A stretch of DNA of 64,000 nucleotides from Diabrotica undecimpunctata (taxonomy: Eukaryota; Arthropoda; Insecta; Coleoptera; Chrysomelidae). The DNA is taken from contig NC_092811.1 in the NCBI RefSeq assembly GCF_040954645.1, positions 121,231,411 to 121,295,410 on the forward strand. Reading direction: 5' to 3'. Made by a program: the position numbers and the translations under genes. This document shows, piece after piece, positions 1 through 64,000 of the stretch (position 1 is its first letter; every line of letters begins with the position of its first letter). A model generated the notes under the pieces. The model saw only the letters and a list, made by a program, of their open reading frames with translations. It did no database searches and had not been told where the DNA came from.

Positions 1-345
1 AGAATACCGAATGAACTCCTAAAGTACAGATGACCAAATCTGACCAAACAACTATTAAAACGAATCCAAAAATAATAGAACAAAACAGAATTCCTCAAGA
101 ATGGAGATCAAGCATCCTAATATCTCTCTTCAAAAAGGGAGACAAATCGGACCGGAAAAATTACAGAGGAATTAATTTATTAAACATAACACTAAAATCA
201 CCAAAGTGATAACAAATAAACTGAATGATATTATAACACTAGCAGAAGAACAACAAGGTTTTAGGTCGGGAAGATCATACACCGACGCTATATTTATAAT
301 TTGGCAAGTGCGAGAGAAATCATTAGAATACAACAAATCGGCATG
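1..345 (+). mobile_element. Non-LTR retrotransposon fragment, reverse transcriptase N-terminal part
   Basis: Across several frames the plus strand reads pieces typical of the early RT domain of insect LINEs: PNELLKY, LFKKGDKSD, NYRGINLL and then QQGFRSGRSYTDAIFI. Order and spacing match RT motifs 0 to 2. Stops and frameshifts break the frame, and the catalytic YADD region is missing, so this is a dead 3'- and 5'-truncated copy. The window edge cuts its left side. Confidence 0.75.
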
Positions 346-600
346 TCTCAGACGTCATCTAAGGGGTCAGCAGCAAGCCCTAGTGGGAGTCTTCCGTTGC
401 CATGAAGGTTATCTGAGAAATATTCAAACATCACAACACAATTTTAAGTAAAATGTAAGACATATTAAATTCTGTACCATCTAAAGGGTTTCTACCCAAA
501 TATTTAGTGGTAACTCATGTGCCCCGAGTAACATAACACTGATGATGGGCTTTTAGTCCGAAAACGTTTTGTGATGTAACCTGAAATAAATTATATATCT
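346..600 (+). mobile_element. 3'-terminal piece of a retroelement (Penelope-like or LINE tail)
   Basis: There is no long frame. The segment ends in the motif ctgatgatgggcttttagtc followed by cgaaaacg and then AATAAA-like AT-rich sequence. This signature recurs at the termini of Penelope-like elements, and a related form lies at 31040-31065 and 32235-32265 in this window. The call rests on that resemblance; the exact family is not identified. Confidence 0.45.
531..577 (+). ncRNA. Hammerhead-ribozyme-like fold
   Basis: The bases contain CTGATGA (539-545), a stem II of 547-551 with 555-559 (one G-U pair), and GAAA (560-563). A minimal stem III follows (563-568, self-complementary aacgtt). Stem I pairs 531-538 with 570-577 (seven of eight pairs), which would put a cleavage site after U569. 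Against a catalytic ribozyme, one extra base (546) sits between CTGATGA and stem II. Penelope-like elements are known to carry minimal hammerheads, so the context fits, but activity is only an inference. Confidence 0.35.
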
Positions 601-699
601 TTTATAAAGGATTTTAAATACACTTTTTAAAATAAAGAACTTATAAATTATTTTTTGTCTAATTTTTTGTCAATTTTACATATTCTGCATTTTACTATT

Positions 700-2140
700 G
701 GGTTACTCTCTCTTCTTCTATAGCATCCCTTCCTTTCGAACCTTAGACGTTCGACGTCCGATCTGATGCTTCGTCAAATCTAAGGTCTTCCATAGGTTTT
801 AATTTTTCCAGTTCTGTTTCGATCTAATCGTAAAATTGGTTTGTATGTTGCGAACAGTCTTATTAAAAAATCCCGTCTCCTCCGCTTCTTCCTCTTCGTC
901 ACCCTTTTTACCTTCCGGATCATCTTGTTCTTCTTGTTTAACGTCAGATTGTAACTAATTTAGGTTTAGCCGAATTTCTCTATTACGAGCTTTAAGGATT
1001 TTCTCTCGTTTTGTTTCCCACTCAAGCATAGAGGTCACCAGCATATTGTAATTTTTAATGAGAGTAGAAAGATTCTCACTGAGTTCTATCAAGAATGCAG
1101 TACTGTTTTGATTTCCAATAGCAACAAGTCTACCCTGATCATGGGTTTTTAAACAATTTAACCATTCTTCACATACTCGTAGGCTTAGGTTAAGCTTGTT
1201 TTTGGTGCTGTAGAACATCTTACACATCGAATCTCATTGTAAAATAACACCATAATCCAGGCGCCATCTGTTAAAGCACATTTATGAAAACCAGTTCATG
1301 CAATACTGCTCTCGCTACAATCTTCTATCCAGATTTTAGCAGTCCAGTCACCAATGGAAATTCTTCAAGAACACTGAGTTTCATTGGAGGGCTACGATTA
1401 GTCCCATATGAGCATTTGGAATTCTAGCCACCATTTTCTCTATTGCTGTTTTTTCCTTTCGATTTCCAAAAATAATAGTACCCTGTACCGTGCCAACCAT
1501 AAACCTTGTTGGGATGGTTACTTCGTATTCTAGAAAAACAAACACCTACAGCTTTTCTTTTCCAAAGAGAACTGTTCTTCTTCTTTGGCATAGTCTAATA
1601 TAAGGGTCACTGTGAGCTCGGACATTTTTTTGATACCCCACCATTTTATTTCATTATCGCTGGATACACTAAAAAATTACGTTCCTGTCTTGGAATGGAT
1701 CCAAAAAGCAGATTTTGTACAGGGTTAATAAAACTATTCTCTCTGACACTCACTTCAACTGATTCCATACCTTTACGCACATCCCATACAGCTACTTGAC
1801 CTAAAATTCACCGCTAGCCAAAATATGCGGGTCCTTCTGGTTATATTCTAAGCATACGATATAATCATCCGGTTTTAAAATATACAAGGGTCTGTTTAAG
1901 TATGTGGATTTGAAATATCAGATTGCAAAAAGATATAGCCAGATTGGTTTGGTTATCTGGAGACCAAGAAATATGTGCTATAGGTCTTGTGTGGCAATGA
2001 TATATCCTGAAAAACATTAACTAATCTGGTTGAGCTGATTACTGAATTTATCACACAACTTTTTCTCCAAAAATGCGAATGCCACCTCTCACATCCACCT
2101 CCAAACAGATCTGCCCAGGTCTTAGTATGTGAGTTATTTT
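700..2140 (-). pseudogene. Broken intronless copy of an axonemal dynein intermediate chain (DNAI2-like)
   Basis: Reading from high to low coordinates, the minus strand carries, in order, the segments of the WD-repeat dynein intermediate chain of outer arms: VRGGIRIFGEKVV near 2060, EYNQKDPHILASG near 1830, AVWDVRKGMEPVEVSVRES near 1750, TIPTRFMVGTVQGTIIFGNR near 1500, DWTAKIWIEDCSESSI near 1340, then QGRLVAIGNQNSTAFLIELS and WETKREKILKARNREIRL near 1100 to 980. The low-coordinate end is Glu-rich, as in family members. Several frameshifts and stops separate the blocks, so no full protein is possible. The blocks are colinear without intron-sized gaps, which suggests a retrocopy. No poly-A tail is evident, and the end near 700 is uncertain. 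The functional parent gene would act in cilia or sperm flagella. Confidence 0.75.
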
Positions 2141-2149
2141 AAGAGTCCT

Positions 2150-2465
2150 CTAGCAAGTACTTCTCTTTCTCTGTTTTTTTTTGTATTTGGGATTCTTGCT
2201 CTTATTTTTGCTCCTACCAAGAAGTGGTATGAATATATATTAGCCTACCGATAAGTACGTACATTCGTTAGATTAGAGAAGTGTCTGGTTTCTATTAGGA
2301 TGTGATCTATTTTATTTTTTGTTGTTTCATCAGGAGAGGTCCATGATACTTTATGGATATTCTTGTGGCGAAGGTAGGTACTTCCAATGACCATGCTTTT
2401 GGAAGCTACAAATCTTATTATTGTATTTCCATTATTATTGTTGATGTATAAGCACGGCATTTTTC
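2150..2465 (-). mobile_element. RTE-type endonuclease fragment
   Basis: The minus frame reads FVASKSMVIGSTYLRHKNIH, KVSWTSPDETTKNKIDHILI and RTYR, followed by IYSYHFLVGAKIRARI. This is the C-terminal part of the apurinic-like endonuclease of RTE-type LINEs (usual forms HKGTWVSPDG, NQIDHV and DSDHFLV). The catalytic SDH is replaced by SYH and a stop interrupts the frame, so it is dead. Confidence 0.8.
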
Positions 2466-2469
2466 ATGT

Positions 2470-3030
2470 ATGGTCTAAGGTGTATGATAATCTACAAACA
2501 TTGTATAATAATATGTATATAACATGTATTTAATTTTTTTTATATTTATACGAACGAATATAATAAATCACTCTATTGCAAATATTCTTGTTTTCTTAAT
2601 TTTGATCATTATTAATTAGACAGATCAAAAAATGTACGCACAAACATACGATCTAGGGTTAATACATACTTTTTAAATATAGATTTTACCATATTTAGTG
2701 AATTAAGAGTATTAATCTATATTTTGTATATGTTGGGCAAGTGATTAAATATTTTTGGAGCAAGATACATGGCAGATGTCTCTGCTATTGATTTCTTGGT
2801 ATTTCTCAATTAAACATGATAATTTTTCGACTGTTCTAACAACCATTCAAATTTCGTCATTTTGTGTCATGTGGAACAATTTCACCCAATCATGTCAACA
2901 TTAGACTGATAATTGCATTCAGTGCAATTTTCAATCCCTATGACAACACGATCGAGTTTGACAACTTCCTTAAAATAAATTTCAAAATATCACGTTTCGG
3001 CAATGAGAATGTTCAAAGTATAAATGTAAG
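2470..3030. other. AT-rich stretch without recognisable gene
   Basis: No frame of note, RNA gene or clear repeat was seen. Composition is strongly AT-rich on both strands. Confidence 0.4.
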
Positions 3031-3032
3031 TA

Positions 3033-3246
3033 TATAAGTGTAGAAGAACAACAATTGCTAAAAATTACTGGTCATGGCAATCAGAATTCTATAAAACCAT
3101 ACTTGAATCTCGATCAAGAACACCACAATAAGATTATAAATATTATGCGTGGTAATAGATCTTCTATAGTAGAGAACAGCAACGAATCTAATGTTAACTT
3201 AAATTTTAATAATTGTACTTTCACTAACTGTACTTTTAATAAATAA
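3033..3246 (+). mobile_element. Tyrosine-recombinase C-terminus (Crypton-like)
   Basis: The frame reads SVEEQQLLKITGHGNQNSIK and PYLNLDQEHH, and ends in an Asn/Thr/Cys-rich tail with a stop at 3244. The block TGH followed by a Tyr 13 residues after the His is the end of a phage-integrase-type tyrosine recombinase. The NFNNCTFTNCTF ending is common in animal Crypton and KIAA1958-type proteins. The upstream catalytic Arg/His part is missing, so this is a fragment. Confidence 0.6.
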
Positions 3247-3298
3247 ATGTTTCGTTATGTTGAGTTATGATTTTTTTTTTTCGAAAAATTATCCGCCG

Positions 3299-3461
3299 AA
3301 TATCCCTCGGACATTGATGAATGCCTCATAATTTCATGACAAATTTCTCAAGCTCGTTGCTTGGTAACAGCACTCACCCTTCGGCTTCGTGCTGTTACCA
3401 AGGAACGAGCTTTCGATTGTCATGAAATTATCTCGTCTGTTATCAATGTCCTAGGGATATT
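3299..3461. repeat. Long imperfect foldback (hairpin)
   Basis: Arms 3299-3373 and 3389-3461 are reverse complements with small mismatches, sharing for example ttggtaacagcac / gtgctgttaccaa and aatttcatgaca / tgtcatgaaatt. The loop is about 15 bases. It begins 53 bases after the stop of the recombinase fragment. It could be a short foldback transposon or the terminal structure of that element. Confidence 0.7.
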
Positions 3462-3689
3462 ACTACTGATAATTGGTTTTAGTGCGAGTCTCGTAGTGAT
3501 GAGGTAAGGTACGCAGGATATGATTATGATTGTATGTGTACAGTAGCAGGGAATATAAAGTTGCCTCGTATCCATAATGTTAGTATCACAGAATAATAAA
3601 TAAGAGGAATATGTCATTTTTTTTTAATTTTGATTTTCAATATTTTTTTTGTAATGTGTCCTTTCTTTAAATAAGTTTTTTGTACACCG

Positions 3690-5075
3690 CTCCACCTAAG
3701 AATTCCATATCTAATTCTAGACTCAACTAGTGCATAATAAAATATTTTAAATCTATTTTAAATTAGAGAAATTTAAACTTTGGAACTATTTAAAGCTCTC
3801 AAACACTTTGTTAATTTATCTATCTGGACATCCCGTCTTAAATGAGAGCCGATTTTTATTCCAAGATACTTTATAGCGTTACTTGATTTTATAATTATTT
3901 TTCCCTTCGTGTTTTTAATTGTTATAGAACTATAAGAAGGTAGTGTTACTTTATAACTGCAAAACAGAACAAAAAACGTTTTTTCGTAATTAATTGTTAA
4001 ACCTTTGTAATTAAACCATTTTATTAGTTTGAGCATATCTAACTAAATTTTATTCTTAAAATGTTCCCAATTGTCTGCGCTACATAAAATTGTAGTGTCA
4101 TCGGTATAACTTACTATCTTCCCCTCAGTATTGAGATTATATAGATCGTTGGACTGGATATTGAATAGTAGTGGTACTAATACTGTACCTTGGGACACAC
4201 CGCACGTTAAGTGAAGTTTATTACTGTTAATATCATTTACCCTAACGATGTGTTTGTTGTCCAAGTAAGACTTATGTAAATTATGAGCAGTGCCGCGTAT
4301 TCCACTATTTTCTAGTGCTTCTAATAGTTTTGGATGGCTTACAGTATCGAATGGTTTTGCCAGGTCTAGAAATACACAAGTAAGTTGGCTATTGTCAATT
4401 CGATTATATATTTCATTGGTGTTCTATTATTGCGTCATTTGTCGAAAAATCTTCATGGAATCCAAACTGCGAAGACGATAATATGTTGTGCTTATCAAAG
4501 AAAGTTGTTATTCTGATTTTAAGACATTTTTCAAAGGTTTGTGTTAAAGTGATAATTAGTGACATTGGGGTGTGGTTTGTCAAACTTCTCCCTTCTTGTA
4601 TATATGAATTACAACTGTTTCCTTAAATTTGTCTGGACATAGACCAGTTTTAAATATTAAATTCATTAGTTCCCCCAACAGTTTTATGATTTGTTTTCTA
4701 TAATTCTTATTGTTTCTGCCCTAGTATTGTCAATACCGGGTGATTTTTTCTTCTTAAGTATTTGAATAATTCCCTCAAATTCACTTTCAGAGACCGATCT
4801 TAAATACATATAATGCATCACGCTGTTATATTGTGGGAAATACGATGTCGGTGACGTTATATTCTTGGCATAAGTTTCTCCAATTTCTGTAAAATAACGA
4901 GCAAAAGAATTGGTGATAGTTTCACCATCTGTTACAGTAGTTCTTTCTTGTGTAACTATTTCTATAATATTTCTTTCGGTTTCTTTACCTGTCAAATTTT
5001 TAACAATATTCCACAGGTTTTTGAAAATATTCTTATATATGAGTGGCTCAGAGGCAAAGGTGCATAACCCCAAAG
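3690..5075 (-). mobile_element. Jockey/CR1-like non-LTR retrotransposon, decayed
   Basis: Minus frames give, from high to low coordinates, the pre-RT region (KKKKSPGIDNTRAETIRI), a palm stretch with QLTCVFLDLAKPFDTVSHPK, CGVSQGTVLVPLLFNI, the catalytic box SYTDDTTIL (usual YADD), and the thumb-side block SNAIKYLGIKIGSHLRRD. Stops at about 4264, 4037 and elsewhere, plus frameshifts, inactivate it. No 5' ORF1 or intact 3' end was identified. Confidence 0.8.
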
Positions 5076-5129
5076 ATTTTCTTTTACTGATTAGGCTTAA
5101 TAAGTGCTAATAATTTCTGTAAAAATCGT

Positions 5130-6068
5130 GTGCAGAATCAGCCTAAACTTAATTTTTATTGGTATGGTGTCTATATGTATTAGTTTTAGTCTTTGATCTT
5201 CAGAAAACGCTTCCTACTCCTGAGTTAAGTACAGGTGTAATTTATTATAAGAGATAACTGTGGACATATAAATTGGGACATCCATGATGAAGTCACAGAA
5301 ACAGGACACGTGTATATCTGGCCTGAAAATGTCGCATCCCTAGGAGCTCAAGAGATAGCTTTATGTTTAATAAACCATCTTGAGGTGTACTTACCTGACC
5401 CAACCGAATATCTAATTTTGTATAGCGATGGTTATGGGGGCCAGAATCGGAATATAAAGATGGCTTTAATGTTAAGAAATTACCTTCAAAAGTGTAAATT
5501 GTCACTCAAAGTTATAGAACAAAGATTTTGTGTAGGTGGACATAGTTTTAATATATGCGATCAAGATTTTGGGTTAATTGAAAAGGAGAGAAAACACCAT
5601 GATCGAATTTTTGATTCCGATGATTGGGTTTCCATAATTCAATCGGCCAAAAAAAGAAATCCAAAATTCTAGGTCAAAAGATTGAACTCACTGGAGTTTT
5701 TTAGTAGCAAGTCGCTTGAGAATAAGATAACAAATGGAAAAGTTAGGTACTATAACTGGCGAAAAAGTTAAATGGCTTAAAATTCAACAGATAAGGTGTC
5801 TTAAAAACGAACCAAAAAAATTTATGTAAAATATTATAGAGTACAGAACATGGGCTTGTTTCATGCGGTTGATTTAAGCAAGAAAACCAAAGGCTGCCCA
5901 TCATCATCTACTCTAATGTACAACTCAGATGTTCTGTATCCAAATGGGAGAGCAATAACAAAAGAAAAGGAAAAGGATTTAATGGACTTACTTAAGTTTA
6001 TTACGCCTGAGTTCCACAGCTTTTATTCTGGATTGAAAGATAGTTCTGATGCATTAGATGAGGGCTAA
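5130..6068 (+). mobile_element. C-terminal part of a DDE-like, DUF7869-type transposon protein
   Basis: The main open piece (5310-5672) reads YIWPENVASLGAQEIALCL, LILYSDGYGGQNRNIKMAL and VGGHSFN. These match the insect protein family with a D-N/G-x-GGQN-N box and a VGHT/N-type box that I associate with DUF7869, a probable DDE nuclease fold. The upstream YWYGVYMY and the downstream VLYPNGRAITKEKEKDLMDL and HSFYSGL fit the usual C-terminal end of the family. Stops near 5250, 5670 and 5830 break it. The family name is from memory; the domain resemblance itself is clear. Confidence 0.55.
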
Positions 6069-7156
6069 GAAGAAGCAGTTATACATAAAAATTAAAAATA
6101 CGCACAAGAATAAGTTTTTAGCTAATAAGTTGAAGATTTGTTTTCTGTTTATCTTAATTTTTGTTTTGGACAATTTACTTATTTTAGTTTTCTTTTTGGC
6201 AAATGTGCCTAAACATAGCTTTACACACAAGTTTCTCTAGGAATATATTTCTTTGTAACGGCAAATGTGCCTATACTTTTTGAACACAGAATTAGAATAA
6301 TAAAACTTAGGTTAGATTTTTCCTTAAATTTTGTTTTAAGACATTAGCTTTTCCTTTAAAAAAATAAAGTGTTACATTTTTTTTATCTTAAAAATTGTAT
6401 TTTTTATTTAAAGTTAACTTTGGCATGATTTATCACAAAATCTCTTATGTATTTACTTCATTATTACATGCAATTCCAAATGGACACCTCTATTTTTAAT
6501 TAATGCTACTATAATTATTAATAACAATTACATTTTTTTATACTCCTTTATAAAACAAAAGAAAATCCGAATCACATTAATGTATGTTAGCAACTGAATG
6601 GTATAATTTGGAGAAAGCATTTGATGACAAGGTTTATTATAATAGAAAAGGCCGATAACCTTCAATGCTACAAATCCGTGCACGCGAATACACATTAATT
6701 AAACAACAATAAATCGAGTAATAGAAAAAGCAAAACATACACAGTGCTACAAAAAAAGTCATCATTACGCATGGATTGTGAGACAAATTGATTTTAAATG
6801 GGTTTCATGTCAAAAAGGAAGTTTTTAGGAAAATGAAAGTTTATAGCGACAATACTCCAAAGTTTTAATTAATTTATAATTAATCGAAATTGTTGCTAGA
6901 TATGTATAACGTAAAGTTTGTGTAAAATGTCTTCCGGGTTTATACGTAAAATAATTGAGCTAAATTTTAATATTTTTGATGCTCTGAGTTCAAAAATGTC
7001 TCTTTTTTTTGGCAGCATGTTTAATTTTTAATAGATAGCTTTGGCGACAGGCTAATAGTGGCCTTTTATAGAGTAAAAAAATAACTTTTAACTAAAAATT
7101 TCACGTTTGTTACTTGTCAATAAAAAAAAAAACAAAAAACTATGATTTAGGCTATT
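6069..7156. other. AT-rich non-coding stretch
   Basis: The first part is probably the 3' flank of the preceding element. Only scraps of similarity, such as YNLEKAFDD near 6605, were seen, and these are too short to call. Confidence 0.4.
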
Positions 7157-7977
7157 AAGGTCGTGGCATATTATCATGCACGTTGCGTTTCCAGCACGTA
7201 GTGTTTAGTTTCCGAAAAATATATTTTAAATTGTTTTAAATATGAACAATTCACACAGTCAGAAACGTAGCGTTTCAGACACCTAACGTTTCCGTTCAGT
7301 ATATTCGAAAACAATATTTTACTGATGCCGACCGCTACGTAACGAGTCGTAACCGGTTGGTACGGATAATGTGAATTAGATGTCCGTCGTTTTCCCCTCG
7401 TTGTTTATTTAGGTATTTGTTTGATTTTGACACACAGTATTTAAAAAACTAATTTTCGAGGCTATTTTGTTATTTATGCATTGTGTTTTCATTGCTTTGT
7501 GACAATTAAACACGAAAGTGATAAACAATTAGGACTTTTGCACGGAAGTGATACCTCTTCTTTTTAAAAAATACTCTTTGGTTTGATAAGTACGGCTTCG
7601 TTAAATGTAGTATTTTATTTTTTAACTAAAGATGTAATTAAATTCAAAACATATACAAACTGAATCCTATTTAATCTAAAATGTCCATAATATTTTTCAT
7701 CGTCATCAATTAATTATTTGTATAAAGTTCAGTATTCACCTTCCTTTTTCCTTTCTCTTAGCATTGGATGTACCTTCTTTTTACTACAGTTTTTCTTTCT
7801 TCATCGTTAAGTAGTAGAACAATTGCACATAATTTTTGTCGAGAAAAGCGAGATCATATCTTCACCGAACCAAACTGAAACCTTCTATGTATGAAAATGT
7901 GAACGCGCAGTCCAATTGCTGGACTCGAAACGCTACGTGCCGGAAACTATACGTGCACGATAATATGCCGCGACCTT
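7157..7977. mobile_element. Non-autonomous DNA transposon with about 50-bp terminal inverted repeats
   Basis: The left end (ggtcgtggcatattatcatg at 7159) is matched in inverse by the right end (tgcacgataatatgccgcga up to about 7973). Complementarity continues inward through the cacgta...gtttcc and gcacgtagygttt blocks, about 50 bases with a few mismatches. The 821-bp interior has no transposase frame. A target duplication is not obvious, and the superfamily is unknown. Confidence 0.7.
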
Positions 7978-8865
7978 TACCGTCCACTCGTCAGAGACGA
8001 AAAGATGAAGAGTGTAGTTTTTTATATTTTGTCGCAAATGAAGTTTCTTTTTAGCATCTATTTCTTTTAGGACTATACTTGAATATTTCCATTGAACCCT
8101 ATGTTCATTTTCTCATGTGTGTTTACATATCGCACCCTTGCTTCAAAAGTGACACAACTCAAAAATGACAGCATTTGAGTTATCACTATAAACATCATCT
8201 GTAAACAAACCCACACAAATCATCAAAAGCATTTCAACTTGCATTCAAAAACTTCCGTGAGATGGCGACTGGATTCGGTTTTGATGATTTCCCACTCGGC
8301 ATTTCCCCTGCAGCATAAGTGTCACAATGTTAGTTGCGTGCCTGTCTTGGTCATTGTTATTAGTCGCACTTACTACTAAAATCGCACTATTTTTAGTTGT
8401 GTCGTTTTTGATGATTTATTTTGTATTTTCTGTTGACAATATTTTGAGTTAACACAGTTTTATTGAAAATTTGTGAAGAGTGTAAACTGCATTAATTGAA
8501 ATTGGTTCACTTTTGTAAATTAAAGTGAGTAAAACATGCGTTTTTAATTTGAGTTATGTCACTTTTATTGATGTTATTTGTAACGAGCACAAAAATAAGC
8601 AAATAAAATATTTTTATGTTGGATTTTTTTTGCTAACGAAGTCGAAATAAAGTTTAGTTTTTTCCGTGTTTTATCTTTTAATTTTATAGAAACTATTTTG
8701 ACGTTTACGACCACAAATAAAGCAATAATCATGGCAGTAATTAGCTTGTTCTTACCGAATCAGAACAAAATAAACGTGACAAAATGTAGGTTCTATTCTT
8801 TCTGACAACATTTTAATAAATAAATCAAATTTAATAAATCAACTCTTAGGTACCTCCGTACAATT
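7978..8865. other. Non-coding stretch with a small hairpin
   Basis: A local inverted repeat at 8149-8186 (gtgacacaactcaaa / tttgagttatcac) is echoed in inverse at 8547-8566 (tttgagttatgtcactttta). The two could be the ends of a roughly 430-bp MITE, but the match is short. The rest holds nothing I can name. It lies directly upstream of the ORF starting at 8866. Confidence 0.3.
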
Positions 8866-10021
8866 ATGGATCCCATCAAAAGGCGAACCACTGCTATCCT
8901 TAAATTGGCAAAAGATATTATTATTCAAGAATAGAACATAAAAATAGAATGGGGGGTTAGACAAGGAGACCCAATGTCACCTAAACTTTTTAATACGGTG
9001 CTAGAACATGCTTTTAAGAATTTGGATTGGATGACAAAGGGAATAAAAATAGATGGAGAATATCTAAATACATACTTATAATAGCTGAAGATCTAGGTAT
9101 GGCAAGAGAGATGGTACAGGAACTCGTTGTGGCTACAGAAAGTGTAGGTTTAAATATAAATATCTCGAAAACAAAAATCATGACCAATTTGGTACCCAAC
9201 CAGAACATCAGTATTGGTGGAAAAGAAATAGAACTCGTAGATAGATATAAATACCTGGGACATGAAATTATGATTGGCAGGGATAACCAGACTCATGAAC
9301 TGAAGAGAAGAATCGGCCTTGGGTGGGCAGCATTTGGAAAACTGAGAGAAACTTTTAAAAGTGAGCTGCCCACATGCCTAAAGAGAAAGGTATTTGATCA
9401 GTGCGTCCTCCCAGTCTTGACGTACGGAGCAGAAACACTTACCTTAACAAAAGCAGCAGCTACCAAACTGAGAGTCACGCAGAGAAGAATGGAGCGGTCC
9501 ATGTTAGGAATAACTCTGCGAGACAGAATAACCAACGAAGACATCAGGAGAAGAACCGGAGTGACTGACATCATCGAGAAGATAGCCAGACTAAAATGGA
9601 GATGGGCAGGACACATAGCCAGAATGACAGATGGGCGATGGACAAAGAGGTTATTGGAATGGAGGCCAAGGGAAGACAAAAGAAGCGTCGGTCGACCACC
9701 TACAAGATGGACTGACGATTTAAGAAGACTCGATAAAAACTGGATGAGAGCGGCGCAAGATAGACGGGGTTGGAAACATGAGGAGGAGGCCTATGTTCAG
9801 CAGTGGACTCTTGAGGCTGGATGATGATGATGATTATTATTCAAGAGTCCTTAACAACAATAGATGACACAGACAAAGAAAATGTTGTTTCTATACATCT
9901 TTCGACCGCCAGTCATGGCCACTGCAGCAATATAATGGATAATCACGGAGAAAATAAAGAAAATCTGTATCTAAAAGTTACGTCGTCGCCAAATCCGTCC
10001 AAATCATGTCTTTTGTTGTAA
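8866..10021 (+). pseudogene. Unrecognised short ORF split by an RTE insertion
   Basis: An ATG at 8866 (MDPIKRRTTAILKLAK...) runs to 8930, where an RTE element begins. The reading frame resumes in phase at 9833 inside the duplicated target and continues, with STASHGHCSNIMDNHGENKE, to a TAA at 10019-10021. Leaving out the insert and one copy of the 14-bp duplication gives one continuous frame of about 80 codons. That is unlikely to be chance, but I do not recognise the protein. It may be the first exon of another transposon protein or of a host gene. As it stands it is disrupted. Confidence 0.45.
8931..9832 (+). mobile_element. 5'-truncated RTE-clade retrotransposon with 14-bp target duplication
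   Basis: It encodes the late palm and C-terminus of an RTE polyprotein: WGVRQGDPMSPKLFNTVLEH, then VDRYKYLGHEIM, CVLPVLTYGAETLTLTK, RRMERSMLGITLRDRI and LKWRWAGHIARMTDGRWTKR, ending WTLEAG and a GATGAT-type tail. The 14 bases attattattcaaga flank it at 8917-8930 and 9833-9846. A deletion with frameshift near 9065 removed the FADD catalytic box between EYLNTYL and IIAEDLG, so it is dead although most of the 3' frame (9027-9821) is open. Confidence 0.9.
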
Positions 10022-10330
10022 TTTTTTATGAACTTTTTAGCTTCGTAGATGGCTGGATGGTTTCCCGCACAATTTAGGCATTAAATCATGTTATCGTTTA
10101 CGTTTATTGGACACTGACTAGTTTGGTGCGTTTCTGTGCATTTTACACATCTAAAGTTGCGTTGACAGAAATTTCTGTGCAACCCTATCTCTGGCAACGA
10201 GTGCATTGGGGTATGTATCTTCTTATATACAGTTGTTCAACTATTACACTCGTGTTCATTAACAACAAAGCTAACTTTAATAATTTGATATAATTTCCCT
10301 TTTAACGTCTTTTTTACTGCATGGTTATTT
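10020..10330 (-). mobile_element. LINE ORF1 (Gag-like) zinc-knuckle fragment
   Basis: The minus strand reads HRNFCQRNFRCVKCTETHQT, SQCPIN and then CLNCAGNHPAIYEAKKFIK. This is the paired CCHC region of Jockey/I-type ORF1 proteins. The first knuckle is complete (C-x2-C-x4-H-x4-C). The second lacks its last Cys (YEAKK where YxGC is usual), and a stop lies between them. Confidence 0.65.
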
Positions 10331-10334
10331 AAAG

Positions 10335-10512
10335 AAGAAGAATTGGGTGACCTAAACTCAGGTATCTGGACCATGTGCAGGAGGATTTAAGGGAGATTGC
10401 AGTAAGGGGAGGGAGAAGACAGACACTCGACAGAGAACGATGGAAGAATGTTTTGAGGCAGGCCAGAGCTCACGAAGGGCTGCAGCGTCAACTGATGATG
10501 ATGATGATGATT
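10335..10512 (+). mobile_element. 3'-terminal LINE scrap with GATGAT tail
   Basis: The sequence ending in RWKNVLRQARAHEGLQRQL, followed by (gatgat)n, is the last coding bit and the microsatellite tail typical of RTE-like elements. It is heavily 5'-truncated. Confidence 0.6.
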
Positions 10513-10659
10513 ATTTAAAAACTATCATTTCATTGGACTCTATGATAATTACTCCATTTATTTTATTTAGTCGTGTAGAATAATCGTAATTTAACAATAT
10601 AACTAGTTCTCGAAATATATTAAAATATCTTCCTGATTTGATTATTATAGTAAGACTCA

Positions 10660-12350
10660 ATTTATTTTTCACCTGACCAACTCTCTATAACTCCTGAATC
10701 TTTTCGTCCGATTTCTCTTACTTGTACTATCTGTAAACTTCTCTAAAAAAATGATAAGGGGCATTTGATTATCTCCAGAAAAGCAATCATTGACAAACTT
10801 TCCTACTATAATTTAGATGGTAATATTCTCTCATTTGTAAAAAACTTTCTAACTGTAAGAACATTTGAAGTCCTTGCCAATGGTAAACTTTCTCAATGTC
10901 TTTCTCAAAATTAAGGTGACCCTAAAGGATCTGTTTTAAGTTCAGCTCTATTCATTCTTGCATTCAACGAAATTTGCAGGTTCTTTTCTGCCCCTATCAA
11001 ATATGTTCAATACGCTGATGACCTAATCATTTACTGATATGGTAAATCTATTACCACCACATGTAAACTCATACAAAGTGTAGTAAATCGACTTCAAGAT
11101 AGATCTAATGAATTAGGATTATCACTCTCTCAGAGCAAAACCAAATTAATAAAATTTTCCAGAAGGATTGTCACTCCCTTACTCCAAATTTTATTTAACA
11201 ATTCTTCACTTTCTGTTGTTAATCAACGTAAAATTCTTGGTTTGATATTTGACTCCAGATTAAATTGAAAGAATCAAATTTCTGAACTTAAATGAGGTGC
11301 CAATGAAACTACTTTATTAAGAGTCTATAAAGCCCTCATCTGATCTAAGCTCGACTACGGTAGCTTTATCTCTTCCTCTGCCTCTCAATCTGACATAGAT
11401 TAATTAAACTCTGTTCACAATAGCGCGCTGGGTTTATATCTAGGTGCTTTTTACTCTAGTCCTATCGATAGTATATACCGTGAATCCAATGAACCTCCTC
11501 TTACCCTAAGACGACTATTTCTTCTACTTTCGTATGCTGCATCAATCATTTCCTAATTAATACAATGCCGTCTTGCACTGGTGTTGGCTGTGCAGTAACC
11601 ACTAAACATGAGCTTGTAAGATCATCTCAGTTACCCTTAACATGAAGCGTTTACACAGGTGAACCATATAGTATTCTGTTGGCTTTTAAATGCATCTTCC
11701 ATCAAAACAGACATATTGCCATTTGTTCAGATTCTCTTTCATCTATCCATTCAGTCAATACAATTTTCACTGACCACTCATTAGTTCAAAACATTCATGA
11801 CATATACCAAAATCTCTCTGTTCACGATATAACAGTCTCTCTCATGTGTCTGCCTTCTCATACTGAAATTACTGGTAATGAAACAGCAGGTCATTTTGCC
11901 AAAGAAGCTACCAACCACAATACTGGAATCACTCCAATTCAACTAGCTAACGATCTCAAACTTGTTTTCAAAAAGTCAGTAGAGGATACTCTCGGCAAAA
12001 CTTATAGCAAAAGAGCTAAAAAAATCTTCATGATCTCCAACCGTTTATTGGTCATCTCTCCCTGGACTTCCTACCTAGAAGAGAAGCATCGACTATTAGA
12101 AGACTCCGAATCAACCTCACCAAACTTACCCATGGTTTCTTGACGTCCTCTGAAACTCATCCAACTTGCCACCGTTGCAATGTTTACGTGACTGTAAAAC
12201 ACATCTTCACCCGACTGCAAACAATTCACCAACCTGTATAAAGCATTAGACTTGAAACCTAATCTTAAGGAGATGTTCAACAACTCTACACAGATCACAA
12301 AAACTATACAGTTTCTAAAAACTGCTCAACTCTACTACAAGATTTAACCT
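10660..12350 (+). mobile_element. I-clade-like LINE with RT and RNase H, decayed
   Basis: With stops ignored, the frame reads SFRPISLTCTICK (RT motif 1), an internal deletion, KYVQYADDLIIY (catalytic box near 11010), LSLSQSKTKLIKFSRR, ILGLIFDSRLNW, and then an RNase H domain with ICSDSLSSIHSV and LMCLPSHTEITGNETAGHFA (open frame 11679-12143). RNase H after RT is the I-clade layout. The 3' end near 12370 is also present as a second diverged copy at 13530-13620. Confidence 0.85.
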
Positions 12351-12374
12351 AATAGATATTAGTTAAAGTGATAT

Positions 12375-12615
12375 AATTATTCTTCAGCCCAACTGATAGC
12401 GTATGCAGACGATATTGCACTGGTTACTAGAGTTTTAAAAACCATGCAGAACATAATATTAATACTAGATAAAGAAGCAAAGGAAGACCAGCCAAGTCTT
12501 GGATACAAGGTGTTATGGAAACCATGAAAGATAGAGCCATTGATGAAGACACCTGGAGAGATAGAAAAAGATGGCGATCGAAATGCGGGAAGCGGCAGAA
12601 GCTGTAGGATCCCCG

Positions 12616-12681
<66 letters not shown>

Positions 12682-13510
12682 AAGCAAAGAAGAGAGGGCT
12701 AGTAATAAACCAAAGAAAGCAAAACGAAATACCTCAAGTGTTCAAGAGAGAATACGAACATAGAGAAAGAAATTAAGCTTGGTGCATATACATTTGAAAT
12801 AGTACACCGTTTCAAATACCTGGGAGTGATGGTGAATGACAGAAATGATAGAACGGATGAAATAAATGAACGCATCCTACTGGGTAATAAAACCTACTGG
12901 AACTACCAAAAATTCCTGAAAGAAAATCACATTAGTAAGAAAACCAAATTAAAAATTTACAAGACTGCAATCAGGCCAGTGATCACCTATGGTGCAGAGA
13001 CGATGTGCCTAACACAAAAAGATGAAATGAGGTTTAAAATCTTAGAGAGAAAGATAATTCGACGAACAATGGGACCGGTGAGGATAAGTGTAGACGAATT
13101 TAGAAGATTAACCAATGAAGAAATTAAAGAAGTCATCGAGGGTGAAGACATAATTAAGTTCGTGAAGACGCAAAGGCTCAGGTGGCTGGGACATACAGAA
13201 AGAGCTAACCCAGACTCTAAGCTAAAGCGAATAACTGGATGGAGACCAACAACAAAGAGACCAAAGGGGAGACCCAAAACAAGATGGAGAGATCAAGTCT
13301 TAGGAGACATAAAGAAGCTGAGAATCTACAATTGGAAGGAGCGCTGTAAGGACCGGAAAGAATGGAGGAAAATTGTAGACAGGACCAAGTCACACACGCT
13401 GCTATAATAATAAAAAAAAACAACAGCGGACTGATTCTCCGCAATAAATAAATCAGAGAGCCCAAAAGAGCGGCAAACACTCCCCCAGGAGTGAATAAGC
13501 CATGATGACG
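12375..13510 (+). mobile_element. 5'-truncated RTE-like LINE, itself interrupted
   Basis: It starts at AQLIAYADDIALVTR (RT catalytic box) and continues after an insert at 12483-12687 into FKYLGVMVNDRNDRTDEI, IRPVITYGAETMCLTQKDEM, LERKIIRRTMGPV and RLRWLGHTERANPDSKLKR. It ends at the stops at 13405 and a short tail with gatgacgatgatgat. The main open piece is 12826-13404. It sits between two diverged copies of the preceding element's 3' tail. Confidence 0.85.
12483..12687. mobile_element. Short LINE 3' end with (TA)n tail, nested, 11-bp target duplication
   Basis: About 135 bases of LINE 3' sequence (encoding DEDTWRDRKRWRS) and a (TA)n run at about 12618-12676 sit inside the RT frame of the surrounding element. 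The 11 bases aagaagcaaag occur at 12472-12482 and 12677-12687. Omitting the insert restores the spacing expected between the YADD box and the YLG block. This is a clear target-primed insertion. Confidence 0.85.
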
Positions 13511-13514
13511 ATGA

Positions 13515-13640
13515 TGATATAATTATTATTTCTTTTCTGAAAACTATACAGTTTCTAAAAACCGCTAAACTCTACCAGAAGATTGAACCTAATACACAAT
13601 AGTTAAATTGATATAATTATTATTTGTTCTCATTATTTAT
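13515..13640 (+). repeat. Second copy of the I-like LINE 3' tail
   Basis: The sequence from ctatacagtttctaaaaacc through gatataattattatt repeats that at about 12300-12385 with roughly 10% differences. It marks either a tandem tail repeat split by the RTE insertion or an independent truncated copy. Confidence 0.65.
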
Positions 13641-13866
13641 TTTTTTCCATAGCTAATGTTAAAGTGTTGCTATAACAACTGTTTTGAGTAAATAAAGTAT
13701 CACTTTAACCGAAAGGGTAGATAAAGTGACACTTTAACAGCCAGAGTGATAAAATGTTTTAACTTTTTTTTATTCAATAAAATTTACAAATTCAAACACA
13801 TTAAGGATTAAAAACAACTGAAATTTTACAATTAACATTATTAGAAATATCTATTTTTGGAGCATC
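13641..13866. other. Non-coding AT-rich spacer
   Basis: There is a short inverted motif, aaagtatcacttta / taaagtgacacttta, near 13696-13738. No gene was seen. Confidence 0.35.
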
Positions 13867-14133
13867 TCAACTTGTACTCGTTTGCTTAAACACTTGATTC
13901 AAGGTACTCGAGGATTGATTTTCTGGTCCGCCAAGTATACACTTGGATACAGCAATCTTATTGCTTATTGACTTTTCAATGTAAGATTCTGCAACAGATG
14001 ACGATTTCCATCCACCTAAACGTTTAACTTTTACTAGATCAGCTCCAGAATTTGCGAACATAGTAGCTGAAGAACGACGGAAACAATGCCCCGTGTACAT
14101 TTCTGAATTTGCAACACAATTGCGATTTTTGTG
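13867..14133 (-). mobile_element. Tyrosine-recombinase C-terminal exon (Crypton-like)
   Basis: The minus frame reads MYTGHCFRRSSATMFANSGA, LVKVKRLGGWKSSSVAESYI and EKSISNKIAV before a stop at 13867. It contains the catalytic H-x-x-R (HCFR), the GGW block and the nucleophilic Tyr of SYIEKS, all in order, which is diagnostic of the family. An AG preceded by a T-rich run at about 14134 could be a 3' splice site. The N-terminal half is not in the neighbourhood. The domain end is intact, but the element is partial. Confidence 0.75.
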
Positions 14134-14203
14134 CTAAAAATTATAATTTTTTTTGAAATTCTATTTTTCACCTGAACTTGAAGTCTTGCTATAGAAAAAA
14201 ATG

Positions 14204-14325
14204 TTGTATTGCACACGACGATAAAATCGCATTATCTTCTCAAGTATAATATTAGCGTCTCGACTGACGTCTCGACGCTAAAAAACGCTCTCGAAGATAA
14301 AGTACAATTTTATCGTCTTGTACAA
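14204..14325. repeat. Imperfect foldback beside the recombinase fragment
   Basis: The arms begin ttgtattgcacacgacgata on the left and end tatcgtcttgtacaa on the right, and pair through cgataaaat, ttatcttc and the tagcgtc blocks with gaps. It lies just upstream of the recombinase exon, as a similar foldback lies beside the other recombinase fragment at 3033. Confidence 0.6.
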
Positions 14326-14980
14326 TAAATAACTAATATATTTAATATTATTCTTGTACCAATGGCCATAGTTGTCGAGGTACTTTATGTAAATGAAAAA
14401 AATATATTTTTCTCACTAGGTATACAATAAGCGATGTTATTGTTCATAATCGACAACATTTATCAGCAATTACATTTTCTTGTAATAATTCCCACCCGAA
14501 GAAAAAAACTTTTACTTTTTCTATGCATGGATAATGTAAATTTTATAGAATAAATGCATGCTCAATTTCTTTGTGAATAAGTGTATTCGTTTGACCAGCA
14601 AAACCTAATAATTAACATCAACTTTTACTATCCCATGAAGACTATTATCGCCGCTTGAAACTAATTGATTAATATCGATCATAAGTCTTCAAAATGACAT
14701 TGAATGCGTGAAGGTATTTGAGTGAGAAACATTATAAATTGTTAAGATTCTAGTTTATTTATAATCTGTTAATTTAGTCAAAATCGAAATATTTTTTTCC
14801 TTCAGCGAAAGTACAGAATGCATAAATGAAAATAAAGATCGTAACATAGGGTCACCAAATAAATTTGAAAAAACAGGATACATTCAAGGAGGAATTGAGG
14901 GCGACACTCTCCAGCTATAGAGGGTCAAGAGGACCTTCATCGGACGTAGTTGTTAAAATATCCTTTTAGCTGATTAGAGC
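14326..14980. other. AT-rich stretch, nothing recognised
   Basis: No frame, RNA gene or repeat could be supported. Confidence 0.4.
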
Positions 14981-14982
14981 AG

Positions 14983-15400
14983 CGGCGTAATTACAATTCA
15001 GGGGGCCTGGGGCAGAAGTGACCGGAGAGGCCCCTCTCCACAATATAAGAAAAAGCTAAGACTTACCTCCATTATAGAAACTACCTAAAATTTATACCTA
15101 TGCTATGCTAAAAATTACTTTTAATTGAATTAATCTGGTTTTGTTTTATTCATTATCCAAATATTAAAACAAGGGTTAACATTGATAACACAAGCATATT
15201 TTCTCAATATTCATACTTTAATTTATTTTAGAGTTTTTACTTACCAACATTTTTTTTCTTATTTTTATTCCTGAAAATTGTTTGATTACGCTGTCGAAGT
15301 CGATGTTGATTGCTGCTTCACGTTTAATCGAGAGCATTGCCAAATTATTTAGCCGAGTCTGGCCCATCGTGGATCGTAAATACACTTCTCCAAGAAATTA
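14983..15400 (-). mobile_element. hAT transposon 3' end (dimerisation domain and terminal repeat)
   Basis: The minus strand encodes TRLNNLAMLSIKREAAINID and FDSVIKQFSGIKIRKK, the C-terminal dimerisation motif of hAT transposases. Downstream on the same strand, the sequence at 14983 (plus strand cagcggcgtaattacaattc, then aggggg-type) resembles hAT terminal repeats of the form CAGNGGCGTAA. The catalytic region is absent. Confidence 0.65.
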
Positions 15401-15544
15401 ACGCACCGCTTCAATAAATCAATTTTATTTGTAAACAGGCAAAGAATAAAAAATAAAACTTCAGCAGATTTATTCAACATTTTATTAGTAACTATAACAA
15501 TTTGTCTAATCATCAGAAAATGTTGAAGTACAGGAGAAAAAAAA

Positions 15545-16312
15545 AATAAATCGGAAAATTCTAAAAAAGTAGTGATAAGAAAAGTAAACTAAAATCTGAA
15601 AAAAGTCTTAATAACCAGTGTTTTTCACCTCTACTACATATAGCCTCACATTGTTGGCACACACTTAAAATTAATTGCCGTATTTCATTTTGGTCTAGTT
15701 CTCTCCAAATCTGGATCAGCCTCTCTCCCACTTCCTGTAAGTTGTTTGGTTGGATCGGTGTCACTCTCAATCGCCCACCAAGGATATTTCAGAGATTTTC
15801 AATAGGATTTAAATCCGAACTATGTGCTGGCCATTCCATAGTATTAATTTCTACCTCTTCTAGATAATTTCTGACGATCTGTGAAGCGTGAGGTCTGGCA
15901 TTATCTTGCATTAGTAAGAAATTTTCACCGATATAAGAAGCGAATGGTAATACATGTTGCTTCAGGAACTTCAATATGTACCTTTCAGCTGTAACAGTTC
16001 CACTTTGTATGAAGACTAGGTCCGTATGTGCGGTCAAAGAAATACCACCACTCACCATAACGGATCCTTCACCAAAAAATGTGGTGTGAGAAGTTACACT
16101 GAGCATATCGTTCGTTTCGTCGCAACACACGAACACGTCTCGTTATTGTACAAACAAAATCGGGATTCATCAGTAAATAGCACTCGTTCCCAGTCAGCCT
16201 CTAACCAATTAACGTGTTCTCTGGCAAAATGTAGTCCCCCCCTTCGATGCTCTGCAGTTAATAGAGGACCTCGGGCGGCAATCCTAGGTGTTAAGTTGTA
16301 TTCTCTCTTCAT
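15545..16312 (-). mobile_element. Tc1-family transposase, decayed
   Basis: Minus frames give the catalytic core in order: VLFTDESRFCLY (first Asp), GEGSVMVSGGIS, LLMQDNARPHASQIV (second Asp) and SSDLNPIENL (the Glu, a DD34E arrangement). The N-terminal DNA-binding domain is missing and the core is split at about 16100 by a frameshift. The 3' part ends in stops after 15780. No pair of terminal repeats was found. Confidence 0.85.
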
Positions 16313-16440
16313 TTATTTTTGCAGCTTTTTTATGGTGGCGAAGTCTTTTGATTCCATTAACAATTTCTTGCTTATCGAATTCTGTGTCACAATCATTGAG
16401 TAAATACTCGACCTGAAAATTTTGAATTTTTCGATTACAG
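16313..16440 (-). mobile_element. Small LINE scrap
   Basis: The minus frame EYLLNDCDTEFDKQEIVNGI and KRLRHHKKAA resembles the pre-RT region of LINE polyproteins (usual I..LKN.KAAG). It abuts the truncated Tc1 copy. It is too short to assign to a clade. Confidence 0.35.
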
Positions 16441-16760
16441 TCTCTATTCTTTACATCCTAGTTTGAAGTTCTTGGTGTAGCTTGTCTAAACATTCAAGTA
16501 TACATCTTTTATTTTCATTTTCGAGAGATAGTCTGGCATCTTCGGCTGTCTCTCCAAGCATTATCTGCTTAAAACTGTTTTTTTCAAGGGAGATTCCAAT
16601 TTCATCACATTTCTCCGAAGGAAACTGAAGAGCCTTCGTGACCAACTCATATGACTGTCTTCCAAAAAGACTTTCAAACTTCGGAATTTTATTACGGCAT
16701 TTTCAAGGCTCAAACACTCCGTCTGTAAATAACACTTTGGACTGTCTATTTCTTGCAAAA
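16441..16760 (-). other. Unrecognised coding-like remnant
   Basis: Two overlapping minus frames (16561-16758 and 16451-16645) together read like a degraded protein rich in Leu, Glu and Lys (SPKCYLQTECLSLENAVIKF; CLDKLHQELQTRM). The style is that of the linker region of hAT-like transposases, but I cannot name it. Confidence 0.25.
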
Positions 16761-17139
16761 TGTACCCCCATAAATGAATGAATTCAAGAAATTTGAAATT
16801 AAAAAAATTCGTATATAAGTAATATCATAGGAAAGAAAATTGTGCCGGCAATATTCTCGACTGGTATGAAAGTTTGTTACCTAGCAATTTTCGCGAATTA
16901 AATTTTGACAGTTAAATCACAAGACGTCAGTCGAGCAGTTTACAGCCTCATTGCCTTTCAAAGCAAGTTTAAATGAGCAAAGGCGAAAAAACTTTTTTTG
17001 TGCTCAATCGGGGGTTTCCTCGTACCAAAGCACGCCGTTGTGTCCTTTAAAACATCTGAATGCCGGTTTGCATAAGTAATGACTTTAGACCTGGAATTGT
17101 TCGTTTAACTTAAATTCCAATACGAAACTTCCCCTTGGG
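16761..17139. other. No gene seen
   Basis: The sequence has mixed composition, without a frame or repeat that can be supported. Confidence 0.4.
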
Positions 17140-18330
17140 TTAATTTTTATTTATTTATTTTTTTTATTTTTAAATAAATATTTACAATCTACTCATAAAC
17201 AGTACATTGAGTAATTAGTAAATGTGATGACAATATTGACTTGATTTGGGACAGTGCTCCATTTTCACCTGTAACCATGTAACCAGGTCTTCTCTCTAAG
17301 TCATCTTCAGTCTTCGTTCCTCCATTGGTAGCTAATATAATTCACATATAATTTGGCTATAGTGCCTTGAATTTCGAATTTTGGCCTTGTTGGCTTGAAG
17401 TGATATGACATCTTTTATGGTTGGTACTCCTAGGTCATTGTGGATGGTTGCATTGCTCACATACCAAGAAGCGTTAGCTATCATACGCAGTGATTTTAGT
17501 ATGACTTTGTAAAGCAGTATTTTGTTCTCCAATGCTAGTTGTGAGTTTCTGCCAAAAAACCAATTCATTTGTTTTAATTTTATATTGAGTTTTTTTGGCA
17601 TTAATGTGTTACTTCCAGGTGAGCTTTGGGTCCAAATGCAACCCAAGATAATAGGTATGTCAGCAGTAAAGATTAGGTATAGGAAGGGAACGAGGACTTT
17701 AGGATAAGGTACATATCGCTAGGCAGTAAAGATTTTAGTTTATATAGCAAACCATTGTGCCAGACTTTATCAACAGCCTCTTGAATATCGAGAAATACTG
17801 AGGCACACATAGTCTTTTCTTCCAAACTTTTTTTGATTTTATTTACTATTCTCTGACACTGTTGGATTGTTCAATATTTTTGACGGAAACCAAACTGATG
17901 GTCGTGTATTATGTTCTCGAGTGGTACAATTTCGCTTATTCTATTCCGCAGGAGTCTTTAAAATATTTTGAATATAAGGGTAACAAGCTTATAGGACGAT
18001 AGGAAGAAGGATCTGTAGGCAATTTATCTAGCTTTCTAATCATTATAATATGAGCATATTTCCACTGGATTGGAAAATGGCTTACAATAACTGCATCATT
18101 CTATTGTAGATAATAGTAAACATGAGAACTGCTTTCCTGGGTAGATGTTTTAGGATTCTACCATCGATTAAATCGTATCCTGGGGCTTTGTGAGAGTTGG
18201 TACTTATTAATATTATTCTGCAAACCTCAAGTGAGGAGAATGCTTTCATTGGAGGTGATAGTTGGCAGGGTGCATCTAGATATTCGCTAACTACACCATC
18301 ATTTATGTTTTAACCTAAATTTTTTGTGTA
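17140..18330 (-). mobile_element. Jockey-clade retrotransposon, decayed
   Basis: From high to low coordinates the minus frames show a pre-RT block with SHKAPGYDLIDGRILKHLPR, SYRPISLLPI, a DHQFGFRQKY block, ASVFLDIQEAVDKVWHNGLL, and the C-terminal SLRMIANASWYVSNATIHND followed by LGVPTIKD. The motifs are of the Jockey type. Several stops and frameshifts are present, and the YADD region is not readable. It lies just downstream of the 3' end of the mucin gene. Confidence 0.85.
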
Positions 18331-18400
18331 AATGCTCTATGATATTGTAACTTTATATAATTTAGCAAAAATAGATTACCAATATATTTCATAATACTTA

Positions 18401-18661
18401 TTTAATGTACATATTTGTAATATTAAATTTACAAATTCTATAAAAAAAAATAAATAACAAAATTAAATACTTGTATAAATTTTATAATAAGAAAAATCTA
18501 CAAGAGATATGTATTATACATTTACAATATTTCTTTGTAGAAGGAATAAATAATTCATCAATAATATATAGTGTTGACATTCATTGTCAAACAAAACTTG
18601 ATCTTGCTTTAGATCTAATGCGTCTGTGATTCTTTTCGTAGTTTCTTCGCATGTCTTCGAA
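18401..18661 (-). promoter_or_regulatory. Putative 3' UTR and poly-A signal of the mucin gene
   Basis: The 260 bases after the stop at 18662 are AT-rich and non-coding. An ATTAAA hexamer lies on the minus strand at 18406-18401. No AATAAA was found closer to the stop. The Jockey copy begins just beyond. The assignment is an inference. Confidence 0.3.
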
Positions 18662-19061
18662 TTATAATTCGTATTTCGTTTTGGGCCTCAATACTGATTT
18701 AGGTTGCATTTTGGGACTATTTGGTGGCGTATAATCTGGTTCAGGAATATAGGGCATGCCGTAGTTGTACATATTTGGCATATTTGGTACAGTCGGAGAA
18801 GGAACGCTACGTGGAGGAGATCTTCTGCCAGGCGCTTGTGCCTTACCGATCTTAGCCAACCTGCTTCCGTTCGAGGTGGGTCTTCCGAATTCGTAGGGGT
18901 GCAATGGATTCATTGCGCTATTGCTAAGTGGATTCATACCATTTGAACCTCTCGGTGCTTGACCTGGTGTAGGGCTAAATATGCCTTCCTCTGAGTCGAA
19001 TCCTCTGTTTTCGAAAGTGTTGTCTATTTGTACGTTGTCATAAAGACTAAATGGTGATTGC
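18662..19061 (-). CDS. Giant mucin gene, terminal exon: cytoplasmic tail
   Basis: A pyrimidine-rich tract ending TTTTAG lies just before 19061. The first base completes a Gly codon begun in the 44-base exon at 23850-23807, and 132 codons then run to a TAA at 18664-18662. The tail begins QSPFSLYDNVQIDNTFENRG and is rich in Pro, Ser and Asn, with NMPNMYNYGMPYIPEPDY and a basic, proline-directed stretch (RRSPPRS). It ends KTKYEL. It has no hydrophobic segment, fitting a cytoplasmic position after the transmembrane exon. The terminal Y-x-L fits a class II PDZ ligand pattern, but that is speculation. Internal methionines could make a shorter ORF appear as a separate gene; the upstream codons in the same frame and the phase match argue for the spliced model. 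The protein family is not recognised. Confidence 0.75.
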
Positions 19062-19289
19062 CTAAAACAAACAAAATAAAAAAAAATATTTTAAGAATGT
19101 AATGGTCCAGGATATGACGGTTCGCTGTTCAGAATTATTTCTACTTTTGTGGATTTACTTGAAATTTTGACAGTAGGTAGAAAATATCTCAATGATAATA
19201 AAATACTCTATGCCAATATGTGCTTTTCCTCTAGGGGTGGTTATCACCTCCAAAGTGGTGTGCAAGGATTGTACTCCCAAAATTAAGAA
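19062..19289. other. Intron start of the mucin gene, nothing else seen
   Basis: Sequence between the terminal exon and the first transposon fragment. No gene or repeat was recognised. Confidence 0.4.
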
Positions 19290-19945
19290 TTTGATTGGAA
19301 TCTCAACACGATGTTTTGGAGAGCGAAGTTCCATGTACTAAGGACATTACTAAGCAGGCCATGGACATGATACAACAAATGAAGTACCTTCGAAGTGAGC
19401 TGGACTCTTTGAATGGTTCTTTTCAGGCAAGCTTTAAAAAACTTAAATCTGAAAGATATAAGAGTGCCTCAAACAACTAGTCCCATGGAACAAAACACAA
19501 CAGACCATTCAGTGAAATGATCGAGAGACAGAAAAGATCCAACAATATTATGATTTTTAATATGCCTGAGTATGGTAAGAATGACTATTTAAACAAAGCT
19601 GGATATTATCTGGATTAATGAACTCAGCCATTGATATTTTTGAGGCTACACGAATTGGAAAAAAGAACAAAAATGACTATCTATCAATACTCAGAAACAG
19701 AAGTAATATTGACAGGTCATTAAAGATTTTTATCGATTTAGATCTCACCCCACCAGAGAATCGCATTAAACACTAGTCAAGAGAGTTCAACTTAAGGAAA
19801 GAGAGAGAAAAGATCAACTCCTAGAATAATGTCAAAAAACTAACACAGTTTTCACCTGGACTGTGAGTTTATTTTCAAAATAAAGAAGGTCTAAGAATGA
19901 AGCTTGACAGTTTATTTATGAATGTATTCCATTCTCATTACAGTA

Positions 19946-22900
19946 GGGGAGAGTGGGGCACATTCGGCCTGGGGGCAGATTCAGCCACTGCAAATAAAAT
20001 TTTAAATAAGCAGAATTTCGCAACCAATTTTCGCTAGAAATGTGGCAACAATCCATCTTCACTTTAGTTGTTGGTATTTCTGCAATAAACAGTGTCCAAA
20101 TATTTGTTTTGTTTTTAAGTTTGTTTTTTCAAGCTAAACGTAAGTTTTTAAAAAATATATATTTTATGTGATTTAGTGGGCCTGCGTAGCGCAAGCGGTA
20201 GGATGCTTGCCTCGCACGCCGGTGGTCCGGAGTTCGAATCCTACCGCCGGCAAGAACAACTAGACATTTTTAAAAATGTCTATAGGCCCCAGGTCGACTC
20301 AGCCTGAATAAAATGAGTACCTTGGGTAAAACCAGGGGTAATAATAGGCGGTTGAAGCGTAGCACTGGCCATGTTACCTTCCTTGTATACCGTAGGCCCT
20401 AGATATAGCAGACTACCCTGCTATACTCCCAAAGCCGCGAGGCGGTATAAAACGGGAGACTATTATTATTATGTGATTTAGTTAGTTGCTGTTCACATAT
20501 TTTTGTAAAAATTTGCTCATATTAGGTTGAAAATCTCTAGTTTCAGAATATGCATTGATATAACCTCTAACTTTGACCAGAAGGCCACAATAAATTTTTC
20601 ATGCTTGCAAAGTCAGGTGGGGTACTTTCGGCCGGCCTAACGGGGTACATTCGGCAGTGGCCGATTGTGCCCCACACTAATTTAGTAGTAGTTTTAGTGA
20701 TTATTTTGATATTTTTTTTGTATTGCGGATGGTAAGAAAGTACCAAAATAAAACAGATCGAGCAAATATAAGTGAGCAGCGCATAAAAGATGCTCTACAA
20801 AATGTCTTTTCAAGAGATATGTCCCAAAGAGAGGCAGCAAGAACGTTTAATTTAAAAAGACAAACTTTGCAAGCTCGCATGAAAAAAATATTAAGAACAA
20901 TGACGGTTGAAGAGTTTTTACAAAAGTTGACGATGATGGATACGAGAGCGAAAATGTCATAGTAGGTTAGTTGATGGTTCTTGTGTTTTAAATATTTTTT
21001 TGATGTACTTGTTTGTCATAGATGAATAAATATATGTTTTTTAGGCAAGTACGCTTGTATGAAGTGTATTTTCTTCCTCGCAAGAAGACATGCTAGTGGA
21101 TTACAAAAAGCAACGTTCTAATATGAATTAAGACTTAATCTACGAACAAATAAGATCAATGGTTTTTGACTACGCGAAGAATTTACCAAATTGCAAATAT
21201 CCAGGGAGCTGGGATATAAATATTAAGGCAGGAAGAGATTGGTTACTTGGCTTTATGAAAAAGCACTCTAATTTATCATTAAGAAAACCGGAAATCACGA
21301 GTTTGGCAAGAGGTCTCGGATTTAATGCTACCAGAGTAGAGAAATTTTTCCAAAATTACAAGACAGTGTTACAAAAATATAATTTTAGCCCTGATCGAAT
21401 CTTTAACTTGGGCGAAACAGGTGTAACAACAGTCCTACCCCCTCCCAAAATTGTAGCACCAAAGGGTAAGAAGCAAATAAGTCTAGTATCGTCAGCCGAA
21501 AGAGGTGAACTTGTAACAGTTGTCGGGGTTATAAGCGCAATAGGAAACGCATTATAACCGATTTACATATTTCCCATGGTAAGCAATATCGAAGACTATT
21601 TATATGAGGCACCGTCTTTAAGTGTAGCATTTGGAAATAAGTCGGGGTGGATCACTAAATACCTTTTTATTAAAACTCTGGGGCACGTTGTCAACCACAC
21701 AAAATGCGATAAGGAAAATAAAATATTATTGCTGCTGGACAACCATGAGTCGCACACTAGTCTAGACGCAATACTTTATACACAAAATCATGGGAATAGT
21801 AATGCTATGGTTTCCTCCGCATACTTCCCATAAACTACAACCACTTTATTTGTGAGTTTATGGGATTTTTAAGAGTAAATTTTCTTTTTCCTTAAATGAG
21901 TGGTTGATAAATAATCCGGGAAAAACTATTGCTGTTACAAATATCCCAAAAATTACAAAACATTCATTTTTAGAGACATTTTCCCTGAAAAATATTACAA
22001 GCTCTTTTGAAAAACCAGGAATATGGCGCCTTAATTCACAAGCATTTAGCGACGCAGATTTTGATGCCACTAAGGTCTATAAGAATGAATCAAGACGTGA
22101 AAATATCTCAAATCAAGATGCAGATTTTGAAATAAATATTTAGCCATCTACTTCAAAAAGTGTCGGCGTAGTCCGTAATGGCTCTGTACAAGATAATAAT
22201 GAAAAGTGGGGATCGAGGGCGACGAAACAGTTCCGAGCAAAATTCTAAGTCCTGAATATGTAAGATCTTTCCCAATAGTTGAAAAAAGTCAAGATAAAAA
22301 AAGAAAAATTAAAGCAAACCAAGGAAAATCTAGAATTTATACAGAAACCCCTGAAAAACAGCGATTGGAAGAAATAGAAAATGAAAAAAAAAGTGAAATC
22401 AGAAAAAGAGGACAGTAATCTAAGAAAGAAGCAAAAATTCTGAACCAATAGGGATGAACAAGCAAAGAAAGCAAAAATCCAAAAAATTAAAATAAAAGTT
22501 TTTTATGACAGCTCTAGCAGTGAATCGGAAGTGAGCATTTTTTGTGATGACTCGGATGACAATGAAAGTCTTGCATCTTTTGAATCCAGCGAGGAACTCA
22601 TAAAAGACACTTTCATATTATTAAAATTTGAACTGAAAACAACAATGTTTATTATGTTGAAAATGTGGTTGAAAAAGTATCTGATTCTGAATATTTTGTC
22701 AAATATTTGCGGCGCAGGGGAAATTTTAATAAATTTTATTTTCCTCAAATAGAGGATACAGAAACCTGCGAAAAATCAAGTATTCATGCCAGACTTACCA
22801 AATTATCTAAATCTCGAAGAGATTCGACGGTGACATTTCACTACAACTTTGAAGGAATTACGGTTAAGTAAATATCATTGTTAGTTATTAGTTAATAATG

Positions 22901-23288
22901 TTTTTTAGTTCATTAGTTCTTTTTTGATGTGCTAATTTTCTTACTTTTTCATATTTTGTACGTTCAAAACAATGATAACGTTTCTTTTAATAAACTGTTT
23001 AACTTGTAACAATGCCGTTTCTATATACCTTAAAACATTGCGGCCCAAAGTGCCCCTTGGCCTGGCTGATTGTACCCCCACTGGGGGCACAATCAGCCAG
23101 AGTGTAATATATATATTTTATTTATTTATTAACAAAAAACTAAAATATATTCAACAAAACTGTTTTACTTTTTAAATGGACAAAAGTATAAATTTTACTT
23201 TTTTGTTTTCAAATTAAATATAATGAAACATTTTTTGTATTTTTTTACCTAAAAACAATTATGGGGCCGAATGTGCCCCACTCTCCCC
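19946..23288 (+). mobile_element. pogo/Tigger-like DNA transposon, inactive
   Basis: Inverted ends ggggagagtggggcacattc at 19946 and the complement ending at 23288 are flanked by TA on both sides. Inside, a psq-type helix-turn-helix (ISEQRIKDALQNVFSRDMSQ at 20771, then REAARTFNLKRQTLQARMKK) is followed by a CENP-B-like region and a DDE_1 core at 21159-21860. The core reads RIFNLGETGVTTV, KILLLLDNHESH and PPHTSHKLQPLY. The first catalytic Asp is Gly (codon GGC at 21411) and the third is Tyr (TAT at 21847), with a stop two codons on; only the second (LDNHE, 21738) is kept. A C-terminal Lys/Glu-rich part runs to a stop near 22871. A SINE sits in the 5' part. Confidence 0.9.
20177..20470 (+). mobile_element. 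tRNA-derived SINE nested in the pogo element
   Basis: A tRNA-like head carries an A box (tagcgcaagcgg, 20187-20198) and a B box (agttcgaatcc, 20231-20241), giving an internal RNA polymerase III promoter. It is followed by an unrelated body with aggccccaggtcgactcagc and an (ATT)n tail. The target duplication ttatgtgatttag lies at 20164-20176 and 20469-20481. It is complete and probably younger than its host element. Confidence 0.9.
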
Positions 23289-23514
23289 TATTATCATATT
23301 CAACGAGACTTGGTTGACATGTATCTATGCCGATGAAGAGCTGCAGTTTTTTGACCTTAACATCAATGAACAGAACTGATCGTTCCAGGGAAACAAACGG
23401 AAAAATAATTTATATGGAAGACAATTTTTCTCTTACACAACGTTAAAACAAATTGATGCAACAAAAAAAGATATTGTCTACCTAGCATTTATTACAAATA
23501 TTTAAATTATAAAA

Positions 23515-23625
23515 AAGACATGTTCTATGAGGCACTAGACCGAGAGTACGATGAGTGCCCAAAAAATGATATCAAAATAATAGCAGGAGACTTTAATGCG
23601 AAAGTCGGAAGAGAGAATATATTTT
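23515..23625 (+). mobile_element. RTE endonuclease scrap
   Basis: The frame reads MFYEALDREYDECPKNDIKI then IAGDFNAKVGRENI, with the conserved GDFNAKVG box of RTE-type endonucleases. It is only about 35 codons. Confidence 0.7.
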
Positions 23626-23806
23626 CGTTCTTCAAATTATATCTAGTGTGTCATGCTATATCTAGTATGTATTGATCGATCACAAAATTAACAGATTTCA
23701 GTATAATGTGCGGAATATTTCACTAACTATTAGAACTATCGAAAAAATAATATGGAATATTCTTTATTTAATTATCAAATTAATTAGCCAATAAGTTAAT
23801 ACTTAC

Positions 23807-23850
23807 CCTGATTGATAGGCATTTATAGGTGAAAGTAGCGATCGCCGGGG
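23807..23850 (-). CDS. Giant mucin gene, 44-base exon
   Basis: On the minus strand a T-rich tract and TTTTTTAG precede 23850, and GTAAGT follows 23807, both near consensus. The 44 bases encode PRRSLLSPINAYQS plus two bases (GG) of a Gly codon, which the first base of the exon at 19061 completes. The upstream exon (25800-25663) ends on a codon boundary with RQRRK, so the join is RQRRK-PRRSLL, extending the basic juxtamembrane segment. The exon is too short for ORF finding. It is accepted because both splice sites and both phases fit. Confidence 0.7.
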
Positions 23851-24620
23851 CTAAAAAACAAAAATATGTAATTAAAATTCATTTTACTATAATGTTCGAT
23901 ATGCAATATTACGATGGTACCATAATATGATGTCATAGCGATGTTTCCATAATATCAAATCCCGGAGATGACTCCACAGGAAAGGTCGAAAGCTCGATAT
24001 AACAAAATTCGACACAGTCCAACTAAACTAAATGACTAAAAAAAGTTACTTTATTTTAATACGAAATAAAAAATAAATGAAATGTTCTTTTTATTTAAAT
24101 CTACATTAGTATTTTATACTTTTCAACTTTGTGAAATATTTAAGTTGGTATCAGAATAGTAAGGGTTACAGTCCCAAGCCGTAGGTACAAACTGGCAGTA
24201 TGCATATGTTACACACCTTTTTCTTTAAGTTTACAGGAATGGAGGTGTTTTTCAAGATATACGCTAGTTGGGCCAATGGGCCATGGTCCATTATAATCGC
24301 CAATGTCCTTAGGAATGGGACACGTTAAGAAGAAGAAGATGCTAGTTTACCGAAAGCGGCCCATACCAGTTATGTTCTTCTTTTAATTTTTCCATCCTGA
24401 TTTAGTTTTTTACCAGTTTCAAGACATGTTCCAATTATAAATAATGTTCAACATTATGTATGGTATGCTTTTGTATTGTTAGATACAAGCATAGATACAT
24501 ACAAGTTAGATAGTACACGTTCAAGTAGAAACGTTGCTAGAGAGTTAGATAACAATGACTATAGTTAGAATAACTAGCACAGAAGTATTGTTTACTAAAG
24601 TTAGCGTCTGGATTGTCATT
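23851..24620. other. Intron sequence with a possible LINE tail
   Basis: A stretch at about 24270-24345 ending gggacacgttaagaagaaga has the look of a LINE 3' end with an (AAG)n tail. No coding frame supports it. The rest is AT-rich and unassigned. Confidence 0.3.
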
Positions 24621-24624
24621 TTAG

Positions 24625-25114
24625 GAGACTACATAATAAGTTCATTTTTTTTAAGGGCAACTTGAATAGTAGAGTATACCTCGATTTGTTACATAATCAT
24701 GTTCTTCCCGCTATTCTCAAACTTCCTGATGTAAATCTGGAGAATGTTTGGTTTCATCAAGACGGCTGTTCAGTTCACAATTCTCGAATAATTAGGGAGT
24801 ACTTAAAAAATACTTTCCCGAATCCAGTTGTCAGTGGAACAGGCGATATTAAGTTGCCTGCGCGATCTCCAGATCTTACACCTATGGACTTCTTTTCTTG
24901 GTACATTTAAAAATCATTATCTTTGGAACATTTAAAAAGCATCATGTACGATCATCCTGAGGCTAGAGCCCAAAATTTTGATGAATTTAAAAATGGAATA
25001 AGAGATGTCTTCAATTCTGTTATAGCAGAAACTTTTTCATCTGTCCGTAGAAGTTGTTATGAAAGAACTGGGATACTGTTCCGCCATAGAAGGTCAAATA
25101 TTTGTAGGGCATAA
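24625..25114 (+). mobile_element. mariner-like transposase C-terminal half
   Basis: The frame reads NVWFHQDGCSVHNSRIIREY (second catalytic Asp), LPARSPDLTPMDFFSW (third catalytic Asp), then after a stop a C-terminal helical part with RRSCYERTGILFRHRRSNIC. It is the same family as the element at 32787-34800 (DUF4817-linked mariner type, by memory). The first catalytic Asp and the HTH domain are missing. Confidence 0.75.
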
Positions 25115-25517
25115 AGAATTACATACTTTTTATTTTATTAGGAATTATTTTTTATTTTCTATATTTAGTATATTTTTTGTTTTATCTTTTTACCGCTTTT
25201 ATTTTCAATTCAACCACAAAAAATTGTTCACATTATTAAAAACCGATACAAATGCACTGCTTTATAAAGGTCAGTGTATTTTTATTGAGTTTATGTTAAA
25301 AGAAATGAACCGGGCATACGTATGAACACAAAAATCGACGAACAGAGATGTATACCCCATACATTATTATGTGTTACTAAATGGTTTTCGTTTTCTCGTT
25401 TTCTGTCTGGGTGTTGGACGGGATCGGAGAATTACAATTAAGTAGATTTAATAGGCAATGTTGCAGATTTTAGCTCTGTATGTAGTGTGTAATATCTAAT
25501 CCAAAAATTAACGCACT

Positions 25518-25520
25518 GTA

Positions 25521-25595
<75 letters not shown>
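25518..25595. repeat. (TA)n microsatellite
   Basis: About 39 TA units, preceded by ccaaaaattaacgcactg, a possible Tc1-type terminus. Confidence 0.95.
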
Positions 25596-25599
<4 letters not shown>

Positions 25600-25662
25600 T
25601 GACAAAATTATAAGCCAATACCACGTTCATTACGAGTTTTAACTAGAAATAAAAAGACTCAC

Positions 25663-25800
25663 CTTCCTTCTCTGTCGACATACAGAAACGATTAAAACGA
25701 TGACCATAACTACATTCAATATCCATAATATGTATCCTCTTGCAGCGACAGACATGACGATACCTAACGCCGTATATTCAGTCTGTAAGCTTTCTGCGGC
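25663..25800 (-). CDS. Giant mucin gene, transmembrane exon
   Basis: The minus strand has TTTATTTTTAG just before 25800 and GTGAGT directly after 25663. The 138 bases give 46 codons in phase 0, starting AAESLQTEYTALG and continuing to YILWILNVVMVIVLIVSVCR, then QRRK. That is about 18 hydrophobic residues followed by Cys and a cluster of Arg/Lys, which is a stop-transfer sequence. The repeat exon upstream ends in phase 0 (SIDPT then GTAAGT), so the reading frame passes through. The charge pattern puts the Ser/Thr repeats outside the cell and the RQRRK side in the cytoplasm (type I). The exon is too short to stand out as an ORF. The upstream intron would be 17.2 kb. An extra phase-0 exon between them cannot be excluded. 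Confidence 0.75.
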
Positions 25801-25802
25801 CT

Positions 25803-27175
25803 AAAAATAAAATAATCTAGAGATGTGTAATAGTAAAATCGCAAAATGGTCCCTTAAAAAAGCTCCGATTATAAATGTTAAAGCAAATATACAGACAAAT
25901 GAATTACCCAAAGTTTCCCATTTACCAGTTGTTGTATTATATGTTAAAGTATATGTATATATTGTATGTACAATAAACGCAAACACTTACATTTTATTTG
26001 ATCACAGTAATTATGACGCAAGTGTTTCAGTTGGCTACCTTGAAAAGTTTTAACTGTCGTCTGTCATCAGTTGTCACTATATTAGTCGTACGAATTGGAC
26101 TGTTTTCAGTGATTACCGTATTCAATTAGTGAACAACAACAAACAAAATTTACTACGTTAATATACATAATATGATAACTTAACGTGCGTGAACAATAAA
26201 AAAGCGATTTTGAAGTTATGTTAAGCTAGGTTCTACTTTAGCGCACGTGGGAAAGCAAAAGTTAATAATAATACTACGAGAACGGTTTTTAGATGATTGG
26301 AGATAAAAATAAGATAATATTTTTCACATTTATTCTCAAAGTAGCCAAACGTATTCAGTTTTTAGGTTAAATATTCCATATGCATGATTGTTTAATACTA
26401 ACAATGCAAATGTTATTTGAACGTAAAAACAATAATACTGGAACGTAGTGATATTATAAAGTGCTGTATGCTAAATAGTATACATCAAGGAAATACATGA
26501 AATAAATCATACAAATCTAGAGATACTTTTAAGGTGCTTTATGCAAGATAAAAGCCTAGCCAAACCTGCGTATCCTTTACCCGCTTTACCTTCTTTCATG
26601 TCACCTTAAACGTTCATTAAGATTTCTGTCGGCACACACCTTTATTTTATCATATTCGTGGGCATATATGCACCAAGTTAATCGAAGTTAAAAAAGGACT
26701 TAAGAAATATCGAAACTACTTCTAAAGAAGATGCCCAGATGACTAGGGAAGATCTAGCAGTCCCAACAAGTCGTCTTGTAGAGTAGTCTTATTTGAGATA
26801 ACAGCAAGATGATGTAGCTCAGAAATGTTTAACCAGAGCTCACACCATACCTTCATCTACTTTCCGAGGAAGAACGCAGGCAGCTAACCGAACTTAAGCG
26901 CTGATAAAACTTATTGGTGAAGGTCCATTTGCTCATTTGAAGGATGTTGACTAAAGGACAGGAACTTTGGGTTGATATGTATTGAGGAAGAGTATTTTAA
27001 TGCCAGAAAGGAATTTCTTCATGAAAAAAAGGAGTAGTACGAAGTTAACGCTGAAAAAATCCTTAAATCTAAATTGTGCTAACAAACCTTTCGGAGACCA
27101 AAAGGATTTTAAAGTGACATTAACCGGTCTTGATAAACGAAATAAAGAACTAAATCTGTCGTTTGGCAGCTGGAC
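25803..27175. other. Intron sequence, nothing recognised
   Basis: AT-rich sequence without a supported frame. Short frames at 25823-26053 and 26982-27236 show no family motif. Confidence 0.4.
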
Positions 27176-27179
27176 AGCA

Positions 27180-27960
27180 AAAACATATGAAAACTATAAT
27201 TACTATATATACAGTATGTCGAAAACCCACACATAACGACAGATATTTATACGCCTATTCATATCACCATCCTGTACATTTACATTCAGTCATTAAAACA
27301 CTGATTACAAGATACGAAAGACTTACAGACGAAGAACATAAAAATGAAGAAATACATAATGTGAAGGCTTCTCAATATACACCATCTAAAAGGCCCAGAA
27401 TGCTCAAAGGAGAATTATGAACCCAACAGAAGACGAAAAAACCGTTTGAAAAAACTATCATATCATCTGTAAAGGGTTCAACAGAGAAAATGACAAAAGG
27501 TGCTGAGAAAATACAAAAAAGAAACGATATTTAATACCGACGGAGAAGTCTCAACTATTTTACCATACGCAACAACAAAAAAATCATTAGAAAATCAAGG
27601 AGTATATGAGATTCTCTGTGGGGACTGTGACAAATCGTACATCGGATAGACCAATCGAAGAATCTATGTGAGACGAGAAGAAAATCGAAAGGAGAGAGAA
27701 AAGTCGCCTAAAAAAATGTGAAATCAGAGAAGCATTAAAAATTGAAAAAAATCCTAACAATCTAAATCAAAGAGATGATAGGTACTCAAAGGCTTCCGAT
27801 AATATGGAAAACGGTGTTGAAGAAGATTACCAAAGTAAACCAGGCAACAAGGCTGAAGAGTAGGACCCAACTTACCCATACACGTACAGGGCCAATCACA
27901 AGAGGCACTGCCAAGGGCCGCTTGATGGGATCGCGCCAAGATCTACCAGATAAAAGTTTT
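27180..27960 (+). mobile_element. Penelope-like element fragment (RT end and GIY-YIG)
   Basis: The frames read CRKPTHNDRYLYAYSYHHPV, the block that follows the RT core in Penelope-like proteins, then GVYEILCGDCDKSYIG and RRIYVRREENRKRE. The latter is the start of a GIY-YIG endonuclease domain with its CxxC-like finger. An EALKIEKNPNNLNQRDD-type end follows. A stop replaces the residue after YIG, and frames shift repeatedly. A poly-T/poly-G run at about 27957-27982 follows. Confidence 0.75.
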
Positions 27961-28046
27961 TTTTGGGGGAGGGGGGGGGGGGTAAATATGTCTTTATTAC
28001 TCTTGATTTAAGATTTTTGTCGATTTTGTCAGTGACACATTTGATG

Positions 28047-28495
28047 TAAAGCCGCGTTTATTGGCGAGACAATTGTCATTGGACAATTGTCATCACGTGG
28101 TTGCGGATTGTCGGAGGCCAGTCCAGTTGAACGAGAAGATGTTTATACGGGGCCAACTATTGCCATGGCAGTAGGCAGCTAAAACATGGTCGACTGCTCG
28201 TCATCTGTGGTGTCCGGTGAGGGAACTGGCAAAAAACAAGACAGCACTACTTGCCTACACCATTCACACGGCGCCAATTGTCGCGACAATTGAGATTTCG
28301 AGTGGTGGGGGGACTCACTGGGCGCAGCTCATTGTCCTCAGTCTACTCCCGGAGACAACTGAATTTTGGGCCAATTGTGAGGGCAGTTGGCAAGGCAATT
28401 GGCCTGAAGTGTTTAGACGAAGACAATAATTTCATGCCAGTCAGTTGTCTTATGACAATTGTCTCGCCAATTGTCATTGTCTAAACGCGGCTTTA
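28047..28495. mobile_element. MITE-like element with GCCGCGTTTA inverted ends
   Basis: The left end, taaagccgcgttta, at 28047 is the exact inverse of the right end, taaacgcggcttta, at 28482-28495. Both ends continue with partly complementary caattgtc-rich sequence, and gacaattgtc palindromes recur inside. There is no transposase frame in the 449 bp. No clear target duplication was seen, so the superfamily is open. Confidence 0.75.
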
Positions 28496-28689
28496 GGAAG
28501 AAAAATTTTCGTATGATGAAGGTCTGACTCGTTGGGTTGACATTGAGTGGGAGATTGATGTGGAGTAGAGAGCCCAGCGGGTCTACTTGCATCATCGCAA
28601 ATGTGCATTGATCTGGAGACAAGGTGACTGGATTCATTTGTGAAGGTAGGATGAGAGTTGGCATGCAAGTAACAATTGGTACAGAGTGA

Positions 28690-29420
28690 TGAAAACCTTG
28701 GGTTTGGTTTTTTTTATGAAAACCTCGAGAAACGGTAGGGATAAATCAGTTTCCACCTCCATAGTGAACTGGATACTAACTGGAACAACAAAGCATCTCT
28801 GCCGTGTGGCATCCCATCAACATGTGGGTTTGAGCATTGATGTGGATAGTGCTTGGATCTCGAAGTCTTCCATTAAGCTTTACTAGTTTCTGGAGATGGT
28901 ATTGAATTTGGGAGATGAAATAAGTGTTGGACATACAATGTTTAATGAGAGGTATGTTTACTAGAATATCTGATGGTGAGATAGGATATTATTTAAGAAG
29001 TTCGATAAAATGAAAAGAATTTTTGACGAAGGATGAAGCATTTTCTGCGAGAGGATGTAGAATTTTGGCATGGTTGTGTAGTGCAGATGTATGCACTGAC
29101 AATGGGACGTAGAGAAATATCGAGTTTGTGAATTTTGGGTAGACCATATATTCGAGTTGGTATGGAAGACTTTTCAGGAGGAATTAGAGATTGTTTTATT
29201 TCAAGAGAAAGGGAGGTTTTACCAATAATGGCTGTTGCTGTTTTCTCTAGATAATTTGTTGGATTATTAGGAATCGGTCTGCAGTCCGCAGTATTATCGA
29301 GATTTGAGAGTATGTTAACGTAAGAAGTGTTTACGATGACGGTGTCATTTCCTATATATAAATGAAAACACAAAACAGTATGTTGCGATGTACTGATGAT
29401 TTGAACGGAACACCACACAT
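28690..29420 (-). mobile_element. Penelope-like RT fragment
   Basis: The minus frame from 29418 reads PEKSSIPTRIYGLPKIHKLD and ISLRPIVSA, the hallmark finger motif of Penelope-like RTs (YGLPKIHK then LRPIV). Further down, VNIPLIKH and NGRLRDPST remnants follow in broken frames. The catalytic YADD box is not readable. Confidence 0.75.
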
Positions 29421-30170
29421 AATGAATAAGCTTATGAAGATTAGAATATTTAATTAAACAAATTAGGAAAAACCCTCAGATTAAGTTAAACATGTCGTAG
29501 TAACAACGTTGTTAAATTTTATCTGTTATATTATTGCAGAACAAAATTAGTACTGGCATCAATTTAAATAAAAACATATCTCAATGCATCTTTATCGTCT
29601 AAATTTATTGCTACAGGAAAGCGATGTTGCCAAATATAAATTATCTTTATATTTAATATACTTATACCAAAAAAATATCAGAAAAATTTCTGTAGGAAAG
29701 TAGTAGCGGGTAGACACTTTCCTACGATCCCGGTAGATAATAGGTCTACTTCAAGGAAGTGACCCTGCCCACGCGAACCATGCTTTGTTCTGAATTCTTT
29801 ACTGAATTAAATTATGTCACATTCCTTTATCTTTCCAAAATCTAGTTACCTATTCCTATCCCCTCCTGATAAATGACAGCAGCGATCATCAGTACCAGCT
29901 TAAGGCTGGATCGGCTTGAAACTGGTCTACCACAAGCATGACTGTAGCTGTTTGAATGATTATGGTACTGTAATGGGGAAGGCAAGAGAAAAACCCCCTA
30001 TTACATTTATCAAAAATCTAAATGGCAGAAGGCTTATTCTTTGACGAAGTTAGTGCTTGAAAATTAAAAATAATAACAACCGCACGAAAACATTTGTAAA
30101 AATAATTGTAGGAACTTGCATTTTCAACAATTTCAGTCCTTACCATTTTGTCGAAAAGTTAAAATTGGCG
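29421..30170. other. Repeat-derived non-coding sequence
   Basis: A segment at about 29895-30045 (gcttgaaactggtctaccac, aagcatgactg, then aatctaaatggcag) recurs in inverse at about 36035-36130. It is probably the 3' end of a LINE family whose RT lies at 36115-36890. The remainder is unassigned. Confidence 0.4.
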
Positions 30171-30264
30171 GAGATATTAAGAAAAAATGGTTCTCCTTTT
30201 TTTATTTTCAAATTCAAGATGGCGGCAACGCAAGGTTAGGCCTTTTTTTCGTCTAACTTTTCGC

Positions 30265-30660
30265 CTAATTTTTGTGAAAAGTTTATATATATGTGAAAGC
30301 AAACTGATAGGACGATAGTTTTTTAGATCTGTTATGTCTCCTTGCTTGTGTAATAAAATAATGACTGCATTGTTCCATTGAGAAGGATTTTTCCTTGGTA
30401 GATGCATTGGCTGAAAAGCTTGGCCAAAGCCTAGATAATTTTATCTTCACCTAGTTTGATCGCTTCGATCACTACTCCGTCATCGCCAGAGGATTTGTTA
30501 ATTTTCATTTCTAGAAGTGCCATTTTGATTTCGTATGTAGTTATTTCTGGCATTAATTCTGATCCCTGGTTTGTGATTTTAGGCAGGGGCTGATCCTGGC
30601 TTTCGTCGGTGCTCTCATACATTTTGCGATAAAAGGATTCGACAACTTTAAGGATTTTGG
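30265..30660 (-). mobile_element. LINE RT N-terminal fragment
   Basis: Minus frames read [47 protein letters not shown] and then [20 protein letters not shown] with [20 protein letters not shown]. These are the early RT motifs of an RTE/CR1-type LINE. A frameshift lies near 30430. It is truncated beyond the motif-1 region. Confidence 0.8.
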
Positions 30661-30852
30661 TTCTATCAGTAGTAATGTTTTTATCTTTGTTTTTATTTTG
30701 ACATATTTTTGTTGCCTATGTTGTTCGTATTTCGTCTTAAAGCTTTTAACCTTTGGTTTCTTGAATTATTTTAGTTATTTCTCTTGCCGTCTTTTCGGAT
30801 TGACCGGTGGATATCTTTATTTAATTTCTTCATTGTTGTGTAGTTGAAAGTC

Positions 30853-30853
<1 letters not shown>

Positions 30854-30925
<72 letters not shown>
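30854..30925. repeat. (TA)n microsatellite
   Basis: About 36 TA units immediately left of the Penelope-like copy. Confidence 0.95.
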
Positions 30926-30927
<2 letters not shown>

Positions 30928-30952
30928 GAACCAGAAGTATTTGCTGACAACG

Positions 30953-32342
30953 TAAGGAAGTAAACGTTAAATAGTGGGTTTGCAGCAATAAAAAATGAAA
31001 CGTGTACTCTTTTAAATTTTTATTCCAAGCTTTGGGACATTGGTTATGTCCTTCATCAGGGAGCTACAAATGTGATTAATAAATTGTTGGCGTTGGTATA
31101 ATTAATTAGAAATTGTTTCTACTTACAAACTTAACGAGGTTGTATCAACGAAGATGTATTATAATGTTGATAAAATTTATCATAGTCTCTCATCTTTTTT
31201 AGTATATAAAAACTATTTTTATGTTTAAGAATTTAAAAAAATTACTGTAAATACAAAAACACTTAATTATTCTAAATAAATACGTGACATTATTTTGACA
31301 AAATTCTTTTAAATGTCAATTGATAAATTATTGTTTGTGTTATTATTGCATTTATCTAGTAGTAACAAATAGGAGAACATTTCATTTAGATGGCCAATAT
31401 CCGTTCTATGATTCATTGTATTATTATTTTGGCAAATGTAGGTCATTTCAAGAAAAAGTCTTTTGGTGATGTTACTTTCCTGTTCTACTACTTTGATGTT
31501 ATTATAATCTATCTGATGCCCATTTTTAAATACATGTTCACCCAATGCAGTTTTTTCAGGATGCAGTCTATTATCTGACTTGTGGGATGTAATGCGATCT
31601 TTAAGGCATCTTGATGTTTGACCATAGTATACTTGTTCACATGATCCGCACGGTATACAGTAAACAACATCTGTTAAAGACAAGAGTGCGGATTGGTCTT
31701 TAAGTTTAGAAAAAACTTTGTTAACTGTTAGTACCGTTTTATGTGCAATTTTGATATTATTAATTGATGAAAAAATTCTACTTAGTTTCTGTCCAATGTC
31801 CTTAATGTATGGTAGAGATACATATATAATTGTAGTTTGTTGTGGTAAAGGATCTACAGGTCCAATTCTATCTTGTAATACAGACAGATTTTCTTCGTTT
31901 CTTAAATGACTAGTTAAATTTTGTGGAGTGTTAAACAAAATTTTCTTTAGTAGTATACTTGGGTATGAGTTTTCAATGAATAGGTTATAAAGGATAACCT
32001 ATTAGATTTTTTGTATGGAAAGCGGTATCGCTGATTTTAAGGACACGATTTTTCATTTCTGTAACTAAATTCAGTTTCATCGAATATTTATGGTATGATA
32101 AAAAAACTAACATTAAATAAATAATAAATAATATTAAATAAATTAAATAACTAAAAATCTAACAAAGACAAAATCATAAAATAATTTAATTAATTATACC
32201 AACGCCAACAATTTATTAATCACATTTGTAGCTCTCTGATGAAGGACATAACCAATGTCCGAAAGCTTGGAATAAAAATTTAAAAGAGTACACGTTTCAT
32301 TTTTTATTGCTGCAAACCCACTATTTAACGTTTACTTCCTTA
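30953..32342 (-). mobile_element. Penelope-like element bounded by inverted 156-bp terminal repeats
   Basis: The segments 30953-31108 and 32187-32342 are inverted copies with very few differences. Between them the minus frame 31938-31309 encodes the C-terminal part of a Penelope-like protein: LLSLTDVVYCIPCGSCEQVY, YGQTSRCLKDRITSHKSD and EHVFKNGHQIDY, a GIY-YIG endonuclease with its CxxC finger. The RT is missing, deleted on the 32 kb side. Each terminal repeat carries a hammerhead-like core, ctgatga + stem + gaaa (intact at 32235-32264; caaa in the left copy). Confidence 0.85.
32187..32342 (+). repeat. Right inverted terminal repeat of the Penelope-like copy, with hammerhead-like core
   Basis: It contains ctgatga, then a 6-bp stem ggacat/atgtcc with loop aacca, then gaaag. 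As at 531-577, one extra base separates ctgatga from the stem, so catalysis is doubtful. Stem I is weak here. Confidence 0.6.
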
Positions 32343-32786
32343 GCTATATGCTTAGAGTAGGAAATAAGCAGGAGACATTAGCTGGCCGTTGGGTATGTGA
32401 AATTGAATCAGCCCTAGTCTCTGCGGACGCAGGGATGCGGAAATATCGTTGTAAGACACTTTATATAGACTATTTATTTCATTTCCAAGTGTATAACCTA
32501 CTAGGAAGTTGTTTGAAAAAGGTGTTGGTTATTAACAGGTTAACAGGTTGTTCTCTACCCAGAATTACGCAAGTCTATTTCCCTTATTGTTCCTGGTACC
32601 GAGAGTATATGTTTTTATGTTATCTCTTTCAGCACAATGACCAATTTTGTCGTTAAAGTCACCCATGATCATCGCTCTCTCGCCTCATTTTGTCAGTCGT
32701 ATTATTTTATCATCCATGTTGTTATAAAATTTTTCGGTTTATTCCTCTGACTTGTCACTTGTTAAAGCAAAGACCTGAATAATATA

Positions 32787-34800
32787 CAGTGTGACCCATT
32801 TACACTGGAAACACCTCTATAAAATTTGAAGTTGTTAACCGATTTTAACCAAATTTTTTTTTAATGTCATGTAATAAAAGGTCCCCAAATCCGACACCCT
32901 GTTAGGGTAAAAGGAAGGGGAGAAAGAAAGAAAGAAAGAAAGTAATAAAAGGTCTATTGCGGGACAAAAGATGAAATATTTAGTTAAATTTTCAGAGCAT
33001 TCTACGATACCTTTTCTTCGCCGAAAATGGAGAATTTGTATTAGCGATTATTTTATTTAAAACATTTCTACGCCACTGGATTTAGAGTGGCTTCAAATAG
33101 CTATGACAAAAATTTTATTAAGATATATTTATTAATAACAAACTTATGACAACTTAAAATTTTAAAACTCACTAAGAAAAAAAACACTCTGTATTAACGT
33201 TAAAAAAACACTCTAACAGAAACATGGAAACATAATTTTAGTTTAAATCCTAGTTGCCTCTACCAATCCACCATCTAATTGGATACATTTGTCGTAGCGT
33301 TTATGAATATTCCTAATTACATTTCTTAGTTGTTAGGGAGTAATTACTGCGCATGCCTGTCGAATTCTTGCACAAAGTTCGTTTACGTCTCTTGCACGGG
33401 TTTGGTAAACTTTTTGTTAGGTAACTCCCCAGAGAAAGAAGTCTAAAATTGTGAGATCTGGAGATCTGGGTGGCCAACCTATCAACGAACTACCCCAGTC
33501 TATCCAACGGTTCGGAAAATTTTCATTTAGCCATTGCTTCACGGTTCTGGCGTAATGAACTTAACACCCATCTAACTGGATATACAAATTTAATCGTTCA
33601 TTAATTGAGAGCTCATGAATAGCATCCCACAAGTCGGTGTTTAAAAATTATAAAAAGTTCTGTGAGTTCAAGTTTTCTTCAAAAAAGAAAGGACCAATAA
33701 CTCGCTCGTTCAGTATACCACACCAGACATTGATTTTTTGAGAATACTGGCTTTTACAGTTTATTACCCAATGGGTATTATCTGCTGTCCAATAGCGACA
33801 ATTCTGTGATGATCGTGGCTTCTGTGGCTTCGTCGGTAAACAACACGTTTTTAAGACATCGCCGAATACTCTCTCGAGGCACATTCAAATATAAACTGGC
33901 ATTCCTTAAACTGGCATTAGGGTTATTTCTGAAATGATCTAAAATGATTTGATCATTTCCTTTTCTTCTTTGTAACGGGTTATTTTTTAAAATTAGTTCT
34001 GATACTGCACCATATTCATTAAATATTCTATTAATTTTGTTTACCGTACCGCAGCTAATATTAGGATGATTCACATGTCTGTCATTAAATATTGTACAAA
34101 CTTCCCTGGCACTTCTATCGTTATCTCCCAAAAGACGTATAATTTCAATTTTTTCTCTCAAACTTAATCTTGCAACCATGACACAAAATATTATTAAAAG
34201 AATTTGAAGTAAATATTGTTGCAGATATTATGCATAAATTTATGCTAGCACCGAAATTTTTATGCACAAATAATGTCAAACAGTAATATCGTTGTCATGG
34301 CAACTAAGATTTAAGTTGTAGCATGTAAAGTTAATAATAATGTAAGTGCGTTACTTGCATTAAATTTTTATGCTATTTTAAACATTTTTTTGTCTAGTAG
34401 TGGTTTATTATTAAAATTATTTGAAAAATAATTAGTTTTGTGGTTATCTGTTGATACAGGGTGTTCCTTTTTGACTCTTAGCTTAGTGAGTTTTAAAATT
34501 TTAAGTTGTCATAACTTCGTTATTAATAAATATATTTTAATGAAATTTTTGTCATAGCTATTTGAAGTCACTCTAAATCCAGTGGCGTAGAATTTTTTTT
34601 AATAAAAAAATCGCTAATACAATTTCTCCATTTTCGACGAAGAAAAAGTATCGTAGACTGCCCTGAAAATTTAACTAAATATTTCATATTTTGTCCCGCA
34701 ATAGACCTTTTATTACATGAGATTAAAAATAAATTTGGTTAAAATCGGTTAACAACTTCAAATTTTATAGAGGTGTTTCCAATCTAAATGGATCACACTG
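32787..34800 (-). mobile_element. mariner-like transposon with long inverted repeats, nearly full length
   Basis: The ends cagtgtgacccattta (32787) and its inverse atggatcacactg (to 34800) are flanked by TA. Complementarity extends inward for over 300 bp on both sides. The transposase lies on the minus strand from the ATG at 34179. It has an HTH part (VARLSLREKIEIIRLLGDND; SAREVCTIFNDRH), then LFTDEAT (first Asp), IQLDGC (second Asp) and PPRSPDLTILDFFLWG (third Asp), ending VNELCARIRQACAVITPQQL. Two or three frameshifts and a stop after LDGC inactivate it. A 58-bp retroposed scrap interrupts the left repeat. Confidence 0.9.
32884..32954. mobile_element. Tiny retroposed 3' tail with 13-bp target duplication
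   Basis: The 13 bases gtaataaaaggtc at 32871-32883 recur exactly at 32942-32954. Between them lie 58 bases: a cccaaatccgacaccctgtt-type stretch and an (AAAG)n tail. The matching arm on the right side of the mariner element lacks them, so this is an insertion into the left inverted repeat. Confidence 0.85.
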
Positions 34801-35137
34801 TATAAGGTTCTATGGGTTGTTCGTAATTTCAACATTGCTACTCTATCATTTATGAAAGGATGAAGTCTATGACCGACTTGGCAATTTTGTCCGATACGTG
34901 TTTTTTGTTTCCCTGAACCAGACCATCTTAGTTCACTCATCCCCAAGATGTCTATTTTCATTCTTATCATCTCGGCCTCAGTGTTTGCCAGTTTCGCGGA
35001 CATGAATAAGCTACGCACGTTCCAGGTCATATAATGCGTACTATTCTGTCATATATTTGGATTCTCTCTCCACTTCCTTGCTTCTCAATAGTAGTTGACA
35101 TAAATAGTAGTAGTAGTTGAGGGAGATTCTTCGCACC

Positions 35138-35189
35138 GTCTCCCCATTTAAGGAGTGCTCTGGACTGAGCACTCCTTAAATGGGGAGAC
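35138..35189. repeat. Perfect 23-bp palindrome with 6-base loop
   Basis: gtctccccatttaaggagtg + ctc, loop tggact, then the exact inverse. It lies at the junction between the RTE endonuclease and the next LINE and has no T-run. Confidence 0.9.
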
Positions 35190-36010
35190 TGAAATGGAAA
35201 AATCTTAAACAACATAAGATTCGCAGACGACACCGCTGTTTTTGCAAACAGTCTGGAAGCATTGCAATGCTTAGTAAATAGATTACGTCAAGTCAGTATA
35301 ATTATGGACTACAAATGAACGTTAAAAAACCCAAGTGCCTGACTATTTCTAAGCAATATACAGTAGGAAGGCTAGATATCGAGGGAAAACAAGTATAAAG
35401 AGTGAATAACTACAAATATTTGGGAACCTGGGTAAATGAAAACAATGACCAAGGTAGAAAAATAAGGACACGCATTGAAATTGCAAGACAATCATTTATA
35501 AAAATGAAAACAATGTTTGTTAATCGAGACCTTCCCCTGGAGCAAAGGATAAGAGCCTTAACATGCCACGTGTTCTTGACTTTGTTGTATGGAATGGAAA
35601 TCTGGACACTAAAAGTGGATATTATAAAGAAGTTGGAGTCATTTGAGATGTGGTGCTATAGAAGGATTTTGAAAATACCATGTGCCCAACGAGTTACAAA
35701 TGCAGAAGTGTTATGAAGGCTACAAAAGGATTGCGAGGTCATAAAGCACATCAAAACAAGAAAGCTGGAATATTTAGGCCACATTACCAGAGGTGCGAAA
35801 TATGGGATATTAAGGCTCATAATTTAAGGTAAAATCAAGGGTAAAAGTTCTATAGGAGGACGAAGAATTTCCTGGCTAAGAAACCTAAGAGAGTGTTATA
35901 GTTGCAGCTCAGTAGATCTTTTCAGAGCAGCCGCCAATAAGGTACGGATAACTGTGATGATAGCCAACTTCCGATAGGAAAAGGAACTACAAGAAAAAGA
36001 AGAAGACTGA
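35190..36010 (+). mobile_element. LINE RT C-terminal part
   Basis: The frames read NNIRFADDTAVFANSLEAL (catalytic box), VNNYKYLGTWVNENNDQGRK, LTLLYGMEIWTLK, LESFEMWCYRRILKI and KLEYLGHITRGAKY. The end is marked by an AAG-rich tail at about 36003. The longest clean piece is 35402-35716. Stops at 35398 and 35714 and a frameshift near 35315 break it. Confidence 0.85.
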
Positions 36011-36114
36011 GGGCCATTTTCTTATTTTCGTCTGCCATTTAGATTTGTGGGAAATACAATGGGGCAGTTTTCATCTCATCAAATTACTTCAGTCATGCTT
36101 GTGGTATTTCAGTT

Positions 36115-36890
36115 TCAAGCCAGTTCAGGATCATTTCTTCTGTGTCTTGAGCTGATACTGATGGTCGCCGCTGCCCTTCTCCAGAGAGAGATAGGAAATA
36201 GGTAATTAGATTTTGTAAGAATAAAGGGATATGACATGATTTCTCTCAGTTTGATTATTCTTGTAATCTTATGTTTATTTTTAGTTGGATGACCTGTTTT
36301 GTATGTGCTAAGAGGCATATATCATTAGCGTAACCTGTATCTTCCAATTTTTGTTAATCCTCAATAAATTCCTCCATTAGACTTTACCTTTGTTAATAAG
36401 GAGTCCAGTAAAATGTTAAATAGTAGTGGGGATAAAACACAGCCATGTTTTACTCCGTTTAGCACATATATAGGGTCAGATGTTATGTGTTGTGTAGTAG
36501 TTGGTTTTCTGTATCACTATAGAGTTCTTTGATGAGATTTATTATTGTTTATGCTACCTATTGCAATTTTCTTTAGTACTCTCCATATGGTCTTATGTGT
36601 GAGCGTGTCGAAGACTCTTTTGAAGTCCACAAAGCATATGAATTATAGAGAGTTGAATTCCTGCGACTGTTCTAGTGTGTTAATTTGATCTATGAATGAT
36701 GGGTTTGGTCTGAAACTGGTTTGTTCCTTCGTTAAAATTGACTCCACACTGTTTGCCAATCGGTTGTTTATAATTATTGCTGTTAATATATTTATGGTAT
36801 TCTTGAGTGTGATTCCTCTCCAGATTTTGTAATATTCTGCAAGCATGAATGTCCACAAGCCAATTCTAAACCACTTCAAAGACATTATGG
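36115..36890 (-). mobile_element. LINE RT fragment (palm)
   Basis: The minus strand reads WRGITLKNTINILTAIIINN, TKEQTSFRPNPSFIDQINTL, FICFVDFKRVFDTLTHKT, LNGVKQGCVLSPLLFNILLD and GYANDICLLAH. The catalytic YADD is changed to YAND. Multiple frameshifts are present. Confidence 0.8.
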
Positions 36891-36924
36891 ATAGATTAAA
36901 CGACTACTAATAGATCTACACAGA

Positions 36925-37700
36925 TAAATAAAAAACACGAATGGAGTGGGGGCAGCAATTTTTTCCAATACTTTTAATGCTAAATTAAAGCTGCATAACA
37001 ACTGGACTATCACCAAAGCAGAACTGTACGTAATCTTCGAAGCTTCAAAATTCATTAAAAAGGAAGAGGAATTACGCAATCACAACTGACTTAATGCACG
37101 CCCTTTGTAACATCCAAAACATATACTCCAGCAACTCTGTACATAAAAACATTTACAAAGAACATCAAAATGTAGCAAAGGAAAATAAACACGTGCTATT
37201 AATCTGTGTCCCACCTTATATTGGAGTAAACGGTAACGAGATTATGACTGCCTAGCGCACGAAGCAACAGCAAAGGATGGTCAAGTACAACTAAATAAAA
37301 TATTGCCAAGTGATCTTAAATTGTGCTTAAAAAACATAGTTAAGTCAAATTAAAGACAAGGTTTACCAAAACCCACTTTTTTGTTGCCTAGAAAAAAACC
37401 AGTTTACTTTACTCAACTCCAACTTCACCGCCATTCACATCTTTACCAAATTACAAGAGACAACCCACCATACTTCAACCAGTGTCAAACAAACCTTTAC
37501 AATAAAACATATTTTAACCTATTAATGTCAAATATTTCACGAACCGAGAAATAAGCTCAATCTTCCCAATATTCTTAGAGACAATCAAAATCTAAACATC
37601 ATAAAGCTGCTAACTACATTTAAACAAAAATTTATGTACCAAACTTAATATTGTAACATTTGTATCTTTCCATTTTTGTCAGTTATAATCCCAGTGGTTC
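36925..37700 (+). mobile_element. I-like LINE RNase H and 3' end, decayed
   Basis: In shifting frames the plus strand shows GVGAAIFSNTFNAKLKLHNN, WTITKAELYVIFEASKFI, NALCNIQNIYSSN-type and VLLICVPPYIGVNGNEI, matching the RNase H domain (E in TKAEL; a VPSHxGxxGNE-type block). A Cys/His remnant and a tail with (TAAATAAA)-like sequence follow. Confidence 0.7.
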
Positions 37701-38254
37701 CGACGACATTAAGTAAATAAAAAAATCAAAATGATAAAATTGTTCCATTACCGCGTTTCTTGCCGATAACGCGCTGGCGCGTAGCACAAGACTTTAGCTT
37801 GACGCTGACGTTCAGACTTTTATTGATTATCATATTGGATTATTTTACTAGAGCTACAACAGGGCTTTTTATATTTCAGAGGCAGATAACTAGGAGTATC
37901 AATTCTCTAATTTTGTTCTTGGTTCTCCGACTAACGAGTTTTTGTCCCAACAGAGTGTATATCTTTTGGCTTTGTAATAATTATTGTAAATATTAGTAAC
38001 AGTATTTGGGTTCTTTTACATCTCTTTTAGTTAGTTTATATTTGAATGGCATAGGGTGTGCATATTGAAGTGTAAAAATGAATAAAAATAGTATAAATGA
38101 CGATATTTTACCAAGTGGCTCAAATTCAAATAAAAAATAAAGTTAGATACGAAAAAGAATTATCAGATGAAGAACTATTGAGATTATTAGAAACAAGCGA
38201 TGAAGAATTTAATGAGTTTCTTGATTCAGACAGTGAGAATCTGAGGATGAAATT

Positions 38255-40862
38255 AAATGTACACTGTTCCACAAATGAACAGGAAGAAGACACTAAGGTA
38301 GCTTTTTATCAAGATCTAGAAAGAATCTATGACTCAATACCAAGAAATGACATGAAAATGGTGATAGGCGACACAAACGCCAAGATCGGAAAAGAAGAGG
38401 AGTACATAGGGATAATAGGGAAACATAGTTTGCATAGAGACACAAATGAGAATGGTCAGTTTCTAATAGATTTCGCAGCTGGAAATAATATAATTATCAG
38501 TTCGACATGCTTCCCACATCGGGACATACACAAGGGCACCTGGATATCACTTGACGGAAATATAATCAATCAAATAGACCATATACTGGCTGAAAAAAGA
38601 ATGGCGAAGAGTATATTAGATGTAAAAAGCAGAAGTGGCGCAAGCTGTGACTCAGACCATCTGCTAGTACAGACACGGTTTGGATGCAAAATCAGTTGAC
38701 AGGCAAAGGAAAAATATCCAAAACAAGAAAAACTAAACTTAGATCACCTAAAAGTCGCTGAGGTACAAGAAAGATTTGAGAGAACAGTGGATGAAAAATT
38801 ACTAGAAGAAAACAGAGCAGACTCCACAATAGAAAACCAATGGAACACCATAAGCAGTATCATACTCAACACAGCGAAAGAAGTCCTAGGAACAAAGACA
38901 CAACGGAGAGAAGAAGCATGGTTCGATGAAGAATGCAAACAAGCTATACAGGAAAGAAATGAAGCACATAAGAATTACATACTCAGACGTACTAGAGAGA
39001 GAAAAACAGAACTTGGGAACAAAAGACGAAGAGCAGATAAACTGTGCAGGCAGAAAAAGAGAAAGTACACAAATCAACGGATACTAAACATAGAGAGGGA
39101 GTTTAAGGAAAACGAAACACCAATTTATCAAACATCTAAGACAGGGATACAAACAGAAGACCAACCTCTGCAAAAATAAGAAGGGTGAAATCATTAGCGA
39201 TATGGGCGAAATTAAGAGAACCTGGATGACATATTTTAAGGAATTACTAAACAAAGGGACACAACCACCATTACAACAACAGAGGCAGCAGCAGGCACGA
39301 CAGGAGGTACAACAACAAGAACTGGGGGAAGATGGAGAAGAAAATGAATTAACTAGACCCCCAACGCTAAAGGAGGTCCAAACGGCAATCCACATACAAA
39401 AAAGCCATAAAGCACCGGGAATAGATAAAATACCGACAGAACTACTCAAGCAAGGAGGAAGGAATTTGACACAACAGATGTACCAGCTAATACGAGAGAT
39501 ATGGATAGAAGAAGAAATCCCCCAACAATGGAAGAAAAGTATAATCTGCCCTATTCATAAAAAAGGAAACAAACTGTTGTGTCAGAATTAAAGAGGCATC
39601 TCTTTACTTTGTTCGGGATACAAAATACTCACAAACATCATTAATCGAAGACTCCCACCTCTCACGGAAAAAATCATCGGGGAATATCAAGCAGGGTTTA
39701 GGCAAAATAGATCTACCATTGACCAACTATTTACAGTTAAACAAATACTAGCCAAAGCATGCGAATATGACATGGACGTTTACAATCTCTTTGTAGATTT
39801 TAAATAAGCCTATGATTCAATAGATAGAACAATTCTACCTAATATATTGGAAGAATTTGGCATACCATCAAAATTAATACGACTAGTGCAAATGACAATG
39901 ACAGAAACAGAAGCACATGTATGTATTCAGGGACAGATCACTGATGCGTTTACGATAACGCAAGTACTGAAACAAGGCGATGTACTGGCTCCAACGCTCT
40001 TTAATCTTGTTCTTGAATATGTAATTAGACGGTTGACGGTGAGCGGAAATAACATACTTATAAACAAATCTACCCAATTAGCAGCATACGCAGATGATAT
40101 AAACATAATGAGCAGAACAGTGAATGCAGCGGAAGAAACCTACGTTGAGTTGAAACAGAGTGCAGAAGCAGTAGGACTAGCAATAAATACAAATAAAACA
40201 AAACTACTCATACAAACCAGATCAAATAGACCGGCGCAACACTTTATTGACGATATAGAACATGTGAATAGATTCACATACCTAGGAATGGATCTGGTTG
40301 CAAGCAATGAAGAAGAACCGGAAATAAATAGAAGGCTTATGCTGGCAAATAAAGCCTATTTCGCGATGGGTCACATATTCAAATCGCGAGACTTACAAAG
40401 GAAAACAAAACTCCGGGTATATAAAACAATAATCAGGCCCATAGTAAGTTATGGTTGTGAAACATGGGTGGTGACACAAAAATCTGCCAATGCATTAGAT
40501 GTGTTTGAAAGAAAAATATTACGTAGGATACTGGGCCCAATAAGTGAAAATAACAACTGGCGAATTAGGTATAATAGAGAAATATACGAGCAATATAGCG
40601 AACCAACTCTAGCACAATACACTAAACTGCAGAGATTACGGTGGGCAGGGCACGTGGTCCGCATGCATGAGAAGATAGAATCCCCAGAAAATTAATAAAT
40701 GCAAGGGAAAAGACCTGTTGTCTTCGAAGTCGATGAAGCTGCCAGAAACTGCCTGGGAACGCGTTCATGGAAAAGAACAGCGGTAAATCGAAATGATTGG
40801 AAAAGCTTGCTGAAGGAGGCCAAGGCCCCATTTGGGCTGTAGCGCAATTGGATGGATGAATG
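38255..40862 (+). mobile_element. RTE-like LINE, 5'-truncated but nearly intact, inside piggyBac
   Basis: It is flanked by gaggatgaaatt at 38243-38254 and 40863-40874. It encodes, in order, the endonuclease end (KMVIGDTNAKIGKE, NQIDHILAEKRM, CDSDHLLVQTRFG), a linker (38787-39176), RT motifs (HKAPGIDKIPTELLKQ, RGISLL, GEYQAGFRQNRSTIDQLFTV, LKQGDVLAPTLFNLVLE, LAAYADDINIMSRT) and the C-terminal YGCETWVVTQKS, LRRILGPI and RLRWAGHVVRMHE. It ends with a ggatggatgaatg tail. Only a few lesions are visible: stops at 39589 and 39807, one or two frameshifts near 38700 and 39180, and stops at 40693. The catalytic YADD is intact. It is the youngest-looking LINE here. Confidence 0.9.
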
Positions 40863-42256
40863 GAGGATGAAATTGAAAATAACTTACCTGCAGCACTTGT
40901 TGAGCGATGATGGAAGCGATAAATGGGAAGAAAATTTTGATTGTATGAAAAATTTCCCTTTTTTTAAAACACCCGGAGTTACTAATACAAGTTTCCGATA
41001 ATAATTCAGTTCACTTTTTTCGAATGCTACTTACAGATGAATGTTTGCATCAAATACGCCATGAGACTAACGGGTATGCCCAGTACGTTTTCTTGTTGAA
41101 CGTAGGGGCGACACACTCTAGATTGGAAAATTTTGACTCCCGAAAAACTACTAGTCTTTTTAGGATTGGTTTTACATATAGGTTACATTTCATTGCCCAG
41201 GATTGAGGATTATTGAAAAAAGAAAGATACTCTTTTTGTTGATGCAATTTTTTCCACTTTTATGGATCGAAATAGATTTATGGTCATACTGCGTTGTTTG
41301 CCTTTTAGTAAAAATCAAGAAGAGGGAGAACAAGTATCTGAAGACAGAATGTATAAAATTAGACCGATGATAAACTTTTTAAATAAGAAAATGGAACAAG
41401 TTTATTATCCTGATCGTAATATTGAGCTTAGATGAGTCAATGGTATTACACAGAGGACGACTTAATTTTAGACAATACTTAAAAAATAAAAAGCATAAAT
41501 ATGAAATAAAGTTGTTTAGAAGGGAAACTAAATGTATGCCATTGCATTTACATGGACAATTTTTACAACAGCTTTGATTTAGCCAAAAAGTTGCTTGAAT
41601 TTTCAACTACTGCACAGGAACTCTTCGAATTAACCGTAGAAATATTCCTGGAGAAGTAAAACAAGAAAAACTTACTAAAGGTGCAACAATTGCTCGTTGC
41701 CGAAAAGGGGTATTAGTTGGCAAATGAAAGGATAAGAGAGACGTTTACTATATAACAACAGAATCTCAAAACACCTTACAACAAGTTACAACAAGAAGAG
41801 GTCAGCATGTAATGAAACCAGAGCTTATTATAAGATATAATGAAAATATGTCTCGTATTGACCGACAAGACCAGATGGTGGCCTATTATCTGTGTCAACG
41901 AAAAACTGTACGATGGCCAACAAAAATATTTATACATATTATGCAGATGATGGTTATAAATGCCCATATACTATACAACAAGTATTCTGGAAAAAAGTTT
42001 GGTCTTTACGAATTTCGTTTAGAACTCGTTAGATCACTTAAAAATTAATAATTTTGAAATCAAACATGTTACATAAGATAACCTAGTCACAAAACGAGAG
42101 GTAACAGATCTAAAAGGAAAAGTTATGAGAAAACGCTGTTTGACTTACAGCTAAAGAAATATCCGTAAAGATACAATTTACGAATGCAAAACCTGTCCCG
42201 ATATGCCTGGATTTTTTCTGGATTGCTTTCAAATTCCCACATTTAAACATCAGTTT

Positions 42257-42473
<217 letters not shown>

Positions 42474-42765
42474 GTTATTTTGTATTTCTTGTTTTATTTT
42501 GTGTTAGTAAATAAATGTTCCTATTAAAACTGATTTTTATCAATATTACTTACAAAACGCACCAGCACGTCGTACGGCGTCTGTGTAAAAATACTAGAGC
42601 CGAGAGCCACCACCAACCCTTATTGTATATATGTGCATTTAGTTTAAAAATACTTACTTTATTCGAACTTTTCCAAAAAGTAATAAATTAACGTCTATGT
42701 ATCAAATACAGTAAGCGACTCTTGGTGAAAACCTACTCAGAATAGATCGGCAGTTAACGTGTTAA

Positions 42766-43032
42766 ATAACTTGATTTGATCAGATTATTTTTTTAAATTC
42801 ATATTTGCTTATCATATAAAAAAGTAATTTGTTCCAACGTAAGTGAAAATTCTTCATGTAATGCTCGCGATTGGCATTTAATAAAAACGAATTTTAATAC
42901 TAACCTTGTTACTGACTATTTATGTACATTATACAATAAATGTGAATATATTTGATAGTTTTTCCTAAATTTGTTAAACTATAAAACCAAAATTCCCTCT
43001 GCACACCAATATACAAAGCAAGTAAACTTACC
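42766..43032. other. 5' end of the 17-kb intron of the mucin gene
   Basis: The minus-strand donor GTAAGT occupies 43031-43026. The reading frame of the repeat exon happens to stay open for 40 more codons to a stop near 42909, but this part has lost the Ser/Thr/Pro character and follows a good donor, so it is treated as intron. Confidence 0.6.
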
Positions 43033-46000
43033 GTTGGATCGATTGAATTAGATAAAGCATTTGTTAGTTGATTAGAGCTGAGTTGGTTAGTCTCGATGTT
43101 AGTATGTACAGGAGCAGATAAGAAACTATTTTCACCATATTCTGATTTAAGCTTAGAGTTTACAAAAGCCGAGTTATCTAATAAGGGACTCAAATCATGA
43201 ACATCAAATACCGGCCTATTATTACCACGTGACGACAAAGAAATATCCTCAAATTCATTATCAATATTGTCTGAGCTACTGGTAGCAAAACTTCTACCAA
43301 TAGTAGTGGTCCGAACCGGTATAGGAGGAGGTTGTTTCGTTGAACTTGACAGAGACGCATCCGATGTAAGAGAATATGTCGCAGAAACTGTTAATATTGA
43401 AGTAGTACTTAGAGTCGTGATTGTGGAAGTAGCTTGTGTCGTTGTAGATGTAATTAATGCGGATTGAGTAGCAGTCGGAATTGTTAATGTGGAAGTAGAT
43501 GGTTCAGCAGTAGATTGAGTTATTGTGGACGTAGATGGTTCAGCTGTAGATGGAGTTATTGTGGACGTAGATCGTTCAGATGTTGATGGAGTTATTGTGG
43601 ACGTAGATGGTTCAGCTGTAGATGGAGTAATTGTGGACGTAGATCGTTCAGATGTTGATGGAGTTATTGTGGATGTATATGGTTCAGATGTTGATGGAGT
43701 TATTGTGGACGTAGATGGTTCAGCTGTAGATGGAGTTATTGTGGATGTAGATCGTTCAGATGTTGATGGAGTTATTGTGGACGTAGATGGTTCAGCTGTA
43801 GATGTAGATGGGGTTATTGTGGAAGTAGATGGTTTAGCTGTAGATATAGTTATTGTGGACGTAGATGGTTCAGATGTTGATGGAGTTATTGTGGAAGTAG
43901 ATGGTTCAGATGTAGATGGGGTTATTGTGGAAGTAGATGGTTCAGATGTTGATGGAGTTCTTGTGGACGTAGATGGTTCAGCTGTAGATGGGGTTATTGT
44001 GGAAGTAGATGGTTCAGCTGTAGATGGAGTTATTGTGGACGTAGATCGTTCAGATGTTGATGGAGTTATTGTGGATGTATATGGTTCAGATGTTGATGGA
44101 GTTATTGTGGACGTAGATGGTTCAGCTGTAGATGGAGTTATTGTGGATGTAGATCGTTCAGATGTTGATGGAGTTATTGTGGAAGTAGATGGTTCAACTG
44201 TAGATGTAGATGGGGTTATTGTGGAAGTAGATGGTTCAGATGTTGATAGAGTTATTGTGGACGTGGATGGTTCAGATGTTGATGGAGTTATTGTGGAAGT
44301 AGATGGTTCAGCTGTAGATGGGGTTATTGTGGAAGTAGATGGTTCAGATGTTGATGGAGTTATTGTGGAAGTAGATGGTTCAGCTGTAGATGGAGTTATT
44401 GTGGATGCAGATGGATCAGATGTTGATGGAGTTATTGTGGACGTAGATGGTTCAACTGTAGATGGAGTTATTGTAACCGTAGATCGTTCAGATGTTGATG
44501 GAGTTATTGTGGACGTGAATGGTTCAGATGTTGATGAAGTTATTGTGGACGTAGATGGTTCAAATGTAGTTGGATTTATTGTGGACGTAGATGGTTCAGC
44601 TGTCGATGGAGTTATTGTGGAAGTAGATGGTGCAGCTGTAGATGGGGTTATTGTAGACATAGGTGGTTCAGATGTTGATGAAGTTATTGTGGACGTAGAT
44701 GGTTCAGATGTTGATGGAGTTATTGTGGAAGTAGATGGTTCAGCTGTAGATGGGGTTATTGTGGAAGTAGATGGTTCAGATGTTGATGGAGTTATTGTGG
44801 AAGTAGATGGTTCAGCTGTAGATGGAGTTATTGTGGATGCAGATGGTTCAGATGTTGATGGAGTTATTGTGGACGTAGATGGTTCAGCTGTAGATGGAGT
44901 TATTGTGGACGTAGATCGTTCAGATGTTGATGAAGTTATTGTGGAAGAAGATGGTTCAGCTGTAGATGGAGTTATTGTGGACGTAGGTGGTTCAGATGTT
45001 GATGGAGTTATTGTGGAAGTAGATGGTTCAGCTGTAGATATAGTTATTGTGGACGTAGATGGTTCAGCTGTAGATGGAGTTATTGTGGCAGTAGATGGTT
45101 CAGGTGTAGATGGGGTTATTGTGGAAGTAGATGGTTCAGCAGTTGATGGAGTTATTGTGGAAGTAGATGGTTCAGCTGTAGATGGAGTTATTGTAGACGT
45201 AGATGGTTCAGATGTTGATGGAGTTATTGTGGATGTAGATGGTTCAGCTGTCGATGGAGTTATTGTGGAAGTAGATGGTGCAGCTGTAGATTGAGTTATT
45301 GTGGACGTAGATGGTTCAGATGTTGATGGAGTTATTGTGAACGTAGATGGTTCAGATGTTGATGGAGTTATTGTGGAAGTAGATGGTTCAGCTGTAGATG
45401 GAGTTATTGTGGAAGTAGATGGTTCAGCTGTAGATGGAGTTATTGTGGACGTAGATGGTTCAAATGTTGATAAAGTTATTGTGGACGTAGATGGTTCAGC
45501 TGTCGATGGAGTTATTATGGAAGTAAATGGTGCAGCTGTAGATTCAGTTATTGTGGATGTAGCTGGTTCAGATGTTGATGGAGTTATTGTGGACGTAGAT
45601 TTTTTAGATGTTGATGGTGTTATTGTGGAAGTAGATGGTTCAGTTGTAGATGGAGTTATAGTGGACGTAGATGGTTCAGATGTTGATGGAGTTATTGTGG
45701 ACGTAGATGGTTCAGCTGTAGTTGGAGTTATTGTGGAAGTAGATGGTTCAGCTGTAGATAGGGTTATTGTGGAAGTAGATGGTTCAGATGTTGATGGAGT
45801 TATTGTGGAAGTAGATGGTTCAGCTGTAGATGGAGTTATTGTGGACGTAGGTGGTTCAGATGTTGATGGAGTTATTGTGGAAGTAGATAATTCAACTGTA
45901 GACGGGGTTATTGTGGAAGTAGATGGTTCAGATGTTGATGGAGTTATTGTGGAAGTAGATGGTTCAGCTGTAGATATAGTTATTGTGGACGTAGATGGTT

Positions 46001-49000
46001 CAGCTGTAGATGAAGTTATTGTGGAAGTAGATGGTTCAGCTGTAGATGGGGTTATTGTGGAAGTTGATGGTTCAGCTGTTGATGGAGTTATTGTGGATGT
46101 AGATGGTTCAACTGTAGACGGGGTTATTGTGGAAGTAGATGGTTCAGATGTTGATGGAGTTATTGTGGAAGTAGATGGTTCAGCTGTAGATATAGTTATT
46201 GTGGACGTAGATGGTTCAGATGTTGATGGAGTTATTGTGGAAGTAGATGGTTCAACTGTAGACGGGGTTATTGTGGAAGTAGATGGTTCAGATGTTGATG
46301 AAGTTATTGTGGAAGTAGATGGTTCAGCTGTAGATATAGTTATTGTGGACGTAGATGGTTCAGATGTTGATGGAGTTATTGTGGAAGTAGATGGTTCAAC
46401 TGTAGACGGGGTTATTGTGGAAGTAGATGGTTCAGATGTTGATGGAGTTATTGTGGAAGTAGATGGTTCAGCTGTAGATATAGTTATTGTGGACGTAGAT
46501 GGTTCAGCTGTAGATGGAGTTATTGTGGAAGTAGATGGTTCAGCTGTAGATGGGGTTATTGTGGAAGTAGATGGTTCAGCTGTAGATGGGGTTATTGTGG
46601 AAGTTGATGGTTCAGCTGTTGATGGAGTTATTGTGGAAGTAGATGGTTCAGCTGTAGTTGGAGTTATTGTGGATATAGATGGTTCAGAAGTTGATGGAGT
46701 TATTGTGGACGTAGATGGTTCAGCTGAAGATGGAGTTATTGTGGAAGTTGATGGTTCAGCTGTAGTTGGAGTTATTGTGGATGTAGATGGTTCAGAAGTT
46801 GATGGAGTTATTGTGGAAGTAGATGGTTCAGCTGTAGATGGGGTTATTGTGGAAGTTGATGGTTCAGCTGTTGATGGAGTTATTGTGGAAGTAGATGGTT
46901 CAACTGTAGACGGGGTTATTGTGAAAGTAGATGGTTCAGATGTTGATGGAGTTATTGTGGAAGTAGATGGTTCAGCTGTAGATGGGGTTATTGTGGAAGT
47001 GGATGGTTCAACTGTAGACGGGGTTATTGTGGAAGTAGATGGTTCAGATGTTGATGGAGTTATTGTGGAAGTAGATGGTTCAGCTGTAGATATAGTTATT
47101 GTGGACGTAGATGGTTCAGCTGTAGATGAAGTTATTGTGGAAGTAGATGGTTCAGCTGTAGATGGGGTTATTGTGGAAGTTGATGGTTCAGCTGTTGATG
47201 GAGTTATTGTGGATGTAGATGGTTCAACTGTAGACGGGGTTATTGTGGAAGTAGATGGTTCAGATGTTGATGGAGTTATTGTGGAAGTAGATGGTTCAGC
47301 TGTTGATATAGTTATTGTGGACGTAGATGGTTCAGATGTTGATGGAGTTATTGTGGAAGTAGATGGTTCAACTGTACACGGGGTTATTGTGGAAGTAGAT
47401 GGTTCAGATGTTGATGAAGTTATTGTGGAAGTAGATGGTTCAGCTGTAGATATAGTTATTGTGGACGTAGATGGTTCAGATGTTGATGGAGTTATTGTGG
47501 AAGTAGATGGTTCAACTGTAGACGGGGTTATTGTGGAAGTAGATGGTTCAGATGTTGATGGAGTTATTGTGGAAGTAGATGGTTCAGCTGTAGATATAGT
47601 TATTGTGGACGTAGATGGTTCAGCTGTAGATGGAGTTATTGTGGAAGTAGATGGTTCAGCTGTAGATGGGGTTATTGTGGAAGTAGATGGTTCAGCTGTA
47701 GATGGCTTTATTGTGGAAGTTGATGGTTCAGCTGTTGATGGAGTTATTGTGGAAGTATATGGTTCAGCTGTAGTTGGAGTTATTGTGGATATAGATGGTT
47801 CAGAAGTTGATGGAGTTATTGTAGACGTAGATGGTTCAGCTGAAGATGGAGTTATTGTGGAAGTTGATGGTTCAGCTGTAGTTGGAGTTATTGTGGATGT
47901 AGATGGTTCAGAAGTTGATGGAGTTATTGTGGAAGTTGATGGTTCAGCTGTTGATGGAGTTATTGTGGAAGTAGATGGTTCAACTGTAGACGGGGTTATT
48001 GTGAAAGTAGATGGTTCAGATGTTGATGGAGTTATTGTGGAAGTAGATGGTTCAGCTGTAGATGGGGTTATTGTGGAAGTGGATGGTTCAACTGTAGACG
48101 GGGTTATTGTGGAAGTAGATGGTTCAGATGTTGATGGAGTTATTGTGGAAGTAGATAATTCAGCTGTAGATATAGTTATTGTAGACGTAGATGGTTCAGA
48201 TGTTGATGGAGTTATTGTGGAAGTAGATGGTTCAACTGTAGACGGGGTTATTGTGGAAGTAGATGGTTCAGATGTTGATTGAGTTATTGTGGAAGTAGAT
48301 GGTTCAGCTGTAGATATAGTTATTGTGGACGTAGATGGTTCAGCTGTAGATGGAGTTATTGTGGAAGTAGATAGTTCAGCTGTAGATGGGGTTATTGTGG
48401 AAGTAGATGGTTCAGCTGTAGATGGGGTTATTGTGGAAGTTGATGGTTCAGCTGTTGATGGAGTTATTGTGGAAGTAGATGGTTCAGCTGTAGTTGGAGT
48501 TATTGTGGATATAGATGGTTCAGAAGTTGATGGAGTTATTGTGGACGTAGATGGTTCAGCTGAAGATGGAGTTATTGTGGAAGTTGATGGTTCAGCTGTA
48601 GTTGGAGTTATTGTGGATGTAGATGGTTCAGAAGTTGATGGAGTTATTGTGGAAGTAGATGGTTCAGCTGTAGATGGGGTTATTGTGGAAGTTGATGGTT
48701 CAGCTGTTGATGGAGTTATTGTGGAAGTAGATGGTTCAACTGTAGACGGGGTTATTGTGAAAGTAGATGGTTCAGATGTTGATGGAGTTATTGTGGAAGT
48801 AGATGGTTCAGCTGTAGATGGGGTTATTGTGGAAGTGGATGGTTCAACTGTAGACGGGGTTATTGTGGAAGTAGATGGTTCAGATGTTGATGGAGTTATT
48901 GTGGAAGTAGATAATTCAGCTGTAGATATAGTTATTGTAGACGTAGATGGTTCAGATGTTAATGGAGTTATTGTGGAAGTAGATGGTTCAACTGTAGACG

Positions 49001-52000
49001 GGGTTATTGTGGAAGTAGATGGTTCAGATGTTGATTGAGTTATTGTGGAAGTAGATGGTTCAGCTGTAGATATAGTTATTGTGGACGTAGATGGTTCAGA
49101 TGTTGATGGAGTTATTGTGGAAGTAGATGGTTCAACTGTAGACGGGGTTATTGTGGAAGTAGATGGTTCAGATGTTGATGGAGTTATTGTAGAAGTAGAT
49201 GGTTCAGCTGTAGATATAGTTATTGTGGACGTAGATGGTTCAGATGTTGATGGGGTTATTGTGAAAGTAGATGGTTCAACTGTAGATGGGGTTATTGTGG
49301 AAGTAGATGGTTTAGATGTTGATGGAGTTATTGTGGAAGTAGATGGTTCAACTGTAGACGGGGTTATTGTGGAAGTAGATGGTTCAGATGTTGATGGAGT
49401 TATTGTAGAAGTAGATAGTTCAGCTGTAGATATAGTTATTGTGGACGTAGATGGTTCAGATGTTGATGGAGTTATTGTGGAAGTAGATGGTTCAACTGTA
49501 GACGGGGTTATTGTGGAAGTAGATGGTTTAGATGTTGATGGAGTTATTGTGGAAGTAGATGGTTCAACTGTAGACGGGGTTATTGTGGAAGTAGATGGTT
49601 CAGATGTTGATGGAGTTATTGTGGAAGTAGATAGTTCAGCTGTAGATATAGTTATTGTGGACGTAGATGGTTCAGATGTTGATGGAGTTATTGTGGAAGT
49701 AGATGGTTCAGCTGTAGATGGGGTTATTGTGGAAGTTGATGGTTCAGCTGTTGATGGAGTTATTGTGGAAGTAGATGGTTCAACTGTAGACGGGGTTATT
49801 GTGGAAGTAGATGGTTTAGATGTTGATGGAGTTATTGTGGAAGTAGATGGTTCAACTGTAGACGGGGTTATTGTGGAAGTAGATGGTTCAGATGTTGATG
49901 GAGTTATTGTGGAAGTAGATAGTTCAGCTGTAGATATAGTTATTGTGGACGTAGATGGTTCAGATGTTGATGGAGTTATTGTGGAAGTAGATGGTTCAGC
50001 TGTAGATATAGTTATTATGGAAGTAGATGGTTCAGATGTTGATAGAGTTATTGTGGAAGTAGATGGTTCAGCTGTAGATATAGTTATTGTGGACGTAGAT
50101 GGTTCAGATGTTGATGGAGTTATTGTGGAAGTAGATAGTTCAGCTGTAGATATAGTTATTGTGGACGTAGATGGTTCAGATGTTGATGGAGTTATTGTGG
50201 AAGTAGATGGTTCAGCTGTAGATATAGTTATTATGGAAGTAGATGGTTCAGATGTTGATGGAGTTATTGTGGAAGTAGATGGTTCAGCTGTAGATATAGT
50301 TATTGTGGACGTAGATGGTTCAGATGTTGATGGAGTTATTGTGGAAGTAGATGGTTCAGCTGTAGATGGGGTTATTGTGGAAGTTGATGGTTCAGCTGTT
50401 GATGGAGTTATTGTGGAAGTAGATGGTTCAACTGTAGACGGGGTTATTGTGGAAGTAGATGGTTTAGATGTTGATGGAGTTATTGTGGAAGTAGATGGTT
50501 CAACTGTAGACGGGGTTATTGTGGAAGTAGATGGTTCAGATGTTGATGGAGTTATTGTGGAAGTAGATAGTTCAGCTGTAGATATAGTTATTGTGGACGT
50601 AGATGGTTCAGATGTTGATGGAGTTATTGTGGAAGTAGATGGTTCAGCTGTAGATATAGTTATTGTGGACGTAGATGGTTCAGATGTTGATGGAGTTATT
50701 GTGGAAGTAGATGGTTCAGCTGTAGATGGGGTTATTGTGGAAGTTAATGGTTCAGCTGTTGATGGAGTTATTGTGGAAGTAGATGGTTCAACTGTAGACG
50801 GGGTTATTGTGGAAGTAGATGGTTCAGATGTTGATGGAGTTATTGTGGAAGTAGATGGTTCAGCTGTAGATATAGTTATTGTGGACGTAGATGGTTCAGA
50901 TGTTGATGGAGTTATTGTGGAAGTAGATGGTTCAACTGTAGACGGGGTTATTGTGGAAGTAGATGGTTCAGATGTTGATGGAGTTATTGTGGAAGTAGAT
51001 AGTTCAGCTGTAGATATAGTTATTGTGGACGTAGATGGTTCAGATGTTGATGGAGTTATTGTGGAAGTAGATGGTTCAGCTGTAGATGGGGTTATTGTGG
51101 AAGTTAATGGTTCAGCTGTTGATGGAGTTATTGTGGAAGTAGATGGTTCAACTGTAGACGGGGTTATTGTGGAAGTAGATGGTTCAGATGTTGATGGAGT
51201 TATTGTGGAAGTAGATGGTTCAGCTGTAGATATAGTTATTGTGGAAGTTAATGGTTCAGCTGTTGATGGAGTTATTGTGGAAGTAGATGGTTCAACTGTA
51301 GACGGGGTTATTGTGGAAGTAGATGGTTCAGATGTTGATGGAGTTATTGTGGAAGTAGATAGTTCAGCTGTAGATATAGTTATTGTGGACGTAGATGGTT
51401 CAGATGTTGATGGAGTTATTGTGGAAGTAGATGGTTCAGCTGTAGATATAGTTATTGTGGACGTAGATGGTTCAGATGTTGATGGAGTTATTGTGGAAGT
51501 AGATGGTTCAGCTGTAGATGGGGTTATTGTGGAAGTTAATGGTTCAGCTGTTGATGGAGTTATTGTGGAAGTAGATGGTTCAACTGTAGACGGGGTTATT
51601 GTGGAAGTAGATGGTTCAGATGTTGATGGAGTTATTGTGGAAGTAGATAGTTCAGCTGTAGATATAGTTATTGTGGACGTAGATGGTTCAGATGTTGATG
51701 GAGTTATTGTGGAAGTAGATAGTTCAGCTGTAGATATAGTTATTGTGGACGTAGATGGTTCAGATGTTGATGGAGTTATTGTGGAAGTAGATAGTTCAGC
51801 TGTAGATATAGTTATTGTGGACGTAGATGGTTCAGATGTTGATGGAGTTATTGTGGAAGTAGATGGTTCAGCTGTAGATGGGGTTATTGTGGAAGTTAAT
51901 GGTTCAGCTGTTGATGGAGTTATTGTGGAAGTAGATGGTTCAACTGTAGACGGGGTTATTGTGGAAGTAGATGGTTCAGATGTTGATGGAGTTATTGTGG

Positions 52001-55000
52001 AAGTAGATGGTTCAACTGTAGACGGGGTTATTGTGGAAGTAGATGGTTCAGATGTTGATGGAGTTATTGTGGAAGTAGATGGTTCAGCTGTAGATTTAGT
52101 TATTGTGGACGTAGATGGTTCAGATGTTGATGGAGTTATTGTGGAAGTAGATGGTTCAGCTGTAGATATAGTTATTGTGGACGTAGATGGTTCAGATGTT
52201 GATGGAGTTATTGTGGAAGTAGATGGTTCAGCTGTAGATGGGGTTATTGTGGAAGTTGATGGTTCAGCTGTTGATGGAGTTATTGTGGAAGTAGATGGTT
52301 CAACTGTAGACGGGGTTATTGTGGAAGTAGATGGTTCAGATGTTGATGGAGTTATTGTGGAAGTAGATGGTTCAACTGTAGACGGGGTTATTGTGGAAGT
52401 AGATGGTTCAGATGTTGATGGAGTTATTGTGGAAGTAGATGGTTCAGCTGTAGATATAGTTATTGTGGACGTAGATGGTTCAGATGTTGATGGAGTTATT
52501 GTGGAAGTAGATGGTTCAGCTGTAGATATAGTTATTGTGGACGTAGATGGTTCAGATGTTGATGGAGTTATTGTGGAAGTAGATGGTTCAGCTGTAGATG
52601 GGGTTATTGTGGAAGTTGATGGTTCAGCTGTTGATAGAGTTATTGTGGAAGTAGATGGTTCAACTGTAGACGGGGTTATTGTGGAAGTAGATGGTTCAGA
52701 TGTTGATGGAGTTATTGTGGAAGTAGATGGTTCAGCTGTAGATATAGTTATTGTGGACGTAGATGGTTCAGATGTTGATGGAGTTATTGTGGAAGTAGAT
52801 GGTTCAGCTGTAGATGGGGTTATTGTGGAAGTTGATGGTTCAGCTGTTGATGGAGTTATTGTGGAAGTAGATGGTTCAACTGTAGACGGGGTTATTGTGG
52901 AAGTAGATGGTTCAGATGTTGATGGAGTTATTGTGGAAGTAGATGGTTCAGCTGTAGATATAGTTATTGTGGACGTAGATGGTTCAGATGTTGATGGAGT
53001 TATTGTGGAAGTAGATGGTTCAGCTGTAGATATAGTTATTGTGGACGTAGATGGTTCAGATGTTGATGGAGTTATTGTGGAAGTAGATGGTTCAGCTGTA
53101 GATATAGTTATTGTGGACGTAGATGGTTCAAATGTTGATGGAGTTATTGTGGAAGTAGATGGTTCAACTGTAGACGGGGTTATTATGGAAGTAGATGGTT
53201 CAGATGTTGATGGAGTTATTGTGGAAGGAGATGGTTCAGCTGTAGATATAGTTATTGTGGACGTAGATGGTTCAGATGTTGATGGAGTTATTGTGGAAGT
53301 AGATGGTTCAGCTGTAGATGGGGTTATTGTCGAAGTTGATGGTTCAGCTGTTGATGGAGTTATTGTGGAAGTAGATGGTTCAACTGTAGACGGGGTTATT
53401 GTGGAAGTAGATGGTTCAGATGTTGATAAAGTTATTGTGGAAGTAGATGGTTCAACTGTAGACGGGGTTATTGTGGAAGTAGATGGTTCAGATGTTGATG
53501 GAGTTATTGTGGAAGTAGATGGTTCAGCTGTAGATATAGTTATTGTGGACGTAGATGGTTCAGATGTTGATGGAGTTATTGTGGAAGTAGATGGTTCAGC
53601 TGTAGATGGGGTTATTGTGGAAGTTGATGGTTCAGCTGTTGATGGAGTTATTGTGGAAGTAGATGGTTCAACTGTAGACGGGGTTATTGTGGAAGTAGAT
53701 GGTTCAGATGTTGATGGAGTTATTGTATAAGTAGATGGTTCAACTGTAGACGGGGTTATTGTGGAAGTAGATGGTTCAGATGTTGATGGAGTTATTGTGG
53801 ACGTAGAGGGTTCAACTGTAGACGGGGTTATTGTGGAAGTAGATGGTTCAGATGTTGATGGAGTTATTGTGGAAGTAGATGGTTCAGCTGTAGATATAGT
53901 TATTGTGGACGTAGATGGTTCAGATGTTGATGGAGTTATTGTGGAAGTAGATGGTTCAGCTGTAGATATAGTTATTGTGGACGTAGATGGTTCAGATGTT
54001 GATGGAGTTATTGTGGAAGTAGATGGTTCAGCTGTAGATGGGGTTATTGTGGAAGTTGATGGTTCAGCTGTTGATAGAGTTATTGTAGAAGTAGATGGTT
54101 CAACTGTAGACGGGGTTATTGTGGAAGTAGATGGTTCAGATGTTGATGGAGTTATTGTGGAAGTAGATGGTTCAGCTGTAGATATAGTTATTGTGGACGT
54201 AGATGGTTCAGATGTTGATGGAGTTATTGTGGAAGTAGATGGTTCAGCTGTAGATATAGTTATTGTGGACGTAGATGGTTCAGATGTTGATGGAGTTATT
54301 GTGGAAGTAGATGGTTCAACTGTAGACGGGGTTATTATGGAAGTAGATGGTTCAGATGTTGATGGAGTTATTGTGGAAGTAGATGGTTCAGCTGTAGATA
54401 TAGTTATTGTGGACGTAGATGGTTCAGATGTTGATGGAGTTATTGTGGAAGTAGATGGTTCAGCTGTAGATGGGGTTATTGTGGAAGTTGATGGTTCAGC
54501 TGTTGATGGAGTTATTGTGGAAGTAGATGGTTCAACTGTAGACGGGGTTATTGTGGAAGTAGATGGTTTAGATGTTGATGGAGTTATTGTGGAAGTAGAT
54601 GGTTCAACTGTAGACGGGGTTATTGTGGAAGTAGATGGTTCAGATGTTGATGGAGTTATTGTGGAAGTAGATGGTTCAGCTGTAGATATAGTTATTGTGG
54701 ACGTAGATGGTTCAGATGTTGATGGAGTTATTGTGGAAGTAGATGGTTCAGCTGTAGATATAGTTATTGTGGACGTAGATGGTTCAGATGTTGATGGAGT
54801 TATTGTGGAAGTAGATGGTTCAGCTGTAGATGGGGTTATTGTGGAAGTTGATGGTTCAGCTGTTGATGGAGTTATTGTGGAAGTAGATGGTTCAACTGTA
54901 GACGGGGTTATTGTGGAAGTAGATGGTTCAGATGTTGATGGAGTTATTGTGGAAGTAGATGGTTCAACTGTAGACGGGGTTATTGTGGAAGTAGATGGTT

Positions 55001-58000
55001 CAGATGTTGATGGAGTTATTGTGGAAGTAGATGGTTCAGCTGTAGATATAGTTATTGTGGACGTAGATGGTTCAGATGTTGATGGAGTTATTGTGGAAGT
55101 AGATGGTTCAGCTGTAGATGGGGTTATTGTGGAAGTTGATGGTTCAGCTGTTGATGGAGTTATTGTGGAAGTAGATGGTTCAACTGTAGACGGGGTTATT
55201 GTGGAAGTAGATGGTTCAGATGTTGATGGAGTTATTGTGGAAGTAGATGGTTCAACTGTAGACGGGGTTATTGTGGAAGTAGATGGTTCAGATGTTGATG
55301 GAGTTATTGTGGACGTAGAGGGTTCAGCTGTAGATGATGTCAATGTGGATAAGGTAGATGCAGGAGTAGTAGTTGTTGTGGACGTAGAGGGTTCAGCTGT
55401 AGATGATGTCAATGTGGATAAGGTAGACGCAGGAGTAGTAGTTGTTGTGGACCTAGACGTCTCAGCTGAAGAGGACGTTATTGTGGGAGTAGATGATTCA
55501 GCTGTAGATGATGTCAATGTGGATAAGGTAGACGCAGGAGTAGTTGTTGTTGTGGACGTAGACGTCTCAGCTGAAGAGGACGTTATTGTGGAAGTAGATG
55601 GTTCAGCTGTAGATGATGTCAATGTGGATAAGGTAGACGCAGGAGTAGTAGTTGTTGTGGACGTAGACGTCTCAGCTGAAGAGGACGTTATTGTGGAAGT
55701 AGATGGTTCAGCTGTAGATGATGTCAATGTGGATAAGGTAGACGCAGGAGTAGTAGTTGTTGTGGACGTAGACGTCTCAGCTGAAGAGGACGTTATTGTG
55801 GAAGTAGATGGTTCAGCTGTAGATGATGTCAATGTGGATAAGGTAGACGCAGGAGTAGTAGTTGTTGTGGAAGTAGACGTCTCAGCTGAAGAGGACGTTA
55901 TTGTGGAAGTAGATGGTTCAGCTGTAGATGATGTCAATGTGGATAAGGTAGACGCAGGAGTAGTAGTTGTTGTGGACGTAGACGTCTCAGCTGAAGAGGA
56001 CGTTATTGTGGAAGTAGATGGTTCAGCTGTAGATGATGTCAATGTGGATAAGGTAGACGCAGGAGTAATATTTGTTGTGGACGTAGACGTCTCAGCTGAA
56101 GAGGACGTTATTGTGGAAGTAGATGGTTCAGCTGTAGATGATGTCAATGTGGATAAGGTAGACGCAGGAGTATTATTTGTTGTGGACGTAGATGGTTCAG
56201 CTGAAGAGGACGTTATTGTGGAAGTAGATGGTTCAGCTGTAGATGATGTCAATGTGGATAAGGTAGACGCACGAGTAGTAGTTGCTGTGGACGTAGACGT
56301 GTCAGCTGAAGAGGACGTTATTGTGGAAGTAGATGGTTCAGCTGTAGTTGATGTCAATGTGGATAAGGTAGACGCAGGAGTAGTAGTTGTTGTGGACGTA
56401 GACGTCTCAGCTGAAGAGGACGTTATTGTGGAAGTAGGTGGTTCAGCTGTAGATGATGTCAATGTGGATAAGGTAGACGCAGGAGTAGTAGTTGTTGTGG
56501 ACGTAGACGTCTCAGCTGAAGAAGATGTTATTGTGGAAGTAGATGGTTCAGCTGTAGATGATGTCAATGTGGATAAGGTAGACGCAGGAGTAGTAGTTAT
56601 TGTGGAAGTAGATGGTTCAGCTGAAGAGGACGTTATTGTGGAAGTAGATGGTTCAGCTGTAGATGATGTCAATGTGGATAAGGTAGACGCAGGAGTAGCA
56701 GTTGTTGTGGAAGTAGATGGTTCAGCTGTAGATGATGTCAATGTGGATAAGGTAGACGCAGGAGTAGTAGTTGTTATGGACGTAGATGATTCAGCTGAAG
56801 AGGAGGTTATTGTGGAAGTAGATGGTTCAGCTGTAGATGATGTCAATGTGGATAAGGTAGACGCAGGAGTGGTAGTTGTTGTGGACGTAGATGATTCAGC
56901 TGAAGAGGAGGTTATTGTGGAAGTAGATGGTTCAGCTGTAGATGATGTCAATGTGGATAAGGTAGACGCAGGAGTAGTAGTTGTTGTGAAAGTAGATGGT
57001 TCAGCTGTAGATGATGTCAATGTGGATAAGGTAGACGCAGGAGTAGTAGTTGTTATGGACGTAGATGTCTCAGCTGAAGAGGACGTTATTGTGGAAGTAG
57101 GTGGTTCAGCTGTAGATGATGTCAATGTGGATAAGGTAGACGCAGGAGTAGTAGTTGTTGTGGACGTAGATGGTTCAGCTGAAGAGGACGTTATTGTGGA
57201 AGTAGATGGTTCAGCTGTAGATGATGTCAATGTGGATAAGGTAGACGCAGGAATAGTAGTTGTTGTGGACGTAGATGTCTCAGCTGAAGAGGACGTTATT
57301 GTGGAAGTAGGTGGTTCAGCTGTAGATGATGTCAATGTGGATAATGTAGACGCAGGAGTAGTAGTTGTTGTGGACGTAGACGTCTCAGCTGAAGATGTTA
57401 TTGTGGAAGTAGATGGTTCAGTTGTAGATGATATCAATGTGGATAAGGTAGACGCAGGAGTAGTAGTTATTGTGGAAGTAGATGGTTCAGCTGAAGAGGA
57501 CGTTATTGTGGAAGTAGATGGTTCCGCTGTAGATGATGTCAATGTGGATAAGGTAGACGCAGGAGTAGTAGTTGTTGTGGACGTAGATGATTCAGCTGAA
57601 GAGGACGTTATTGTGGAAGTAGATGGTTCAGCTGTAGATGATGTCAATGTGGATAAGGTAGACGCAGGAGTAGTAGTTGTTGTGGACGTAGATGTTTCAG
57701 CTGAAGAGGACGTTATTGTGGAAGTAGATGGTTCAGCTGTAGATGATGGTAATGTGGATAAGGTAGACGCAGGAGTAGTAGTTGTTGTGGACGTAGACGT
57801 CTCAGCTGAAGAGGACGTTATTGTGGAAGTAGATGGTTCAGCTGTAGATGATGTCAATGTGGATAAGGTGGATGCAGGAGTAGTAGTTGTTGCGGACGTA
57901 GATGATTCAGCTGAAGTGGAGGTTATTGTGGAAGTAGATGGTTCAGCTGTAGATGATGTCAATGTGGATAAGGTAGATGCAGGAGTAGAAGTTGTTGTGA

Positions 58001-61000
58001 ACGTAGACGGTTCAGCTGTAGATGATGTCAATGTGGATAAGGTAGACGCAGGAGTAGTAGTTGTTGTGGACGTAGACGTCTCAGCTGAAGATGACGTTAT
58101 TGTGGAAGTAGATGGTTCAGCTGTAGATGATGTCAATGTGGATAAGGTAGATGCAGGAGTAGTAGTTGTTGTGGACGTAGACGTCTCAGCTGAAGAGGAC
58201 GTTATTGTGGAAGTAGATGGTTCAGCTGTAGATGATGTCAATGTGGATAAGGTAGACGCAGGTGTAGTTGTTGTTGTGGACGTAGACGTCTCAGCTGAAG
58301 AGGACGTTATTGTGGAAGTAGATGGTTCAGCTGTAGATGATGTCAATGTGGATAAGGTGGATGCAGGAGTAGTAGTTGTTGTGGACGTAGATGTTTCAGC
58401 TGAAGAGGAGGTTATTGTGGAAGTAGATGGTTCAGCTGTAGATGATGTCAATGTGGATAAGGTAGATGCAGGAGTAGAAGTTGTTGTGGACGTAGAGGGT
58501 TCAGCTGTAGATGATGTCAATGTGGATAAGGTAGACGCAGGAGTAGTAGTTGTTGTGGACGTAGACGTCTCAGCTGAAGATGACGTTATTGTGGAAGTAG
58601 ATGGTTCAGCTGTAGATGATGTCAATGTGGATAAGGTAGATGCAGGAGTAGTAGTTGTTGTGGACGTAGACGTCTCAGCTGAAGAGGACGTTATTGTGGA
58701 AGTAGATGGTTCAGCTGTAGATGATGTCAATGTGGATAAGGTAGACGCAGGAGTAGTTGTTGTTGTGGACGTAGACGTCTCAGCTGAAGAGGACGTTATT
58801 GTGGAAGTAGATGGTTCAGCTGTAGATGATGTCAATGTGGATAAGGTAGACGCAGGAGTAGTAGTTGTTGTGGACGTAGATGTTTCAGCTGAAGAGGAGG
58901 TTATTGTGGAAGTAGATGGTTCAGCTGTAGATGATGTCAATGTGGATAAGGTAGACGCAGGAGTAGTTGTTGTTGTGGACGTAGACGTCTCAGCTGAAGA
59001 GGACGTTATTGTGGAAGTAGATGGTTCAGCTGTAGATGAAGTCAATGTGGATAAGGTGGATGCAGGAGTAGTAGTTGTTGTGGACGTAGATGATTCAGGT
59101 GAAGAGGAGGTTATTGTGGAAGTAGATGGTTCAGCTGTAGATGATGTCAATGTGGATAAGGTAGATGCAGGAGTAGTAGTTGTTGTGGACGTAGAGGGTT
59201 CAGCTGTAGATGATGTCAATGTGGATAAGGTAGACGCAGGAGTAGTTGTTGTTGTGGACGTAGACGTCTCAGCTGAAGAGGACGTTATTGTGGAAGTAGA
59301 TGGTTCAGCTGTAGATGACGTCAATGTGGATAAGGTAGACGCAGGAGTAGTTGTTGTTGTGGACGTAGACGTCTCAGCTGAAGAGGACGTTATTGTGGAA
59401 GTAGATGGTTCAGCTGTAGATGATGTCAATGTGGATAAGGTAGACGCAGGAGTAGTAGTTGTTGTGGACGTAGACGTCTCAGCTGAAGAGGACGTTATTG
59501 TGGAAGTAGATGGTTCAGCTGTAGATGATGTCAATGTGGATAAGGTAGACGCAGGAGTAGTAGTTGTTGTGGACGTAGACGTCTCAGCTGAAGAGGACGT
59601 TATTGTGGAAGTAGATGGTTCAGCTGTAGATGATGTCAATGTGGATAAGGTAGACGCAGGAGTAGTAGTTGTTGTGGACGTAGACGTCTCAGCTGAAAAG
59701 GACGTTATTGTGGAAGTAGATGGTTCAGCTGTAGATGATGTCAATGTGGATAAGGTAGACGCAGGAGTAGTAGTTGTTGTGGAAGTAGACGTCTCAGCTG
59801 AAGAGGACGTTATTGTGGAAGTAGATGGTTCAGCTGTAGATGATGTCAATGTGGATAAGGTAGACGCAGGAGTAGCAGTTGTTGTGGAAGTAGATGGTTC
59901 AGCTGTAGATGATGTCAATGTGGATAAGGTAGACGCAGGAGTAGTAGTTGTTATGGACGTAGATGATTCAGCTGAAGAGGAGGTTATTGTGGAAGTAGAT
60001 GGTTCAGCTGTAGATGATGTCAATGTGGATAAGGTAGACGCAGGAGTGGTAGTTGTTGTGGACGTAGATGAGTCAGCTGAAGAGGAGGTTATTGTGGAAG
60101 TAGATGGTTCAGCTGTAGATGATGTCAATGTGGATAAGGTAGACGCAGGAGTAGTAGTTGTTGTGGAAGTAGATGGTTCAGCTGTAGATGATGTCAATGT
60201 GGATAAGGTAGACGCAGGAGTAGTAGTTGTTATGGACGTAGATGATTCAGCTGAAGAGGAGGTTATTGTGGAAGTAGATGGTTCAGCTGTAGATGATGTC
60301 AATGTGGATAAGGTAGACGCAGGAGTAGTAGTTATTGTGGAAGTAGATGGTTCAGCTGTAGATGATGTCAATGTGGATAAGGTAGACGCAGGAGCAGTAG
60401 TTGTTGTGGACGTAGATGTCTCAGCTGAAGAGGACGTTATTGTGGAAGTAGACGGTTCAGCTGTAGATGATGTCAATGTGGATAAGGTAGACGCAGGAGT
60501 AGTAGTTGTTATGGATGTAGATGGTTCAGCTGTAGATGATGTCAATGTGGATAAGGTAGGCGCAGGAGTAGTAGTTGTTGTGGAAGTAGATGGTTCAGCT
60601 GATGAGGACGTTATTGTGGAAGTAGATGGTTCAGCTGTAGATGATGTCAATGTGGATAAGGTAGACGCAGGAGTAGTAGTTGTTGTGGACGTAGATGATT
60701 CAGCTGACGAGGACGTTATTGTGGACGTAGATAGTTCAGCTGTAGACGAATTTATTGTGGAAGTAGATGGTTTACCTGTAGATGGAGTTATTGTGGACGT
60801 AGATTGTTCAGCTGTAAATGGTGTCATTGTGGATAAGGTAGACGCAGGAGTAGTAGTTGTTGTGGAAGTAGATGGTTCAGCTGCAGATGATGTCAATGTG
60901 GATAAAGTAGACGCAGAAGTAGTAGTTATTGTGGACGTAGATTGTTCAGCTGTAAATGGTGTCATTGTGGATAAGGTAGACGCAGGAGTAGTAGTTGTTG

Positions 61001-64000
61001 TGGAAGTAGATGGTTCAGCTGCAGATGATGTCAATGTGGATAAAGTAGACGCAGGAGTAGTAGTTGTTGTGGAAGTAGATGGTTCAGCTGTAGATGATGT
61101 CAATGTGGATAAAGTAGACGCAGGAGTAGTAGTTGTTGTGGAAGTAGATGGTTCAGCTGCAGATGATGTCAATGTGGATAAAGTAGACGCAGGAGTAGTA
61201 GTTGTTGTGGAAGTGGATGGTTCAGCTGATGAGGACGGTATTGTGGAAGTAGATGATTCAGCTGTAGATGATGTAAATGTGGATAAGCTAGACGCAGGAG
61301 TAGTAGTTGTTGTGAAAGTAGATGGTTCAGCTGGAGATGTCGTTAGTGTGGACGAAGATGGTTTAGCTGTAGACAAAGTTATTGTAGAAGTAGATGGTTT
61401 ACCTGTATATGGAGTTATTGTGGACGTAGATGGTTCATCTGTAGATGACGTCAATGTGGATAAGGTAGACGCAGGAGTAGTAGTTGTGGAGGTAGATGGT
61501 TCAGCTGAAGAGGACGTTAGTGTGGACGAAGATGGTTTAGCTGTAGACGAAGTTATTGTGGAAGTAGATGGTTTAGCTGTATATGGAGTTATTGTGGACG
61601 TAGATGGTTCATCTGTAGATGACGTCAATGTGGATAAGGTAGACGAAGGAGTAGTAGTTGTGGAAGTAGATGGTTTAGCTGAAGAGGACGGTATTGTGGA
61701 AGTAGATGGTTCAGCTGTAGATGATGTAAATGTGGATAAGCTAGACGCAGGAGTAGTAGTTGTGGAAGTAGATGGTTCAGCTGAAGAGGACGTTGGTGTG
61801 GACGAAGATGGTTTAGCTGTAGACGAAGTTGTTGTGGAAGTAGATGGTTTAGCTGTATATGGAGTTATTGTAGACGTAGATAATTCATCTGTAGATGACG
61901 TCAATGTGGATAAGGTAGACGCAGGAGTAGTAGTTGTGGAGGTAGATGGTTCAGCTGAAGAGGACGTTAGTGTGGACGAAGATGGTTTAGCTGTAGACGA
62001 AGTTGTTGTGGAAGTAGATGGTTTAGCTGTATATGGAGTTATTGTGGACGTAGATGGTTCATCTGTAGATGACGTCAATGTGGATAAGGTAGACGCAGGA
62101 GTAGTAGTTGTGGAAGTAGATGGTTTAGCTGAAGAGGACGGTATTGTGGAAGTAGATGGTTCAGCTGTAGATGATGTAAATGTGGATAAGGTAGACGCAG
62201 GAGTAGTAGTTGTGGGAGTAGATGGTTCAGCTGAAGAGGACGTTAGTGTGGACGAAGATGGTTTAGCTGTAGACGAAGTTGTTGTGGAAGTAGATGGTTT
62301 AGCTGTATATGGAGTTATTGTGGACGTAGATGGTTCATCTGTAGACGACGTCAATGTGGATAAGGTAGACGCAGGAGTAGTTGTTGTGGACGTAGATGAT
62401 TCAGCTGAAGAGGACGTTGTTGTGGACATTGATGGTTCAGCTGTAGATGATGTCAATGTGGATAAGGTAGACGCAGGAGTAGTAGTTGTTGTGGACGGAG
62501 ATGATTCAGCAGAAGAGGACGTTATTGTGGATGTAGATGGTTCAGCTGTAGATGATGTCAATGTGGATAAGCTAGACGCAGGAGTAGTAGTTGTTGTTGA
62601 AGTAGATGTTTTAGCTGTAGGTGATGTCAATGTGAATAAAGTAGACGCAGGAGTAGTAGTTGTTGTGGAAGTAGACGGTTCAGCTGGAGAGGACGGTATT
62701 GTGGAAGTAGATGGTTCAGCTGTAGATGATGTCAATGTGGATAAGCTAGTCGCAGGAGTAGTAGTTGTTATGGAAGTAGATGGTTCAGCTGTAGATGATG
62801 TCAATGTGAATAAAGTAGACGCAGGAGTAGTAGTTGTTGTGGAAGTAGACGGTTCAGCTGGAGAGGACGGTATTGTGGAAGTAGATTGTTCAGCTGTAGA
62901 TGATGTCAATGTGGATAAGCTAGACGCAGGAGTAGTAGTTGTTGTGGAAGTAGATGGTTCAGCTGGAGAGGACGGTATTGTGGAAGTAGATGGTTCAGCT
63001 GTAGATGATGTCAATGTGGATAAAGTAGACGCAGGAGTAGTAGTTGTTGTGGAAGTAGATGGTTCAGCTGCAGATGATGTCAATGTGGATAAAGTAGACG
63101 CAGGAGTAGTAGTTGTTGTGGAAGTAGATGGTTCAGCTGGAGAGGACGGTATTGTGGAAGTAGATGGTTCAGCTGGAGATGATGTCAATGTGGATAAGCT
63201 AGACGCAGGAGTAGTAGTTGTTGTGGAAGTAGACGGTTCAGCTGGAGAGGACGGTATTGTGGAAGTAGATTGTTCAGCTGTAGATGATGTCAATGTGGAT
63301 AAGCTAGACGCAGGAGTAGTAGTTGTTGTGGAAGTAGACGGTTCAGCTGGAGAGGACGGTATTGTGGAAGTAGATTGTTCAGCTGTAGATGATGTCAATG
63401 TGGATAAAGTAGACGCAGGAGTAGTAGTTGTTGTGGAAGTAGACGGTTCAGCTGGAGAGGACGGTATTGTGGAAGTAGATTGTTCAGCTGTAGATGATGT
63501 CAATGTGGATAAGCTAGACGCAGGAGTAGTAGTTGTTGTGGAAGTAGACGGTTCAGCTGGAGAGGACGGTATTGTGGAAGTAGATGGTTCAGCTGGAGAT
63601 GATGTCAATGTGGATAAAGTAGACGCAGGAGTAGTAGTTGTTGTGGAAGTAGACGGTTCAGCTGGAGAGGACGGTATTGTGGAAGTAGATTGTTCAGCTG
63701 TAGATGATGTCAATGTGGATAAAGTAGACGCAGGAGTAGTAGTTGTTGTGGAAGTAGACGGTTCAGCTGGAGAGGACGGTATTGTGGAAGTAGATGGTTC
63801 AGCTGGAGATGATGTCAATGTGGATAAAGTAGACGCAGGAGTAGTAGTTGTTGTGGAAGTAGACGGTTCAGCTGGAGAGGACGGTATTGTGGAAGTAGAT
63901 TGTTCAGCTGTAGATGATGTCAATGTGGATAAAGTAGACGCAGGAGTAGTAGTTGTTGTGGAAGTAGACGGTTCAGCTGGAGAGGACGGTATTGTGGAAG
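43033..64000 (-). CDS. Giant mucin gene, repeat exon (partial, continues beyond the window)
   Basis: One minus-strand frame is open for 20,968 bases, about 6,989 codons, with no stop. At the window edge it still reads repeat (TIPSSPAEPSTST...), so the protein start and signal peptide lie outside. The apparent start near 63923 is a TTG leucine codon, not a start. Nearly all of it is 12-residue units such as STSTITPSTSEP, or 35-residue blocks of 12+12+11 units ending TTTTTPASTLSTLTS. Ser and Thr make up roughly two thirds, most units hold one Glu and one or two Pro, and Cys is almost absent, as in O-glycosylated mucin domains. The last 150 codons before the donor at 43032 are unique (PPPIPVRTTTIGRSFATSSS; NNRPVFDVHDLSPLLDNSAF). 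Splicing to 25800-25663 adds a membrane anchor. The likely role is a cell-surface or luminal mucin; the family is not recognised. The repeat count may be affected by assembly. Confidence 0.85.
43495..55320 (-). repeat. 36-bp tandem array (12-residue mucin units)
   Basis: About 325 to 330 head-to-tail units of 36 bp, all in the same codon phase. On the plus strand the core looks like gttattgtggaagtagatgg then ttcagctgtagatgga. Variants alternate (AEP, SEP and VEP; TITP and TITI), and higher-order periods are visible: a marker variant at 46651 recurs at 47767 (31 units) and 48487 (20 units). Rare 6-bp insertions (near 43800 and 44200) keep the frame. Confidence 0.95.
55321..61300 (-). repeat. 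105-bp / 69-bp higher-order array
   Basis: Blocks of 35 residues (12+12+11) alternate with shorter 23-residue blocks (12+11). The plus-strand marker gatgatgtcaatgtggataa identifies each block. It clearly derives from the same 12-residue unit, with the third unit shortened to 11 residues (TPASTLSTLTS). Length changes are multiples of three throughout. Confidence 0.9.
61301..64000 (-). repeat. Composite mucin repeat zone up to the window edge
   Basis: At 61350-62380 longer composite units occur, with STDEPSTSTITPYTAKPSTS and SSTAKPSSSTLTSSSAEPST. From about 62640 to the edge, regular 35-residue units with STAEQSTSTIPSSPAEPSTS take over. Copies near the edge are very similar, which suggests recent amplification. 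Confidence 0.85.

What the first reader, a model, noticed from the sequence alone, without database searches (positions are those of the whole stretch)
18662..64000. A hidden multi-exon gene: giant repeat exon joined to a transmembrane exon, a 44-base exon and a cytoplasmic-tail exon
The repeat ORF alone looks like a curiosity. Reading the minus strand downstream gives three short exons with good acceptors and donors: 25800-25663, 23850-23807 and 19061-18662. Phases agree exactly: the repeat exon ends in phase 0, the transmembrane exon is 138 bases, the next is 44 bases and leaves two bases, and the last starts with the one missing base. The result is a type I membrane mucin of more than 7,100 residues with a roughly 150-residue tail. 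Introns of 17.2, 1.8 and 4.7 kb are filled with transposons.
Basis: partly seen in the sequence, partly recalled or inferred. Interest (0 to 1): 0.88.

Follow-up and report, generated by a model that had tools for sequence, protein, structure and literature searches.

The report
Beetle four-pass protein with giant mucin loop
A leaf-beetle gene of about 94 kb appears to encode an 8,285-residue protein that crosses the cell membrane four times and carries an enormous sugar-ready mucin chain as a loop between its third and fourth membrane crossings, rather than as the free outer end seen in ordinary membrane mucins.

Summary
The splicing claim holds; the topology claim does not. The three downstream exons and the donor at 43032 are present and in phase. 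Proteins found by similarity contain sequence homologous to TM4 + 44-base exon + tail as one continuous chain. Those proteins have four transmembrane segments, so I looked upstream in the host assembly and found the missing exons in order on the same strand: start, TM1, TM2, TM3. The 8-exon model (all GT-AG, phases agree) encodes 8,285 residues. One exon is 23,808 bp: 7,936 residues, 63% Ser+Thr, 12-residue repeats, exactly between TM3 and TM4. All 542 repeat anchors found are in one frame and the Ser/Thr frame has dN/dS 0.41-0.49, so it looks like constrained coding sequence. Relatives in Chrysomelidae and Cerambycidae have loops of 28-380 residues there; two neighbouring paralogues have TM3-loop-TM4 in one exon. 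This is a polytopic, doubly anchored mucin, not a type I mucin. Its role as a surface glycocalyx is inferred; no RNA evidence was available.

The parts
43032..64000 (-). Giant mucin exon (exon 5 of 8), seen part; continues beyond the window to 66839 (23,808 bp, 7,936 codons in all, phase 0 at both ends)
   Evidence: 0 stops in 7,936 codons; acceptor TTTTCTAG ending at 66840, donor GTAAGT at 43031; 542 of 542 repeat anchors in one frame, dN/dS 0.41-0.49
43032..43483 (-). Non-repetitive end of exon 5: juxtamembrane part of the extracellular loop before TM4
   Evidence: tandem array bounded at 43483; reading frame continues to the donor
25663..25800 (-). Exon 6: fourth transmembrane segment (AARGYILWILN) and start of the basic cytoplasmic side
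   Evidence: tblastn match by 11 of 11 family proteins at E<=0.01; hydropathy maximum 2.76
23807..23850 (-). Exon 7: 44-base exon, PRRSLLSPINAYQS plus two bases, part of the tail
   Evidence: homologous residues contiguous in the relatives; too short to be matched alone
18662..19061 (-). Exon 8: proline-rich cytoplasmic tail, ending ...KTKYEL, stop TAA
   Evidence: tblastn match by 10 of 11 family proteins at E<=0.01; E 1.4e-35 for the C-terminal 274 residues in a 5.8-billion-protein database
18401..18661 (-). Presumed 3' untranslated region with an ATTAAA hexamer at 18406
   Evidence: pattern only
25801..43031 (-). Intron 5 (17,231 b) with a transposase remnant and a non-LTR-type reverse transcriptase, both on the + strand
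   Evidence: RVT_1 at 39808-40692, DDE_Tnp_1_7 at 41728-42045; the name piggyBac for the latter is recalled
19062..23806 (-). Intron 7 (4,745 b) with a DDE_1 (pogo/Tigger-like, recalled) transposase remnant on the + strand
   Evidence: PF03184 at 21558-21830, 21.9 bits against a cut-off of 22

Best explanation
The locus is one gene of eight coding exons over 94,268 bp on the minus strand of a leaf-beetle chromosome. It encodes an 8,285-residue four-pass membrane protein. TM1-TM3 and TM4 plus a proline-rich cytoplasmic tail are a small beetle tetraspan protein of unknown function; a single 23.8-kb exon inserts a 7,936-residue Ser/Thr/Pro/Glu repeat between TM3 and TM4, that is in the second extracellular loop. 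Mechanism, most likely: TM3 starts translocation of the loop into the ER (no signal peptide is needed), the roughly 5,000 Ser/Thr are O-glycosylated into a bottle-brush on a negatively charged backbone, and TM4 stops translocation, so that the brush stands on the cell surface as a loop held at both feet. The conserved tail, whose last residues (Y-E/V-L/F/Y in most members) look like a class II PDZ ligand, ties it to a scaffold under the membrane. The product would be a very tall glycocalyx that lubricates and repels, and that a single proteolytic cut in the loop cannot release. Because exon 5 is a phase 0/0 cassette, skipping it gives in frame a 349-residue mucin-free tetraspan like that of Phaedon. 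Shown: gene structure by homology and splice sites, conservation of the non-repeat parts, frame and amino-acid constraint in the repeat. Inferred from charge and family topology: extracellular position of the loop. Inferred only: glycosylation, scaffold binding, barrier role, exon skipping.
For: Full model, all GT-AG, start phases 0,0,1,1,0,0,0,2, one stop at the end. Joined exons 1-4 match 11 of 11 family proteins (33-52% identity over 131-149 residues) and exons 6-8 match 11 of 11 (40-51%; P0008 over 79 residues only). Four hydrophobic segments in the full model; four long helices in the AlphaFold model of the Psylliodes relative (mean pLDDT 58.2, pTM 0.45), with the TM3-TM4 loop and most of the tail below 50. 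Basic residues flank the cytoplasmic sides (RKKWKAVSK between TM2 and TM3; CRQRRKPRR after TM4). Relatives have loops of 28-380 residues at the same place, 18-49% S+T, and one annotated Gonioctena locus has two loop versions of 89 and 380 residues. Repeat: 62.7% S+T, 12% P, 1 Cys in 7,936, E+D 542 against K+R 45; 542 of 542 anchors in one frame, 0 of 541 spacings off a multiple of 3; dN/dS 0.49 and 0.41 in the coding frame, the lowest of the six frames in both unit classes (ten other frame tests: nine from 0.86 to 2.43, one 0.53).
Against: No RNA or protein evidence for this species was available. Exon 1 rests on a 17-residue match (E 0.034, P0002 only) plus start, donor and phase. The exon 5 acceptor has a modest pyrimidine tract and the exon 4 donor is GTAACA. 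No relative with a loop above 380 residues was found, so the giant state is seen in one assembly only; the three protein searches admit only candidates of limited length, so giant relatives would have been missed. Whether exon 5 is in most mRNAs is unknown. The PDZ-ligand motif is a recalled pattern. Unit pairs in the dN/dS test share ancestry and gene conversion, so the ratio is indicative. The AlphaFold confidence is low overall and the fold searches settle nothing.
Confidence: 0.72

Rival explanations
1. Type I single-pass mucin: signal peptide, repeat ectodomain, one TM, tail.
For: The window alone shows repeat, one TM, tail; transmembrane mucins in the review passages seen have an N-terminal signal and a transmembrane region (PMC10609567).
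Against: TM1-TM3 exons upstream in order, same strand, agreeing phases, and the same N-terminal part matched by 11 of 11 retrieved proteins.
Confidence: 0.04
2. The main product is the small tetraspan; exon 5 is a cassette that is normally skipped or used in few tissues, so the giant protein is rare.
For: Exon 5 is phase 0/0 and a multiple of 3; 10 of the 11 retrieved models have loops of only 28-154 residues, and Gonioctena has two loop versions annotated.
Against: Frame and amino acids of the 24-kb exon look constrained, which asks for regular use in some tissue.
Confidence: 0.2
3. The repeat is a satellite-like expansion in an intron that happens to be open, with no coding role.
For: 36-base tandem array; long open frames also on the + strand.
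Against: The other minus-strand frames hold about 500 stops each; 0 of 541 spacings break the frame, third positions vary most and dN/dS is lowest in the coding frame; the array is flanked by splice sites in the phases that the tetraspan needs.
Confidence: 0.04

Closest known systems
Uncharacterised chrysomeloid tetraspan family (Phyllotreta, Psylliodes, Diorhabda LOC130898764, Gonioctena JTB14_013683, Phaedon, Aromia, Anoplophora LOC108908303, Molorchus, Exocentrus, one unnamed source)
   Same: Orthologue-like: same four TMs, same tail, loop at the same place, mostly Ser/Thr-enriched; the window row falls in a set of five with Phyllotreta, Psylliodes, Diorhabda and P0003 (support 100/99, midpoint root).
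   Different: Loop 7,961 residues against 28-380.
Vertebrate transmembrane mucins (MUC1, MUC4, MUC16 type)
   Same: Long PTS tandem repeat, membrane anchor, cytoplasmic tail.
   Different: N-terminal signal and a transmembrane region there (PMC10609567 passages; single-pass with a free outer end is recalled); here four TMs and the repeat is a loop fixed at both ends. No SEA or VWD match in the parts scanned.
Drosophila Muc/Mur mucins (PMC2515642)
   Same: Meets their composition and repeat criteria.
Pasiflora / Fire exit tetraspans of the septate junction (PMC4582180)
   Same: Insect tetraspan topology, N and C termini inside.
   Different: No PW at the start of TM3, no VxSQYQ after TM4, and the second rather than the first loop is the larger here.

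Membership tests
[quoted passage not shown]
   62.7% S+T in the 7,936-residue exon; 12-residue period, 542 anchors
Mucin (Drosophila survey criteria, PMC2515642) | PTS repeat makes up more than one third of the protein | tested here: met
   exon 5 is 7,936 of 8,285 residues, about 96%, nearly all of it repeat
Mucin | dense O-glycosylation | not testable with these tools
   composition only
Vertebrate-type transmembrane mucin | N-terminal signal sequence and single TM near the C-terminus | tested here: not met
   four hydrophobic segments, three before the repeat; no signal-peptide predictor was run
Vertebrate-type transmembrane mucin | SEA or VWD domain | tested here: inconclusive
   no such Pfam match in the non-repeat parts; the repeat itself was not scanned
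Chrysomeloid four-pass family (P0001-P0011) | TM1-TM3, loop, AARGY[IV]L in TM4, tail with [LV]AKIGK and IP.PDY[TS]PP | tested here: met
   the later tail is missing in P0008, whose model is fused or broken
Pasiflora | PW motif at the start of TM3 | tested here: not met
   0 of 11 loci (10 family loci and the window gene; P0006 is the same locus as P0005) has P before the TM3 W
Pasiflora | VxSQYQ or VxS motif at the TM4 end, larger first loop | tested here: not met
   no VxSQYQ at the TM4 end in the alignments; in the window gene the second loop is the larger. The short VxS form was not scanned for systematically
DUF4728 (PF15860) | Pfam gathering score 26.7 | tested here: not met
   best 12.3 bits, P0005 only; 10 of 11 family rows plus the window core scanned, P0006 not
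Tetraspanin (PF00335) | gathering score 32.1; CCG and disulphide-bonded second loop | tested here: not met
   13.6 bits in P0003 only; the full protein has 4 Cys, one of them in the loop; the CCG hallmark is recalled
MS4A, claudin, sarcospan and other four-helix folds | structural match to solved members | tested here: inconclusive

The most novel reading that the evidence does not exclude
A new architectural class of membrane mucin: a polytopic, doubly anchored looped mucin, in which a micrometre-long glycan brush is an extracellular loop of a tetraspan protein, evolved in leaf beetles by putting one 23.8-kb repeat exon into the ancestral TM3-TM4 exon, with exon skipping as a switch between a bare tetraspan and a giant mucin.
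Probability: 0.6. Interest if true: 0.78.

Novelty: new variant of a known kind. Interest (0 to 1): 0.68.

Why it matters
Membrane mucins are thought of as chains with a free outer end that can be shed by one cut. A mucin held at both feet has different mechanics (loop brush, height at most half the contour length, resistant to shedding) and does not need a signal peptide or a SEA cleavage module. It offers an insect model of a membrane mucin, where the fly was reported to appear to lack them, and a series of loops (28 to about 8,000 residues) within two beetle families in which to study how mucins arise from short disordered loops. It also shows how a window or gene model cut at a repeat can hide such a protein.

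Tried and rejected
Type I topology: rejected by the upstream TM1-TM3 exons. Extra Ser/Thr-coding exons between exon 4 and exon 5: among the open frames of 40 or more residues listed from 66840 to 84000 on the minus strand the highest S+T+P fraction is 0.35, so none looks like mucin; shorter exons are not excluded. Pasiflora, DUF4728 and tetraspanin membership: not met. Solved structures by sequence: no match for the C-terminal part or for P0001 at E<=1. Fold search: four-helix bundles of many kinds; MS4A, claudins, dystrophin-complex subunits, tetraspanins, EBP and designed bundles all appear, none stands out. Rfam and tRNA scans of the window: nothing. Genome-wide count of paralogues and of the repeat: not obtained. 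In alignment A1 the extracellular window residues were laid against TM1-TM3 of the relatives; that part is a misalignment and was not used.

Literature: the searches listed no paper on this gene family or on a multi-pass mucin; the library holds open-licence papers only and I went by the listings. Passages were seen of PMC4582180, PMC2515642, PMC9339309 and PMC10609567.

Rows dropped before counts: P0006 (same locus as P0005) from the structure alignment and the tree, P0008 from the structure alignment and trimmed in the tree; P0008 left out of the C-terminus count.
Full report
WHAT WAS CLAIMED. A minus-strand giant repeat exon ending at 43032, spliced to exons 25800-25663, 23850-23807 and 19061-18662, giving a type I membrane mucin. 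I checked sequence, phases and homology, and then went outside the window.

THE OBSERVATION. The repeat frame is open from the window edge (64000) to 42909 (7,029 codons stop to stop). TRF finds one array of period 36 from 43483 to the edge. Donors and acceptors are canonical. The two other minus-strand frames of the repeat have about 500 stops each, so openness is not a trivial result of a stop-free repeat.

HOMOLOGY. The 274 residues after the repeat were searched against 5.77 billion proteins, candidates being limited by length; one hit at E<=10, P0001 of Phyllotreta striolata, E 1.4e-35, 46% identity over 204 residues that span both joins between TM exon, 44-base exon and tail. P0001 (443 residues) has three more hydrophobic stretches before its short loop. 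A search with P0001 gave 8 proteins (itself included) and one with a 7-row alignment gave 11 at E<=1 (each scored only the roughly 8,000 candidates sharing most words): Chrysomelidae (Phyllotreta, Psylliodes, Diorhabda, Gonioctena twice from one locus, Phaedon), Cerambycidae (Aromia, Anoplophora, Molorchus, Exocentrus) and an unnamed source (P0003) (the family assignments of the genera are recalled). P0003 is an uninterrupted 367-residue frame on contigs of at most 1,309 bases, which suggests a spliced transcript, an inference of mine.

THE MISSING EXONS. The host assembly is held (1.74 Gb, window = C9:121231411-121295410). I fetched 200 kb on the 5' side (195 kb of it new) and ran tblastn with the 11 proteins. 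Phases agree at all seven junctions; the coding sequence is 24,858 b, 8,285 residues plus stop. Introns are 14,415, 5,794, 8,339, 17,074, 17,231, 1,812 and 4,745 b; the coding gene spans 94,268 b. At E<=0.01 exon 2 is matched by 10 of 11 proteins, exon 3 by 10, exon 4 by 7, exon 6 by 11, exon 8 by 10; exon 1 only at E 0.034 by P0002. Joined, exons 1-4 match 11 of 11 (33-52% identity) and exons 6-8 match 11 of 11 (40-51%; P0008 over 79 residues) in a blastp against these 11. Reversed queries: 0 matches against 60 forward, the forward ones including the paralogue stretches below.

THE REPEAT. Exon 5 encodes 7,936 residues: T 34.0%, S 28.7%, P 11.9%, E 6.6%, I 6.4%, A 6.1%; one Cys, four N-X-S/T sites. 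Periodicity is 12 residues (STITPSTAEPST-like); a 69-base spacing (23 residues) is the second commonest, seen in the printed samples of the N-terminal half. An 18-base anchor (up to 4 mismatches) occurs 542 times, always in one frame; 0 of 541 spacings break the frame. Between units of equal length (425 of 36 b, 102 of 69 b, at most 5,000 sampled pairs or all pairs) dN/dS is 0.49 and 0.41 in the coding frame; the ten other frame tests gave 0.53 to 2.43, nine of them 0.86 or more. These pairs are not independent. The result fits purifying selection on the amino acids.

TOPOLOGY. Hydrophobic segments: about 20-38, 89-107, 122-140 and 8115-8133. Between TM2 and TM3 there are 5 K/R and no D/E in 14 residues, and after TM4 6 K/R and no D/E in 18; the first loop stretch examined has 3 K/R and 2 D/E in 46; the N-terminal 13 residues are balanced, 1 against 1. 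By the positive-inside rule the C-terminus is cytoplasmic and the TM3-TM4 loop extracellular. The AlphaFold model of the Psylliodes relative (9-row alignment; mean pLDDT 58.2, pTM 0.45) has long helices 2-39, 76-105, 109-148 and 170-212; residues 150-169 (TM3-TM4 loop), 216-350 and 365-379 (tail) are below pLDDT 50. Fold searches return four-helix bundles of many kinds and settle nothing.

EVOLUTION. Loop lengths between TM3 and TM4: 28 (Phaedon), 36, 44, 47, 72, 72, 89, 97, 98, 154, 380 (second Gonioctena version), 7,961 here, with 18-49% Ser+Thr in the relatives. On the tree of 11 rows (P0006 dropped as same locus, P0008 trimmed, midpoint root) the window gene falls with Phyllotreta, Psylliodes, Diorhabda and P0003, support 100/99, so the host is most likely a leaf beetle of the Galerucinae in the wide sense (inference with recalled taxonomy). 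Two paralogue stretches lie upstream on the same strand: at 160.2-159.9 kb (matched by 11 of 11 proteins at E<=0.01) and at 187.8-187.6 kb (1 of 11), the latter with candidate TM1 and TM2 exons at 193.2 and 192.6 kb that match only weakly (E 0.7-0.9). In both, TM3, a loop of some 10-20 residues and TM4 are in one exon, opened by an AG after which two bases complete the codon, as in exon 4, and followed by a GT in phase 0, as after exon 6 (read by eye). The simplest reading is that the giant gene split an ancestral TM3-TM4 exon by acquiring a Ser/Thr exon that later expanded.

TAIL. Conserved blocks include a YD or YE motif followed by an ID/IG, NPLS, [LV]AKIGK, and IPxPDY[TS]PPxSP; not each is in every member. 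The C-terminus is Y-[EV]-[LFY] in seven of ten loci (P0002, P0003, P0004, P0005, P0010, P0011, window); P0001 and P0007 run on, P0009 ends TVL (P0008, broken, is not among the ten). That fits a class II PDZ ligand (recalled motif).

MECHANISM AND SIZE. At about 0.25 nm per residue for a dense mucin (recalled), 7,936 residues give a contour of about 2 micrometres and a loop height of at most about 1 micrometre. I judge: gene structure and four-pass model 0.9; giant isoform made in some tissue 0.78; surface-brush role 0.6; PDZ tethering 0.35.

STANDING. By the composition criteria of the Drosophila survey (PMC2515642, passages read) this is a mucin; [quoted passage not shown] Transmembrane mucins as described in PMC10609567 (passages and a figure legend) have an N-terminal signal, a transmembrane region and SEA/VWD domains. 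Pasiflora proteins (PMC4582180, passages) are insect tetraspans with motifs that are absent here. Nine searches of an open-licence library listed no paper on this family or on a multi-pass mucin.

Noticed in passing
extended coordinates 160239-159916 and 187844-187617 (loci L013, L015): Paralogues of the tetraspan without a mucin exon, TM3 and TM4 in one exon; a local cluster of four-pass genes.
   Followed up: partly
window 38097-42045 (+): A transposase remnant (DDE_Tnp_1_7 at 41728-42045; piggyBac-type, recalled) with a reverse transcriptase (RVT_1 at 39808-40692) just before it on the same strand, perhaps one element nested in another.
   Followed up: partly
window 13870-14133 (-): Tyrosine-recombinase (Phage_integrase, E 1.2e-6) fragment, perhaps of a Crypton- or DIRS-like element, beyond the gene's 3' end.
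   Followed up: no
window 15792-16142 (-): DDE_3 transposase fragment (E 6.7e-10), beyond the gene's 3' end.
   Followed up: no
window 20177-20250 (+): tRNA-like (SINE-like) stretch with a B-box-like GTTCGAATCC, read by eye; ARAGORN reports no tRNA.
   Followed up: no
window 12618-12679, 25519-25595, 30854-30925, 42262-42470: Perfect or near-perfect TA microsatellites, two of them within about 70 and 560 bases of splice donors; a further TA run lies just upstream of the exon 5 acceptor (about 66900-66995).
   Followed up: no
window 53731-63999 (+): The antisense strand of the repeat is also open over long stretches (3,423 codons to the edge); selection points to the Ser/Thr frame.
   Followed up: partly
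P0005 and P0006 (Gonioctena quinquepunctata JTB14_013683): Two models of one locus that differ only in the loop from just after TM3 on, as if alternative Ser/Thr exons were used.
   Followed up: partly
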